From Chloranthus sessilifolius (Eukaryota > Streptophyta > Magnoliopsida > Chloranthales > Chloranthaceae): 64,000 bases of DNA. Numbering within the stretch: position 1 is the stretch's first letter; every line of letters begins with the position of its first letter. Made by a program: the position numbers and the translations under genes. The notes under the pieces were generated by a model that saw only the letters and a list, made by a program, of their open reading frames with translations, made no database searches and had not been told where the DNA came from. Of this stretch, positions 1-64,000 are shown piece after piece. The stretch is from contig CM037593.1 of the NCBI GenBank assembly GCA_021018995.1, positions 39,135,810 to 39,199,809 of the forward strand. The letters are read 5' to 3'.

Positions 1-256
1 GTAGCATTTGGATAATGGAAGTTTTGATCTCATAATTACCCTGGACATCTGGGAATTGAATGCTGAATGGAGAATTGTAATCATCCGGAGCATTCAATTC
101 CTTCAATGTTCTAGGTTGCTCTTCACCCATAACTGCTATCTCTATTTCAATTGGGGGCTCAACTGTGGTGTGTCTGTGCCTTCTCGGTCTTCTACCCCTT
201 TCAATCTCAGGGTTAGCAGACTCTAATGTAGGACTGAGAGATCTCCTTCCTAACAT
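1..256 (-). CDS. Gag N-terminus of element A (partial)
   Basis: Gag forms the virus-like particle that packages element RNA. The start is the ATG at 256-254, chosen because the protein begins MLGRRSLSP exactly as in B (3765) and resembles the C and F gags (30388, 55838). The 85 residues present are open with no stop and continue off the window: a basic stretch GRRPRRHRH, then MGEEQPRTLKELNAPDDY and the sequence leading into the capsid-like domain. It is the only gag start in the window with no damage in the part visible. A shorter start at the internal Met of MGEEQ is possible. Confidence 0.75.
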   Translation of the reverse strand, partial: MLGRRSLSPTLESANPEIERGRRPRRHRHTTVEPPIEIEIAVMGEEQPRTLKELNAPDDYNSPFSIQFPDVQGNYEIKTSIIQML

Positions 257-552
257 GCACACACACCAACAACATGGAAGACTATTCGCAGGCACATTGC
301 ACTTAATAAAAATTGCAACTATCCTAATCAACTGCTATGGAATCTTCAAATGAGAAATAGACTGAGTTTTGAGGGTTAGAGAAGTGCAAACAGAGGTAGC
401 TAGGCTCTCAATGCAATTCCAGTCTCCTTCTCTGCTGCGGTTCAGATCTGCAAGAAGAATTCCAAATGTAAATCAGCAGTATCAATTATTCACAAATACA
501 TCTACCAAAGAATAAAGACTCAAAAACCTAGAGTCTACTAAAATATCAATAT

Positions 553-569
553 CCCCGGCAGCGGCGCCA
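553..569 (-). other. Primer-binding site of element A (tRNA-Asp type)
   Basis: On the minus strand the site reads TGGCGCCGCTGCCGGGG, six bases inside the LTR end. From memory of the plant tRNA-Asp 3' end it is complementary with one mismatch, the priming tRNA known for Athila elements. It fixes the LTR end at 576. Confidence 0.8.
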
Positions 570-2058
570 AAAACTTGTTGAGTTATTTTAAAGTGCTTGC
601 CACTGACTTTATTGCAGACATCGATAAGAATGGGGTAAATGAAAATGAATGAAGGGTGGATTGAAAATGACAGAGCAGCAAGCCTAAAATATACTCAGTC
701 CTGTAAGATACAGGGCCTGTTGTAGCAAGTTTTGATAAGTAAGAGTTTGTCCCACATGGAAGTTGATCTTAGACTCCAAGGGAGCCATCTTTAGTAGGCT
801 CTCCAGATCTGTCTATAGATCTGGCAATCCTAAATGGAAGGGGATTTAGGGTCACTAAAATCTAAATTCTAAGGTATCCTAATGTCTAAACTATAGAAAG
901 GGTTAGGAAAGGGGATGGAGTGAGAAAATAAATATAAAAGGGTGAGACGTATGCTGTTAGGTTCAGATCTAAGGATTTTCATAATTTAGATTCAGATCTG
1001 CTGCTATAGAAGTCCTGTCCAATGGCTACATTATCACCACTGAGGAGAAAGAATCCAACTCATCTCCATGCCATGATCCAATCCCTTTATGGCTATAACC
1101 TGTCCACTTAAATGGTCACAGACTATCCAATTGGGGAACCACAGTCCAGAGATGGGTCGGAACAAGTTTATCATTGTAGGCACTACTTCATCCAGGCTAC
1201 AAGCACAAGAATCCATAGGGAACCTCAACCTCTAAAGTGCTATGTGTGGGGCTAGGCCTGTATGGGAGCATGTTAGCCCAGACACATAGAACCAGCAAGA
1301 GGTTGAGTACAGGCATTAGGTCTAGCTGTCCACTGCTTTTAGAGAGACAGCAGTGATCTAGTCACAAGCCTACAATCTCTATAACCAAACCAGATCTGCC
1401 ATCTGATGGCGGGTCTATACACATACAGGGCAGTTTGTCTCTGCACAATCTCTCACAAGGCTACAAGCACAAGTGCAGAGAAGAACAATCCGTCTTGAGT
1501 TTGTGGATTGGCTTCACCCTAAGGCTATAACCTGTCCACTTGAATGGTCACAGACTATCCAAGAGGCTATCCTCATCACAAAACTCAACATAGAACAAGA
1601 AACAGTGCTGCCACCACCATGTTCACAAGGCTACAAAAGCTCATTGCTCCCATGGGGATTTCAGATCTAGTGGGTCCTGTGGTGGGGCTAGGCCTGTATA
1701 GGAGCATGTTAGCCTAGACACACAGGTCACTTGGATCTGAGTGAACCATAAAATCAGTCCTCCATTGCTTGCAATATATTCTAGCAGTGGAGGATCTCAA
1801 GGTAGCAGCCTTGTGCAAAACAACTCTCAAACAGAATACCCATAAATGTAAAACACCCTATTATAAAACTCTATTAATTTATTCCAAATAATCATACAAA
1901 GGCATAGCCAGCAAATGCTGGACTATGGAGAGAAGAATAAGATAAAAAGAAACTACCTAACCTAAACTTACTGGAGATCTACAGCCGATTCCAGAAGAAA
2001 AAAAACTAAGTTCTATTCTAAAAAGATAAAAAGCCCCTAAGCCTAAACCAGGCTTAAG

Positions 2059-2070
2059 TTTATATAGCAG
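2059..2070 (-). promoter_or_regulatory. TATA box of element A LTR
   Basis: Minus strand reads CTGCTATATAAAC, the same box and context as in the B LTR at 15953. It lies directly downstream of the CGCG motif array and is the likely promoter for genomic RNA. Confidence 0.65.
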
Positions 2071-2119
2071 TCAGCTTAGCGGCGCATTAGGGTTAGGAAA
2101 CCCTAATCTTAATGATGCC

Positions 2120-2830
2120 ACGTGTCCTGATATTGTTCCTTTGATGCCTCGGGGCACGTGCATAGAGATTGGAGCATTGGGATGCATGCCCAAATTGCTG
2201 GAAGTTCCCAGAAAGTCCTCTGCAGAAGTGAAGGGGAGTTAGAATTCAGAGTCTCGCCAAGTAGCATTGGTTTCCAAGACTGTCGTGTGGGAGCACAGTC
2301 TTCGCGAGATTGGATTAGCTTGAAATTCTAGCCGTCGTGGGGTTGTCTTAGTTGCAGTTGAAGCATTCACGCGATAGAGCATTGGATCCTCACTGGATTG
2401 CTCTGGTCTTTGCAGGGTCGTACTTTCCTTCTGAATGGCACGAGAATCACGCGAGCAGTTTGTTTCTCAATGGATCCTCGCGAGGACGTGATGTGTATTG
2501 GTCTTTGAACTGTGCGAGAGGTTTTTCTGAAGTTTTGCATCTCGCGGCCACTGCGCGACAGTTGCACGCCGAAATACCTGGAGCTCTCTCTCTTCAGTTT
2601 ATCTGAGTGAACTGTGCGAAGCTTTATATTTGAGCTTCGCGAGAGCTGCGCGAGGTATAGTTTTGAAGCTCTTCTGTTACTGAGCTGTGCGAGAATAGCG
2701 CGGACAATTGGAAATGAAGTCTTAGGAAACTCGCGAGGACTGCGTGAGGCTTAATTTCTGAATCCTCTGAAGCTTGTGAAAGCTGCACGAGGTTCAATTC
2801 TTATCTGGATTCAGCTTTCATCCTTCTGAG
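2120..2830 (-). repeat. Degenerate CGCGAG motif array in U3 of A
   Basis: Short motifs such as TTCGCGAGATTGG, CTCGCGAGGAC, CACGCGATAG and TGCGCGAGG recur every few tens of bases on both strands. Open frames across it are compositional and are not genes. The same motif type appears in the U3 of B and upstream of the internal ORFs of B and F. Confidence 0.7.
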
Positions 2831-2991
2831 GGACTTCTGGGGCAAAAGTGGGCTCATTAATAGGGTTCAGGCCTTATTGCAGCTGCTATTTATTACCTAC
2901 AGAAATGACTTAACACACATTTATTAGATGGCTAAGGGTCTAACAGAGGCTAAGTTAAGGGGTGAAAAGTGGTACTTTTCATGTCTTAATA

Positions 2992-3445
2992 GTAGCCATT
3001 GAACAGGATTTCTATAGCAACAGGTCTGAGTCTGAGTTACAAGACCCATCAGATCAGTACCTAATAACATACTTCTCACCTTTTTATATTTATTTTCTTA
3101 CTCCACCATTCTTCTTAACCCTTTCTGTAATCTAGACAGTAAGTTGCCTTAGGATTTAGATTTTTGTGACCTTAAATCCCCTTCCATTTAGGATTGCCAG
3201 ATCTGTAGTCAGATCTGGAGAGCCTACTAAAGAAAGCTCCTTAGGAGCTTTAGATCAACTTCCCTATGGGACAAACTCTTACTTATCAAAACTTGCTACA
3301 ACATGCCCTGTATCTTGCAGGACTGTGCATATTTTAGGCTTGCTGCTCAGTAATCCTCACTCAACCTTTCATTCATTTTCATTCACCCCATTCTTATCAC
3401 TGTCTTCAATAAAGTCAGTAGCAAGCAACTCAAAATAGACCAACA
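2992..3445 (+). repeat. 3' part of the B 5' LTR (rest displaced by A)
   Basis: This matches the last 454 bp of the 3' LTR (16988-17441) almost base for base and ends ACCAACA before the primer-binding site. The first roughly 1.58 kb of the LTR, as seen at 15405-16987, is absent because A interrupts it; it should lie to the left of the window. Direct flank after A is GTAGC, the presumed target duplication. Confidence 0.85.
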
Positions 3446-3764
3446 AGTTTTTGGCGTCGCTGACGGGGATATTGATCTTTTAGTAGACTCTAGATTTTTG
3501 ATTCTTTATTCTTTGGTAGCTGTACTTGTGAATAATTGATATTGTTGAATTACATTTGGAATTTTTCTTACAGATCTGGACCGTAGCAGAGAAGGAGAGT
3601 AGAATTGCATTGGGAGTCTAGCTACCTCTTTTTACACTTCTCTAACCCTCAAAACTCAGTCTATTCCTCCTTTGAAGGTTCCATAGCAGTTGATTAGGAT
3701 AGTTGCAATTTTTGTTAAGTGCAATGTGCCTGCGAATAGTCTTCCCTGCTGTTGGTGTGTGTGC
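3446..3764 (+). other. Leader of element B between LTR and gag
   Basis: About 300 bases of untranslated leader, closely similar in inverted form to 257-575 in A. A minus-strand frame at 3656-3856 and its counterpart at 165-353 are shadows of the leader and gag start. No other signal recognised. Confidence 0.6.
3452..3468 (+). other. Primer-binding site of element B
   Basis: Reads TGGCGTCGCTGACGGGG, the tRNA-Asp type site with about three mismatches, so it is degraded relative to A. It lies six bases after the LTR end. Confidence 0.75.
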
Positions 3765-4860
3765 ATGTTAGGAAGGAGATCCCTCAGTCCTACATTAGAG
3801 CCTGCTAACCCTGAGATAGAAAGGAGTAGAAGACCGAGAAGGCATAGACACACCACAATTGAGCCCCCTATTGAAATTGAGACAACAGTTATGGGTGAAG
3901 AACAACCTAGAACATTGAAGGAATTAAATGCTCCAGATGATTACAATTCTCCATTCAACATTCAATTCCCAGATGTTCAAGGAAACTACGAAATTAAAAC
4001 TTCCACCATCCAAATGCTTCCCTCTTTCCATGGGCTTAGCAAGGAAGACCCTTACAAGCACATTGACCAGTTCTTGGCCCTGTGCACGACATTCTCCATT
4101 GCTAGTTTGGGATCAGAAGCCACTAGGTTGAGGCTCTTTCCTTTCTCCCTAAAGGACAGAGCCATGACCTGGTTATCTACTCTCCCAAACAACAGCATCA
4201 CTTCCTGGAAAGACCTCCAGATAAGATTTCTATCAAAATTTTTCCCAGAGACCAAAACCAGCCAATTGAGGAAGGGTATACTTTCTTTTGCCCAACCTCT
4301 AACTGAAAATTTTAACCAATGCTGAGATAGATTTAAGGAGATGCTCAAACAATGTCCCCACCACAAGATCCCTGATTGGCAGCTTAAATTTTGAGGGGGC
4401 CAATGCCATCACTGCCCTAAGGTCTGGCAGGCTGATAGACAACCAGGTGGGAAAGGAACAAGGAGAGGTCTTTCCCAAGGAAATGCCAAGTGAAAGTGAT
4501 AAGGACTTTGTTAGGGCACAGAGTCAAGAACTGCCTGCTACCCTTCAACAAGGGAAAAATAAAGAGGTTGTAGTTGAGCCTCAGCAGGAGATAAAAATAG
4601 ATAAAAGAAAAAAACAAAAGTTCAGCCATAGGCTTGCAGCTGAGGAACCAGTAGTACCTCAGCTGCCATTTCCTCAAGCTTTGAGTGGCCCTGCCCCTTT
4701 CGATAAGGGTCAGGCACAGATCGAGGAAATGATGGAGACCTTTAAGTAGGTTAAAATAAATTTACCCCTGCTTGATGCAATCCGACAGGTCCCAACCTAT
4801 ACAAAGTTTCTGAAAGACCTTTGTACTCAGAAAAGGAAGGCCGGAGGCCATTTGTCCAAA
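3765..4860 (+). pseudogene. Gag of element B, with internal deletion
   Basis: Starts at the ATG 3765 (MLGRRSLSP), chosen by match to A. Residues up to about 185 are open in one frame and include the retrotransposon-gag region (LPSFHGLSKEDPYKHIDQF, then PFSLKDRAMTWL and LRKGILSF). A TGA at 4323 interrupts it. At about 4386-4400 the sequence jumps from WQL directly to ITALRSGRL: compared with C, roughly 900 bp including the CCHC zinc knuckle is missing. The frame changes across this junction. The remainder runs in the pol frame from about 4395 with a TAG at 4747. Nucleocapsid function would be lost. Confidence 0.8.
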
Positions 4861-5450
4861 AAGGTCTTTGCGACTGATACAGTTAATTCTATATTAATCA
4901 TGACAATGCTTGAGAAGTTGTAAGACCCAGGGATACCCACTATTCCCTATATTATTGGAGACCACACGATTGGGAGGGCCGTTTTGGACCTTGGAGCCAG
5001 TGTTAACCTGCTGCCATACAGTGGTTATCAGCAGCTAGGTTTGGGGGAGTTCAAGCCCACCCCCATTATTCTGTTGATGGATGATAGGTCTGAGAGGAAA
5101 CCCATGGGAGTGGTTGAGGATGTCCTAGTGGGGGTGGACAAGTTCTTCTATCCTGCAGACTTCCTTATTTTGGACATGGGCTGCAACAAGAGTACATCCC
5201 TGATACCTGTTATTCTGGGCAGACCATTCTTGGCCACTCCCAATGCATGCATTCAATGCAGGTCTGGAATCATGGATCTCACTTTTGGATATATGAAAGT
5301 TAACCTTAATGTGTACAATAGTGCAAAGCACCCTCAGCTAGACAACGAGGAATGCTTTGCAATGGATGTACTAGAAGAAATTGTTGAAGAAGAACTGCCC
5401 ACTCTGTTGGAATGGAGCAACATTGTCACTGATTTAACTGAAGTTTAGAA
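4861..5450 (+). pseudogene. Aspartic protease of element B
   Basis: Retroviral-type aspartic protease that would mature the polyprotein. The active-site triplet region reads LDLGASVNLLP with the Asp at 4987-4989; D-L-G-A in place of D-T/S-G-A is usual for Athila-like elements. A second conserved stretch, PVILGRPFLATP, follows at about 5209. The domain is otherwise full length and closely matches the C protease (28340-27788). Stops lie at 4921 (TAA) and 5446 (TAG); both fit C-to-T change of a Gln codon or similar. Confidence 0.8.
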
Positions 5451-6660
5451 CATGGTGAAGGACGGAAGCCTAGCTTTAATGCCAGAAGACATTTCCCTAG
5501 TAAGGTCTTCAGTGGGCTTAGTACAGCATTCCAATTGGAAACCTACATTGCTGCCCCTTCCTCCAACCAACAATACACCAATCCCGCCATCCATTAAAAA
5601 AACCCCTGATCTGGAGCTCAAGAAGCTTTCAGAGACATTGAAATATGCTTTCCTCGAGAATGACAAGAAACTTCCTGTGATTATCTCCTCTTCTCTTACC
5701 AGTGAGCAAGAGGAGGAATTGCTAACAGTTTTGAGGAAGCACAAGAAAGCAATTGATTGGGCCATTGCTAATCTAGGAGGGATTGATGCATCAATCTGTA
5801 TACATAGGATTCATCTAGAGGAGGGCTCAACACCCTCCAGGGAAATGCAGAGGAAATTGAATCCTCACATGTAAGAAGTGGTTCTGAAAGAAATCATTAA
5901 GTTGCTGGATGCTGGGGTAATTTACCCCATCTCTGATTCTAAATGGGTGGCACCAATCCAGGTGGTACCCAAGAAATCTGGCATAACAGTGATCACAACC
6001 GAGTCTGGAGAGTTGAGACCAGTCAGGGAAACCACTGGCTGGAGAGTTTGCATCAATTATTGAAAACTCAACTCCAAGACCAGGAAAGACCACTTCCCTC
6101 TCCCCTTTATTGATCAAATTTTGGACAAGTTGGCTGGGAAAGCCTTTTACTATTTTCTTGATGGGTACTCAGGGTACAATCAGATCCCTGTGCACCCCCT
6201 TGATCAAGAGAAAACTATATTTACTTGTCCTTTTAGCACCTTTGCTTACAGGAGGATGCCTTTTGGACTATGTAATGCCCCAGCTACCTTTCAGAGGTGT
6301 ATGCATGTCATTTTTTCTGATATGATTGACAAATTCTTGGAAATTTTCATGAATGATTTTTCGGTTTATGGGGATAGCTTTGACCAATGTCTACAACACA
6401 TCCATCAGGTCTTACAAAGATGTGAAGAGACCAATTTGGTCTTAAGTTGGGAGAAGAGCCACTTCATGGTAACACAGGGAATTGTGTTGGGCCATGTAGT
6501 CTCTAGAGATGGAATTGAGGTAGACAAGGCCAAAGTTGACCTCATTAAAAATTTGCCCCCTCCGAGAATAGTCAAGTAAATCAGATCCTTCCTTGGACAT
6601 GCTGGATTCTACAGGAGGTTTATCAAAGACTTCAACAAAATTTCTAAACCATTGTACCAC
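5451..6660 (+). pseudogene. Reverse transcriptase of element B, catalytic Asp lost
   Basis: Same frame as the protease. Visible RT landmarks are LLDAGVIYPISDSKWVAP, the motif A region FLDGYSGYNQIP (about 6154), the motif B region MPFGLCNAPATFQR (about 6256) and motif C, which reads FMNDF at 6346-6360. The first Asp of the Y/F-x-D-D box is Asn (AAT at 6352), so this enzyme should be inactive. Stops at 5872, 6061 and 6577 fit C-to-T changes. The motif B context and the FxDDFSVYG-like stretch place it in the Athila lineage. Confidence 0.85.
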
Positions 6661-7110
6661 CTGCTCTGCCAGGATGTGCCCTCTAACTTCTCTGCTGAAT
6701 GTTTGAAGGCTTTTGAAACTCTAAAAATTTGCCTCACCTCTGCCCCTATACTCCAAACACCTAACTATACCTTGCCCTTTGAATTGATGTGTGATGCATC
6801 TGACTTGGCAATAGGTGCTGTCCTGGGCCAGAGAAAAGATAAGCTGCCTGTGGTCATTGCATATCTCAGTAAATCACTCGCTGAAGCTCAACTGAACTAC
6901 ACAACCACTGAGAAAGAGCTTCTAGCAGTGGTTTTTGCTGTGGACAAGTTTAGACCTTACTTACTTGGGTCTAAAACTGTCATCTTCACTGACCACTCAG
7001 CATTAAAGTACCTACTGTCCAAGAAGGATGCAAAGCCCAGATTGACTAGATGGATACTCCTATTGTAGGAGTTTGACATCGAAATCAAGGACACGAAGGG
7101 TGTAGAAAAT
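6661..7110 (+). pseudogene. RNase H of element B
   Basis: Connection and RNase H domain following RT in the same frame. The metal-binding residues are all visible: Asp in LMCDASDLAIGAVLG (about 6790), Glu in TTEKELLAVVFAVDKF (about 6910), Asp in FTDHSALKYLL (about 6990). It degrades the RNA of the RNA-DNA hybrid in reverse transcription. One stop at 7066 interrupts it, again at a position where a Gln codon would fit. Confidence 0.8.
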
Positions 7111-8514
7111 GTGGTGGCTGACCACTTGTCCAGAATTATGTTGGAGAAAGGTGTTGATGACCTTGCTACAAATGATGTATTCCCGGATGAGCAATTGTTT
7201 GCCATCCAAATTTTAGTCCCTTGGTTTGCACATATTGTCAATTACCTAGTTATAGGCAAGATTCCTGCCCATTGGACAAAAATGGACAAAGACCTATTTT
7301 TCTCATAGGTCAAATTTTTTTTCTGGGAGGAACCTTGCTTGTACAAGTATTATACAGACCAAATCATTTGGAAATGTGTTCCCGAAAGTGATATCCCCAG
7401 TATTCTGGCCATGTGCCATGAAAATGCCTGTGGGGGTCACTTTAGTGGGAGAAAAACAGCTGACAAAGTGTTGCAATGTGGGTTCTATTGGCCTTCTCTT
7501 TTCAGAGATGCCAATACACACTGCAAGAGCTGTGAAAGATGTCAGAAACTAGGAGGGCTATCTAAACGAAATTCAATGCCTTTACAGCCCAACCTAGTTA
7601 TAGAACTGTTCGATGTGTGGGGTATTGATTTTATGGGCCCCTTTCCTCCTCCAAATGGTTTTCATTTCATCTTAGTGGCAGTGGACTATGTTTCCAAATG
7701 GGTAGAAGCCATTGCTACAAGAACTAATGATAATCAGGTTGTCCTCAAGTTCATAAAGCAGAATATCTTCTCCAGATTTGGCACTCGTAGAGCCATTATC
7801 AGCGATGGGGGGAGCCATTTCTGCAATAAAAATTTCGAGAGCTTGCTCAAGAAATATTCTGTCACCCATAGGATTGCTACTCCTTACCACCCATAAACCA
7901 GTGGGCAAGTTGAAATTTCAAATAAGGAGATCAAGCATATCCTTGAGAAGACTATGAGGACTGATAGGAAGAATTGGGCTGACAAGCTTAATGATGCACT
8001 GTGGGCTTATAGGACTGCCTATAAGACTCCCATTGGTATGTCCCCATTCAGACTGGTCTATGGCAAGGCCTGTCATCTCCTAGTGGAGTTAGAACACAAG
8101 GCCAATTGGGCCATCAAACATTTAAATCTAGATCTAACTTTTGCTAGTCATCACAGGTTGCTGCAGCTGTCCGAATTGAAAGAGCTACGGATGGATGCAT
8201 ATGCTAATGCTAGGATCTAGAAGGAAAGGTCTAAAGCTTTCTTTGACAAAGGTCTGTTGAGAAAGAGTTTCAGAGTTGGTGATAAAGTTTGGCTGTTTAA
8301 CTCAAAACTTAAATTTTTTCCTGGCAAATTAAAATCCAGATGAGAAGCTTCCTACTTTGTTATGCATGTTTCCCCATCTGGTGCTGTAGAAATCAAGGAT
8401 CCCAAGTCTGGGAGAACCTTGAAGGTGAATGGTCAGAGGCTTAAGCCTTGTTTTGAAAAACCTGCAGAACTCATGGACACCATTCACTTTCAAGGGGATC
8501 CTTCTTCAAACTGA
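7111..8514 (+). pseudogene. Integrase of element B, catalytic triad intact
   Basis: The N-terminal HHCC zinc finger is visible (CHENACGGH, then CKSCERC at about 7531). The core carries Asp at 7627 (WGIDFMGPF), Asp at 7804 (ISDGGSHF) and Glu at 7912, giving D,D(35)E spacing. The C-terminal domain ends at a natural TGA, 8512-8514. Premature stops lie at 7306, 7894, 8218 and 8341; no frameshift occurs from 4447 to the end. I see no chromodomain, consistent with a non-chromovirus Athila element. Confidence 0.85.
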
Positions 8515-8869
8515 TCCACAGGTGTGTCATTATTGTATCATATGTATTTAGTTTTTGGTTGATTTATCTTGCGTTCTTTTGTTTATATTCTCTAGGATTT
8601 GTTAGTGGTCCTATCTGAATCTGGACCTATCTGTTTTAAACTTTTGATGCTTGGTTTGATTCTTCCTGCTTTTCAATTGATAGCTTCTGTTGAATGCCTA
8701 ATGTGGGAGGTCGATTTTTGTTCTTCATTTTATGATTGAGTTTACATGTGTCTTGAGGTAGCCATAGTTGAGAGTCATGCCTAGGATCCAGTCACAACAG
8801 ACATACAGAAGGGCAGAACAGAGAGCACATGCTCTCTATTCTATACCTTACTGTCGCAGGGTCCAATTT
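8515..8869 (+). other. Non-coding junction after pol in B
   Basis: Begins with the stretch containing ATTGTATCATATGTA, which recurs just after the deletion points of C (27765-27785) and F (54330-54350). It marks the fixed right edge of the pol block in this family. No ORF or promoter element recognised in the rest. Confidence 0.5.
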
Positions 8870-9380
8870 GAAGCCTGAGAGACTCTCGCGCACTACAGAC
8901 AACTTACTTTATTTGCTGTCATGAGATTCTTAGGCTGTTGTGAGGTTAAAAAGGGAGTCTGAGAGCATTTCACGTAGTTCGCATAGAAACATTCCATACC
9001 TATCGCGAGATTCATGTGTACTTGACAATCTCTCGCACGGTCCACATCGAGCTATTCAGTAGTTATCGCGAGATTCCAAGACTCTCGTGAGATTCAGAAG
9101 GTAACCTGGGAGACTCTCGCGCAATTCAACAGAAATACTTCATTTGCTGTCGCGATATTCTAAGTCTGTCGCGAGATTCAAAATGAACCTCAGAGCTTCT
9201 CACGCAATCCAAATAGAGACCTAGGAGCTACTCGCGCAATTCACATCAATTCATCTCACACAGTCGCGCGCTCCAAGGTCAACCTGGGTGATTGTTGTGC
9301 AATCCAGATTGAATCAACACCTTCGCTAGGTTCATTTCCAACCCTGCGACCAGATGTCCCAAAGCACGCCGAGCTTCGCG
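8870..9380 (+). repeat. Internal CGCG motif array upstream of the extra ORF of B
   Basis: About ten or more degenerate copies of TCTCGCGCAATTC / TCGCGAGATTC spaced roughly 30-35 bp apart, for example at 8884, 9001, 9063, 9113, 9166, 9227 and 9260. The same core lies in the U3 array of the B LTR (about 15630-15910). The region is not coding. Confidence 0.75.
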
Positions 9381-9383
9381 ATA

Positions 9384-9395
9384 AGTATTTTAACC
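9384..9395 (+). promoter_or_regulatory. TATA-like box for the extra ORF of B
   Basis: AGTATTTTAACC follows directly after the CGCG array and lies about 260 bp before the ATG at 9650. It is a weak TATA match, but the array, TATA-like box, leader, ATG order is the same in C and F where the boxes are stronger. Confidence 0.4.
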
Positions 9396-9649
9396 CCGCG
9401 CTTGGTCCCTTCCCCATTATTTTCTTCCTTCTTCCCTCTGTGAAACCCTAGCTTCTGGCACTCTTTCCCCTCTCTCCTCCAGCATCAACCCTATAGCTCA
9501 TCATTCACTCCACATATGTATAGAGTTGTTCCTAGCATCGCACACATCTATTGCCCTCTGCTCAGAGATCTCATGGTGCACTGTGCATCAAATCAAACCA
9601 AACCCTAAATCTTAGTCTCCGTTTCTCATACTAGAAGACAGAGTTAGAA

Positions 9650-12600
9650 ATGGCTCCAAAAATTTCACAAAAGAGAAAAGGGAAGGACAAGCACCCTGCA
9701 GAGACCACCCCTAAAATGGCCAAGACTTTAAAGTCCCCCAAGAAAGGAAAGGAAGTGGTCAAGGAGGTGGCGGTACCAACCACTAAGTTCTTTACTCCTT
9801 CTGAGCTCATGGAGTTAATTCCATTGGAGTCTGAAACAGCCTTTAATGTACCATTTTTTGAGAAAGAACCTCTCTCTACCCCTGCAGTACAGTTTATAAG
9901 CAAAGCGGGCCTGATGCCATTGATGAGAGGAATTCCAGCACTAGCCTACCCTAGGCAAGTGCAGCTGCTTTATCAGCACATCAAGGTCAAGAAGGACAAC
10001 GATGGACAAGTGTGCTTACTGGTGCTGATTGACGACTTTGATATGTTAGTGGGCTCCAAGGTGATTGCTGAAGTGTTGGGCATCCCAGCAGCATTCGACC
10101 CTAGCTGTGGATATGGCCCCCCTCTGAGTGCATCGATTGATACAATTGCACGGGCCCTAACTCGAGGATTAAAAGCCACAGGTGACTCGATCAGAAGGAG
10201 AGAATTAGAACCTAAAATCCTGTTCATTGACCAAGTCCTGCGAAAGAACATATATTGCTTAGGACATCAGCAGGAGAGGAGAACCCCCATTGCGGATGCT
10301 GTCTACTCCTTCCACCTGGGCCATGACTTCCATGCAGCATGGCTAATTTTTGAGGCAATGAAAGACACAGTGGAGAAGATAGGGACAAACAAGAAGCCTC
10401 ACACACTACCCTTTGCAAGAATCATTACCTTGTTGCTGCTAAAAGGGGGATACAAAATAGGAAGGACTGAAGAGACCACCACCCTTACCCCTACTACCTT
10501 TGCTAAGAGGCAATGGGGAATTAGCAGGAGTTTCAAGGGGGGCCAAAAAAAGAAGAAAGCTGAGGCTCAGGCACTACCCAAGCAAGCAGAAGAGGCAGCC
10601 GGATCAGGGTCTACCCCTACTACAAAGGAGGTGCCCCGAGAGCTCATCACTTCCATTGCTGCAGCATCACCTGTTACCCCTGCATCCACCATCCCTCTTG
10701 CATCCATCTCTCACCCCCTCTATTTCCATTCTCCATACCCACTCCCCCTTCACCTGTGCTTGGTCCATGGGAGGACTCCCCATCCCCTACCTTACCTCAG
10801 TACACAACCACAATTCCCCCCTCATCTCCACCTAAGCCTGCCAGCCCCCCACTCATCTCCTACAAAAAATGAAAGACCACTGAGACCATCCCAACCATCT
10901 CCCAGACACCACCCTCAATCCCTTCTATCCCCATTGACACACCACACCTTGACCAACACACCACCCCAGCCATACCTACTACATCCCCCCTCACAGACAT
11001 TGACTTAACCCTAAACACCACCATAGGATTCCAAGCCTTTATGGCTAGTTTCTTGGACACAATGCCTACCCACTACACCCCCCTCCCAGACTCCCCAACT
11101 ACCTCACAACATCACTCCCCTGAACCCCACTCTTCCCCTCCCTCCACTTTCCATCATGCACCTTCCTCACCTTTCCAACCAGTACCCTCTTCTTCACAAA
11201 CCTAACCTCCTAGCCTTGACACACTAACCCTCATCCTATCCCTTATCCAAGACATCCAAGCCCAGTTATCCACCAATACCCAAAAACAGGACCAGATGAG
11301 GACTGAACTCACCTCCATCCAATCCACCCTACACACCTTAACCACTCCACCCATCCCTCCACCATCCACTTTAACCCCCTTGGTCCTGTCCACTGACAAA
11401 GAAATCCAAACAGACTTCCCTCCTGACTTTCAACCCCCCCTTCCATCCCCATTACCTTTTACCCCCCATTTCCTTTCATACCTTTCACCATTCCCATTTT
11501 TCCCACACCACTACCCACTACTCCTATTGAGCCTACCCCATTCTCATTTCCCCCTATACCCTCCATCCCACCTCTTATACCCCCATCTCCAACTTACACA
11601 GACAAACAAACACAGACTGACCTAGAACCTATCCCCCTTCCCCCACAACTAGACTTAGCCCCTGTTACCCCCCCTTCTCCCCCCCAGGACCACTCAGAGC
11701 TCTCTCCTTCCACTTCGTATTTGCCCATCGCACCAAAACATCATTTTTACAGCCCTCCCTACCTCACCATCCTCCATCACATGAGGGATAATGCTTACCT
11801 TAGGAAGGATGTCCTGAGGGGCATGGCCAAGCTACGCCAATCCATTGAGACCCCCCCTGCTGGAGCAGATTGATGAAATGAAGGAGGCCCAAAGAAAGCA
11901 ACTTCTGGGCATCTCCTTGGGGTGGAAAAATATCCTGGAGGACTATCAGAAGACCAAAGCTATAGCTGAGTACAATGCACTGAATTTGGAGTTGGAGAAA
12001 GTAAATATTGCTGCTGAGAAGGCCCAGGCCAGACTGTTTGAAAAGAGGCTTAACAATGCCCAGGAGATCCACATAATCTAAAAGGAGATCCATGAGACTG
12101 ACTATCCAGATCGCCTCATTGGAATCCGCATTGGCTGCTGCCAGAAATGTTCCTCTGCAACCCACACCAATCTCTGTTCAAATGCCCATCACAGAGCCCA
12201 AAGCTACTCCATCTCCAGCTGCCCAGTCTAAGGAGGCACAACCTAAGACACAACAAGAAAAGGGCAAGGCCCCAGCTGCCCCCCCTCCCTCCCCTCCTAC
12301 CAAGCAGCCTCCACCTCCTAAGGCCTCTGCTGCACCTCCACAAGAACAAACTTATCCTAAGCAGAGGAAAGTCACTGCTAAGAGGTCTACTCCTAAAGCT
12401 ACTCCTTTAAAAATTGGCAAAGAACCAGCTGCCCAGTCTGAGGAGGCCCAATCTCATGCCCAGCCTGAGATCACAGCGAAAGGGAAATCCTCAGTGGTCC
12501 CCACTGAGGAAGCCAAAGGGAAAGGCAAAGGAAAATCTACTGCCACCCCCTGCTAAGCGCAAAGGTAAAGCCCCTCATGAACCCAAGGAACTAAAAGCTC

Positions 12601-12773
12601 CCAAGCAACCAAAAGTAAGGGTGAGGGCACCTAAATCTCCAATTGCAAAGAAAACACCAGTCGAAAAGAAAAAGGAAAGGGAGGAAAAGAAGAAACAAGA
12701 CAGAGATGCCCTTAGGGCACATGCTAAAAAGATGGGCTGGGATTTCTACACAGATTCGGGTTCAGATTAGATC
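9650..12773 (+). pseudogene. Envelope-position ORF of Athila-like element B
   Basis: Extra ORF between pol and 3' LTR, the position called env-like in Athila elements. The start ATG 9650 opens a frame of 452 residues. Residues 1-45 are Lys-rich. Residues about 46-270 form a globular helical region (FFTPSELMELIPLE, VLIDDFDMLVGSKVIAEVLG, LEPKILFIDQVLRKNIYCLG, FARIITLLLLKGGYKIG) that resembles the family annotated as putative plant transposon protein. A long Pro/Ser/Thr-rich tract follows to about 11800, then a coiled-coil stretch (11845-12081) and a Lys-rich tail ending YTDSGSD at 12770. Frame changes and stops after 11008 break it. No signal peptide or clear membrane segment is visible, so a true envelope role is not supported here. 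Confidence 0.65.
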
Positions 12774-13059
12774 CTAGCTTTTAGATTGTATATTAGGTTT
12801 TGTTTCTTGTAACTACGTTTGTACATATTTTACTACTTAATAGAATGTTTTTAGTTTTTGTCTCTTGCTATGATCTGTGTGCTTGTTTTCGTGGGAGATG
12901 CATTTAGGGAGGCTTTGCTTATTTGGAATAGTAACCCATGTAAATGGTCGATGTAGATGGTGGCTGAATAAATATGGATAATTATATGCCTCAGGGATTT
13001 AAAATGGTTTCTTTTTCACATTCATGGGCCATGTTAGGCTTGCTCGTGGAGATCCCCAA
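12774..13059 (+). other. Non-coding spacer in B
   Basis: Between the envelope-position ORF and the third module. AT-rich start resembling a 3' end of a transcript; no convincing ORF. Confidence 0.4.
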
Positions 13060-13125
13060 CTCAGCTGCGCGAGAATTGTGCAATCACTTCTTATTCTTCG
13101 CGAGGATCCCCTTAAATACCATGCC
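13060..13125 (+). promoter_or_regulatory. Possible third promoter module of B
   Basis: Two CGCG motifs (CAGCTGCGCGAGAATTG and TTCGCGAGGATCC) are followed at once by a TATA-like CCCCTTAAATACC (about 13109-13121). An ATG-initiated small ORF begins about 225 bp downstream at 13348. It repeats, in miniature, the array plus TATA layout seen at 8870-9395. Confidence 0.4.
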
Positions 13126-13347
13126 TATCTTTAGACATTCATTTATTGCTCATCCTCTTTCCCCAGATTCAGTTGTGTGTTTCCTCTTTCCCCACACAAC
13201 GTTCATTTATTGCCACGTTTGAAAAGGGCCACCAATTAAATTCCGCCGATTCATGTTCCACCATCCAACTCTTTTAAAACAGCCATCAGCTCCTTTTCAT
13301 CTCATCCCTCCTGTTCTAACCCTAGAACTCCATACCTTCTCATACAA

Positions 13348-13584
13348 ATGGTGGATGACAACCCCTTCGGGTTCCCAATCAAATTCTACCCCATCTGGGA
13401 AGCTCCCCCACCGCCAAAGGAGCCGGACCCCTTGCAATTTCTCTGGGATGAGTTTGACAAGGTCCAGCAGATCCTCGCCAAGGAGGAAAAGAAAAAGAGG
13501 CAAAGAGAGAAGAGAGAACAGAAGAAGAGAAAATGGCACCACCCGCATCTTCCCCTCCATCTTCCTCAAACCCTCCCCCGGCTT
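13348..13584 (+). pseudogene. Small Pro/Lys-rich ORF of B (third ORF)
   Basis: Starts MVDDNPFGFPIKFYPIWEA and runs through an acidic segment into a Lys/Arg/Glu-rich helix (KEEKKKRQREKREQKKRK). Near 13533 a one-base shift leads to a Pro/Ser tail (MAPPASSPPSSSNPPPASH) ending in TGA, which resembles the Pro/Ser-rich tail visible in another frame of the F ORF near 52900. I recognise no domain. It may be the last exon or a separate reading frame of the envelope-position gene. Confidence 0.35.
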
Positions 13585-13783
13585 CACATTGATCCCCCCC
13601 CATTTTGTCTTTTCCTTTTCCATCTTTTTGTCATATTTTTTTTTAATGAAAGTTTCTTTTAGTTCCATACTGTTTAGTTTGCATTTTCTGTTTCTCTCTC
13701 TTCTTCTGTGTTTATTTTTGTTTTTCTGCCTGGAATCTACTGCCTTTTATCACCTTTGAACCAGTGGGGACACTGCTCCTCAA

Positions 13784-13798
13784 GGGTTGGGGGTGTGG
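13784..13798 (+). other. Internal polypurine-tract-like site of B
   Basis: GGGTTGGGGGTGTGG is nearly the same as the PPT directly before the 3' LTR (TTAGGTTTGGCGGTG at 15390-15404) but lies about 1.6 kb upstream of it. Equivalent sites exist in C (25591-25610) and F (52535-52551), each at the same relative place. Confidence 0.55.
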
Positions 13799-15389
13799 CA
13801 GGATAGGTCTGCCAATAGACCAGTTAATTTTAGTGCAGTAATGGTAGTAAAAATGGGATGAATAAAGTTAATTTCCACTTAACTTGATATAATGAGGAAA
13901 CATGTAAAAATTTATATATTTTTGCAGACTTTTAGAAATAGATAAAAGTTGATCTTGACACCACCATGAAGCCAATATTAGAAATTTTTTTTTGAGCTAA
14001 GTGCTCAGTGAGCCTAAGAGGAGAGAAACAGACGAAAATACACCCCATGAGTTAAATTTGAAGACCATACCTAGTGAGATTTGGGCCCAACATTTTCTTT
14101 TGAAGAGTATTTTTGGCATTATTTCTGCTCAAAGGACTGATTGAATCAAGACTTTTTCACTAGATGTTGTGCAACTCCTAATCAAAACTAATTGACAGCA
14201 CTCATGAGACTAAGGAAATGATCCAAGGCCCTCATTTGGACAGTTTGAGCCTAAAAATCCAACCTTTTAAGATTTGCCCTTTTGTATACACTAGTTGAGC
14301 CTTAAAATCATAATTTTCCTTCACAAACACCAGAACACTTGCACCTTAACCTCATGACCTGAATCAACCTTACCCTCACTCTGAGAATTCAGAAGGTAAA
14401 GGAGAAGGAGGTAAAGATACTGAGAATGGTCCAATATTCTGTGGAAGGGGAAGAAAAGAAACTTGTGAACAACTGTGCATCAAAGGCAGTTGTGTGACAT
14501 TTATCAAAAGAATGAATAAAGAACTAAAAAGAAGGAGAAGAAAGAGAAGTCTAGAGGACAACATCATCTAAAAAATTGAAAAGAAGAGGAGAAGCTGGCC
14601 ACTTTGAGTTTGAAATATAAAAAGGAAGATGAAGTTTTTGATTAAATGAAGGTTGTGAAGTCATGAACCACTCCTTACCTTACTGATTTCTCGATTTGGA
14701 TTCCCTTTTTACCCCTTTATTCTTTACACCCCTCAGCCATAAGCCACATTACAACCATTTCAAAAAGACCTTGTGGTTCCAAAGTCGAATGAGCTGTCAT
14801 GTGGAGATGAAGAGTTGCCCAATCTAGGGTAAAAATCCTTGAAGATGTTAGAAATTAGAAGCTTGGCCTATGCTCATGCTTGCAAGCCCATTTGGGGTCT
14901 GCAACTGCTCTTGAGCTATTGAGAATGTGAACACCCTCAGGTTATTAATGTTGAGAGATAGCCCAAGTAAGAATTGGGTCTGAATTTCAACCCCATTGGG
15001 ATTGTATCCAACCTGAATTTTGAATCAAAGGCAAGCTGGATACTGATTTTCATATATTGAAATTGTAATGTTAAATGAATGGTGGTCAGGCAAACACATG
15101 TTAACTTTTAAGTTCTAAATGGCTTGCAACATTGCTGTAGTTTCCTCTAAGCATTAAAGAATGGGTGTGGAATGAAACTTTATACATTTAAATCTGTGTT
15201 GTCATTACCTGCACTATACTTAATTGATTCTAATGGTGAAGTTTGTGGGTGTCTTCACTGAAAACTCTTAGGAGACTTCACTCCTCCACTAGGGATCACC
15301 TAAGGGTTTAAAAGGCTTGGTACATATGCTAAATATATCCGTGATCCCTGAAAGTGGTGTTTACAGCTTTACTAAGGGACTAGCAAAGA
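13799..15389 (+). other. Conserved 3' non-coding region of B
   Basis: No convincing ORF. Segments are alignable by eye with C (24010-25590) and F (50900-52535) in reverse complement, for example the stretch around 14890-14935 with AGAGCAGTTRCAGCCC (complement) and GCATGAGCATAGG. Its conservation without coding potential suggests an RNA or priming role. Confidence 0.55.
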
Positions 15390-15404
15390 TTAGGTTTGGC
15401 GGTG
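15390..15404 (+). other. 3' polypurine tract of B
   Basis: TTAGGTTTGGCGGTG directly abuts the LTR start TGTTAAG. In F the same tract is TTTGGGGGTG, so one G is C here. It primes plus-strand synthesis in this class of element. Confidence 0.7.
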
Positions 15405-15629
15405 TGTTAAGATCTAAAAAGTACCACTTTTCACCCCTTAACTTAATCTCTGTTAGACCCTTAATCATTAATAAATGTGTTTTAAGTCTATTCTATAAGT
15501 AATAAGCAGCAGCTACCAATAAACCCCTAACCATGCCAAGAAGCTCACTGTTGCCCTAAAACTACCTCAGCAGAATAAAGGATGAACCCAGACAGAGAGT
15601 TGGTTGAAGCATAGGCCATTCAAAGCTAA

Positions 15630-15910
15630 AAGAGCAATCTCGCGACAGCTATTTGTATTCCGCGATGACTAAAATGCCAATCCCGCGACTGCATGAACTT
15701 CAAGTCAATTCAACCCCGCGACGCCAATTCTACCACACGGAAGGATATGAAATCGTTTCTACCCAGCGAGGATCGGATTCTAAACTTCTCTCCACTTCTT
15801 CAAGGGCAATTTGGAAATCCCCAGCAATTAAGGCACGCACTCCAATGCTCCAATATCCGTGCACATGCCCTGAGGCATCCAAGGGATAGGATGGGCCGCA
15901 ATTACATTGA
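15630..15910 (+). repeat. CGCG motif array in U3 of B
   Basis: Motifs such as ATCTCGCGACAGC, TTCCGCGATGAC, ATCCCGCGACTGC, ACCCCGCGACGCC recur about every 25-35 bp. They match the core of the internal array at 8870-9380. Confidence 0.65.
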
Positions 15911-15952
15911 TAAATGAGGGTTTTCCTAACCCTAATGGGAGGGAAGCCGACT

Positions 15953-15963
15953 GCTATATAAGC
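15953..15963 (+). promoter_or_regulatory. TATA box of B 3' LTR
   Basis: GCTATATAAGC follows the U3 motif array by about 50 bp; identical core to the A LTR. Confidence 0.65.
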
Positions 15964-17446
15964 CTAAGCCTAGCTTAGGTTTGAGGGATCTCTTTTGGGA
16001 CTTAACTTCTGTGCTTCTTCTCCAAAAATGAACTGTAGAATTATAGTAGGCTAAGGTTAGGGTTTAGGAGTTTTCTTTTTCCTTTTTCTTTCTCTCCATA
16101 GTCCAGCACTTGCTGGCTATGCCTTTTGTATGATTATTTGGTATAGATTTTAATGGAGTTTTTGTAATAGGATCTACTGCATGTATGGGATGGTGTTTTT
16201 GTTGTGAGTTGTTCTATACAAGGCTGCTGCCTTGAGATCCTCCATTGCTAAGTTGTATCGTAAGCAATGGAGGATTATTTTTAAGTACTATTAGATCCAA
16301 GTGACACTGTGTCCAGGGTAGGCACATTGCAGGCCTTCCCCCACCACAAGATCCATTAAATCTGAATCCCCATGGGAGCTTGAGCTGGTAGCCTTGCGAA
16401 CATGGTGGCGGCAGTAATGAAATTATTTTGTCTTAGACCTCTGTGAGGAGGATAGCCTCTGTGGATAGTCTGTGACCATTCAAGTGGACAGGTTATAGCC
16501 CTAGGGTGAAGCCAATCCACGGACCTAAGACAGATTCTTCTTCTCTGTGGTTGTGCTTGTAGCCTTGTGAGAGATTGTGCAGAGACAGACTCCCCTATGT
16601 TTGTATAGATCCATCATCAGATTGCAGATTTGATTTGGCTGTAGAGATTGTAGGCTTATGACTAGATCACTGCAGTCTTACTAAAGCAGTGAACAACCAT
16701 GCTTGAAAGCTAGTACTACAACTCTTGATGGTCCTGTGTGTCCAGGCTTGTGCACTTTCTAGGCCTAGCCCCACACACAGAACTTTAGAGGATGAGGTTC
16801 CTATGGATTCTTGAGCTTGTAGCTTGGATGAAGTAGTGCCTACAATGGATAAACTTATTACGACCCATCTGGATTGTGGTTCCCCTATTGGATAGTCTGT
16901 GACCATTCAAGTGGACAGGTTATAACCATAAGGGATTGGATCATGGCACAGGGGTGAGTTGGATTCTTTCTCCTCTTTGGTGATAATGCAGCCATTGAAC
17001 AAGATTTCTATAGCAACAGGTCTGAGTCTGAGTTACAAGACCCATCAGATCAGTACCTAATAACATACTTCTCACCTTTTTATATTTATTTTCTCACTCC
17101 ACCATTCTTCTTAACCCTTTCTGTAATCTAGACAGTAAGTTGCCTTAGGATTTAGATTTTTGTGACCTTAAATCTCCTTCCATTTAGGATTGCCAGATCT
17201 GTAGTCAGATCTGGAGAGCCTACTAAAGAAAGCTCCTTAGGAGCTTTAGATCAACTTCCCTGTGGGATAAACTCTTACTTATCAAAACTTGCTACAACAG
17301 GCCCTGTATCTTGCAGGACTGTGCATATTTTAGGCTTGCTGCTCCGTAATCCTCACTCTACCTTTCATTCATTTTCATTCACCCCATTCTTATCACTGTC
17401 TTCAATAAAGTCAGTAGCAAGTAATTCAAAATATACCAACAGTAGC

Positions 17447-18110
17447 ACTTCAAGTCAAAGAGGAAGTTGATAAATTACACAAAGCAAAATTCATCTGAGT
17501 CATCCTCTATCCCAAATGGGTCACCAATATAGTACCTGTCGCCAAGAAAGATGCAAAGTCCAGGTATGCATCGACTTTCGAAACCTCAACTAGGCATGCC
17601 CAAAAGACGACTTCCCACTCTCGCACATTGACACTCTAGTCGATAGCACTGCCGAACATGAGATGCTATCCTTTATGGGTGGCTTCTCTGGGTATAATCA
17701 GATTAGATTAGTAGAGACTGATCAAGAGAAGACTTCTTTCACCATGCCATGGGGAACTTATTGCTACGTCGTCACGCCTTTCAGCCTTAAGAACACAGGA
17801 GCCACCTATCAACGCGCCATGATGCTTATCTTTCATGATATGATGAACAAATGTGTAGAAGTGTACGTCGCTGATATATTAGTGAAGTCCCAAATGCAGG
17901 CAGGACATGTTGAAGCGCTCCGACTCGTGCTACAAAGATCCGAGCAATATCAACTGAAGATAACCCAAAGATATGTGTGTTCGGAGTCACTTCCAGAAAA
18001 CTACTCGGCTTCATAGTCAGCAAATGAGGAATCGAAGTCGACCCTATAAAAGTCAGAGCCATCCTTGAGATGCCACCTCCCAGCAACATCAAAAAATTAT
18101 GAGGCCTGAT
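17447..18110 (+). pseudogene. Reverse transcriptase of Tat element D (5' part cut off)
   Basis: Starts mid-domain at the B insertion (VKEEVDKLHKAKFI, then YPKWVTNIVPVAKKD). The motif A region is MLSFMGGFSGYNQI (17663), where the usual Asp is Gly. Motif C reads YVADI at 17864-17878, so the first Asp of YVDD is Ala (GCT at 17870). Both changes make the enzyme inactive. The YVxDILVKS context is characteristic of the Tat lineage. A frame change lies between about 18000 and 18118. Confidence 0.8.
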
Positions 18111-18117
18111 AGGATGA

Positions 18118-18735
18118 TTGCAATTTATTAGAAGATTTATCTCCCATAACTCAAACAGATGTGACCCTTTCTACAGACTACTTAAAGGAGGAGCTGAATA
18201 CAAGTGGGATGACCAGTGTCAGCAAGCCTTAGACAGCATCAAGACGTACCTCCTCAATCAGCTGGTACTATTACCGCCATATCTCGGAAGACCCCTGATC
18301 CTCTATGTGTTGGCCAATGAGAAAGCGAAGGGGGTAATCTTAATATTATATGAAGAAAATGGTAAGAAAGAGAAGGCCATTTACTACCTCAGCAGGATGA
18401 TGGTAAAATATGAATGAAAATACACTCCAATGGAGAAGACATGCCTCGCATTGGTATGGGCCTTGACGAAACTACGGCATTACTTCAGAGCGCATAGGAT
18501 ATTAGTGTTAGCATGCATGGACCCGCTGAAGTATATATTTGAAAAGCCCGCCACATCCAAAAAAATCGCTCGCTGGCATATGCCACTATAAGAATTTGAC
18601 ATCACCTATGTCACGCAAAAATCAATCAAAGGATAGGCAATTATCGATTACCTCGTAGATCTTCCCCTCCCAGGAAGCGAGCCTGTACATATAGATTTCC
18701 CCGATGAAGACCTACTCACAATTCACCACGAAGTG
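18118..18735 (+). pseudogene. RNase H domain of element D
   Basis: Follows RT in another frame: FRAHRILVLA, YYLSRMMVKYE, then ARWHMPL and EFDITYV, all typical of the RT-linked RNase H and tether of Tat pol. Several stops, for example TGA at 18416 and TAA at 18589. Too degraded for the catalytic residues to be assessed with confidence. Confidence 0.65.
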
Positions 18736-19135
18736 CCCGACAAGACCTCATGGACACTCTACTTCGACCGCGCTCTCAACCATAAAGGGAAAAGCATCAA
18801 GATAGTTCTGCTTAGCCCAGAGGGAGTTGTCATACCCAAAGCTTTTCAACTAGACTTTCCTGTCACTAATAACATCAGAAAATATGAAGCCTGCATAGCT
18901 AGACTATGAGCAGCGTTGCAATTGGGTGTCAAGTAGCTAAAAACCATCAGCAACTCCAAGCTCGTAATATCACAAGTTATCGGAGAATGGAAAACCAAAG
19001 AAAGACGACTAATGAAATACTTGGAAACAGCTCAATATCTGATAAAGAAGTTCGATAAAATTTCTTTCACACACATCCCTAGACTAGAAAATGAGCCTAC
19101 GAATTTCCTCGCCACATTAGCCTCATTCATTTAGA
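18736..19135 (+). pseudogene. Second, archaeal-type RNase H of element D
   Basis: Tat-lineage elements carry an additional archaeal-like RNase H between RT-RNase H and integrase. Here WTLYFDRALNHKGKS, VLLSPEGVVIPKAF, NNIRKYEACIARL and SNSKLVISQVIGEW follow the pattern in order. The Asp of the first motif is retained; the Met-Ala-Glu of the second motif has decayed. Stops at 18907 and nearby. Confidence 0.65.
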
Positions 19136-19429
19136 TATCAATCGGACAAAGCAAAAAATCCTTTTTCATTGAAAAGCTAACAATACCCGCGCACGAGGTA
19201 GCATGGAAAATTAAGCAGGAGCTACCAGTCCTTCCTGGAACACAAGAATGAAATGAAGTAGTCACGCCAGAAAATCTTGCCAAAATAGAAGGCAATGTTG
19301 TAACCTTTAGATTCGAGAAATATCCCACCGACGATGGACAACCATGGTACTTCGACATATGAAATTTTCTGAAACATCAACATGTCCCTCCATACGCCAC
19401 AAAGATTGAACAAAAGACTACAAGAAATT

Positions 19430-20562
19430 GATGCACCTGATTTAACATTTTAGCTGAGATACTATACAAGGAAGCCATCACCAAAGGAGTACTGCTACGA
19501 TGTGTTACAACATCCGAAGGATAATACATCATCAGAGAAGTACATGCTAGTGCCTACGGCGCCCACGCCGGTAGAGAGAGACTAGCAGATCAAATTGTAC
19601 GATAAGGCTACTTTTGGCCAACGATGATAAGAGATTGCCACCTTTACGTCCAATGCTGCAAACCATGCCAAGAACAAGCCGTGCTAACCAAAGCTCCATC
19701 AGTTGCATTGAACTCTATAACCTCTCCATGGTCATTCTCGATGTGGCCTTTCAACATCATTGGCGTTTCATGGACACAATTGGGAACACCCACAAGCATG
19801 CGTTTATCCTCACTGCAACCGAGTGCTACACCAAATGGGCAGAAGCGGAATCATATGTCAGAATCACTGCCTCAACGCTCGTAAAGTTTATCATTCAAAA
19901 CATTATCACCCAGTTTGGAGTACTTAGGATGTTTGTCACCGACAACGGACCGCAATTCATTGCAGAAATGATGAAGAAGCTATGTAAGAAGTTCCCCAAG
20001 GCAATGAACAAGCAGAAGCCACAAATAAAACTTTGATTCAAATTTTGAAATGCACAATGGAGAAGAGTAATGGAGCCAACTAGCCTGAACGATTACCTGA
20101 GGCACTTTGGGCCTATAGGACCTCTATTCGCACGGTCATTGGCCAAACTCCTTACCTCCTTACCTACGAGATGGAGGCAATCCTACCCTATGAGAGACAT
20201 ATACTATCCTTATGGATTCAACTTGATGATTAGCTATCCTTAGACAAAAGGAGAATTGCTTTGCTCGCCGAGCTAGAACAACTTGATGAGACGCGTCTAA
20301 GGGCAGTTGACCATGCTCAGGCATATCAAAGGAGAGTGGCCAGGGCTTACGATAAGAAAGTCCTCGAGTAAACTTTTGCCATTAGAGAGTTAGTCTTGAA
20401 GAAAATCATGCCCATCCAAAAGGAAAACTGAAACTGAATTGGGAGGGCCCATATGTTATTGCATCCGCATACCCTAAGAATGCATACAAGTTGGTGAACC
20501 AGGATGTGGAAGAACTTCCCAGCCCTTGGAATGCCATGTACCTCAGAAAATACTACCCTTAA
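19430..20562 (+). pseudogene. Integrase of element D
   Basis: HHCC finger region EVHASAYGAHAGRERL and CCKPCQEQ (about 19540-19675), then the core in a shifted frame with TATECYTKWAEAES and FVTDNGPQF (second Asp about 19939). The first core Asp region is damaged by the frameshift near 19760. The tail ends with PWNAMYLRKYYP and a stop at 20560-20562, typical of the Tat pol C-terminus. Confidence 0.7.
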
Positions 20563-21837
20563 ACTCTGTGATCATCACATCCCGTAGCCAAATACTTATA
20601 TCTACTTCCCCCGTAGTTGTCATGACCCATTCGTTGGTCATACGCCTTCAATTCCTGAAATATCCTTAAGATTTTTGATTTATTGCCCACCTTCTTATTC
20701 GAGCAATGTGATCAAAGGACTAATGACATACTTGACCTCTTTCAAAAGCATAAGCAAACACCCGATTCTTGTTCCCCATCCTCGCCATTGGAGGTGAAGT
20801 TAGAGCACAAAAAAAATGAAGATGCTAGGTTCAATCAAAATTTACCATTCTTGCGTTAGCAGGTTGCTTTAAAAAAAAGGATATATATGTAAAAAAATAC
20901 CAAGAAATCGAGTGAGAGCAATACGACGAATGAACCAGTCAATGAGCTCAGGGAAGCATAAGCAGCCCGTGAGGACATCTTTGGTAACTCTGCTAGAAAT
21001 GTATAAGCAAATTGTGAAGGCATCCCTGGTGTCCCATACTCCTAGATGTTGTCGTAAGGTGGCGGGAGGAAGATAAACTCCTGCTAACCATAGAATATGA
21101 GACCTTGATGGCACTGAAACATGACGAAGAGCTCAATCATGGCACCCCATACCCACTCTGAGAAAAAGATTGTTACTCACCTCTTTTAAAAAGCGTCAGA
21201 TACAAATTGTTCCCCCACATCACTGAGCCTTACCCCTCTTCCATTTTCTTTGTTTTCAGACACTAAATTGAAAGCCTCTCGGATATCTCTAGAAATGAAA
21301 CCGAAAACCAATGGATGACGACTGATGCAATCACCTACTACACCCACCGCACTACTCCAAAATAATGTCCACGGGATAGGATGATCAATACCAAAGGTAG
21401 ACCCCCGATATAGAGCTACTGTAACCAAAACAACTCCCCTGGTTTGATGACAGTATCAATCGATGTTTCTTCAAAGCTAACTCACCAAATGCACATGGCT
21501 CTCCGCGAACCCCAAGTATTCATCGAAAATTCATAAAAGCTCCATTGCACCTCGACACAGGGGCATTTTTTTTTACAATCACTTTAAAGGCCCCTACTTA
21601 CCCATAAAGAAGACGCAGAATAACAAAATTATCCTCTAAGGAATGCTACCGAAGATACTACGCTACCAATTATGCTGTGCTCCTACACTGGGGCATTTTA
21701 TTTTATTCTCTTTTAGTTATTTGCTTTCCCTGTTACATTATTTCCTTTCCTTTGTAATAGAAATAATAAAAAGAATGAAAAAAGAAAGAAAAAAAGAAAA
21801 AAAAGAGACAAAACTTACATCTTTTACTACCAGGCCC
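20563..21837 (-). pseudogene. Region after D pol with possible antisense ORF remnants
   Basis: No plus-strand ORF is convincing. On the minus strand two segments look exon-like: 21428-21186 (YRGSTFGIDHPIPWTLF to GVRLSDVGEQFVSDAF) and 21113-20869 (AGVYLPPATLRQHLGVW in one frame). Between them AGAG|GTGAGTAA at 21181/21180 is a good splice donor and TTTCAG at 21115 a good acceptor. This may be the downstream part of the antisense gene whose promoter lies at 33079 beyond the C insertion. I do not recognise a named domain; confidence is low. Confidence 0.3.
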
Positions 21838-22941
21838 TGCTAGCGATCTGTCTTACCTTTAAAAAGGGGTTTAAATTCACTCAATTCAAGGCAGATCACA
21901 CACACAGACGTGCAAGTATTCAGGGCCTGTTGTAGCAAGTTTTAAAAGAGTAAGTAAGGGAATGTCCATAGGGAGGTGAGTTCTAAATATGGTAAATCTC
22001 CAGATCTGAAAAGAGATCTGGCACCCTACCTAGTAAAAGAAAGGGGAGAGGTTTTAAAGGGTTGTCACTTAAGCTAAACTACAAATAAAATGCGAACTAA
22101 CTGAGATCGAGTCCAGAGATCTAGATCTTGCAAGTGGAAGTTAAAAATAGAAAATGGAGAATAGCAGCTTGGAGATTGGTCTCACTGTAATCAAGTTGAG
22201 CGGATCATGCTACAGGGGTAAAGCACACAAATCCCTCAGCTGGCTACAAGCACAGCTGCAGGGTAGAAGACTCCACTCTAAATCAAAGGATTTAACTGAT
22301 CTTAAGGCTATGGTCTGTTCACTTCAATGGTCACAATCCATCCTATAGACTTCATCAGATCCAAAGGTTTATGGTAGGAGAATCCAATTGAAACCAGAGA
22401 TTGGACTGATCTTAAGGGTATGATCTATCCACTTCAATGGTCACAGATCATCCTAGGGAATTCCTCCAAACCAAAGGTTTCAACCATAACATTAAAACTA
22501 CTACAGATGCTACAATTTCTAGGTCACAGACACAAGAAATTGCAAGGATATAAGATCTAGGGAGATCAGGTGGTATCCAATTGGTCTACCAGTTAAGTGG
22601 GTGAGCTGATCAACTGACTCCTCTACACAAATCTGATCGAGCACCAAATGAAACCAAAGGAACTATAGATCTAATTAAAATAGTAAAAACAACATTTATA
22701 TTGCAATAAAACTCACTCTACAATGAAATGCTCTCAGATTTGTAGTCTGTGTAGCAATTAACCCACAATAACACTCTCACCCTTACCCAATTACAGATCT
22801 AACCTCTCTCCTCGCCGCTCCTAGGGAATTAGCCAACCATAGTTGAGCTAAAAGAGGGAAAATGGAATTTTGCTGTAAGCTCTGATCTCCAAAATTTGAT
22901 CTAAATCTCGATCCCTCCCCCAATTACAGTTGGTGATCTCA

Positions 22942-22950
22942 TTATATAGC
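22942..22950 (-). promoter_or_regulatory. TATA box of C 3' LTR
   Basis: Minus strand GCTATATAATG, downstream of the CGATAGG array; the right LTR has the same at 31817-31825. Confidence 0.6.
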
Positions 22951-23159
22951 TTTTCCCTCTCGTTTCTCCCACCAATATTCCCTTCTTGAAGGTCCTCAGA
23001 GTTCGTTAGAGATTTGTCAGAACACGTGGAGTTGGTTAGGGTTTCCTAGAGCATCTTCAGGATCATCGTGCCGGTCACCCAAGTGCCTCGAGTTGCGTGC
23101 AGCAGGTCACTAAGTTGTAGCGTGCGAACAACCTACTTTCTGAGAAGTTCTTCACACAA

Positions 23160-23730
23160 TTTTGACAGGTTGAGGAAGCTTCTGACAGGTTCAAATGGCA
23201 CTTTTTGGTCCTTTCGCTAGGTTCTCAGATCTCTTCGATAGGTTTCGATAGGATGAGTCTTCTCATGATGCTTAAGCATTCTCAGCCCTTTGCCTGGAGC
23301 ATTCGACAGGTTGGGGAAGCTTTTCAACAGTTTGGAGGACCATTTCGATAGGTTCAGCTCTACATGCCATCATTCCGATAGGATTGTTCTCACTCCTATC
23401 AAAATGCTCAAGCACCCTTCGGTAGGTTTTATTCCAGCGTCTCCATCTCGATAGGTCCAGGCCACCATCCGACAGTTTTAGGAAACCATTCGATAGGTTT
23501 CCCTTACACCTCAGGCAGGCTTTCGATAGGATGGTTTCTTCCTTTCTTTCAGCTGCTCGATAGGTTCTTGGATCCTATCAAACTCTTCAATCCACACCAA
23601 TCCATCCTTTCTCTGCCTTTAGATCCTATCGAAACCTTTCCAACTGCACGAATTCCTCCAATTTTTACTCTCAGCTCCTATCAAAGTCTTCAGATAACCT
23701 CTCGATAGGATGTTTTCAGCCTATTTTCAC
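23160..23730 (-). repeat. CGATAGG motif array in C 3' LTR
   Basis: Many copies of TTCGATAGGTT / TTCGACAGGTT and the reverse CCTATCGAAA, about one per 20-40 bp. This replaces the CGCGAG motif found in A, B and F at the same U3 position. The internal array of C (27285-27560) uses the same motif. Confidence 0.75.
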
Positions 23731-23908
23731 TTCCTTCACCTTGCCCTTCTGTTTCCAGGTGCCCCAAGGGCCCAATGGTGTGCAGCCCTCTTGTGTGTCA
23801 TTGCTTGGTTTGCACTATGCTGAGAGATAGACTTCTTTGTGCGGCATTCTTGGGTGGTTTTCTGCATTTTTCCTATCTTTTATTGCTATCTACAAAATAG
23901 ACTCAACA

Positions 23909-24010
23909 GAGGTTTAGTAAAAAGTGCCTCCATGCATCTTTGAAAGTATAGAGCAACCTCAGACAGCCCATCAAATTGAAAAATGCTTCCAAGCAATACG
24001 TAACCGAAAC
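23909..24010. other. 102 bp of unexplained sequence where C should have its PPT
   Basis: In B and F the LTR is bordered by a CACCCCCAAACCTAATC-type tract (complement of the PPT). In C this is replaced by about 100 bp starting GAGGTTTAG that I cannot match to B or F; similarity resumes at GAGCAAAGGA (about 24013). Confidence 0.5.
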
Positions 24011-25590
24011 GCGAGCAAAGGAGAAACAGAGAAAATTAAAAATGCCACTTTCGTAGGGATCACAGATGCATTTAGCGTATGTATCAAGCCTTTTAAACCC
24101 CTAGGTGGTCCCTAGTGGAGGAATGAAGTCTCCTGAGGGTTTTCAGTGAAGGTACCCACAAACTTCTCCAGTAAAGTTAGTTAATAGTAGTGCATCCTGC
24201 TAAAACAAAGTTTAAGTAAATAAAATCAATTCACACCATGTCCATTCAATTCATTAGAGGAATTTCAATAGAAAAAAAAAACATCAGTTCAAAACTTGAA
24301 CGTCTGCTATAATCCTTCACCATCACTCAACTCATGTCAAGGCATTTCTCTTAAAAATTAATGCATGGCTCACCTTTCACTTGAGAATTCTGTTTTGATA
24401 CTACCCCCATCAAATTGGACTTCAGACCCAAGTCTCACTAAGACTGTTCACTCAGCAAAACAAATGAAGGGTGTAGTCTTTCACACAACTCAAGAGCAGT
24501 TGCAGCCCTCAAATAGGACTGCAAGCATGAGCATAGGCATTGCTCTATTTTCATAAATTGTCCAACTCTTTACACCATAGATTAAGCAGCTCCTCATCTC
24601 CACATGACAGCTCAGTCCATTTCAGATCAGTGAGGTCTTTTTATTGGGTTGTAATGTGGCTTAGGGATGAGGTTTGTAAAAGAATGAATAGGTAAAATAG
24701 GATTCAAAATTGAGAAATCAGTAAGGGTAAGGAGATGATTTGCAACTCAACCTTCTTCACTTAAGTATGATTCTATTTTCTTCTTGAACTTTCAGAGCTA
24801 AAGTGACCAGCTTCTTCTCTTCTTTTCAATCTTTTAATGAAATGACTTCTCTTTCTCATTCTTTCACATAATTTATTTTATTTTATTTTATTTTTTAATG
24901 GGCTGGAATGCCACAACACCACCAAATGAGTTTTCCTCTTACTCAACCAAATTTTAAACCTTGCTCCTCTAACCTCACTTCTCCTTCTATCTCATGATTC
25001 CTCAGATTTACGGTGAGCTGAAATAGGTCAAAAGATTTTGGGTTCAAATTTTTTGGTTTTTATCAAAGAAAAACAGGGATTTTTAAGGCTCAAAAGGTGT
25101 GTATCAAGGGCAGTTCAGTGGTGGAAATTTTTTGGCTCAAACTGTCCAAGGGATGGCCTTACTTCATGTCCTCCATGTCATGAATGCTGTCAAGCTGCTT
25201 CAACTTGGATTTGCCTAACTTCTAGTGAGCAGAATTGAGTCCAATCAGTCCTTAGAGTAGAAAAAATTGCCAAGATACTCTTCAAAGAAATTAAAAAAAT
25301 TTTAGGCCCAAATCTCACTGGGTATGACCTTCAATCAAAATTTCTGGGGTGTATCCTCACAGTCTCCTCTCATTTCAGGTTTACTATACATAAAAAAAAA
25401 TAAAATTTTTTTTTTCGAAAATTCTTGACATTTACTTCATGACAAATGTTAAACTACCACTTATTTCAGTTTTAAACAGTTCTTTTTAATTTCCTCTTTT
25501 TCCAAAAAATCAAGTGAGAATTTACTCTAATTCCAAACACTCCTTTTTTAGACTAGCTGCACTATCACTAACTCATTTCATTGGCATACC
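24011..25590 (-). other. Conserved 3' non-coding region of C
   Basis: Alignable in patches with 13799-15389 of B and 50900-52535 of F. No convincing ORF. Plus-strand frames at 23924 and 24365 are short and compositional. Confidence 0.5.
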
Positions 25591-25610
25591 TGCCATACCC
25601 CCAAATCTAA
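25591..25610 (-). other. Internal polypurine-tract-like site of C
   Basis: Minus strand reads TTAGATTTGGGGGTATGGCA, matching the internal sites of B (13784) and F (52535). Confidence 0.5.
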
Positions 25611-25780
25611 ATTAAACAGTGTCCTCAATATTTTACACTATGAAATCAGTAGATAGACATGGTAAGAAGATATCTACATAGTAAAAAAAAAATACATGAA
25701 AACAAAATTATATTAATATGTCAAATATATACATGAGACAAGTGAAAAAGAAACTAAAATAATAAACTGCCACATCTATT

Positions 25781-26980
25781 TACAGGCATCATCTGGCCAA
25801 CCATAGAGGTCAACTAGGTTTTTCAGCTCATCCTTAGATAAAGGAGCTTTTCCTTTAGATTTTGATTTTTGTTGCAGGTTCTTTGGTGCCTCCTTAGACT
25901 AGGCAGCTGGTTGTTTTCCTTTTGGATCAACCGCAACAACAGAATCTGAATCTGAATCAGAAGGAAAAAGGGCATTGGGGTCCAATCCTAGAGCTGCAAC
26001 AGTCTTCTTTCTTTCTTCCCTAGAGAGTAAGGTGAAAGAGGTGTCAGGTTGGGTTGGGGGCTTGGTGGGGTGAGCTTCTTTAGACTAGGCAGTAGGCTTC
26101 TTTCCTTTCTTGATAGAAACAACAGATGGAGCAGATCTTTTGGCAGTAACGTTCTTCTTAGTGGAAGCCCTTTTAGATTTTGGAGGGGTAGGTTGAGTAG
26201 GGGGAGGTTCCTGGGCTGGAGGAGGGTGAATATCCATAGGTGGGGTAGGAGGAGGTTGAATTGTAGAAGGGGGACAGGTTTGAGTGAAGGGAGGCTCAGT
26301 AGGAGATGTTGTAGCTAGAGGGGTAGGTTGAAAGGGCTGAGAGCTCAAGGAAGCAACCTTTTTCTCCAATAGGTCAATTTGTTTTGCTGCATAGAGCAGG
26401 TTGGCATCAGAGAGTTCCTTGGTGGCCTTTAGTATCTCTTGAGCATTGGCTAATTTTTTCTTGAGAAGCTCATAATTCTTCTCATATATGGAAATTAGAC
26501 TCTTAGCAGCAGCCAACTATTTTGCTGACTCATAACGAGTCAGGATTTCAATCCACCCTAGAGAGATATCTCAGAGCTTGATTCTGTGCTCCAATTCCAT
26601 GTTGGCAATCCTCTCCTCATAAGGGGCTTCAAGGGAGGCTCGGAGTGCAGCCATACCTCTCAGGACATCCCTTTGGATGTAAGGGTCGTCCCTCATGGCA
26701 TACAGCAGGGTGAGGTAAGGGGGGATGTACATGTTCTGTCAAGGGTGGGCAAAGGGGCTTCCGCAGCTAGAGCAGCCCTTTCTAAGGGTGTTTCTATCTC
26801 AGGCTCTTGAATTTCGATAGCTTTTGCCTTCTTGGCCTTAGGAGCCTTCTTAGGCATCTCCTCAGAGAGCTTCCTCTTAACAGGTGGTTTGGAAGCTGGC
26901 TTCGATTTCTTGGAGGATTTGGGGGTAGAAGCAGCTGGTCTCCGGAGTAGGTTTGCTAGGGTTTCCTCAGGCTCAACCAT
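25781..26980 (-). pseudogene. Shortened envelope-position ORF of element C
   Basis: Starts MVEPEETLANLLRRP at 26980 and runs through a Lys-rich segment with nuclear-signal-like clusters (PPVKRKLSEEMPKKAPKAKK) to about 26693. The middle (26680-26520) is broken. The C-terminal part at 26516-26085 is a coiled coil (YEKNYELLKKKLANAQEILK) followed by a Pro-rich tract and a basic end, then acidic residues; a final frame ends near 25781. The globular domain present in B (residues 46-270) is missing. Confidence 0.6.
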
Positions 26981-27284
26981 TTTACTCTCAGGGATTGTTC
27001 ACTCACCAACTTGTAATGGAATTCAGAGGTTAACAATTAGAACAACAACAAAATGGTGGTGGGAAGGCAACTTACCCCAAAATTCCTTTGGTTTAATAGA
27101 GCTCGCAATGCACAGCTCCAATTTCTCCAAAATCATATGCAAAATGCTCTTCTGTGCAAGCTTAATGCACTTACGAAATGGCAGACTGAATAGTTGAAGG
27201 TGCTGCGAGGACTCAGTGGAGAGAGAGGGAGGTGAAAGAGAGGAAGAGAGCTAAGGTTTTTTAGAGGGTATGGAATGAGGCACA

Positions 27285-27560
27285 AATGACCTATCGACAG
27301 GTATATAAGGGGTGAAATACGATTTCGATAGGATGAATTGGATGGTTTCGATAGGTTCATGCGTCCTGTCGAAAGCTTAGCAGACAAAGCTTTCAAAAGG
27401 GATGATTTGATAGGATCCCGATAGGTGGAACCACCCTTCCGATAGGCCTCAGTGCCTATCGAAACCATCAAATATCCTGTCGAAATCACCATGTGACCTA
27501 ACGAAAGGTGAACTTGACCTATCAAAAGCTCCCAAAACCCAAATAAGGCTGCATTTCTGG
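27285..27560 (-). repeat. Internal CGATAGG motif array of C
   Basis: Motifs CCTATCGAAA, TTTCGATAGGATG, CCTGTCGAAA and ACCTATCGACAGG recur about every 20-40 bp. A 148-residue minus-strand frame that crosses it is not considered a gene. The array lies between the post-pol junction and the envelope-position ORF. Confidence 0.75.
27299..27309 (-). promoter_or_regulatory. TATA box upstream of the C envelope-position ORF
   Basis: Minus strand CCCCTTATATACC lies at the downstream edge of the array, about 320 bp before the ATG at 26980. This is a stronger TATA match than the B equivalent. Confidence 0.6.
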
Positions 27561-27787
27561 GCACTCTAAGCCTTAGCACTCAGCAGGCTCTTTTGCTGTG
27601 CTGCTCTATAGTTTGTTTCCCTTGGGGACAAGCTCCCATTATCTCAGGACAGTTGGTAATATTGACCTGATGGCCTAGTATTTAGCATGACAGTTTTTAT
27701 TGCAAAAAAATAAATAATCAACAACAAAGTAAACACCTAAAACAAAAGTAAAGTATGGTACATATGATACATACTGAACTTCAGGGG

Positions 27788-28345
27788 CTAATCTGAAGGA
27801 TCTGAAAGGTCCATGGTCTCCTCAGGCTCATCAAACTTGGCACCTTTCGTGAATCTTTTCTGCAGCAATTGTCCATTCCCTGGGTGTTGTTTTGTATTTG
27901 TGAACCACACATTGCCCTGCATCAGCTGATGTGGATTTTCATGCACAACCTTCTCTAGTACATCAATGGAAAAATAGGCCTCATCTAGAGGGGGTTGATG
28001 AGTTGTGTTGTACACATTCAGCTTTACTTTCATGTTGCCAAAGGAGACTTCCATGACTCCTGACCTGCATTGTATACAGGCATTAGCAGCGGCCAAAAAG
28101 GGCCTGCCTAGAATCACAGGTATGGAAGAAACACATTTGCTTGGCTCCATGTCTAGCACCAAAAAGTCAGCAGGGTAAAAGAACTTGTCAACTCCCACCA
28201 GGACATCTTCAATGACCCCCATAGGCTTCCTTTCAGATCTGTCAGCCAATTACAAGACCACATGTGTGGGCTTCAACTTTCCAAAGCCCAGCTTCTCATA
28301 TACTGTATATGGTAGTAAATTCACATTGGCTCCTAGATCTAATAA
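27788..28345 (-). pseudogene. Aspartic protease of element C
   Basis: Active site LLDLGANVNLLPY with the Asp at 28339-28337, then LADRSERKPMGVIEDVLVGV-like sequence and IPVILGRPFLAAANA, the same layout as B. One in-frame stop near 28249 where a Gln codon would fit. It ends at DLSDPSD, stop at 27788, and no RT follows. Confidence 0.8.
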
Positions 28346-30388
28346 GGCTTTCTCAATTTTATGATCCCCAATGATGCAGGGGATAGTGGGCACTCCAGGG
28401 TCTTGAAGTTTTGTGGGGGTAGCAATAGACAGAATTTGCTTTACCTTTTCTGCTGAAAAGACCTTCTTGGATAAGTGTATCCTAGACTGTCTTTTATGGG
28501 TGCATAACTCCTTCAGAAACTTGGCATAGGCTGGAACTTGTTTAATTGCATCAAGTAAAGGCAAGTTGATCTTTACTTGCTTAAAAATTTTCATCATTTC
28601 CTCTATTTTACCTTGCCCTTTATCAAAAGGGGAAGGTGCTTGCAATGCTTTAGGAAATGGCAAATGTGGGATTGCTCCCTCATTTGCAGCCTTAGCCAAT
28701 GGGTCATCTTTCTTTTTGATTTTTTTCTTTTCTTGAGGATCATTATTAACCTTTTTCTTCTCATTTGGTTGCCCCTTCATGTCCTCCACTAGTGGCCCTT
28801 GTTGTGTCCTTTTGAAAACCACCTCTTTGCCTTTTTCAAAATTTCTCAAAGTCTCATTGCCAACTTGGTTATCCACCAGCCTTCCACTTCTTAATGTCAT
28901 AATGGATTTGGCTTCCTCATAGGTGGAGGAAAATTCACCCACTACATACTGTCTCCTTGGGTACATCCAGTGGTTGGCTAGGCAGCCTCCCTTCCTCTCT
29001 CTTAGTCAAGGCATTAGACAGCCAACCAAGATGGTCTTCTATCTTCTTAATGCTTTGGCTGTGAGAGTGCACAGTTTGAGTTAAGGGACCCAAATTCTGC
29101 AGTGAGGCCAGAACTTGTTCCTTGAAAGACGGTGATCTCACAGCTGGAGGGGGTGCAGGTTGCTGCACAGGTTGACCCATAGGTTGGGTCATGGGCTGCT
29201 GATAATGAGGCTTGGGAACATAAATTTAGTAGTAAGGTTGAGCATTTTTATAGGGCATGAGTTACTGTGGTTGTTGCTGCTGGTTTGGGTAGGCATCTTG
29301 TCTCCACCTCAAGTTGGGGTGGTTTCTCCATTGGTACCCAGCAGCAAGTTGTTGCCCATAAGACATAGTGGTAGCCACATGCTCCGTTACAAAATCTAGA
29401 AACTGGACAGTTGATGGGCATTCCTCAAGGGAGTGAGCAGGGGACTGGCAGATAGCACATGCCTCCTCCACCCTAGCAGCCATGGGTGACTGCATTGCTC
29501 CAATGAGGTTATCAAATTTCAGTGCCAGGCTATCCACTTTCCTCTCCAAATCACTCTGCACATTTACCTCAAACATCTTCCCTCTGGTGGTATTCTCTTT
29601 CACCAATCTAGGAGGATCTAAGTCCCTAGACAAGGTCTCCCTCTTATGGAGTTCTCACTAATGATATCAAACAACTCCCTGGCCTCCTTAGCAGTTTTAT
29701 GGAGGTAGGTGCCACCACAAGAAGCATCTACCATGTCTCTGCTTTTCGAAATAATCTCTTGATAAAAACTTTGAACCAATTGCCATTCAAGGATTTGATG
29801 GTGGGGGCATTTCTTTAGGAGTTCCTTGAATCTCTCCCAAGCTTGGTGAAAATCCTCATTTGGATCTTGGGCAAATGAGATGATGCCCTTTCTCAACTAG
29901 CTTGTTTTTGACATGGGGAAGAATTTGGCCAAAAACTGACATTGAAGATCACTCCAGGACTAAATGCTATTGGGTGGAAGCATTGACAACCAGGTCCTGG
30001 CTCTATCCTTCAATGAAAAAGGAAAGATTCTTATCTTGGTTGCCTCCTCCCCCAAACCTATGATGTTGAAAGTGGTGCAGAGTCCTAAGAATTCATCAAT
30101 GTGCTTATAAGGATCCTCTTTAGTCAGGCCATGAAATGAGGGTAGCATTTGGATTATGGAAGACTTTATTTCATAATTTCCTTGAGCAGCTAGGAACTGA
30201 ATGCAGAAGGGTGAATTGTAAACCCCTGGTGCATTAAATTCCTTGAGATTTCTAGGCTGCTGTTGCTAACCCATTTCGGGAAATTTAGCTGCAACAAATG
30301 TGAGTGGAGTTTGTCTAGATCTGAGAAGTCTTTCAACCTCTGGATTTAATGGGACAATCTGAGGTTGGAGAGTTCTTCTCCCAAACAT
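28346..30388 (-). pseudogene. Gag of element C with CCHC zinc knuckle
   Basis: Start ATG 30388 (MFGRRTLQP). Capsid-like part 30148-29618: LPSFHGLTKEDPYKHIDEF, PFSLKDRARTWLSML, WQLVQSFYQEI, YLHKTAKEARELFDI. A one-base frameshift near 29630 leads to the nucleocapsid part with CAICQSPAHSLEEC (C-x2-C-x4-H-x4-C) at about 29460 and WRNHPNLRWRQDA. A Gln/Pro-rich linker and a second shift near 28950 lead into the gag-pro joint with TLRSGRLVDNQVG. In-frame stops at about 29957, 29895 and 29260. This is the most complete gag in the window. Confidence 0.85.
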
Positions 30389-30688
30389 ACACCACTCAAG
30401 ATCTAATGTAGAGCAAATCTTCAAACGCAATAAGTAGGAACAAAAACAAATGACTAATGAATCTAAAAATTAATTGATCGGACAAATAAAGGGGAGTAGA
30501 GGGATGCAAACTCAAGAGCAGCCTCCAGCACAATGCTCCTCTTTCGCAGTAGCTTCAGATCTGATAAAATACAAACATAACTAAAACAACAAGACTTACA
30601 AACACAGTTAGTGAAAAATCAAACAAACTATCACAGATCTATGATCTAAACTAAAACAAACATAGATCTACCAATTTAAGAAATACTT
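30389..30688 (-). other. Leader of element C
   Basis: Untranslated leader between PBS and gag, of about the same length as in B and F. Nothing else recognised. Confidence 0.5.
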
Positions 30689-30704
30689 CCCTGACAGCGG
30701 TGCC
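30689..30704 (-). other. Primer-binding site of element C
   Basis: Minus strand TGGCACCGCTGTCAGGGA, the tRNA-Asp type site with a few mismatches, next to the LTR start at 30712. Confidence 0.7.
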
Positions 30705-30711
30705 AAAAACA

Positions 30712-32455
30712 TGTTGGCGATCTGTCTTACCTTCAAAAAGGGGTTTAAATTCACTCATTTTAAGGCAGATCACACACACAGACCTGCAAGTATTCAAGGC
30801 CTGTTGTAGCAAGTTTTAAAAGAGTAAGGGAATGTCCACAGGGAGGTGAGTTCTAAATATGGTAAATCTCCATATCTGAAAAGAGATCTGACACCCTACA
30901 TAGTAAAAGAAATGGGAGAGGTTTTAAAGGGTTGTAACTTAAGCTAAACTACAAATAAAATGCAAACTAACTGAGATCGAGTCCAGAGATCTAGATCTTG
31001 CAAGTGGAAGGGTTTAAAAATAGAAAATGGAGAAGAGCAGCTTGGAGATTGGTCTAACTACAATCAGATTGAGCTGATCATGTTACAGGGGTTCAAAGCA
31101 CACAAATCCCTCAGCTGGCTGCAAGCACAACTGCAGGGTAGAAGACTCCACTCTAAACCAAAGGTTTAACTGATCTTAAGGCTATGGTCTGTCCACTTCA
31201 ATGGTCACAAGCCATCCTATAGACTTCATCCAATCCAAAGGTTTATGGTAGGAGAATCCAATTGAAACCAGAGATTAGACTAATCTTAAGGCTATGATCT
31301 GTCCACTTCAATGGTCACAGATCATCCTAGGGAATTCCTCCAAACCAAAGGTTTCAACCACAATATTAAAACCACTACGGATGGTGTAATTTCTAGGTCA
31401 CAGACACAAGAAATTGCAGGGATATCAGACCTAGGGAGATCAGGTGGTATTCAAGAGGTCTACCAGTTAAGTGGGTGAGCTAATCAACAAACTCCTCTAC
31501 ACAAATCTGATCTAGCACCAAATGAAACCAAAGGAACTATAGATCTAATTAAAATAGTAAAAACAACATTTACATTGCAATAAAACTCACTCTATAATAA
31601 AATGCTCTCAGATCTGTAGTCTGTGCATCAATTAACCCACAACAACACTCTCATCCTTACCCAATTACAGATCTAACCTCTCTCCTCACCGCTCCTAGGG
31701 AATTAGCCAACCATAGTTGAGCTAAAAGAGGGAAAATGGAATTTCGCTACAAGCTTTGATCTCTAGAATTCGATCCAAATCTCGATCCCTCCCCCAAATT
31801 ACAGTTGGAGATCTCATTATATAGCTTTTCCCTCTCGTTTCTCTCGCCAATATTCCCTTCTAGAAGGCCCTCAAAGTTCGTTAGAGATCTGTTAGAGCAC
31901 GTGGGGTTGGTTAGGGGAATCTTCAGGATCATCTGCTGGTCACCCAAGTGCCTCGGGTTGCGTACAACAGGTCACTAAGTTGCAGTGTGCGAAGAGCCTA
32001 CTTTCTGAGAAGTTCTTCACACGAATTCGACAGGATAGGATAGGTTCCCCTTACACCTCAGGCAGGCTTTCGATAGGATGGTTTCTTCATTTATTTCAGC
32101 TGCTCGATAGGTTCTTGGATCCTATCGAACTCCTCAATCCACACGAATCCATCCTTTCTCTGCCTTCAGATCCTATCGAAACCTTTCCAACTGCACGAAT
32201 TCCTCCATTTTTTTCTCTCAGCTCCTATCAAAGTCTTCAGATAACCTCTCAATAGGATGTTTTTACCCTATTTTTACTTCCTTCGCCTTGCCCTGCTGTT
32301 GCCACGTGCCCCAAGGGCCCAATGGTGTGCAGCCCTCTTATGTGCCATTGTTGGGTCTGCACTGTGCTGAGAGATAGACTTCTTTGTGCGGCATTCTTGG
32401 GTGGTTTTCTGCATTTTTCCTATCTTTTATTGCTATCTACAAAACAGACTCAACA
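30712..32455 (-). repeat. 5' LTR of element C (right copy)
   Basis: About 1.74 kb, plus-strand ends TGTTGGCGATCTG and ACTCAACA. Highly similar to 21838-23908 except for a loss of about 330 bp at about 32030-32045, where the array jumps from TTCGACAGGAT to GATAGGTTCCCC. TATA box at 31817-31825; 38-bp motif at 31180-31217 and 31290-31327. Confidence 0.85.
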
Positions 32456-33078
32456 GAGGCACTACAAAATAGTAATTTAGACATGCCCTAGAACTAGGTA
32501 CAATCATTATGCATGGATGTGCACAACCAATAACAAGTACAAGTTTGACATAAATAAAAGGGTTTCTGGATCCTAGGAAGCCTACGTTATAACCTAAATA
32601 CTTAAGAAGTAAAAGGGACTCTTACTCGCGAGTACCCACCTGGTCTTGTGTAAATAGCTCCTCCAATGGGATGCGCCTCCTATCCTGATCCTCAGCGCCT
32701 TGATCCTCGACACCCTCACCTTCAGATACCTCCCCCTTGACCACCATCTCATCACCTTCAGGTACCTCTCCTCTCGCTACCACCCCAACATCCTCTCCCA
32801 AGGCACCAGCACCGGCCCGAGCCTCAGAAGTCTCACCTATCTCCTCCATCATCAACTCCTCTAACTCGGAGGTGGTGAAGTCAAGTCTACCACTACCCTC
32901 AGACTCCATCCTAGAAGAAAGAATTCAAGAAACTAGAAAGAAAGCAAGAAACGGCACCAGAAACGGATGAACGGATCGTAAGATATCATGAAAATACAAA
33001 AATTAGAACACAAGAAGACGAAGAAATAGAGAATCGAAGAGAAAAATGGATAGCGCGGGAAGAATGAACACTTTCCAG
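32456..33078 (-). pseudogene. Antisense ORF start of element D, module 2
   Basis: Minus ORF 32909-32622 starts MESEGSGRLDFTTSELEEL and is acidic and Glu/Gly-rich (GEVPEGDEMVVKGEVSEGEG). It lies about 170 bp downstream of the TATA box at 33079-33090 and is antisense to the D pol. I recognise no domain. It probably continued leftward and was cut by the C insertion, with its remainder near 20870-21430. Confidence 0.4.
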
Positions 33079-33090
33079 GTATATATAGAG
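33079..33090 (-). promoter_or_regulatory. TATA box of D antisense module 2
   Basis: Minus strand CTCTATATATACC, flanked on its upstream side by a CGCG-type motif array (33091-33450). Confidence 0.6.
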
Positions 33091-33450
33091 TGCAGTTAGA
33101 TCGTGTACCTCGCTTAGGGCACGCAATGAAATTGTGCACCAAAAGAATGTCGCTTAATCCCTATTACACTCCCTTCTTTGAGCGCGTAAACAAATCGTCG
33201 CCCGCTCAAAAATAGCCCAACGCCTTGATTGCACACCACAAACCAGAGAGTAACCATATCATACATCAAAATTGCGGCGCGTAAATCCCAAAGGTCACTC
33301 GCACAGTGACCAGGTGTTGCCTCAATCCCGTGTCTTGGAACACGTATGTAATTTGATTACACAACATCTTACAGACGCATAATGATTCTCTAAACCCCGC
33401 AAACGTGCGAGGCTATGCCGACGCTGAATTTAGTTATGTGCCTAGTGTTA
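33091..33450 (-). repeat. Motif array of D antisense module 2
   Basis: Motifs such as GAGCGCGTAAAC, GGCGCGTAAATCC, GGGCACGCAATG. A patch at about 33290-33335 (AAATCCCAAAGGTCACTCGC) is homologous to 35565-35600 in module 1, so the two promoters share ancestry. Confidence 0.55.
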
Positions 33451-34887
33451 AGCGCATAATTCCCCAGGAGAAATACAAAAATATATACCCAGAACAGTAG
33501 ATTTAAAGGTAAAAAAAAGGCATTTTAAACATTGGTTACTCAGCCCAAACTACACCCTTGCTAGGACGAGTCTAAAAAAAAAAGAGAAAAAAACACTTCA
33601 AACTTAGAAAAATATACACTCCAAAAAAATGTTTCCAACACACCCCAAAGCAAACAAAAAATAAACCAAATCAAACCAAACTCAAAAATAAATAACAATA
33701 CGCCCAAACAAAGTGAGCTAACTAAAACTAAAACTGAACCAAAATTGTGCAAAAATATGAGTAATCATAAATTTCCTTCGCTTCATAAACATATAAAACC
33801 ATTACAAAATACACTGAGGGCATACCCTCTAAATACACGGTAAAAAATAACCAATCCAAAATTAGCACCTTTAGGCTATGCCCGAATCCGATTTTATTCG
33901 AGAAAGAAGAGATCCTAGAGAGGCCTAGAGAAGAAGCTCACCTTGAACGAATTCCAACAAGAATCTCATCTTCCCCTCCTGAGCCGACAAGAAAGAAAGA
34001 GTGGCTCACGAAAAGCCACCCAGGATTTGTAGGATACACATATGGAAGCCTACCCTAGAAAGCATAACAGGGAAGGCTAACAAAAAGTGAATCCATAGAG
34101 CCTACCAAGGAGCAATTGGTGTCAATCACGAGAACTCTGACCCAACACTTTACCTTGGTTTTCTTCCCGCCGCCTTCTTCTCTTTCTTCTCTTCCCTTAG
34201 CATGATAGCAATTTAACTGCTACCCTGCATTTCCAATTCCATCCATTCCCAAATATAACAATTACAATTTCCTTAGGGTCCAGTACCTGGGATACAAAGT
34301 AAATAGGAAGAAAAGACATTAACAAAAACAAGAACAAACCAAAAGAAGAAAAGAAAAAAAAATGCCCCTAAAACCTCTTAATCTTCAATGAGATGCAAAA
34401 TAAAAACTAGACCCCTGGCCCCTATTTATAAACTTATACCCCTTTCACCAAAAGATGACAAGTGCCACACTTATGAGCACCCTCCACTTGATTCAATCCA
34501 AAGCAAGACACATGCCCCCCTTAAAAGGCTACAATCCATAACAAATATGGATCAACCAACCAATGCGAAACACTCACCCCACAAGAAACACAAATCCACC
34601 TTGAAGTAGATAGACCAATGAGATCAGAACATCTAACACTCATCTAATTATCCTAAAATCAAACTCCAAATTCACACATTTCTAACAAGTATCCAAACAT
34701 AAGACCAAAACAAATTTTAAACTCTAAACATGAGACACGTGCCCTCATCATGACAAAAATCAAGACTTCTCAAACCTAAAATTTAAATAATGCCCATTCA
34801 CCAAAAACAAATACAATAAACATCTCTTTATTCATTTAATAACGATTTTTTTTTTTTACAAGTGTCATCGAAGGCATACCTGATGAA
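33451..34887. other. Unresolved part of D, AT-rich
   Basis: No convincing ORF. A minus-strand TATA-like box GTTTATAAATAGGGG lies at 34418-34432, and splice-donor-like sites occur downstream of it, for example CAAG|GTAAAG near 34155 and CAAG|GTGAGC near 33945. It could be introns and untranslated exons of an antisense gene or an old solo LTR; I could not find terminal repeats or target duplications. Confidence 0.3.
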
Positions 34888-35357
34888 TTACAACCCAAAA
34901 TGAAAACTGAAATACCTAATCTGCAACCCAAAATGAAAACTAAACCTAAGACGGAGACCAAGCAAGGAGCAACACCCGACTTGGAGAGTCCAATCAGAGG
35001 CTTCAGGGAGGATTGGTTGGGGAACGCATCCCTTCAGTTGTAACACCTCCTCTTCCGCTATCTTCACCTCCTCCACCACCGCCTGCTCAACGCTGCCTTC
35101 ACTGCTCCCTAAAAGGGATCGATGTGAAGGCTAACCTCATCTTTCCCAATATTGCCCATTCTTAGAGGTATGCCATCCCCAAGCACCACCTTAGGTTGAA
35201 GAACACGTGAAATGATGGACATCGAAAGAAATGACATCCTGAACAGACGATTGGATCGCACAATATCGTAGAAATACAGATACTCGAGTGTAAAGAAATC
35301 AGATACGGTAAGAAATCAAGACTAAATTAAAGGATACAAAGAAGAAAACCCCTTTGC
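34888..35357 (-). pseudogene. Antisense ORF remnant of element D, module 1
   Basis: Minus-strand frames downstream of the TATA box at 35358, the longest 35079-34888 (MVEEVKIAEEEVLQLKGCVP). Sequence around 35220-35290 resembles that around 32900-33000 in module 2. A 33-bp direct repeat (ACCCAAAATGAAAACT twice, 34897-34945) lies in it. No domain recognised. Confidence 0.3.
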
Positions 35358-35366
35358 TTATATAGA
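35358..35366 (-). promoter_or_regulatory. TATA box of D antisense module 1
   Basis: Minus strand GTACTCTATATAAGC, with a long motif array upstream (35370-37330). Confidence 0.6.
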
Positions 35367-35369
35367 GTA

Positions 35370-37330
35370 CAAACTCAATTGCACGCCTGGATCCCGGTGT
35401 GCAATTAGGTCACGCGCCAAGAAGTTTGCGCGAAAACCAAATCATGCACACTGACATGAGTGCATAATAAAACTTTTGCACGCCCCATCAGTGCGATGCT
35501 CTAGTCACGCGCCCAATATAGGACGCTCAATCACATTACCCATATTAGGAAACACGCAAAATCCGAAGGGTCACCCGCATAGTGACCTGGCGACGCTCCA
35601 ATTACATGATATCACCTAGCTGCTTAATTAGATTACACGCTAGTACTCACACACGAAATCCAGATTGACGCCCGAACACTGCCACTTTACCAACCCGGCG
35701 ACCTTTCGATCACGCGCAATGCTAGAAGCGCACAAATACAATACGCACACCAACCCAAATGCTTAATTGACACCTTAAGCCTTAAATCACGTGCTCCCAA
35801 ACGGACGCACAAATCAATTCAACACCTTGAATCAGGCATGTAATCCTCAACTACAGCGTACACCACTAATAAAATAAACATACCCCGTCGCAATATGATG
35901 TACACTTAATCCCCTTAACCCATCACGGACCAACCAGAGACGAGTATATTCCCCCAAAAGCTCCATCGCAGCCAAATTACTCCCTTTGATAACTTGCATG
36001 TCCCATTACAATCAGAATCCTTCCCTCTCTTCCGTCCCATCGCGTTACCTCCCTAGCTATCCAAAAAAAAAAAAAAGAGAGAAAGAGAGAGATGCTGATC
36101 ATCTTCATGTCCCATCGCAGCCAGACATATCAGCATAAATCAACCAGACCCTATCGCGACGATGAATCTTACCACATCACCAAGACCAAAGGAAAGTCCC
36201 GCCGGGATCCCAAAACCTCATTATTGCCCCATCGCGACAGTCAAGGAGTCCCCTTAACCCATCACGGACCAACCAGAGACGAGTATATTCTCCCAAAAGC
36301 TCCATCGCAGCAAAATTACTCCCTTTGATAACTTGCACGTCCCATTACAATCAAAATCCTTCCCTCTCTTCCGTCCCATCGCGTTACCTCCCTAGCTATC
36401 CAAAAAAAAAAAAAGAGAGAGAAAGAGAGAGATGCTGATCATCTTCATGTCCCATCGCAGCCAGACATATTAGCATAAATTGACCATACCCTATCACAAT
36501 GATGAATCTTACCACATCACCAAGACCAAAGGAAAGTCCCGTCGGGATCCCAAAACCTCATTATTGCCCCATCGCGACAGTCAAGGAGTCACTAGACCAA
36601 CCTTTCATCGCACACTCATAAACATGTCCTGTCATGATACAACCACAACGTGATCTCATATAACCCAAGAACTACCAAAGAAAGAAACACCATCGTTGTC
36701 TTATCATGAAATTGAAACAACTAAGGAATCGGCGACGTCGCGCATGTCCCATCGTAATGCCACCACAACCCAAGTGTCTTGAAAACCCGTTCTCTCACGA
36801 CACTGTCACCCAAAACACTCGAACACACCCCATCATGATACACAATCGAGAAGGGAAGGCTCAACCATGTCCCGTCACGTCAGTAGGGAGCCTAATCCCC
36901 GGAGCCCCATTACATAACCACACTGTGGGAAGGCTCAACCATGTCCCATCGCGTAAGTAGGGAGCCTAATCCCTGACGCTTCACCACACAACAGTCACCA
37001 GACGCCATTACAACAGAAACATAAGGACGGAGAAACCTCTTTGATATCTTGCCACATCCCGTCTCAGCACAGACATCTCACCAGAGTCCCCCTATGTCCC
37101 ACCGGGCCTACAACCAGCGGGACTCACCTCACCACACAACCATAAGGGGAGAATCACTATGTCTCACCATGAATTTCATCTTCCCAAGACCCTTCCTCAC
37201 ATTGATGACCATCAAGTTCCATTGAAGCAGAAGTGAAGAAAAGGGAGGGAACCCTCTAATGTCCCATCGCGACATCACTACAACAGCCGATCAAGTCCCA
37301 TCGTAAGCAATGCAAGGGCCTTTCACTCAG
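35370..37330 (-). repeat. Motif arrays upstream of D module 1 (CACGCGCC then CCCATCGCG)
   Basis: Two adjoining arrays on the plus strand: 35370-35880 rich in CACGCGCC / GCACGCC, and 35880-37330 with tens of degenerate copies of TCCCATCGCGAC (for example 36020, 36110, 36150, 36228, 36375, 36950, 37260). Frames across it are not genes. Confidence 0.65.
35911..36590. repeat. Tandem duplication of about 339 bp
   Basis: Copy 1 starts CCCCTTAACCCATCACGG at 35911, copy 2 with the same bases at 36250; copy 2 ends CAAGGAGTC at 36590. Only a handful of differences by eye, so it is a recent event in an otherwise old element. Each copy contains a poly-A/GAGA tract (36061-36090, 36401-36430). Confidence 0.85.
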
Positions 37331-37857
37331 ATCAGGTGAGTATCACCCCCTTTTCAATTACTCGATGTTCCTTATAAAATATAGTTGGTTGTAATTAAGT
37401 TAAATGTCTTCAAAACCAGTCTCTCTCAACTCGCGAATCACTGTAGTCCTCCCATAAGTGACCATCATTTGTATTCACCGAGAAGGCTAGACGGAGCATC
37501 TGATATACCAAGTGTCGTCTTGACAACCACACAAATGATTGGGTCCACAAATCCCGTATAGGTGGATCTGCTCAGCGACAACTCGGAATCCGCATTTTCT
37601 GCAGTTTTACCATCGAAATTGATCTTTGTGCAACCATGGATTCTCATCGAAGCCGTCGAGATGATGCGCACTCTCGAAACATTTAGAGTTGCCACCCGGA
37701 GCTTTTGGTGTCCCGAGAAACCTAAAATCAATATTCAAGGCACCGAAGTGCTAAATATGACTCTGAATCACTGGATTACACCAAAGGCTCTTGGCTAGGG
37801 GCGTCGGTTATCGATCAGGAAGGTGTTAGGCACCCAATCTACCCGCTTAATGTGGTC

Positions 37858-37862
37858 TCTAC
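37858..37862. other. Target-site duplication of solo LTR G (left)
   Basis: TCTAC, repeated exactly at 39676-39680. Confidence 0.85.
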
Positions 37863-38843
37863 TGTTGTTGTTCTGAGTGTGCATGATTTATTTGTGTTTT
37901 AAAAACATACTTGCAAATGATGCATTGTACTGAATATTAAAAAGAATAAGAAAATATCAGCACAGAGAGAACATAATTAGCCTGCAAGATCAGGGCCAAT
38001 TGTAGCAAGTTTTAAATGTAAGTGAGTAAAAGATCGTCCACAGGGAATGGATTTAAAATTTAAGATAAACCTTCAGATCTGAGCTACCAGATCTGACCTC
38101 TGATCCTATCTACAAAGCACATAAGATGGGAGGTTGAATTTGTCACATTAACTAAATGATAAAAGAAAAGATTAAACTAAGTGATCCAGATCTGAGTTGG
38201 GAAAATTTGATGTAAACTTATAAAAATGGAGAAATAATATCTAACTTTGATTTGGTCCTTGATGCAAAATGAGAATAAATGTAGATCAAATGAGATGTGA
38301 TCCAATCTTCATCTGGCTACAAGCACAGATGCAAGAGAAAGTAATCTAACTCAAGGGTTAGAGTTAAACTTATGGTTATGGTCTGTCCACTTCAATGGCC
38401 ACAGACCATCCAATTGTCTTTAATCTGAACCCTTAATTCAGAACGAGAAACACCACTACAAATGCTGTGAGAGATTAGGTTACAAACACTAATTCCCACA
38501 GGGATAATGAATCAAGGGAAATTGCTTAAAAATAGTAAATCTAAAGGAGTCTAGTGCATTAAGGAGATCACAGGAAACCCTCAACACGAATCCAATTGAG
38601 AACGTACGGTTCACAGCAACCTTTTCAAATTCACCATTACAATTACAGAGCACAGCTTAAACAGCTCTCAGATTTGTAGTCTTGAATACAACTCTCTTTT
38701 GAATTACAGAAGTATCTCACAACTCTCAATTGTAAGTAAAAGTTAGGCTATTACAGGGATTTCAGACAAACTATCTGATTTGGAAATGGGGGAATAGGAA
38801 TGAAACTCAAAATCTGGATACCCAAATTGGGCAAATGGTTCAT

Positions 38844-38853
38844 CTATTTATAG
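38844..38853 (-). promoter_or_regulatory. TATA box of solo LTR G
   Basis: Minus strand AACTATAAATAGATG. Confidence 0.55.
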
Positions 38854-39204
38854 TTTTCCCCAAGCCAGCTCAGATGTGTATCAACCAATCAGAATTGGAT
38901 AGATCTATATCAACCAATAGGAGTCGAGCACAAGGATCCAGATCTATTTTGGCCAATCAGAACTGCTTGTTCTGGTTCAGCCAATCAGGTGATAGAAGCA
39001 TCAATTCTGTTATGTAATTCAAAAATCTGTTTGAGCTTCTAGAAGTTCCCGCCAAGTAATTTCATCTTTGGGTGTTCACATGGGGTGGAATATGCCTTTT
39101 GTTCGTGCTCAGAATCTTTCGGAATGTCCCTGGGCTTTTAAATGCATTGGGGCGCGTGCAGAGATTACTGAATTGCCCTTGTAGATGCTGAGAATCTTCA
39201 GGAT

Positions 39205-39415
39205 ATCATTTCGCACAGTTTGGAGAACTTTTTCAATCTGGACTTCTGAAGCTCTTTTCGCACAGATTGGAGACCTTTTCGAAAAGAACTATAACTTCTG
39301 GAGATCTATTCGCAAAGATTGGAGACCTTTTTGCAGAGCTTGGGGATCTTTTCGCAAAGATTGGGGACCTTTACGAATAGCATTCTGTAGTGCATTCTTC
39401 TTTTCGAATAGCTCC
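39205..39415 (-). repeat. TTCGCAAAGATTGGAGACC array in G
   Basis: Plus-strand copies: TTCGCACAGTTTGGAGA (39210), TTCGCACAGATTGGAGACC (39258), TTCGCAAAGATTGGAGACC (39310), TTCGCAAAGATTGGGGACC (39351). It occupies the same U3 site as the CGCGAG and CGATAGG arrays. Confidence 0.75.
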
Positions 39416-40162
39416 AAACCTCTTTCCAGGTTGAAACCAGGCCTTTGTCCTCTTTATTTTAGGCATTTTGACAGCCAGTGAGGTTGTCCTTTCTCCTTCT
39501 TCCTCCAGATCAAGATGGGTCATCATCTTTTTGGCACTTTTAAGCTACTTTCAAGGTTAAGCCTGCCTTTATTGTTAGCTGTAAAACAAACACTTAAAAC
39601 ACTTATTTAGTTCTCTCAAGGGTCTATCAAGGCCCAGATTAAGGGGTGAAAAATGGTATTTTCCAGTTCTCAACATCTACTTCTGGCCAAAACAAAAACA
39701 AAAATAAAGAAGCGACAAGCCCTTCCCCTTGCCTTTAAGGCACTAAGATCCTATTTGTGCCCCTCCGTTCCTACCGAGATTTTGATGACGTAACGACACA
39801 AATGAGAGGATACAAAAAGAACTGAGAAGGTAGAGGAATAGAGGGAAAGCCGGAGCTCTTGGGCCCTTGTTGCACCATTGTGGATCTTTGCGTAGGTGTG
39901 CTTCGATGAGCTTCCAATGGCTTGGATGGTTAGAACAAAGGTTCTAGCTCCTAGGGCTTAATAGCTAAGAGGTAGAGAGGGAAGGCTAGAGGATAGCTCT
40001 CACCTAAACTAGGGGATTTTTTATGGAAGAGGGAGTCTAAAGTAAACTTTTAAGTTCTAGAATTTGTATGGAGAATGGTGCACCAAAGGGAGAGGGAACT
40101 CTTTCTTAATTTTTTTCTCTCTTAGGTAAATTTTCAAGCCTTTGTAAAGGGAGGGGTGCCTC

Positions 40163-40173
40163 TCTATTTATAG
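40163..40173 (-). promoter_or_regulatory. TATA box of E LTR
   Basis: Minus strand CCTATAAATAGAGAGG, about 900 bp from the LTR start. Confidence 0.6.
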
Positions 40174-41074
40174 GAAAATGAGAGGTTAGGAGGGTGTTTA
40201 GAGGCTAAGTAGGTTAAGGAATTGGGTAATCTAGCCATCTAAGGTTTTCAAGGGTTTTTGGAGCCTTGAAAAGTGTGAAAGCTAGCTCCAATGGTGGATG
40301 ATAGGTTAGAGCTTTAAGTCACTTAAAGGGTTGCAAATAGAATAGGAATGGGTGCGACAGAATAAGCAAAACAGACACAAGAGATCAAGATGGCCAACAA
40401 GTCAAACCCTAATCTTGAAATTCGAGCAGAAAACCCAAGGTTACTATAGCTAAGCCTGGCACAACTAATAGATGCAACAAGCTTAGGTACAGTAAAATAG
40501 TGCCCAACAGTGGGTTGGGAAGTTCACTGCCAGCAAGGGGTCCCACATAAGGCAAGCGCAAGTATTAGTTGTGCCAAGTTCATAGGGATCCTTGCGAAGC
40601 TTCTCGCATGTTTCCTAATGAACCACTCGACAGGTTCTCACGTTGTTCAATGTAGGCCTCACGAGGTTCAGTTGATGCCTATTTTCATGCCCAAACTTTG
40701 AATCGCTGTAACTTTTGATGTATAGCTCAGATTGGGGTGATTCTTGGCTTGTTGGAAAGCTGAAGACTTATACCTTTTAATGGTATAAGATTCAATTATA
40801 GCATGAGATCTCAACTAGTCCTGGTGCACCACTCTTTGATCATTGCTCGGGAATGTCTATGTATGGGTTCGAAATGGATTTTACAGGTTGGGATTGGTTT
40901 CTAAAGGCTCGGGGAGGTTTTTAAGGGATCAAGGGTGATTCCTAAGAGTTTGGGATGACTCCTAAGGTTTTTGGAAGGTTCCTAAGGGTTTGATACATGC
41001 CATCGAAAGGTCGAACGTGCGCCTCTGTCAAAGTGTGTTTCGATCGGGCCTCGGGCCAAATTTGGTTGTCTACA

Positions 41075-41087
41075 GGTGCCCCTCTTT
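41075..41087 (-). other. Polypurine tract of element E
   Basis: Minus strand AAAGAGGGGCACC directly before TGTAGACAACC. Confidence 0.7.
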
Positions 41088-42079
41088 AGTATCTGATCAC
41101 TAATGATCGAATGCCAAAGACAAGAGACATTCCAAGAGGCCAAACACATTATTGATGGGTTTGATATATTCAAAATGAACCTCAAACATCAAGTGGGTAG
41201 CATGGTGAGAAAACGAAAGCCCTGTATGTCGGGAAAATTATCCGTTTCTCAAGGTTATCGGTCCCCAAGCGCTTAGTGACATTACTGGGCATAACCAACA
41301 TGGAGCGAGTTGTGAAAGCCCAATAGTTGGGAAAAACATCTGCTTTTTGAGATGGTTTGAAGGTGCTTGATGTTCAATATTTATTCTGAATACAATAAAT
41401 TCGTAAGTAAGAGGGTGATCGAGCCGCACTTAAAGATAGGTGCGAAGTAAATATGCAAAGGTCCACAGTTTGTGTCCAATCATCATGAGGCATTGATTGC
41501 CCCATTTGACTGGTCACATGTGACCCTGCGTGATGCAGGGGGGTTCGAGGCCTCTGGGTGAACCCATCGGTCTCGATATTGTTTTAGCATGACTACCCGA
41601 GCGGAGTGAATAAATGTTGCAACGCTTTTTGGGAGTACATGCCGCTTTTTGATTTATTTTTTGTGATTTTATGTGGAATTTTTTTGTGATTTTTTTCTAT
41701 TATTTCATGTGGAATTTTGGACTTTTGTGTGAATTTTTTTTCTATTATTTCATGCGGAATTTTTGGACTTTTTCTATATTTTATGTGAAAACGTTTTGGA
41801 CTTTTTGCTATGATTTTAAGTGAATTTTTTGGACTTTTTGCTATGATTTTATGTAAATTTTTTTGGGACTTTTTGCTATGATTTTATGTATGATTGGGAT
41901 TCTTTGAGCATGGTCACCGATCTCGATCCGTTTATTCTAGCACAGCTTCTCGAGCAAGTCAAATGAAGATTGACGTGTCATATGGGGGTGTGTGCACGAA
42001 AGGAACAACAAAATAAAAGAAAAGAGGTCAGGCCGGGTGTGTATGAACCACATTTAGCCAAAACCCTGCCCAAAAGTAG
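41088..42079. other. E 3' region between PPT and antisense gene 1
   Basis: No ORF supported. Contains a T-rich tandem repeat (41650-41895, unit GGACTTTTTGCTATGATTTT with about 45-bp period). Elsewhere nothing recognised. Confidence 0.4.
41650..41895. repeat. T-rich tandem repeat, about 45-bp period
   Basis: About five or six degenerate units of GGACTTTTTGCTATGATTTT followed by ATGTGAATTTTTT. Copies toward the right end are most alike. Confidence 0.75.
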
Positions 42080-42154
42080 CCTGGCGCATGTATTACTTGC
42101 GCCAGGCCAACTGGGGGCCAAAATACACTTGGCGCATGTAATACATGCGCCAAG
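42080..42154 (+). promoter_or_regulatory. Two palindromes upstream of antisense gene 1 of E
   Basis: Palindrome 1 (42080-42106): arms CCTGGCGCA and TGCGCCAGG. Palindrome 2 (42128-42154): perfect 13-bp arms CTTGGCGCATGTA and TACATGCGCCAAG with a 1-base centre. A TATA-like GATTTTAAAGAG follows at 42168. Related motifs lie upstream of antisense gene 2 (45868-45894) and in the U3 of the E LTR (40553-40577). Confidence 0.7.
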
Positions 42155-42194
42155 CAAAACCTGGGGAGATTTTAAAGAGCCCGAGTTTGGGCAA

Positions 42195-45100
42195 AAGGGG
42201 TTTATTTTTCAAAAACATTTCTTCCCCCTCTCCAAACCGAAAAGAGACCTCCTCCTAGGGTTCCTTTGGATTTATCCCTAGCGTGGTTCATTGCCAGTGT
42301 TCTCTCATGTTGATCAAACACCCGCTCTACTCCAGATCTAGAACTTATATTTCTTTGAAGGTAACCACCTTAAAACCCATTTTTTACTTGATTTTTCTTG
42401 TAATGTGATCATGATCTTTGCTTTCTTAGATGATAAATGGTTTATTTCTCTTGTATGCATGCTTATTGATGATGAGTTTGATGTTATTACATGAATGATG
42501 CCCTATATTTTTTGTTGTTTTATGGATTTTATTAGGACATAAATCTATTTTTTTGTTTTTATGCTTGTAAATAAAGTAAAGGGATTTTTTTTGTTTTTGT
42601 TTTTATTTTTGCAAAATAAAGTAAAGGGATTTTTTTTTTGGTTTTGTTTTTTTTTTTTATAAATAAAGTAGAGGGATTTTTTTTGTTTTTGTTTTTGACT
42701 TTATAAACAAAGTAAAGGGATTTTTTTTTTTGCTTTTGTTTTTGATTTTATAAACAAAGTGAAGGATTTATTTATTTATTTTTGTTGTTTTTGCAAATAA
42801 AGGAAAGGGATTTTTTTGGGTTTTGTTTTTTATTTGCATAAACAAAGTAAAGAGATTTTTTTTTTGGTTTTATTTTTTATTTTTATAAACAAAAAGAAAA
42901 GATTTTTTGTTGGTTTTATTAACATAAAGAAAAGATAGGCATACTTACCTCCCTTGGGCCTGCAGCACAATGGTTCTTTATCGTTGATCAACCTTGACAT
43001 GGTTACCTGTATTTGCCCCAGAATGTCAAGCGAGGAGGAATACGTGTAGGAGGAGGAATGGGAAGAGGGGCCGGAAGTGACCTACGGTCCCCGAGGAGAA
43101 CGATTCTTTACAGTACAATGCCCTGTCGGTCCATGGTTTGAAATGCAAGGAGAGGTTGCCCATGCTGGTCTGCTACATCAACAACACTTCCATATTTCTA
43201 GTTTCGATATTGTGGGCAAGGTAAGGGGATAGGTTCAATTATTCTTCCTCGCGCAACCTTGCTATATTTCCATGATCTGATGCCTCTTTTTTCCTTTGGT
43301 GCAGGACTTGCCTTAGATTGTATTTCGAGGGGGCTGGTTGAACTTTCAGCAGTTCTATCGGTACATCCCACTGGTCATGAAGTTCTTGCTCGAACAGGCC
43401 GGGTTTGAAGAGTTCCTATCATGCCCCACCATGCGGGCTGATTCCGCCTATTTGAGAGCTCTTATGGAGTGATTCCGTCCGGAGACCATGTCCTTTCACA
43501 TGGCCATGGCCGAGATGACCCTAACTCCTATAGATTGAACCATGATTACGGAGATCTAGATAGGGGGGGTTCTGGTGGCCAACCTTGCAGTGTCGGCCCG
43601 AGATAAGATCATTAGATTGATAGGGGCCTATCCCCCTTCCACAAGTTTGCATGGCACCAAGGTTAAAATGTCTTGATTGTCTGACCTCTTCGAGCTACAT
43701 GAGTTGTTAGATCTAGGGCAGCCAGACCTGGAAGTTTTCATTAAGCCCGAATGCACGATTATGTTGGCCAGCATCTTGCTCCTCATATTGCTGGGCAAGA
43801 CCCTCTTCACCAATCCCAGCGGTGGACGAGTTTCCTTGGCCTTGCTTAGCCTGATGGATAATTGGAATGGCATCCATAGATATGACTGGGGTGGGGCTGG
43901 CTACGCCGTGTTGATGTCCAGCCTAGACCGAGTCTCCATTGGGAATGCAAAGTCTGTCGTCAGCTTTTGGCCTGCTCTGGAGGTAATCTCTTAAATCTTT
44001 TGCTTTTATCAGCTTCTTTGGATAGTCGTTGTCCGCTTTTGACTTATCTTTTACGCACTACTCTTGTCAGGCGTGGGGGTATTTTCACTTTCAGCTAGGC
44101 CGCCCCCTTCTTTACTCTGAAATATACACTTGTCCTCTTCTGAGTAATTGGAATAAGCACCACCGCAAGGATGTTAGCATGAAGCAGCTGGAGATGGGCT
44201 TGAGGTCCCTATTCGATCTATTGATCCCGAAGCAAGTAAGGCCATTTTTCCTCTTTTTCATTTCAGAGTTGCTCCTTTATTGTGTTGCATGTTTGATTGA
44301 TTGGACACTCCTTGATTTGGGCAGGTTATATATGACCCCTACATTTTTTCTCCTTATTGGGATCAAGCCGCTGTAGGTCTATCTCACTTCTTCATCAACC
44401 GCTGCATCATTTTTCTATGGGGCTTCGGCCAGGGCCTACTACTCGGGAGAGTGAGTAGTCCATCAGTATCAGGACTATCCTGTCATGCCCTCGGCTCCTC
44501 CTGTAGATGTCACAAAACCCGTGGGTAGTATAGAGGAGCTCACTGTCAGATTCCTTCAAAACGGGGTCCCTATCAATGCCTTCCTGATGCTCGAAGACTA
44601 TCGGATGTGGTATGAGTCTCTGCCTGACCAGTCTCTTCTCCCACGCTTCGTTCCTGGTGCAAACTTCCTAGATATTGGTGGCCCACACTCTTGGGTAGTT
44701 CCTCTTTCTCTTTCAGATTGGTTCCTTGTAGCTTTGACTGACTTGTGAACTTTACTAATGGAAACCCTATTTCTCTTCATAGTTTTAGCAGGGAGGTGAC
44801 TCTGACGATAATGATGGAGCGGCGACGGGTACTGCTGCGGCCTCAGGAGTTGGCCCTTCATCTGGGGCTGGTCCTTCAGGCCCCTCCGGTATAGGTGCTT
44901 CGAGTAGCTTGGGTGCTAAGGTCCAGGGGACCTTTAGGCGCCTTGATGATGCTTTTCTGTCGGGCTTGTGCACGACTGTAGAGGAGTGGGCTCGTATCTC
45001 TGCTGAAGCGATCTGGGTTCCCCCTCCCGAGGTAATTGTTGGAGTAATTCTTATCTATCTCCCCCATTTATTTTTTAGAAATGCTGATGTTTATGCCTTG

Positions 45101-45381
45101 TTGCTGATATCTTTCTCTCTTTGAATGCAAGACTATGAGTCTGCAGTGAATCAGGCCTAATATTACTGCAACATTGTCGGTCTCAGGGATGTGGAAGTGG
45201 TGAGTATCATTCTGACCGCTCTTTGATTATTGCCTTGCCATTTATCTTTCAACTGGTCTGATTGGTTGCTTACTTGCAGACTGCTCGTGACAAGGAGTCG
45301 CGCTCCTTGCTCAGCCGACTTTCTCTGGCATGGACCTGGGTAGGAGACGTTCGGACCTATCAAAGCTCTTCTCGTCAGTGA
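42195..45381 (+). pseudogene. Antisense gene 1 of E: plant mobile domain ORF with introns
   Basis: Lies on the strand opposite to the E pol. Proposed exons by splice signals and continuous sense: 5' leader to 42360 (AAG|GTAACC), 43022-43220 (ATG 43023; CAAG|GTAAGG), 43305-43982, 44071-44235, 44325-44694, 44792-45031, about 45131-45200, about 45280-45381. The protein reads FRPETMSFHMAMAEMTLTP, RDKIIRLIGAYPPSTSLHG, NWNGIHRYDWGGAGYAVL, WGYFHFQLGRPLL, the pattern of plant mobile domain (PMD) proteins known both as host genes (MAIN/MAIL) and in Tat elements. It has at least six in-frame stops (for example 43047, 43315), most fitting C-to-T or G-to-A. Introns survive here because they are antisense to genomic RNA. 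Confidence 0.65.
42540..42940. repeat. T-rich tandem repeat in intron 1 of antisense gene 1
   Basis: About eight degenerate units of roughly 45-55 bp, each with AAACAAAGTAAAGGGATTTT followed by a T/G-rich run. It lies wholly in the proposed first intron (42361-43021). Confidence 0.8.
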
Positions 45382-45867
45382 AAGAAATCAAAGGGCGCCA
45401 ACAAGGATTAGGCTTAGCTTTTGCCTTTTGAATTTTAGACATTCTAGGATACATTTTGGGATTTTTGAACAATTTGTAATGGATAATATGGCACTTTGGA
45501 TGGTTTTTTCAGCTTCTTCTTTTGGAATGTTAGTGCTTTTTCTCTTATATATATATATATATTTTTTTTTTTTTATTACATGCTCTATTTCCCTTGTATT
45601 ATATCTGATTGTCTGCAGGAAGATTTGACAATTGCTTGTTTTTAAGATAAAATGGCCCCTGAGGCCGTCAAACTTTTTCCACGCTTTGGCCATTGTTGGT
45701 GTGGATTTTTTTCTGCAGAAAGAATTGTTTTACAGTTAGGTGCCATAGAAATTTTGAGTTTGTTATGCGATCAAAGCATGAAACATAGGTGAACTAGCTA
45801 AGGGGGCCAAAAAAGACAAAACTTCCCCCTCAAAAACCCCCACCAGGCCAATTTCTGGCAAAAATGC
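45382..45867. other. Spacer between the two antisense genes of E
   Basis: Likely 3' untranslated region of antisense gene 1, with a TA microsatellite at 45549-45562 and a T run. No ORF supported. Confidence 0.4.
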
Positions 45868-45930
45868 ACTGCCGCATGTATTACATGCGCTAGGTGTTTC
45901 CTTGGGGCAGTGGGCCCTTTTAAGCCCGAG
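45868..45930 (+). promoter_or_regulatory. Palindrome and TATA-like box upstream of antisense gene 2
   Basis: CTGCCGCATGTATTACATG at 45869 continues GCGCTAGG, an imperfect copy of the palindrome at 42128. CTTTTAAGCCCGAG at 45917 parallels TTTTAAAGAGCCCGAG at 42170, so the two promoters are related. Confidence 0.55.
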
Positions 45931-46010
45931 AATAGCCCATTTTTCTTCTCTTTTCATCTTGGCTTGATATTTTTTGTTACCCTTTTTTCTCCTTGCTTTC
46001 CAAGGGTGGG

Positions 46011-47436
46011 TCCATCGTCCTACATCGAATTTTACATATTTTGAAAAATACTTGTATGTCAATGGACCTGTTTTCCAACCCTCCATTACGTGGAGAGACC
46101 AGAACCAATTTACTCCCCTCTTTGGGCTTGGGGCCCAGTTTTCTCAAAAATTGGCTTGGGAGCTTGAATGAGAGTGAGCTCATTGATATAGAGAGTCTTG
46201 GACTATCCCGTCTTTCATCCTTTCTTGAGGTTCCTCCACGGTGGGACCTACTTCATGCGGTGACCTCATTTTGGGATGTAAAGTCCCATGTATTCCGTTT
46301 TGGGTAGCGGGAGCTATCTCCCACACTTGAAGAGCTGTCCAATTTGTCAAGCTTGAAGCTCCATAAAGGCCTTACAAGATTCATGCAAAATCAGGCTACA
46401 CTAAGGCCATCCACCTTACTACAGGTTTGAAGAAATCTAAGTATGAGAAAAGTCTCATTGGTGGGCCCACAAGGTGTTCGATAAAATTCCTAAGAGAAAT
46501 TTTTGGTGATGAAAGTCTTTAAAAATTTCCGATTCGGAACATCTTCAACGTAAAGGCATTTGCTCTCGGTCTCATTTCCGAAGTCCTTTTCTTCACCGGG
46601 GAGAGAGCTTCTCTCTGGCTCTTTATGACATTTTGATCGAATTGGAGGGTCTGTAAGTGATGCATCTGGTCTTAGCTGAGCTATATTGTTGTTTTGATGC
46701 CTTCACTTTGAGCAAGGTGGAGTGCCTTAGGAGATGTCCGCTTCTGTTTCAGGTCTAGTTAGGTGAGAATCTTGCTATTTTGGGACCAGCGCCTCGCTTT
46801 TATATCATTCGAGGTGAGGTCATCCGATGCTTCTTGGGTAGGTGCCACATGATTCCGCAGGGAGATATATTCAGAGTTGAAGCTTTGGCTGACTGATGCA
46901 GAGCTAGTATGGAGACTTCCTTGGTTAGATTGGACCTTCCCAGTGGTTCACTCCTCGGATTGATTGGCAGTACCTTCTACTTCCCATTTCGGGTGCTGCA
47001 TCAGTTCGACTGCTCTCAGCAAGTACTTTGTGGGACGAAACCCCCTTTATGTGATTTGATCTTTTCCTGGGAGTCTTCTGGGGACATGGATCAGATTGCT
47101 ACTCTTTGGGAGATGCGTCAGTCGACGCTTATGTGAGATTTGGAGCAGGGAGATTCACTTCAGTCTTTCCCAGAGTATGAGGCCTGGCTATTGTTCGAGC
47201 AGCCTACTATTGATCATCTGGGTCAGGCAGAGAGCGACAATGTGGGAGGGCCTTGGCCAAAGAAGGATTTGGTGCTTCAAGCCCGTATTGACCTATTGAC
47301 GGATGAGAAGAGGATCCTGCAAGAGCTTTTGACAAAACAGAAGGTTAGAGCAGAAGTGGCAGGGGCCAAAGCTGGTACAGCTGAGTGCGAGGTCCTTCGT
47401 CTGGAATGAGCCATGAAGGACACTTTTGGGGCTACC
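46011..47436 (+). pseudogene. Antisense gene 2 of E: DUF7745-like ORF
   Basis: On the strand opposite to E pol, adjacent to the pol end. The first frame (to 46307) gives LRGETRTNLLPSLGLG, ESELIDIESLGLSRLSSFL and FWDVKSHVFRFG, then a TAG where a Trp would fit, then RELSPTLEELSNL. Later frames give AALTRLDLPSG-like FRVLHQFDCSQQVLC and a Leu/Glu-rich coiled coil (ARIDLLTDEKRILQELLTKQ, 47281-47340). This order resembles the DUF7745 proteins often annotated near plant Tat elements; I name it from memory. Many stops and frame changes. Function unknown. Confidence 0.5.
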
Positions 47437-48198
47437 AATGCTTCCTGAAAGTGGTGCAGGAGCCTTCATGGCTGTTGGATGACTGAGCGGAATGTCCGGG
47501 AGGATGGTTTTTGTGCGGAGATTCTTGCCTTAGAGTGTGAGCTGGGTCGTTTATTCCATCCTGCACAATTTTTTTGCACAGATCAGACTTATAGAAAGGG
47601 GTGTAAGAAACCCCTATTCAAATACACACATTTTTTGGGTATAGAGATTTTGTTTATGTTTTTATTGTTTTTCTGTTTTTGTAAAAAGAAAAAGGAAGAA
47701 AAGAGCTAGACATCACACAGATTATTTTTTAGATGTGGTGTATGCGAGATACTAGTTTGTGAAAAGGAAAATCTATTATCTTACAAACAAGGTGTTATTT
47801 CTTCTTTCTTTTTGACTTGATGGATTTCTTTTTAAGCATTATTTTTGTGGTTTGATGCCTTAATTGTGGGGTAGGATGACGGGTCGTCTCTTGAGCATGA
47901 TCGAACCCCTTCACATGGTTGGATCTGGATAAGGCTCAACATTTTTGCTAGGCTGAAACACCTATCCTCTCGGATTGAATCAACCCTTTTTTCCTTACCC
48001 TAGGTCATACGTTTGACGATGCAATCCTGAAGACATACTCGGTCGGGACCCGACTGGAGCTAACATGAGCAGCCCAGTCGGAAATGGTGGGTATCATAGG
48101 AGAGTAATCAAGGGACTCATCCTCATTTTTCAACATCATTCTTTTTCAAACCTTTCTTTTTTCAATTTTTTCTTTTTAAACATTTTTACTTACAACGA
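47437..48198. other. E sequence left of F
   Basis: End of antisense gene 2 and non-coding Tat sequence. A plus frame 47479-47709 continues the ORF in part (CAEILALECELGRLF). No other feature recognised. Confidence 0.35.
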
Positions 48199-49812
48199 TG
48201 TTGGTCGTGTTTCGAAACTCTTGCTGCTATTTTATTAAGAACAGTGGAGAGAATAAATCAAGAGTGGGGAATTGGAGATGGGTTAGCACAGCAAGTCTGA
48301 AATACACATGGCCCTATAAGATACAGGGTCTATTGTAGCAAGTTTTGATAAGTAAGAGTTTGTCCCACAGATAAAATGATCAAGAACCCAAAATGGGCTA
48401 TAATAGTAGGCCTCCAGATTTGGCTACAGATTTGACAATCCTAAAGGAAGGGAGTTGGGTGTCGCGACTACACTAAATTAACACTAAAGAAGGGAAATAA
48501 AGTGCAGCCTTATCCTAAAGAAATGGTTAAACAGAAGACGGTGATGGAGTGTGTCAAAATAAAATACAAAAATTGGTGAGAAGTAAGCAGGTTGAGCTAG
48601 AGTTAATGACGTAATAATGTAACTCAGATTTAGTCTGTCTCTGCAGTGGTCCTTTCTGAGACGCTATTGATAGCCTCAACAATGTATAAGGTCCCAGTTT
48701 AACCCATGCCATTTGGGGCGCTCTTAGGGCTATACTCTATCCACTATAATGGTCACAGGGTATCCGATAGAGTTTGTCAAATCCCATTAGTTAAACCAGA
48801 AATTCGCTAGTCTAATCCAGAAGAGTGGACTGATTATTTCCCCCAGCCACTGGACCAGCTCTAGCCATGAATACTATTACAGCATTATGTAATGCCAGTG
48901 CTGCAAGCTCCCCAGACCTGCGCACAAATCTGGCTGAAATCCATAGGTATTCCAACCCATAAGATCTGAAGTGTTTTGCCAAGCCCAACGGTACTTGATG
49001 CCCACAAAAAGGACTATGCAATAGGTTGAATAAGGCTTTAGATTTAGCTGGTCATTGCTACAAAAGGCCTACAATGACTCAACCTCAAACTGCAATTACT
49101 ACAAAGAGACTAGATCTAACATCTGATGTCGATTAGGTAAGACAAAGGGGAGCTAGTTACTATACGAACCTCCTCACAAGGCTCTAAAAGCTCATGTGTA
49201 GGGGAAAAGAATCCTCCTTAAACATGTGACTGGACACAACCTTAGGGCTATACTTTGTCTACTACAATGGTCATAGGGTATCTCATTGGTCTGTCCATAC
49301 CTCAGAGGTCTAAGAAAGAACATGTAAACTGCTACAACCACCATGGTCTGCCGGCCTCTAAGCTCCCCAGATCTCACTACAGATCCAACATTGCTTTCCA
49401 TGTGTCTATCAAACCAAGGGAAATCAGATGGTAAACAATAGATCTACTAGAAACTGAATAGGCTAGTCCCAAATACATGGATCCTATAGACATCTAAAGA
49501 AACCATAAAATCTATAGATTTGATTAAGCATTAAAACAGTAGTTCATTGATAACAGTAAAACTTACAATGAACTGTCTCCTGGTTGCAGCCTATACACAA
49601 CTGCTCATCCACGATCCCAATGTATACAAAATCTATTACAAGATTGAAATAAAACTAAACCTAGTTGCTTACAGGGGGATTAGTCAGCAAGTCCTGAGCT
49701 AAGAGACAAGAAAAATAAGAAAAATAGGTGATCAAACCCGAACCCTAGCCTGTTGGAGCTCTTAGTCGACAGAGGATGAAGGAAAGATGAAAATAATAAA
49801 CTCTAAGTACAG

Positions 49813-49821
49813 CTTATATAC
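49813..49821 (-). promoter_or_regulatory. TATA box of F 3' LTR
   Basis: Minus strand AAGTATATAAGCTG; same in the right LTR at 57793-57801. Confidence 0.6.
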
Positions 49822-49989
49822 TTTGTCAAAACGGCCTTGGCTCCAAAGAGATTAACCCTAATTTTTCCAGCAGACGTGGCACTGTTACAACCCTTGAATG
49901 CCTGGAGATATGCGCATTGAAATCCGAAACCTCAAGAAGTGTGCCCCAGCCTTGGGAAATTTCTAAAAAGTCCTTCAGTTAAAACTGAG

Positions 49990-50540
49990 AAGTGGAGAGC
50001 CCGTGCTTCGCGGGGTTAGTGTATGCTTTTAGCTCATTTGTGCAGCTGCTTTGCCTTCACGGAGTTGCCTTTGGCTGGTGGGACGTGCTTGCTCGTGCAG
50101 TGAATCTTTAGTTCATCATGCAGTTCCTTTGCGTTGCAATGCTATCGTAGAGATTATCTGGAGTGCCTAGACTTCTTGCGCAGTAGAGCTTCAGAAGCTC
50201 TTTCTCGCTGAGTACTCACGCAGTTATACTCTTGTGCTCACGTAGTCAATGGTAAGGCTTCAGCGTGTGTGTGATCTTTGCGAGGAGAATTCTAGGCTTC
50301 TCTCTCATCCAGGGCTACGTAAGAACTATGCGAGGTGATATTCTGTTCAGTGTACATATGGACTCGCTGGGTTCTTCACGCGGTTGCTTTGAGGATTGAT
50401 CTCCTCGCGAGGGAAAATTCTGAGAGTTTTAACCTGTGAGATCTTCACGAGGTCATTTTAGCTGTCCTCCTGACTACACGAGGGCCTCTTCCACTGCATC
50501 TTTAGCTTCACGAGGAAGCTCCTCAACTCTACGAGGTCTA
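49990..50540 (-). repeat. CGCG/CACGAGG motif array in F 3' LTR
   Basis: Motifs GCTTCGCGGGG, CTCGCGAGGG, CTTCACGAGGTC, CTACGAGGTC, TTTGCGAGGAG. Counterpart in the right LTR at about 57985-58505. Confidence 0.65.
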
Positions 50541-50873
50541 TCTTTTACTACTCTGGTGCATTGCACTTGTTGTTGTCACAGTCTCTTCCTTTCTCAGCTA
50601 ACTTCATTCATCTGCTAGACTTTGGTCAATGATGATCAGCAATAATGAGTCACCATGGTGAGCACTACCAAGGTGTTCCATCAGGCTTTGTCTCAGCTGT
50701 CAACTTTGAGTGCATTCTCTCTCTCTTTTGGGCCAAAAAGTAAGGAGTTTGTATTAAGCTGCACATTTTATTGCTAACTACAAAACACACTTAAAAAATG
50801 GTTATTAGTTTGCTTCAAGGTCCAACGAAGGCTAAGTTAAGAGGTGAAAAGTGGTACTTTTCAGTGAATAACA

Positions 50874-50890
50874 CACCCCCAAACCTAATC
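50874..50890 (-). other. 3' polypurine tract of F
   Basis: Minus strand TTAGGTTTGGGGGTG directly before the LTR start TGTTATTCAC; the cleanest PPT in the window. Confidence 0.75.
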
Positions 50891-52534
50891 TTTGTTAGTC
50901 CCTGAGCAAAGGAAAAATTAAAACAACTACTCTAAGAATTGAAATGCCACTTTCGTAGGGAGCACGGATACATTTAGCATATGTACCAAGCATTTTAAAC
51001 CCCTAGGTGATCGCTAGTAGAGGAGTGAAGTCTCCTGAAGGTTTTCATTGAAGATACCCACAAACTTCTCAATGAAACAGTTAACAAAGGTGCAACATTA
51101 TCAAGTCAGCTATCAAGAAACAGAGCATCAATTTACCTTTGATTCAATAAAAATGTGAGGAATTTAGACATGAAAAGCATAGACATTTAATCATCACAAC
51201 CACTTCCTGAGTGCACAACATTTCCAACTAGCTCACAACAAGGGAGACAACACATGTATGTCAGCACTGAGCTCATCATTAATTTAAAAATTAGGTTATA
51301 GGCCATGCCCAATACATTCAACATCAGACCCAATGCTCACCAGGGCATACTCTCACAAGGGACCTTGAGGGTTTCATTTTCTCTCAAGCTCAAGAGCAGT
51401 TACAGCCCCCAAATGGGTCTGTAAGCATGAGCATAGGAAAAGCACTTAAGTCCTGGCATCATTGGCAGGTCCTCACCATAGATTGGACAACTCCTTGTCT
51501 CTACATGACAGCTCATTTAACTTTGGATCACAAGGTCTTTAGTTGGGTTGTGATGTGGCTTATGAATTGGGTTATAAAGAATGGAAGGTTGAAAAGGGAT
51601 TCAAAATTGAGAAATCAGTACGTGAAGGAGGTGATTCATGACTTCACCTCTTTTTAGTTCAGTCTCTTTCATTTTCTTTCAAAATTTTCAGACTTGAAGT
51701 GGCTAGCTTCTCCTCTTTATTTTGATTTTTCCAATGAACTGTTCCTCTTAACTCCTCTCTCACTCCTCTTCATTATTATTATTATTATTTTTTTTTGTAT
51801 TTTTCTTTCTATTTTTGTTTTCATTTTTGTGTTTGTGACTTGCCACCTCTTTCCTCAGCTACTATACTGCTCAACTTTAGGTATCTCTCCTCCATTCACC
51901 CAATGTTGACCCTATCTTGTCCATCTTTAGCTCCTTCTCCTTTACCTTTTGAATTCTCAGAGTGAGGGTAGGTTTGAGTCAGGTCCATAGGTTCAGGTGC
52001 AATTACTCAGGTGTATTTGGAAGAAAATTGGAAATTAAGGCTCAACAGGTGTGTGCACAAGGGCAGTTGATTAGGATTTGGCTTGTTTAAGCTCAAACTG
52101 TCCAAGAGAAGGCCTTAATCCTTTCCTAGGTTTCATGAGTGGTGTCAGTCGTTTCAACTTGGAGGTGCCTAACTTCTAGTAAGGGCATTGCCTCAACCAG
52201 TCCTTAGAACTAGAAGAATTGCCTCAGTCACTCCTTGAAGGAAGGAAAATTTTTTTTGTAGGCCCAACTCTCACTGGTTATGGTCTTCCATTGAATTTCA
52301 AAGTATGTTCTTACCTTTTTCTCTCTTTAATGATTCACTCAGTACTGATACAAGTGAGTTTACTTGGTGTTCACATGATGGAAAAGTTAAAATTTAAAAG
52401 CTTATAATGCCTAAAGGTCTGCAAAATTTTAAATTTCTCAATTTTCTAATGATTCTTAGGTGAACATGGTTCTGTTTCTTTCTTACTCACTTGAATCTAC
52501 TGTACTTAGGTTAACTATTTCATTGGCAGAACTT
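50891..52534 (-). other. Conserved 3' non-coding region of F
   Basis: Alignable in patches with B and C. Contains ATT and T microsatellite runs (51770-51800). No ORF supported. Confidence 0.5.
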
Positions 52535-52551
52535 GCCACACCCCCAAACCT
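52535..52551 (-). other. Internal polypurine-tract-like site of F
   Basis: Minus strand AGGTTTGGGGGTGTGGC, nearly identical to the true PPT at 50874-50890. Confidence 0.55.
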
Positions 52552-52839
52552 ATGAGGAACAGTGTCCTCACTGATTCAAAGGACAATGGTTGTGCAGCAG
52601 TGATCAAACACAAATGAACTACCAAAAACTACAAGAGAGAAAAGCAAAACACATAACAAATAAAAAAAGAATCAAACAAACATAAAAATAAAAAGTGACA
52701 GATTGTCGGGAAAAGGAATTTTATTATAGATACAAAAGCAAACAGATTACAAAAAGATAGGAAATTATAAACCTCAGAACAATCTAAGCAAAACATCCAG
52801 TCAAACAAAATGGTTCTTCCTCCTAGCGCAGGGATATCC

Positions 52840-53205
52840 TCAACCTTCTATGGAAGAGGAAATGCAAGCCGGGAGGAGGGGGAAGACGACGAACAAGGAG
52901 ATGGGTGTGGAGCAGGTGGTGGGGGGTCTGAAGAAGATGGGGGGACAGATGCAGGTGGTGTAGTTTTTTACTTCTTCTTTTTCAGGGCTCATAGCAGGTG
53001 GGTGCTCTCTGGCCCTCTTCTTTGGGGCAGATTTCTTCTTTTCTTTCAAAATTGTAGGGTCAGCACCAGGTGAGGGCACCTCAGAGGTCTCCAATGTTGA
53101 GACCTCTGCAATCCTCATGGATTTCCTAGAGGCCATAGGGCTGCCACTAGGAGTAAGGTCTAGCATAGCTACCAATGTATCGATGAATTTGGAACTCTTG
53201 GCCAT
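52840..53205 (-). pseudogene. Shortened envelope-position ORF of F
   Basis: Starts MAKSSKFIDTLVAMLDL, then a Lys-rich segment (LKEKKKSAPKKRAREHPP) and, in a shifted frame, a Pro/Ser tail like that of the small B ORF. The globular domain of the B ORF is missing. It lies about 375 bp downstream of the TATA box at 53576. Confidence 0.5.
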
Positions 53206-53575
53206 GGGTTCTCAAATTTTAAAAATTAGGGTTCACAAATCTTGGAAAATGTAGAATGCAATGAGTAAACTCAGAAACACCAAATTTTAGCCCTACTACT
53301 CTCTGAAACTCAAATCAATCATAACACAGAGAGGGAATGGAGATCATACCATTTGAGAGTTAGGGTTCCACCTCAACGTGTTCACAGTGGCTCAAATCCC
53401 CTCAAACCTTGTTCAAAGAGACCAGAGGGTGCTAGGGAACAAAATGCTAAGAGGAAAATGCTTAAGGTGGAGTGGCTTAAGGGGTAGAGAAGAAAGGAAG
53501 AACTGGGAGCTCTGGTTGAGTGTGCCGAAAACTAGGGCAGACAGATAAAATAAATAAAATGAGGGGTTTCGCTGA

Positions 53576-53585
53576 GTTTATAGAG
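53576..53585 (-). promoter_or_regulatory. TATA box upstream of the F envelope-position ORF
   Basis: Minus strand GCTCTATAAACTC at the downstream edge of the internal CGCG array. Confidence 0.6.
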
Positions 53586-53935
53586 CAAATCCTGCGGTTT
53601 GCGTAGTTGGCAGCAGGTCCTCACAGAGTAGATTTCTTGCGTAGTTGGTTTTGAAGTCCGCAAAATGTTCTATCGCGCAGTAGAGTATCTGACACCCAGT
53701 GAATTTTATGAAGTTGGCAATAGTGGCTTAGGTGCACGAGACCTTATTTTACTTCAGAACTGTACCGCGTGTGGTGCTCGTGCAGAACAACACAACACAC
53801 ACTTCATGCACAAATTGGGCTCGCGGAGTAAAAGGTAGCTCCGCGAGGCACATTTTTAGTCAATGCTCTGTTGTTCTAGCACGCGAGGAAGCCAAAGGAT
53901 GGCTCGCACAACATATTTAAGCATCTCAACTTAGC
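53586..53935 (-). repeat. Internal CGCG motif array of F
   Basis: Motifs TTTGCGTAGTTGG, TTGCGTAGTTGG, TATCGCGCAGTAG, CTCGCGGAGTA, CTCCGCGAGGC, GCACGCGAGGAAG. Similar to the F LTR array. Confidence 0.65.
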
Positions 53936-54362
53936 AAGATAGCATTCTTGCACATCCTTTATTCTATTAGCCCAGTGCAGCACATTGGTTGGTTCATCCA
54001 TGTTATTGTGCACCCAACCACTATGCATGAGCACCAAGGTACAGACAGGTACTTTATTTCAGTCATTTAAAATATATGCCTATTTGCAATCAGCAGTTCA
54101 TCAACATTGCAGAATCCTAAAATAGTTTTTCAGCTCAATCTTCATGAAAATTTTGATAAGGGAACCTCAACCATTCTTCAACAAACACAGTTCAAATTCA
54201 GATGAAACATAGGCACATGTATTCACTCACAACAATTCAAACACAAACAACGCAAAACAAATAATTCAACAACACACTAAAAACTTAAATGATAGAATTC
54301 TAAAGAACACAATTCAACACAAAATTTTCATACATATGATACAATTATTACCAATATTTGGC
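53936..54362 (-). other. Post-pol junction of F
   Basis: Contains AATTGTATCATATGTATG (about 54333-54350), the sequence that follows the integrase stop in B. In F it follows the gag stop, so protease, RT, RNase H and integrase are gone. Confidence 0.6.
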
Positions 54363-55838
54363 TCACTGGGCACTAGCTTCCTCCTGAGTAAAGGATGCAT
54401 CACTAATCATAAATTGACCTTTTGGGTTTGTCAGGGGCTGACTAGGCAATTTTCCTTTCTCCCTCCTATTCAGAGCATTACAGATCTGACCAAGCTGGTC
54501 CACAATCTTTTTGATGCTCTGTCCATGAGAATTGATAGTCTGCACCAAACTCCCCAAATTCTGCATTGAAGCCATCATCTGCTCTTCAAATGAAGAGGAC
54601 CTGGGCTGTTGTGCGGGCAAAGCCAACTGGTAAGACTTTGGGGCAGGTAACAGGAAATTTTGCCGTGGTGGGTAACCATGATTAAACTGGTGCTGGGGAC
54701 TATAATGAGCTACCATCAGTTGCTATTGGGGTTGAGGATATGAGTCTTGTCTCCACCTTAGATTTGGGTGGTTCCTCCAAGAATACTCAGCAGGCTGTTG
54801 CCGAAAGGTTTGAGCAGCATTGGCATGATTCATAACAAAATTCAGAAATTGGTTGACAGATGGACAATCATGAATAGAATGTGTGGGGGATTGGCATATC
54901 AGACATGCCTCCTCCACTTGTGCAACCATCTGTGGCTGTATCACATTCATCAATTTGTCAAACTTCAAGCTCAGGTTGTCCACCTTCCTCTCCAGATCAC
55001 CTTGCACCTTTACTTCATATATTCCACCTCTAGGGGTGGACTCTTTCACCATCTTAGCTGGAATCTGACTATCATTGCGTGACAGAGGCTCCTGTTGTAT
55101 TGAATTTTCCCCTATTATGTCAAACAGCTCCCAAGCTTCCTCAGCTGTCTTGTGAAGGTAGCTACCACCACAGGAAGCATCCACCATATCCCTGCTCTTG
55201 GCATTAATTACTTGATAAAACACTTGAACAAGCTGCCACATTGGGATTTTGTGGTGGGGGCATTGTTTTAACATCTCCTAAAATCTTTCCCAAGCTTCAT
55301 TATAATTCTCAGTTGAGGACTGAGTGAATGACAAAATATTTGTCCACATCTGGCTTGTTTTGATCATAGGCAAAAACTTTGCCAAGAATTTGATTTGAAG
55401 GTCACTCTATGACTATATGCTTTTGACTGGGAGCTTTGATAGCCATGTGCTGGTTTTGTCCTTTAATGAAAAAGGAAAAAGCCTTAGTTTAGTGGCCTCA
55501 GGCCCCAAGCCAGCAATGTTGAAGGGAGTGAAAAGTGCTAAAAACTGGTTGATATGCTTGTAGGGATCTTCTTTACTCAGCTCATGAAATGAAGGCCGCA
55601 TACTGATGGTGGAGAATTTAATTTCATAGTTCCCCTCAACAGAGGGAAACTGAATGCAAAAGGGAGAGGTGTACTCTCCAGGTGCATTGTATTCTTTTAA
55701 TGTCCTCTGCCTCTCAGCCATGGTAGCTGGTTCAATCTCAATAGCAAGGCTTTACGTGGTGTGTCTAGGTCTAAGGATCCTTTTCACCTCCGAATTTGGG
55801 GGTTCCAAGTCAGGGTTTAAGGACCTTCTACCGAGCAT
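54363..55838 (-). pseudogene. Gag of element F, full length in one frame
   Basis: Start ATG 55838 (MLGRRSLNP-like). All parts lie in a single frame: MAERQRTLKEYNAPGEY, LFPFSLKDKTSTWLSKL, then WQLVQVFYQVINAKSRDMV, YLHKTAEEAWELFDIIG, the zinc knuckle CLICQSPTHSIHDC (C-x2-C-x4-H-x4-C, about 54900) and WRNHPNLRWRQDS, ending EEASAQ, stop at 54363. Only a few in-frame stops, near 55412, 55277 and 54720, and an early one in the N-terminal part. Confidence 0.85.
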
Positions 55839-56156
55839 ACACTCACTAACAATAATGAAAATGCTTACAAGCACACAGAAATAATTTCAAATAAAAAAAA
55901 TAATAACTACACAGATTTACACTAAATAAAATAACAGGGGATTCAACATAAATGACATGAGATTTAGGGGAAAGAAAGTGCAAACAGAGCTAGCTATACT
56001 CTACATACAGCTCTAGCTTTTCCCTTCTTCTGTTGTCCATTTCTGTTAAATTCCATAAAGAATCAGTAGTACTTTAATTCTAGATTAAACACATCTACAA
56101 AGAATTTGTTAGTCTAAGTTATAGTACAACTCAGGTCTACTAAAAAGATCAAGATT
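55839..56156 (-). other. Leader of element F
   Basis: Untranslated leader; nothing else recognised. Confidence 0.5.
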
Positions 56157-56173
56157 CCCTGACAGTGGTGCCA
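56157..56173 (-). other. Primer-binding site of element F
   Basis: Minus strand TGGCACCACTGTCAGGG, tRNA-Asp type with several transitions. Confidence 0.7.
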
Positions 56174-56179
56174 AAAACT

Positions 56180-58856
56180 TATTGGTCGTGTTTCAAAACT
56201 CTTGCTGTTATTTTATTAAGAACACTGGAGAGAATAAATCAAGAGTGGGGAATTGGAGATGGGTCAGCACAGCAAGTTTGAAATACACACAATCCTGTAA
56301 GATACAGGGTCTACTATAGCAAGTTTTGATAAGTAAGAGTTTGTTCCATAGAGAAAATGATCAAGAACTAAAAATGGGCTATAATAGTAAGCCTCCAGAT
56401 CTGGCTACAGATCTGACAATCCTAAAGGAAGGGAGTTGGGTGTCATAACTACACTAAATTAATACTAAAGAAGGGAAATAAAGTGCAGCCCTATCCTAAA
56501 GAAATGGTTAAACAGAAGATGGTGATGGAGTGTGTCAAAATAAAATACGAAAATTGGTGAGAAGTAAGCAGGTTGAGCTAGAGTTAATGATGTAATAATG
56601 TAACTCAGATTTAGTCTGTCTTTGCAGTGGTCCTTGCTGAGATGCTATTAATAGCCTCAACAGGGTATAAGCTCCCAGTTTAACTCATGCCATTTGGAGC
56701 GCTCTTACGGCTATACTCTGTCCACTATAATGGTCATAGGGTATCCGATAGAGTTTGTCAAATCCCATTAGTTAAATCAGAAATTCGCTGGTCTAATCTA
56801 AAAGAGTGGACTGATCATTTCCCCCAACCACTGGACCAACTCTAGCCATGAATACTATTGTAGCACTATGTAATGCCAGTGCTACAAGCTCCCTAGACCT
56901 GCGCACAGATCTGGCTGACATCCATAGGTATTTCAACCCATAAGATCCTAAGTGCTTTGCCAAGCCTAGCGGTACTTGATGCCCATTAGAAGGACTATGC
57001 AACTGGTTGAATAAAGCTTTAGATTCAGCTGGTCATTGCTATAAAAGGCCTGTAATGACTCAGCCTCAAACTACAATTACTACAAAGAGACCAGATCTAA
57101 AATCTGATGTTGATTAGGTAAGACAGAGGGGAGCCAGTTACTGTACAAACCTCCTCACAAGGCTCTAGAAGCTCATGTGCAGGAGAAAGGAATCCTCCTC
57201 AAACATGTGACTGGACACAACCTTAGGACTATACTATGTCCACTACAATGGTCACAGGGTATCCCATTGGTCTGTCCATACCTTAGAGGTCTGAGAAAGA
57301 ACATGTAAACTGCTACAACCACCATGGTCCGCAGGCGTCTGAGCTCCCCAGATCTCACTACAAATCCAGCATTGCTTTCCATGTGTCTATAAAACCAAGG
57401 GAAATCAGATGATAAATAATAGATTTACTAAAAACTGAATGGGCTAGTCCCAAATACATGGATTCTATAGACATATAAAGAAATCATAAGATCTATAGAT
57501 TTGATTAAGCATTAAAACAGTAGTTCATTCATAACAGTAAAACTTACAATGAACTGTCTCCTGGCTGCAGCCTATAAACAACTGCTCATCCATGATCCCA
57601 ATGTATACAAAATCTATTACAAGACTAAAATAAAACTAAACCTAGCTACTTACAGGGGGATTAGTCAGCAAGTGCTGAGTTAAGAGAGAAGAAAAATAGG
57701 AAAAAGAGGTGATCAAACCCTAACCCTAGCCTGTTGGAGCTCTCAGCCAATAGAGGATGAAGGAAAGATGAAAATATTAAACTCTAAGTACAGCTTATAT
57801 ACTCTGTCAAAATGGCCTTGGCTCTAAAGAGATTAACCCTAATTTTTCTAACAGATGTGACACTGTTACAACCCTTGAATGCCTGGAGATATGCGCCTAA
57901 AAATCTATGCCTCAGGAAGTGTGCCCTAGCCTTGGGAAATTCCCAAAAACTCCTTTAGTTAAAACTAAGAAGTGGAGAGCTCTTGCTTTGTGGGGTTAGT
58001 GTTTGCTTTTAGCTCATTCGCGCAGCTACTTTTCCTTATCAGAGTTGCCTTTGGCTGGTGGGAAGTGCTTGCTTGCACAGTGAATCTTCAGTTCATCATG
58101 CAGTTCCTTTGCGCTGTAATGTTGTCATGGAGATTATCTAGAGTGGCTAGACTTCTTACGCAGTAGAGCTTTAGAAGCTCACGTAGTCAGTGGTACGGAT
58201 TCAGAGTGCGCGAGATTTGCATGAAGGGAATTCTGGGCGTCTCTCTCATCCAGGGCTACATGAGAACTACACAAGGTGACATTCTTTTCAGTGTACATAT
58301 GGACTCGCTGGATTCTTCGTGCAGTTGCTTTGAGGCTTGATCTCCTCGAGAGCTTCGTGAGGGCAAATTCTGAGAGTTTTAACCTGTGAGATCTTCGCGA
58401 GGTCATTTCAACTGTCCTCCTGATTGCGTAGCATTTTTGCATGAGGGCCTCTTCCACTGCATCTTTAGTTTCGCGAGGAAGCTCCTCAACTCTGCGAGGT
58501 CTATCTTTTGCTGCTCTGGTGCATTGCACTTGCTGTTGTCACAGTCTCCTCTTTTCTCAGCTAACTTCATTCATCTGCTAGACTTTGGTCAATGATGATC
58601 AACAACAATGAGTCACCGTGGTGAGCACTACCAAGGTGTTCCATCAAGCTTTGTATCAGCTGTCATCTTTGAGTGTATTCTCTCTCTCTTTTGGACCAAA
58701 AAGTAAGGAGTTTGTATTAAGCTGCACATTTTATTGCTAACTATAAAATACACTTAACAAATGGTTATTAGTCTGCTTCAAGGTCCAGCAAAGGCTAAGT
58801 TAAGAGGTGAAAAGTGATACTTTTCAGTGAATAGCGATACTTTTCAGTGAATAGCA
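56180..58856 (-). repeat. 5' LTR of element F (right copy)
   Basis: Plus-strand ends TATTGGTCGTG (TG changed to TA) and GTGAATAGCA. A 20-bp tandem duplication GATACTTTTCAGTGAATAGC lies at its right end (58816-58835, 58836-58855). TATA at 57793-57801; 38-bp motif at 56710-56746 and 57227-57263. Confidence 0.9.
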
Positions 58857-58888
58857 AACGCCCAATGTGGGTTCGTCATGCCCATTAT

Positions 58889-59037
58889 CGCCCTCTTTTT
58901 ACCCGTAGAGCCCTCTCGAGTTTTCACTACATCCTGCTCTCTTACCCCAAGCGCCCTTTCGGGTTTTCACCTGGTCCACACAAACTTGCTCTTTTTACCC
59001 ATAGTGTCCTTCCGGGTTTTCATTACGTCCATCTTGC
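58889..59037. repeat. Short tandem repeat in E 3' region
   Basis: Three degenerate units of about 46-52 bp with TGCTCTTTTTACCC and TTCGGGTTTTCACYAYGTCC. It lies between the E pol end and antisense gene 2. Confidence 0.7.
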
Positions 59038-59694
59038 TTTGAGCTTGTATATTTTTATTTATTATATATATATATATTTCTTTTTCTTTATGTTTTTTTT
59101 CTTTTTCTCTTATATTTTTCAAAAGCCACGACATGGATGTGGAATTTGTCATAGCCGGTCGGATAGGGTTCTCATCGTCTCCCAGCTTCGCTCGTGTTGA
59201 CTCAACGGATACTTTAACTGCTCGTAGACCTTAAAGAGGGATTTTCCTCAGGATGTATCATGGCCATGGGTAAGGTTAGGATTTTGAAGGTATTCTGGGC
59301 GAAAAGGGTTTCTTTGACTAGGTTCCAGTTGCCATAATACGCTTCTTCCTTAGGGGATTTTGACTGTACAAGCCCCACTTTTTGTTTTCTATTTATTTAT
59401 TTATTTTATTTTTTGGATAACCTCTTTTTAGGGTTTTGCTTTTCCAATTTTTTTGGATTTTAATGGTAACTCTTCTTCTTCTTTTTTTTGTTGGTGTATG
59501 TACACACATTTTCTTTTCCTGGGAGGGGTTTGTTGAAAGAAAATCCAATTGCTTAATGGGTGTAGCAAAGGGTATGAGCATTTAGGGGCAATTTTTTTTC
59601 TTTTTGGCTACTAGGCTTTGAAATGATGGCCTCTTTAGTGGGGTCCTTGAGCAGTCACATATTAGTTTTATCGATACTTACCTTACCGGGGGAC
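59038..59694. other. E 3' region after pol
   Basis: T-rich non-coding sequence with a TA microsatellite (59062-59078). No ORF supported. Confidence 0.4.
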
Positions 59695-60861
59695 CTATGA
59701 GTAGAATCGTTGGATGTATCCAGCATTGATTGGCTCAGGAAAGTGATCTCTATTCATTATGGTGAGGCAGATGGCGTATCCCGGAAGCACCTCTTTGATG
59801 ACATAAGGTCCCTCCCAATTAGGCTTGAACTTGTCTCTCAGATCGACGTGTAGGGATGGGAAGATCTTCTTGAGTACTTGTCTCCCACCTTCATATCTTG
59901 ACCGCAAACACGTTAATGTAAGCGCGTGTGATTCGCCTTTGATAGACTTGGGTATGACACAAGGCTAGTATCCTTTTCTCATCCAACAGGTTGAACTGTT
60001 CGAAACGAGATCTCTCTCTCTCTCAGCTTCAGATAGGCCTGATTCCATGAGTATGCGGAGTGAAGGTACTTCAACTTCTACCAGTAGGACGGCCTCAGTT
60101 CCATACACAAGGGAGAATTGTGTTGCCCCTGTAGCGGTATGGATCTATGTTCTATAGGCCCATAATGCAAATGGCAACAACTCGCTCCAATCTCGATAGG
60201 TGATGATCATTTTCTCTAGGATGCAGACAATAGTCTTGTTAGCAGCTTCTACGGCCCCATTGGTTTGTGGCCGATAAGGCTATGAGCGATGGTGCTTGAT
60301 CTTGTATTGCTCACAGAAGGCCCTGATGCGCTTGTTCGCGAAATTTGTGCCATTATCAGTGATGATGTCCTTGGGTACTCCGAATCAGCACACAATGTTG
60401 TTCTTGATGAATTTCTCAACGTGTTGGGTCATGATGTTGGCATAGGATGCTGCCTCTACCCATTTGGTGAAGTATTCGATGGCGACGAGGATGAATCGAT
60501 GTCCGTTTGAGGCCTTCGGATTAATCATTCTGACGACGTCAAGGCCCCAGGTGACAAAGGGCCATGGAGTGCCCATGCTATGCAAATCTATAGTCGACGC
60601 ATGTATCAGATTGGACTGTTCTTGGCATTTGTAGCACCTCTGAATGTGCTTGCAACAGTCAGTTTCCATAGTGGTCCAATAGTATCCTTGCCGTAGGATT
60701 TTCTTAGCAAGCATGTGCCCGTTGACATGAGCACCACATACTCCCTCATGGATTTCCTTCATAATGTTGGCCACCTCACTTTCAGTCAAGCATCTGAGTA
60801 GGATGTTGTAATATGAATGCTTGTAGAGGCATTCGCCACAGATGACGTAGTATGTTGCCAA
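59695..60861 (-). pseudogene. Integrase of element E
   Basis: HHCC finger: EIHEGVCGAHVNGHML and RCYKCQEQ (about 60625). Core: WGLDVVRMI (first Asp about 60555), KWVEAASYAN, then ITDNGTNF (second Asp about 60354) and a Glu within ANGAVEAAN-like sequence about 35 residues on. The tail ends FYS at 59695 with NWEGPYVIKEVLPG, typical of Tat pol. Several stops, for example after NNIVC at 60382. Catalytic residues are preserved. Confidence 0.75.
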
Positions 60862-61179
60862 ACGCTAGATGGTCCGCCTGTCCGTCTTGGACGTATCTTC
60901 AGGGAAAGTTCACATCTTAAGGAAGTTCTTAATATCTGAGAACCAAGGTGGCTCATCATCTAACTATGTAGGTTCCTCAATCTGGCAGTAGAAGGCCAGC
61001 TCGTTCCTTTATTCGATTATGATTGGCTTCATCTCGACACCATAGGGGATCGCTATCATTGATGCCAAAGTTGCTAACGCATCCGCGAAGCGATTCCTTA
61101 TCCGTGAGACATAGGAGAACATGACGTCCTTGAAGCATGCTAATCAGATCCTCGAGGTGCTCATGGTAAGGGATCAATT

Positions 61180-61525
61180 TCTCATCTTTCGTCTTTCAAT
61201 CGCCGATCGTCTGGCAAATGATCAGCTGTGAGTCACCAAACACTTGGAGGTGAGTTACATTCAAGTCCAAAGCTGTCTACAGTCCTGCTGCATAGGCCTC
61301 ATATTCAGCCATGTTATTTGTGCATGGGAAGTTGAGCCTCATGGAGACTGGTACGTGTGAACCTTTCAGTGAAATTAGAATAGCATTGACTCCCTGACCC
61401 TCGACATTTGTTGCCCCGTCAAAGTGTATTATCCAGTATTCCTCTGCTTCTTCTTTGTCATCCTTCGTTAGGAACAAAATATCTTCATCGGAGAATTCGG
61501 TTCTTACGGGCTCATAATCAGGCAA
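61180..61525 (-). pseudogene. Archaeal-type RNase H of element E
   Basis: YWIIHFDGATNVEGQGV (first Asp), MRLNFPCTNNMAEYEAYAAGL (Glu), and FGDSQLIICQTIGD (second Asp, about 61225) show the three acidic residues in order. This second RNase H is a marker of the Tat lineage. One stop after YAAGL at 61274. Confidence 0.75.
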
Positions 61526-62880
61526 TGGATTGTTGACAAGATGATCGACTTCTTAGTGACGTATGTGATGTCAAACTCAGATAATAAAAGCTGCCAATGT
61601 GCAGTTCATCTAGTAAGAGTCGACTTTTCAAGCAGGTACTTTAACAGGTCCATTCATGCAAGGAGTAGAACGGCTTGGGATAGTAAGTAATGGCGAAGCC
61701 TCTGGGTCGCCCACACAAGAGCCAAGCATGCTCTCTCCAGATAGGAATAACATGTCTCGTAGTCAGTAAACTGTTTGCTCAGATAGTAGATGGCATGCTC
61801 TCTTCTTCCTATTTCATCATGCTACCCTAGGACACATCCCTTCAAAACTTTCATCATAGAAAGGTACATCAAGAGTGTCCTCCCTGGCTTGGATGGTACC
61901 AACATAGGTGGGTTGAGGAGATATCCTTTAATTTTGTCAAATGCTACCTGGCAGTCGTCGTTCCATAAAACGGGTGAATTCTTCCTTAGTAACTTGAAGA
62001 TCAGCGTGCAGATAGGCGTTAGTTGTGCGATGAACTGATTGATATATTGTATCCTGCCTAAGAACCCTCTAACTTCTTTTTCAGTAGATGGTGGTGGCAT
62101 TTCTGTGATAGCTTTCACTTTGGTCGGATCAACCTCGATACCTCTCCTGGTGGCGATGAAGCCCAATAGTTTCCCGGACATGAAGCCAAATGCGCATTTA
62201 TGAGGATTCAAATGTAACCTATACTTTCTCAGCCTCTCAAACAACTTTTGGAGGTTTATTAGATGGTCACTTCACTCCGGTGACTTGGTGATCATGTCAT
62301 CGACATATACTTCGATCTCTCAATGCATCATGTTGTGAAACAGTATAGTCATGGCTCTTTGGTATGTTGCATTGGCATTCTGCAACTCGAATGGCAGGAC
62401 CCTGTAGCAAAAAGTTCCTCACAGAGTGATGAACGCTGTCTTCTCTCGGTCGGCCTCTGCCGTCCTTATCTGATTGTATCCTAAGAATCTATCCATGAAT
62501 GAGAGCATCCCGTGCTTAGCAGTGTTATTGATAAAGATGTCAATGTGTGGCAATGGGAAATCATCCTGCAGGCTCGCTCTGTTCAAGTTTCGAAAGTCAA
62601 TGCACATACGGACCTTTCAATCCTTCTTCGATATCAGAATGATATTGGCTAGCCATTGCGGGTATTTAGATACCATGAGAAACCCCGTGTCATATTGCTT
62701 GATGACCTCATCCTTAACTTTCAGCATCCACTCAGGTCGGAGTTGTCTCAATTTCTGCTTGACCGGCTTGATATCAAGGTAAAGCAGCAGCTCATGCTCA
62801 ACTAAATCAGTGTCCAAGGCATGTCCTCGTAAGACCATGCAAAGACATCTTGATATGACTGAAGGAAATTGATCATGCAT
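61526..62880 (-). pseudogene. Reverse transcriptase and RNase H of element E
   Basis: LANIILISKKD, CIDFRNLNRA, the motif A region MLSFMDRFLGYNQI, then motif C YVDDM with both Asp codons at 62301-62296 intact, and LNPHKCAFGFMSGKLLGF. RNase H follows with DKIKGYLLNPPML and HAIYYLSKQF. Stops lie at about 62416, 62343 and 62268, each where a Trp or Arg codon would fit. Unlike B and D, the RT active site is unchanged, so E decayed only after losing activity by stops. Confidence 0.75.
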
Positions 62881-63990
62881 TTTCTTTCCTCGGGAGACAG
62901 TGATGTTCCAATCTTGGTAATTTGAGGAACCTCCTCGATCCCTAAATTAACATCCCCGGTTTCCTCAACAATAGGGGTAGGGCAATGCACAAAGTCAAAA
63001 AATCGTTCAAGGAGTACATTGGGTAACTCCTCGGTGGGGATCTCATTGTCCAGACTCGTGACTCCTACCTCTTCTTCTATTTCTATAGGAAAGGGGTCGA
63101 CTTCACGTGGGACGGGCACTTCAATTAAGGCATCCTTTTCTTTGATTTTATTTGGAATTTTAAAAGATAATATTTTTGGGTTTTATATATTTTATATGTT
63201 GTTGGGATTTTTGTTTTCTTTAAAAATGGTCCCATGGCAAAGCGAGTCCCTATATATACACAGTATTGCCTACCAAAGACTTGTCCAACTTTTTATATGT
63301 TGTTTTTTTTAGGTAACGAGTGCCAAAATTTAGGCCACTTCCTGCTTCCAGGGTTTGGGGCACAGACGCCCAGTTGCACACCTGAGATGCCACTCCTTTA
63401 CCTGTTTGGATTTGGATGGAGGGTGCTGACTGATATGGCTGTTTGGAGTCAGCCTCCATCATGTTGCCTATGGATTCATCTGAGATCCCATCCTCTAATG
63501 TCAGCATAGTCCTATGATATTCACCACAGGGAGAGTTTGTGCAGGTATGAAACGTCATTCTTCAAAGAGAGATAATGTGACCAAGTCTATTTCCAGGCCA
63601 GGATGGATGATTTGAGGATTGGTGGGGTGAACAGGTGTTGCGGGTTTGTGTGGGGTTAATTGGGCTACCCCATTCCGATCGATCTTCACAACCTCGACAC
63701 TTACAAATGAATCTCTGATGTGAGGCCTGGGACGAGATTCTTCTTCTAAATAGATTCCCTCGGGCTCTCTCTTTGGCCTCTCAGACAACTTCGGTGGGCT
63801 TGTAACCTAACCCAAATCTGATTTGCTGTCCACCCTTAGCCTTGACTGGTTCTCTTCTGCCTTGCAGTCTGGGCCCTAGTCCTTTTCCTTTTTTATAACC
63901 CCATTTATGGAGCATGGCCACAGCTGCTATCATTCCACTTCCATTTTTTAGAGTGATGCTTTCAGGCGGCTTGGGGATGACTATTGACAC
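62881..63990 (-). pseudogene. G-patch domain and protease-RT linker of element E
   Basis: MLHKWGYKKGKGLGPRLQG at about 63910-63855 is a G-patch (Gly-rich, often RNA-binding), which Tat/Ogre pol carries after the protease. Then a linker with stops (63558 and 63119 frames) and an AT-rich stretch 63130-63310. The acidic linker from 63145 (DALIEVPVPREVDPFPIEIE) leads into RT. Ogre elements are known for an intron between protease and RT; the AT-rich stretch ends with AAAG|AAAAG near 63140 and could be that intron, but I see no strong donor. Confidence 0.6.
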
Positions 63991-64000
63991 CTCATATTCA

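Follow-up and report, generated by a model that had tools for sequence, protein, structure and literature searches.

Retrotransposons and word arrays in the window

The window, by which we mean the whole 64,000-nucleotide stretch of Chloranthus sessilifolius DNA analysed here, holds LTR retrotransposons A to G, which we take, with the first reading, to belong to the Athila and Tat lineages, in a genome rich in Athila-like retrotransposons. In B the pol domain RVT_1 (6121–6579) lies before rve (7339–7896), which is the Ty3 order and unlike that of Ty1/copia elements, in which integrase precedes reverse transcriptase. A patch of short repeated words stands before the main promoter of the LTR, and a second patch of like words stands before the extra gene of the element; the features concerned are as follows.

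2250..2790, minus strand: A LTR U3 array of CTCGCGAG / CTGCGCGAG words (strict cluster 2453–2733; TATATAA box 2058–2067)
8870..9386, plus strand: B internal array of TCGCGAGATTC and CTCGCGC words (strict cluster 8888–9234)
9386..9393, plus strand: B core-promoter-like box, TATTTTAA
9650..11008, plus strand: B extra ORF, 452 aa, with a lysine-rich N-terminus and a PF20167-like region below the Pfam cut-off
13040..13115, plus strand: small third word group of B (two CGCGAG) before a small ORF, found by eye and below the strict-cluster threshold
15636..15770, plus strand: short U3 array of the B 3' LTR (CTCGCGAC, CCCGCGAC), a weak match to the B body (TATA box 15954–15961)
23214..23709, minus strand: C left (3') LTR U3 array of CCTATCGA, by motif scan and strict cluster (TATA box 22941–22950)
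25760..26980, minus strand: C extra-ORF remnants (start 26980, frame broken)
27285..27545, minus strand: C internal array of CCTATCGA, by U3-learned motif, 8-mers and strict cluster (TATATA 27302–27307)
32027..32256, minus strand: C right (5') LTR U3 array, partly deleted, by strict-cluster count
33095..33430, minus strand: D internal array 1 (TATATATA at 33081–33089), no LTR match found
35375..35890, minus strand: D internal array 2 (TATATAA 35357–35368), no LTR match found
39212..39403, minus strand: G LTR U3 array of the TTCGAA class, to which element e9 also belongs (TATAAATA at 38844–38853)
40457..40576, no strand: two decayed 23-bp palindromes (18/23 and 19/23) in the E 3' LTR U3 (TATA box 40164–40173)
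42082..42152, no strand: two perfect 23-bp palindromes upstream of E antisense gene 1 (TTTTAAAG at 42170)
43020..45420, plus strand: broken region of E antisense gene 1 with plant mobile domain (PMD) remnants
45870..45892, no strand: third internal E palindrome (21/23), upstream of antisense gene 2
50010..50530, minus strand: F left LTR U3 array (TATA box 49813–49820)
52843..53205, minus strand: remnant of the F extra ORF (121 aa, counted from the ATG)
53585..53930, minus strand: F internal array, below the strict-cluster threshold (TATAAA 53577–53582)
58000..58500, minus strand: F right LTR U3 array, which does not rank the F body array

A motif learned from the U3 of C alone has its top non-LTR peak at 27217–27516 (19 sites per 300 bp compared with a window mean of 1.17), the non-LTR 300-bp window with most 8-mers in common with this U3 is 27251–27550 (56 8-mers; mean 11.9, sd 5.7), and CCTATCGA with at most one mismatch occurs 12 times in the internal array and 17 times in the left-LTR U3. 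The left-LTR U3 of F likewise has its best non-LTR window at 53641–53940 (30 8-mers; mean 11.2, sd 4.8), which is absent from the five best non-LTR windows of the right-LTR U3, and the F internal array is as close to the A U3 (similarity 0.108) as to its own U3s (0.093 and 0.058). The best non-LTR window for the A U3 is the B internal array (8941–9240; 34 8-mers, mean 9.8, sd 4.5). B's own 3' LTR U3 is short with a single CGCGAG and ranks 8971–9270 fourth (20 8-mers; mean 6.7, sd 3.4), behind three windows of which two abut LTRs, and a motif learned from it did not find the B internal array. The proposal that the LTR and body of one element use the same motif is borne out by C and the left LTR of F, and not by B's own U3 or the right LTR of F.

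The Tat elements D and E had been said to share this plan. E goes further in that a 23-bp palindrome is common to its LTRs and to the predicted promoters of its antisense genes. The pattern used within the window was built from E's internal copies, and the 5' LTR has three copies at 20–21/23. The two D internal arrays resemble each other (0.104 compared with 0.051 and 0.011 against the sole LTR-like candidate in view), and no match to the candidate U3 was found; the D LTR is not delimitable, the candidate U3 may be a tandem-repeat region, and the LTR may have been cut by E. The PMD remnants of E (E=9.4e-4 and 0.14) are both below cut-off, and the DOWN motif of PMD mutants (CATGCAGTTT, MORC1 promoter; as given in the portion of PMC9899485 available to us) was rejected as too loose a link to this gene.

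The TATA-like box lies about 264 bp (B), 327 bp (C) and 377 bp (F) before the ATG of the envelope-position ORF, in agreement with the 260–375 bp given in the first reading. The accompanying claim of an array plus TATA box is good for C, F and D, where the box is canonical, and less so for B and E, which have TATTTTAA and TTTTAA instead; a block (TATTTTAACCCC / TATTTGAACCCC) at the B box was found again in elements e1, A3 and e7, and neither e8 nor e12 showed a TATA-like box beyond its array. CpG observed/expected ratios are 1.08 (B), 0.83 (C) and 0.92 (F) in the internal arrays compared with 0.37 for the window. In most comparisons the array has also kept its CpGs better than pol has, with 22/39 array CpGs kept in both copies compared with 3/11 in pol for A3/B, 25/41 compared with 3/12 for B/e7, and 8/25, 11/27 and 11/23 compared with 0/9, 0/11 and 0/10 for the e1 pairs, while A3/e7 arrays (25/43) do no better than pol (5/8). 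Helical phasing of sites was weak and was set aside (p=0.03 before correction for the C arrays taken together, 0.02 for the B internal array, and at least 0.16 in six other tests).

Motif classes in further elements

The match between LTR and body goes by motif class, better than by single copy, and is also found in elements beyond the first reading. For each of four classes (CGCG, CCTATCGA, CTCGAG and TTCGAA), motifs learned from U3s alone single out the pre-ORF segments that belong to it; the Athila-type elements compared provide these four classes and no more. CGCG-class U3 motifs have 14–24 sites in the A3, B and e7 pre-ORF segments compared with 0–4 in C and e9, the C U3 motif has 20 in its own pre-ORF segment compared with at most 11 elsewhere, the e8, e10 and e11 U3 motifs have 15–17 in e8 compared with at most 6, and the e9 and G U3 motifs have 21–23 in e9 compared with at most 9. 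The motif scores were judged against an order-1 background and against 300 further windows, and the similarities of eye-picked segments against dinucleotide shuffles.

The proposed check, that similarity within elements should exceed that between them, came out in favour at the level of labels, with own pairing equalled or beaten by 83 of 40,320 label permutations for U3-learned motifs and by 34 and 33 of 40,320 for shared k-mers. For individual copies it succeeded in part, as by 8-mers the element's own U3 came first only for C, F and e9 and second for e8, and, of 14, it came fifth for e7, sixth for A3, ninth for B and thirteenth for e1. The best internal window by own U3 is the pre-ORF segment in e7, e8 and e9 among six pol-anchored elements (the others being e1, A3 and B). 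In a test of shared 8-mers between 900-bp segments and random windows the z values were low, most likely owing to a spread widened by unmarked LTRs.

Strict clusters, for which the class words were chosen after being seen, number 26 in 264 kb, with 19 in U3s, six just upstream of extra ORFs and one unassigned. Six copies on other chromosomes were selected for the likeness of their pol; five of them have exactly two clusters, both of the same class, the first beyond pol and the second in the U3, and the sixth has no cluster. The classes are largely mutually exclusive across 21 LTR starts, and the match held in stretches picked by place or by pol similarity and in the E 5' LTR. We regard the original observation as real in substance and partly confirmed, also outside the window, with exceptions remaining (own U3 is not the best match for B, e1, A3 and e7, F is weak, and D is without a match). 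The wording that every internal extra ORF follows the layout of its own LTR is too strong, because B and F are weak, D is unmatched and the TATA boxes vary.

The extra ORF and comparable systems

The extra ORF is under purifying selection (dN/dS 0.25, 0.16 and 0.20) and resembles PF20167 weakly (E=1.8e-3 in B, 1e-5 in A3 and 2e-4 in e1, all below the Pfam cut-off), while five e8/e9 pieces had no match to a PF20167 or PF03078-type domain, the kind expected after pol in the Athila lineage. Beyond this weak likeness no recognisable DNA-binding fold was found, and a profile search of PDB gave a single chance-level match (E=1.3) and no relative. No relatives of the B ORF were found at E≤0.001 among 7999 scored candidates, and no viral contigs were matched by two queries. 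Among genome contigs, two in two bacterial assemblies do match, being 99.7% identical over 9 kb and carrying an internal region with an antisense ORF; no LTR pair was found in them, nor a second copy of the stretch in the assembly, and they are presumably plant contaminants. By eye, the N-termini of the extra ORFs are lysine-rich.

The original prediction knew of no description of matched internal arrays, and here it was mistaken, as the available sections of Bousios et al. 2010 (PMC2829016) describe the same plan in Sireviruses (Ty1/copia). These have CpG-rich, element-specific repeated motifs in the LTR upstream of the TATA box, with the same motif clustered before env in env-bearing elements (77 of 79 linker copies in nine elements), for which an internal promoter was suggested. 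Our elements are alike in both respects, with the exceptions of B, e1, A3, D and L028 in the second. The Sirevirus motif is a palindrome with a CGG-CCG core (also lacking in the Sirevirus Tnd-1), whereas this core is absent from the words seen here (CTCGCGAG, CTCGAG, CTTTTCGAAAAG/TTCGAA and CCTATCGA). What is new is the plan in Ty3-type elements, the coexistence of several words within a single genome, and an extra protein that is rich in lysine, resembles PF20167 and is under measured purifying selection.

Other systems share parts of this arrangement. According to the passages available of PMC5735166 and PMC10398659, the words bound by VANC are arrayed in noncoding DNA, and related VANDAL families have different ones; we likewise find short noncoding words, differing between related families of one genome, beside an element-encoded protein (here the extra ORF); VANDALs are Mu-like DNA transposons, and for them binding was demonstrated by ChIP and EMSA. 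The Retand/Tat antisense ORFs and maize Grande gene23 are additional genes that lie between pol and the 3' LTR, their products are nuclear or may bind DNA, and family-specific tandem repeats occur nearby; the Grande gene has its own promoter (Gomez-Orte 2013 as told in PMC7264820); a match of promoter words to the LTR, present here, is not reported in the parts of PMC11963269 and PMC7264820 available to us. The sunflower Athila 14 ORF(+) shares the partial PF20167 similarity, has a nuclear localization signal and is predicted to be nuclear, and the accessible text of PMC11728184 reports no promoter array. The function of the Athila/Tat extra ORFs is still described as an open question (PMC7264820 and PMC11728184, as far as the available text goes).

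Explanations for the matched arrays

From these sequences we infer promoter activity for the internal array and a single factor serving both arrays, and the pattern suggests that families differ in their word while each runs both promoters through one common recognition signal. The explanation we favour as probable is that each Athila-type family has a two-use cis-regulatory module in which a short CpG-centred word is arrayed immediately before a core promoter. From the LTR U3 this module would serve the genomic RNA, and from a second site some 250–900 bp beyond pol (or beyond gag in C and F, which lack pol) it would serve a separate extra-ORF mRNA. Both arrays would be read by one sequence-specific DNA-binding factor, and a change in a family's word would therefore occur in both places. 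The interpretation in the original prediction is partly supported, except that conversion, one of its proposed causes, is unlikely in the form of long tracts because the U3 and pre-ORF arrays (5 U3s compared with 6 pre-ORF segments) have no more in common than matches of 12–56 bp.

These short matches also bear on whether the body arrays are functionless copies of LTR arrays that recombination, template switching or conversion has moved. LTR elements often undergo template switching and the word is the same in both places, but the bases flanking the shared words of C are near chance identity and elements of four classes all have the array between pol and the ATG, which leaves such copying very improbable. 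That CpG-rich stretches simply look alike by composition, with the pairing picked by eye, seems less credible still; the first reading and the compared segments were indeed eye-picked and the E pattern came from internal copies, but the scores were set against dinucleotide shuffles, the order-1 background and the 300 windows, and the largely exclusive classes, the stretches fetched by place or by pol similarity and the E 5' LTR all speak against it.

It is quite possible, if short of probable, that host transcription factors read the arrays and that no reader encoded by the element takes part, with families having recruited different ones and the extra gene needing the expression window of the genomic RNA so that sites were built twice. 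The array data fit this equally well, and in its favour are the extra ORF's lack of a recognisable DNA-binding fold or PDB relative (weak PF20167 likeness apart) and the Sirevirus motifs, which mainly resemble stress-factor sites among plant cis-elements (PMC2829016, sections available); a fixed set of host factors, however, does not by itself predict four words among relatives with similar ORFs in one nucleus. Rather unlikely, in our view, is that the arrays are no promoter elements but the places where a VANC-like anti-silencing protein encoded by the element docks, lying before TATA boxes because silencing is lifted where transcription starts. The family-specific noncoding arrays bound by VANC (PMC5735166 and PMC10398659, in part), the CpG-centred words with their better-kept CpGs in most pairs, and the LTR methylation drop in one of the sunflower Athila clades, which differ in methylation (PMC12844716, available portion), would all suit such docking.

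Within the favoured two-use module, a reader encoded by the element, most simply the lysine-rich extra-ORF protein acting like VANC in VANDAL, is a possibility we hold at somewhat below that of the host factors; otherwise the reader would be a family-specific host factor. More tentatively again, the Athila envelope-position gene may encode a sequence-specific nuclear regulator that recognises the word of its family both in the LTR and in the promoter of its own gene, forming an autoregulatory loop of activation or anti-silencing in which word and reader co-diverge and relatives in one nucleus are insulated, by analogy with VANC/VANDAL. If so, LTR retrotransposons would have independently evolved self-recognition of the VANDAL kind, and if the extra protein does not bind its own word, one element would still run two co-regulated promoters. 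Sense extra ORFs are usually likened to envelopes, and the matched family-specific words allow a direct binding test of this alternative role. Sireviruses seem to have arrived separately at two co-regulated promoters.

Nested elements and matched arrays in the window

The nested LTR elements in the 64 kb, with boundaries taken from self-comparison and reading of the sequence, are A (-), B (+), C (-), F (-), G, D (+) and E (-); the lineage names are those of the original prediction, Athila for A, B, C and F and Tat for D and E, and G is an LTR with no body in view. The gene order in B, RVT_1 reverse transcriptase and then rve integrase, is that of Ty3. Searches with the B proteins (tblastn, E ≤ 0.01) matched gag and protease in C, with no match for reverse transcriptase or integrase, and gag as the sole match in F. 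Features noted are:

2980-2993: B's 5' LTR is cut at the start of A's LTR, as if A had inserted there, so that B's sole U3 in view is that of its 3' LTR
13040-13115: a third small CGCGAG group in B with a TTAAATA-like box, ahead of a second small ORF (13348 onward) and absent from the original prediction
23915-30716 (-): C, and
50872-56165 (-): F, both without a reverse transcriptase or integrase match and still retaining array, TATA box and extra-ORF start
35910-36590: a 340-bp tandem pair (96% matches) near D's end with CCCATCGCGA words, either a tandem region or an LTR
37975-39690: G, splitting E's 3' LTR, the flanking parts of which correspond to a single stretch of E's 5' LTR (in L014, a further stretch)

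The internal arrays of B, C, F and D, clusters of short words upstream of the extra (envelope-position or antisense) ORFs, have a CpG observed/expected ratio of 0.83–1.26 compared with 0.37 window-wide. The cleanest LTR–body match is found in C, where the motif derived from the U3 alone (AaCCTaTCGA) has its top non-LTR peak in the internal array (19 sites in 300 bp, against a mean of 1.17). When ranked by shared 8-mers, C's internal array was placed first by C's U3 (56; mean 11.9, sd 5.7) and F's by the left-LTR U3 of F (30; mean 11.2, sd 4.8), while B's was placed first by A's U3 (34; mean 9.8, sd 4.5) and only fourth by its own (20; mean 6.7, sd 3.4). Among the 120 permutations of five U3s against five internal arrays, the true one ranked first (dinucleotide-corrected 6-mer profiles), with the segments picked by eye and C dominating the result. 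The original prediction, that every extra ORF is preceded by a motif array and TATA box copying the layout of its own LTR, is therefore borne out in substance by C, the left LTR of F, and E (see below), but not for every ORF, given the fourth place of B, the U3 of F's right LTR which did not list F's internal array by shared 8-mers, and the arrays of D which matched no LTR in view.

Matching by class in the flanks and on other chromosomes

We fetched 200 kb of flanks and located eleven 3' ends in the resulting 264 kb by the conserved pre-LTR stretch and the end of pol (global coordinates are C10 positions minus 39,035,809; window coordinates are global minus 100,000). The best window by own U3 lay just past pol in three of the six pol-anchored elements (e1, A3, B, e7, e8 and e9): at 370 bp in e7 (own U3 28; e2's U3 35 and A3's 30), 300 bp in e8 (own 67; same-class e11 54 and e10 44; others ≤27) and 242 bp in e9 (own 48; others ≤33), with e10 left out because its assumed body ran into e11's LTR. 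The pre-ORF window came second by own U3 in A3 and B, and that of e1 was found by other U3s (A3's, 33) and not by its own. Beyond the window, matched arrays recur with two additional words, neither seen in a body in the original prediction: CTCGAG in both U3 and past pol in e8, and CTATTCGAAA in the U3 and CTTTTCGAAAAG past pol in e9.

De novo motif discovery on U3s, followed by scoring of pre-ORF segments, also found a match by class, with B's U3 motif as the exception. EM motifs were obtained from the 1000-bp U3s of 12 LTRs, and their sites were tallied in the 900-bp pre-ORF segments of eight elements; these were cut at the pol end, except that in C and F the segment was the one preceding the ATG. 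The CGCG-class motifs (e1, e2, A3, F and e7) had 14–24 sites in A3, B and e7, against 9–12 in F, 7–10 in e1, 5–9 in e8 and 0–4 in C and e9; C's motif had 20 sites in C (≤11 in the other segments), those of e8, e10 and e11 had 15–17 in e8 (≤6), and those of e9 and G had 21–23 in e9 (≤9). The own pairing was reached by 83 of 40,320 label permutations, and by 34 and 33 when shared 8-mers and 7-mers were used. Own U3s ranked, of 14 (k = 8), first for C, F and e9, second for e8, fifth for e7, sixth for A3, ninth for B and thirteenth for e1, which indicates that the match is by class more than by single copy.

A search for LTR starts returned 32 rows, from which 11 mirror hits of the near-palindromic start were dropped. 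The 21 kept carry mainly one word class each; in addition, CTCGAG-type words number 6 in the C-class LTR at 81603, and a few more LTRs have 1–4 second-class words. Strict clusters (at least 5 core words, gaps ≤130 bp, words chosen after the motifs had been seen) numbered 26 in the 264 kb, at first 18 in U3s, five past the end of pol, one at C's internal array and two unassigned. As one of the last two matches e11's LTR at 87% identity over 2.2 kb, the tally becomes 19 U3, 6 pre-ORF and 1 unassigned. This remaining cluster (C10 39065635-39066020, in the L010 region; global 29826-30211) has seven CTCGAG-class words at neither an assigned LTR nor a pol end. The strict-cluster threshold is not reached by the arrays of F, the U3 of B or the pre-ORF segments of either A3 or e1.

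Six copies on C3, C4, C5, C8, C12 and C14 were taken from pol searches in which 150 of 60,364 and 40 of 10,124 candidates were scored. In all three copies of the e9 family and two of the three of the B family there are exactly two clusters (at least 4 words), both of the same class: one ~260–790 bp past pol and the other in the U3. In the third B-family copy (L028), seven CGCG words are scattered without forming a cluster. We note that two 9-kb Ty3-type contigs, 99.7% identical, are found in bacterial assemblies (L001 and L002; Solirubrobacter and Geminicoccus), presumably as plant contamination.

Constraint, proposed upkeep of the words and published parallels

As they stand in the assembly, the extra ORFs of B, A3 and e1 remain open across 330 codons, with dN/dS of 0.25 (B/A3), 0.16 (B/e1) and 0.20 (A3/e1) at dS of 0.43, 0.97 and 0.96, respectively. 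Their matches to PF20167 are weak and below cut-off (E = 1.8e-3 for B, 1e-5 for A3 and 2e-4 for e1); five pieces from e8 and e9 had no PF20167 match and by eye resemble B's extra ORF. CpGs kept in both copies were compared between the array and the last 1.15 kb of pol, with small counts and pairs that are not independent: 22/39 vs 3/11 (A3/B), 25/41 vs 3/12 (B/e7), and 8/25, 11/27 and 11/23 vs 0/9, 0/11 and 0/10 in pairs with e1, with no contrast in A3/e7 (25/43 vs 5/8). GpC showed the reverse trend (array 0.47 and 0.43 vs pol 0.71 and 0.74 for A3/B and B/e7).

Most arrays have a core-promoter-like box downstream of them: C carries TATATA and F TATAAA, B and e1 share TATTTTAACCCC, A3 and e7 share TATTTGAACCCC, and e9 has TATTTAAACCC. 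No such box was seen past the arrays of e8 and e12. We infer that transcripts would start at the internal boxes. The words might match because one array was copied from the other, or because a common reader of U3 and pre-ORF words keeps both matched. Shared tracts reach at most 56 bp (five U3s by six pre-ORF segments), and the sequence flanking C's shared words is about as similar as expected by chance; we therefore favour a common reader that keeps the words matched, rather than copying. Three of the four words (CTCGCGAG, CTCGAG and CTTTTCGAAAAG) are palindromes of similar build and C's CCTATCGAAA is half symmetrical, which would suit one reader family diverging with its targets; a set of host factors could also read the words.

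The original prediction knew of no precedent for matched internal arrays, but one exists in Sireviruses, which are Ty1/copia elements, unlike the Ty3-type elements here. Bousios et al. 2010 (PMC2829016) describe element-specific repeated motifs in the LTRs of 13 Sireviruses; in the nine that have env the linker holds additional copies, of which 77 of 79 lie ahead of env. They describe the plan as absent from classic copia elements and take it as support for an internal promoter; the architecture is thus known in Ty1/copia. Other components are also in print: VANC words and proteins (PMC5735166), Grande gene23 with its own promoter and nuclear product (told in PMC7264820), Retand with repeats that differ by family and antisense proteins that may bind DNA (PMC11963269), a PF20167-like extra protein predicted to be nuclear in sunflower Athila (PMC11728184), and methylation classes of Athila clades (PMC12844716). 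The extra protein here may be nuclear rather than an envelope. Searches of the open-licence literature listed no title or abstract on LTR-matched internal arrays in Athila- or Tat-type elements, and we regard as new the matched-array plan in Ty3-type elements, the coexistence of several word classes within a single genome, and the connection of arrays to a conserved extra protein.

The palindromes of element E

In E, a 23-bp palindrome pattern derived from the internal copies has perfect fits at 42082 and 42130 and a 21/23 fit at 45870, ahead of two antisense gene regions. The next-best fits in the window (19 and 18) are both in the U3 of E's 3' LTR, followed by 16, and ten mononucleotide shuffles reach 15–17. 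E's 5' LTR, which aligns to the 3' LTR as two pieces with 85% and 89% identity, has fits of 20, 20 and 21. Outside E's internal copies and LTRs, no fit in the 264 kb is as high as 18. The first antisense gene region (43020-45420) contains remnants of the plant mobile domain, a domain of the host silencing proteins MAIN and MAIL1, at E = 9.4e-4 and 0.14, below cut-off. In both putative internal promoters of E (42170 and 45914), TTTTAA and then GCCCGAG occur shortly after the palindrome.
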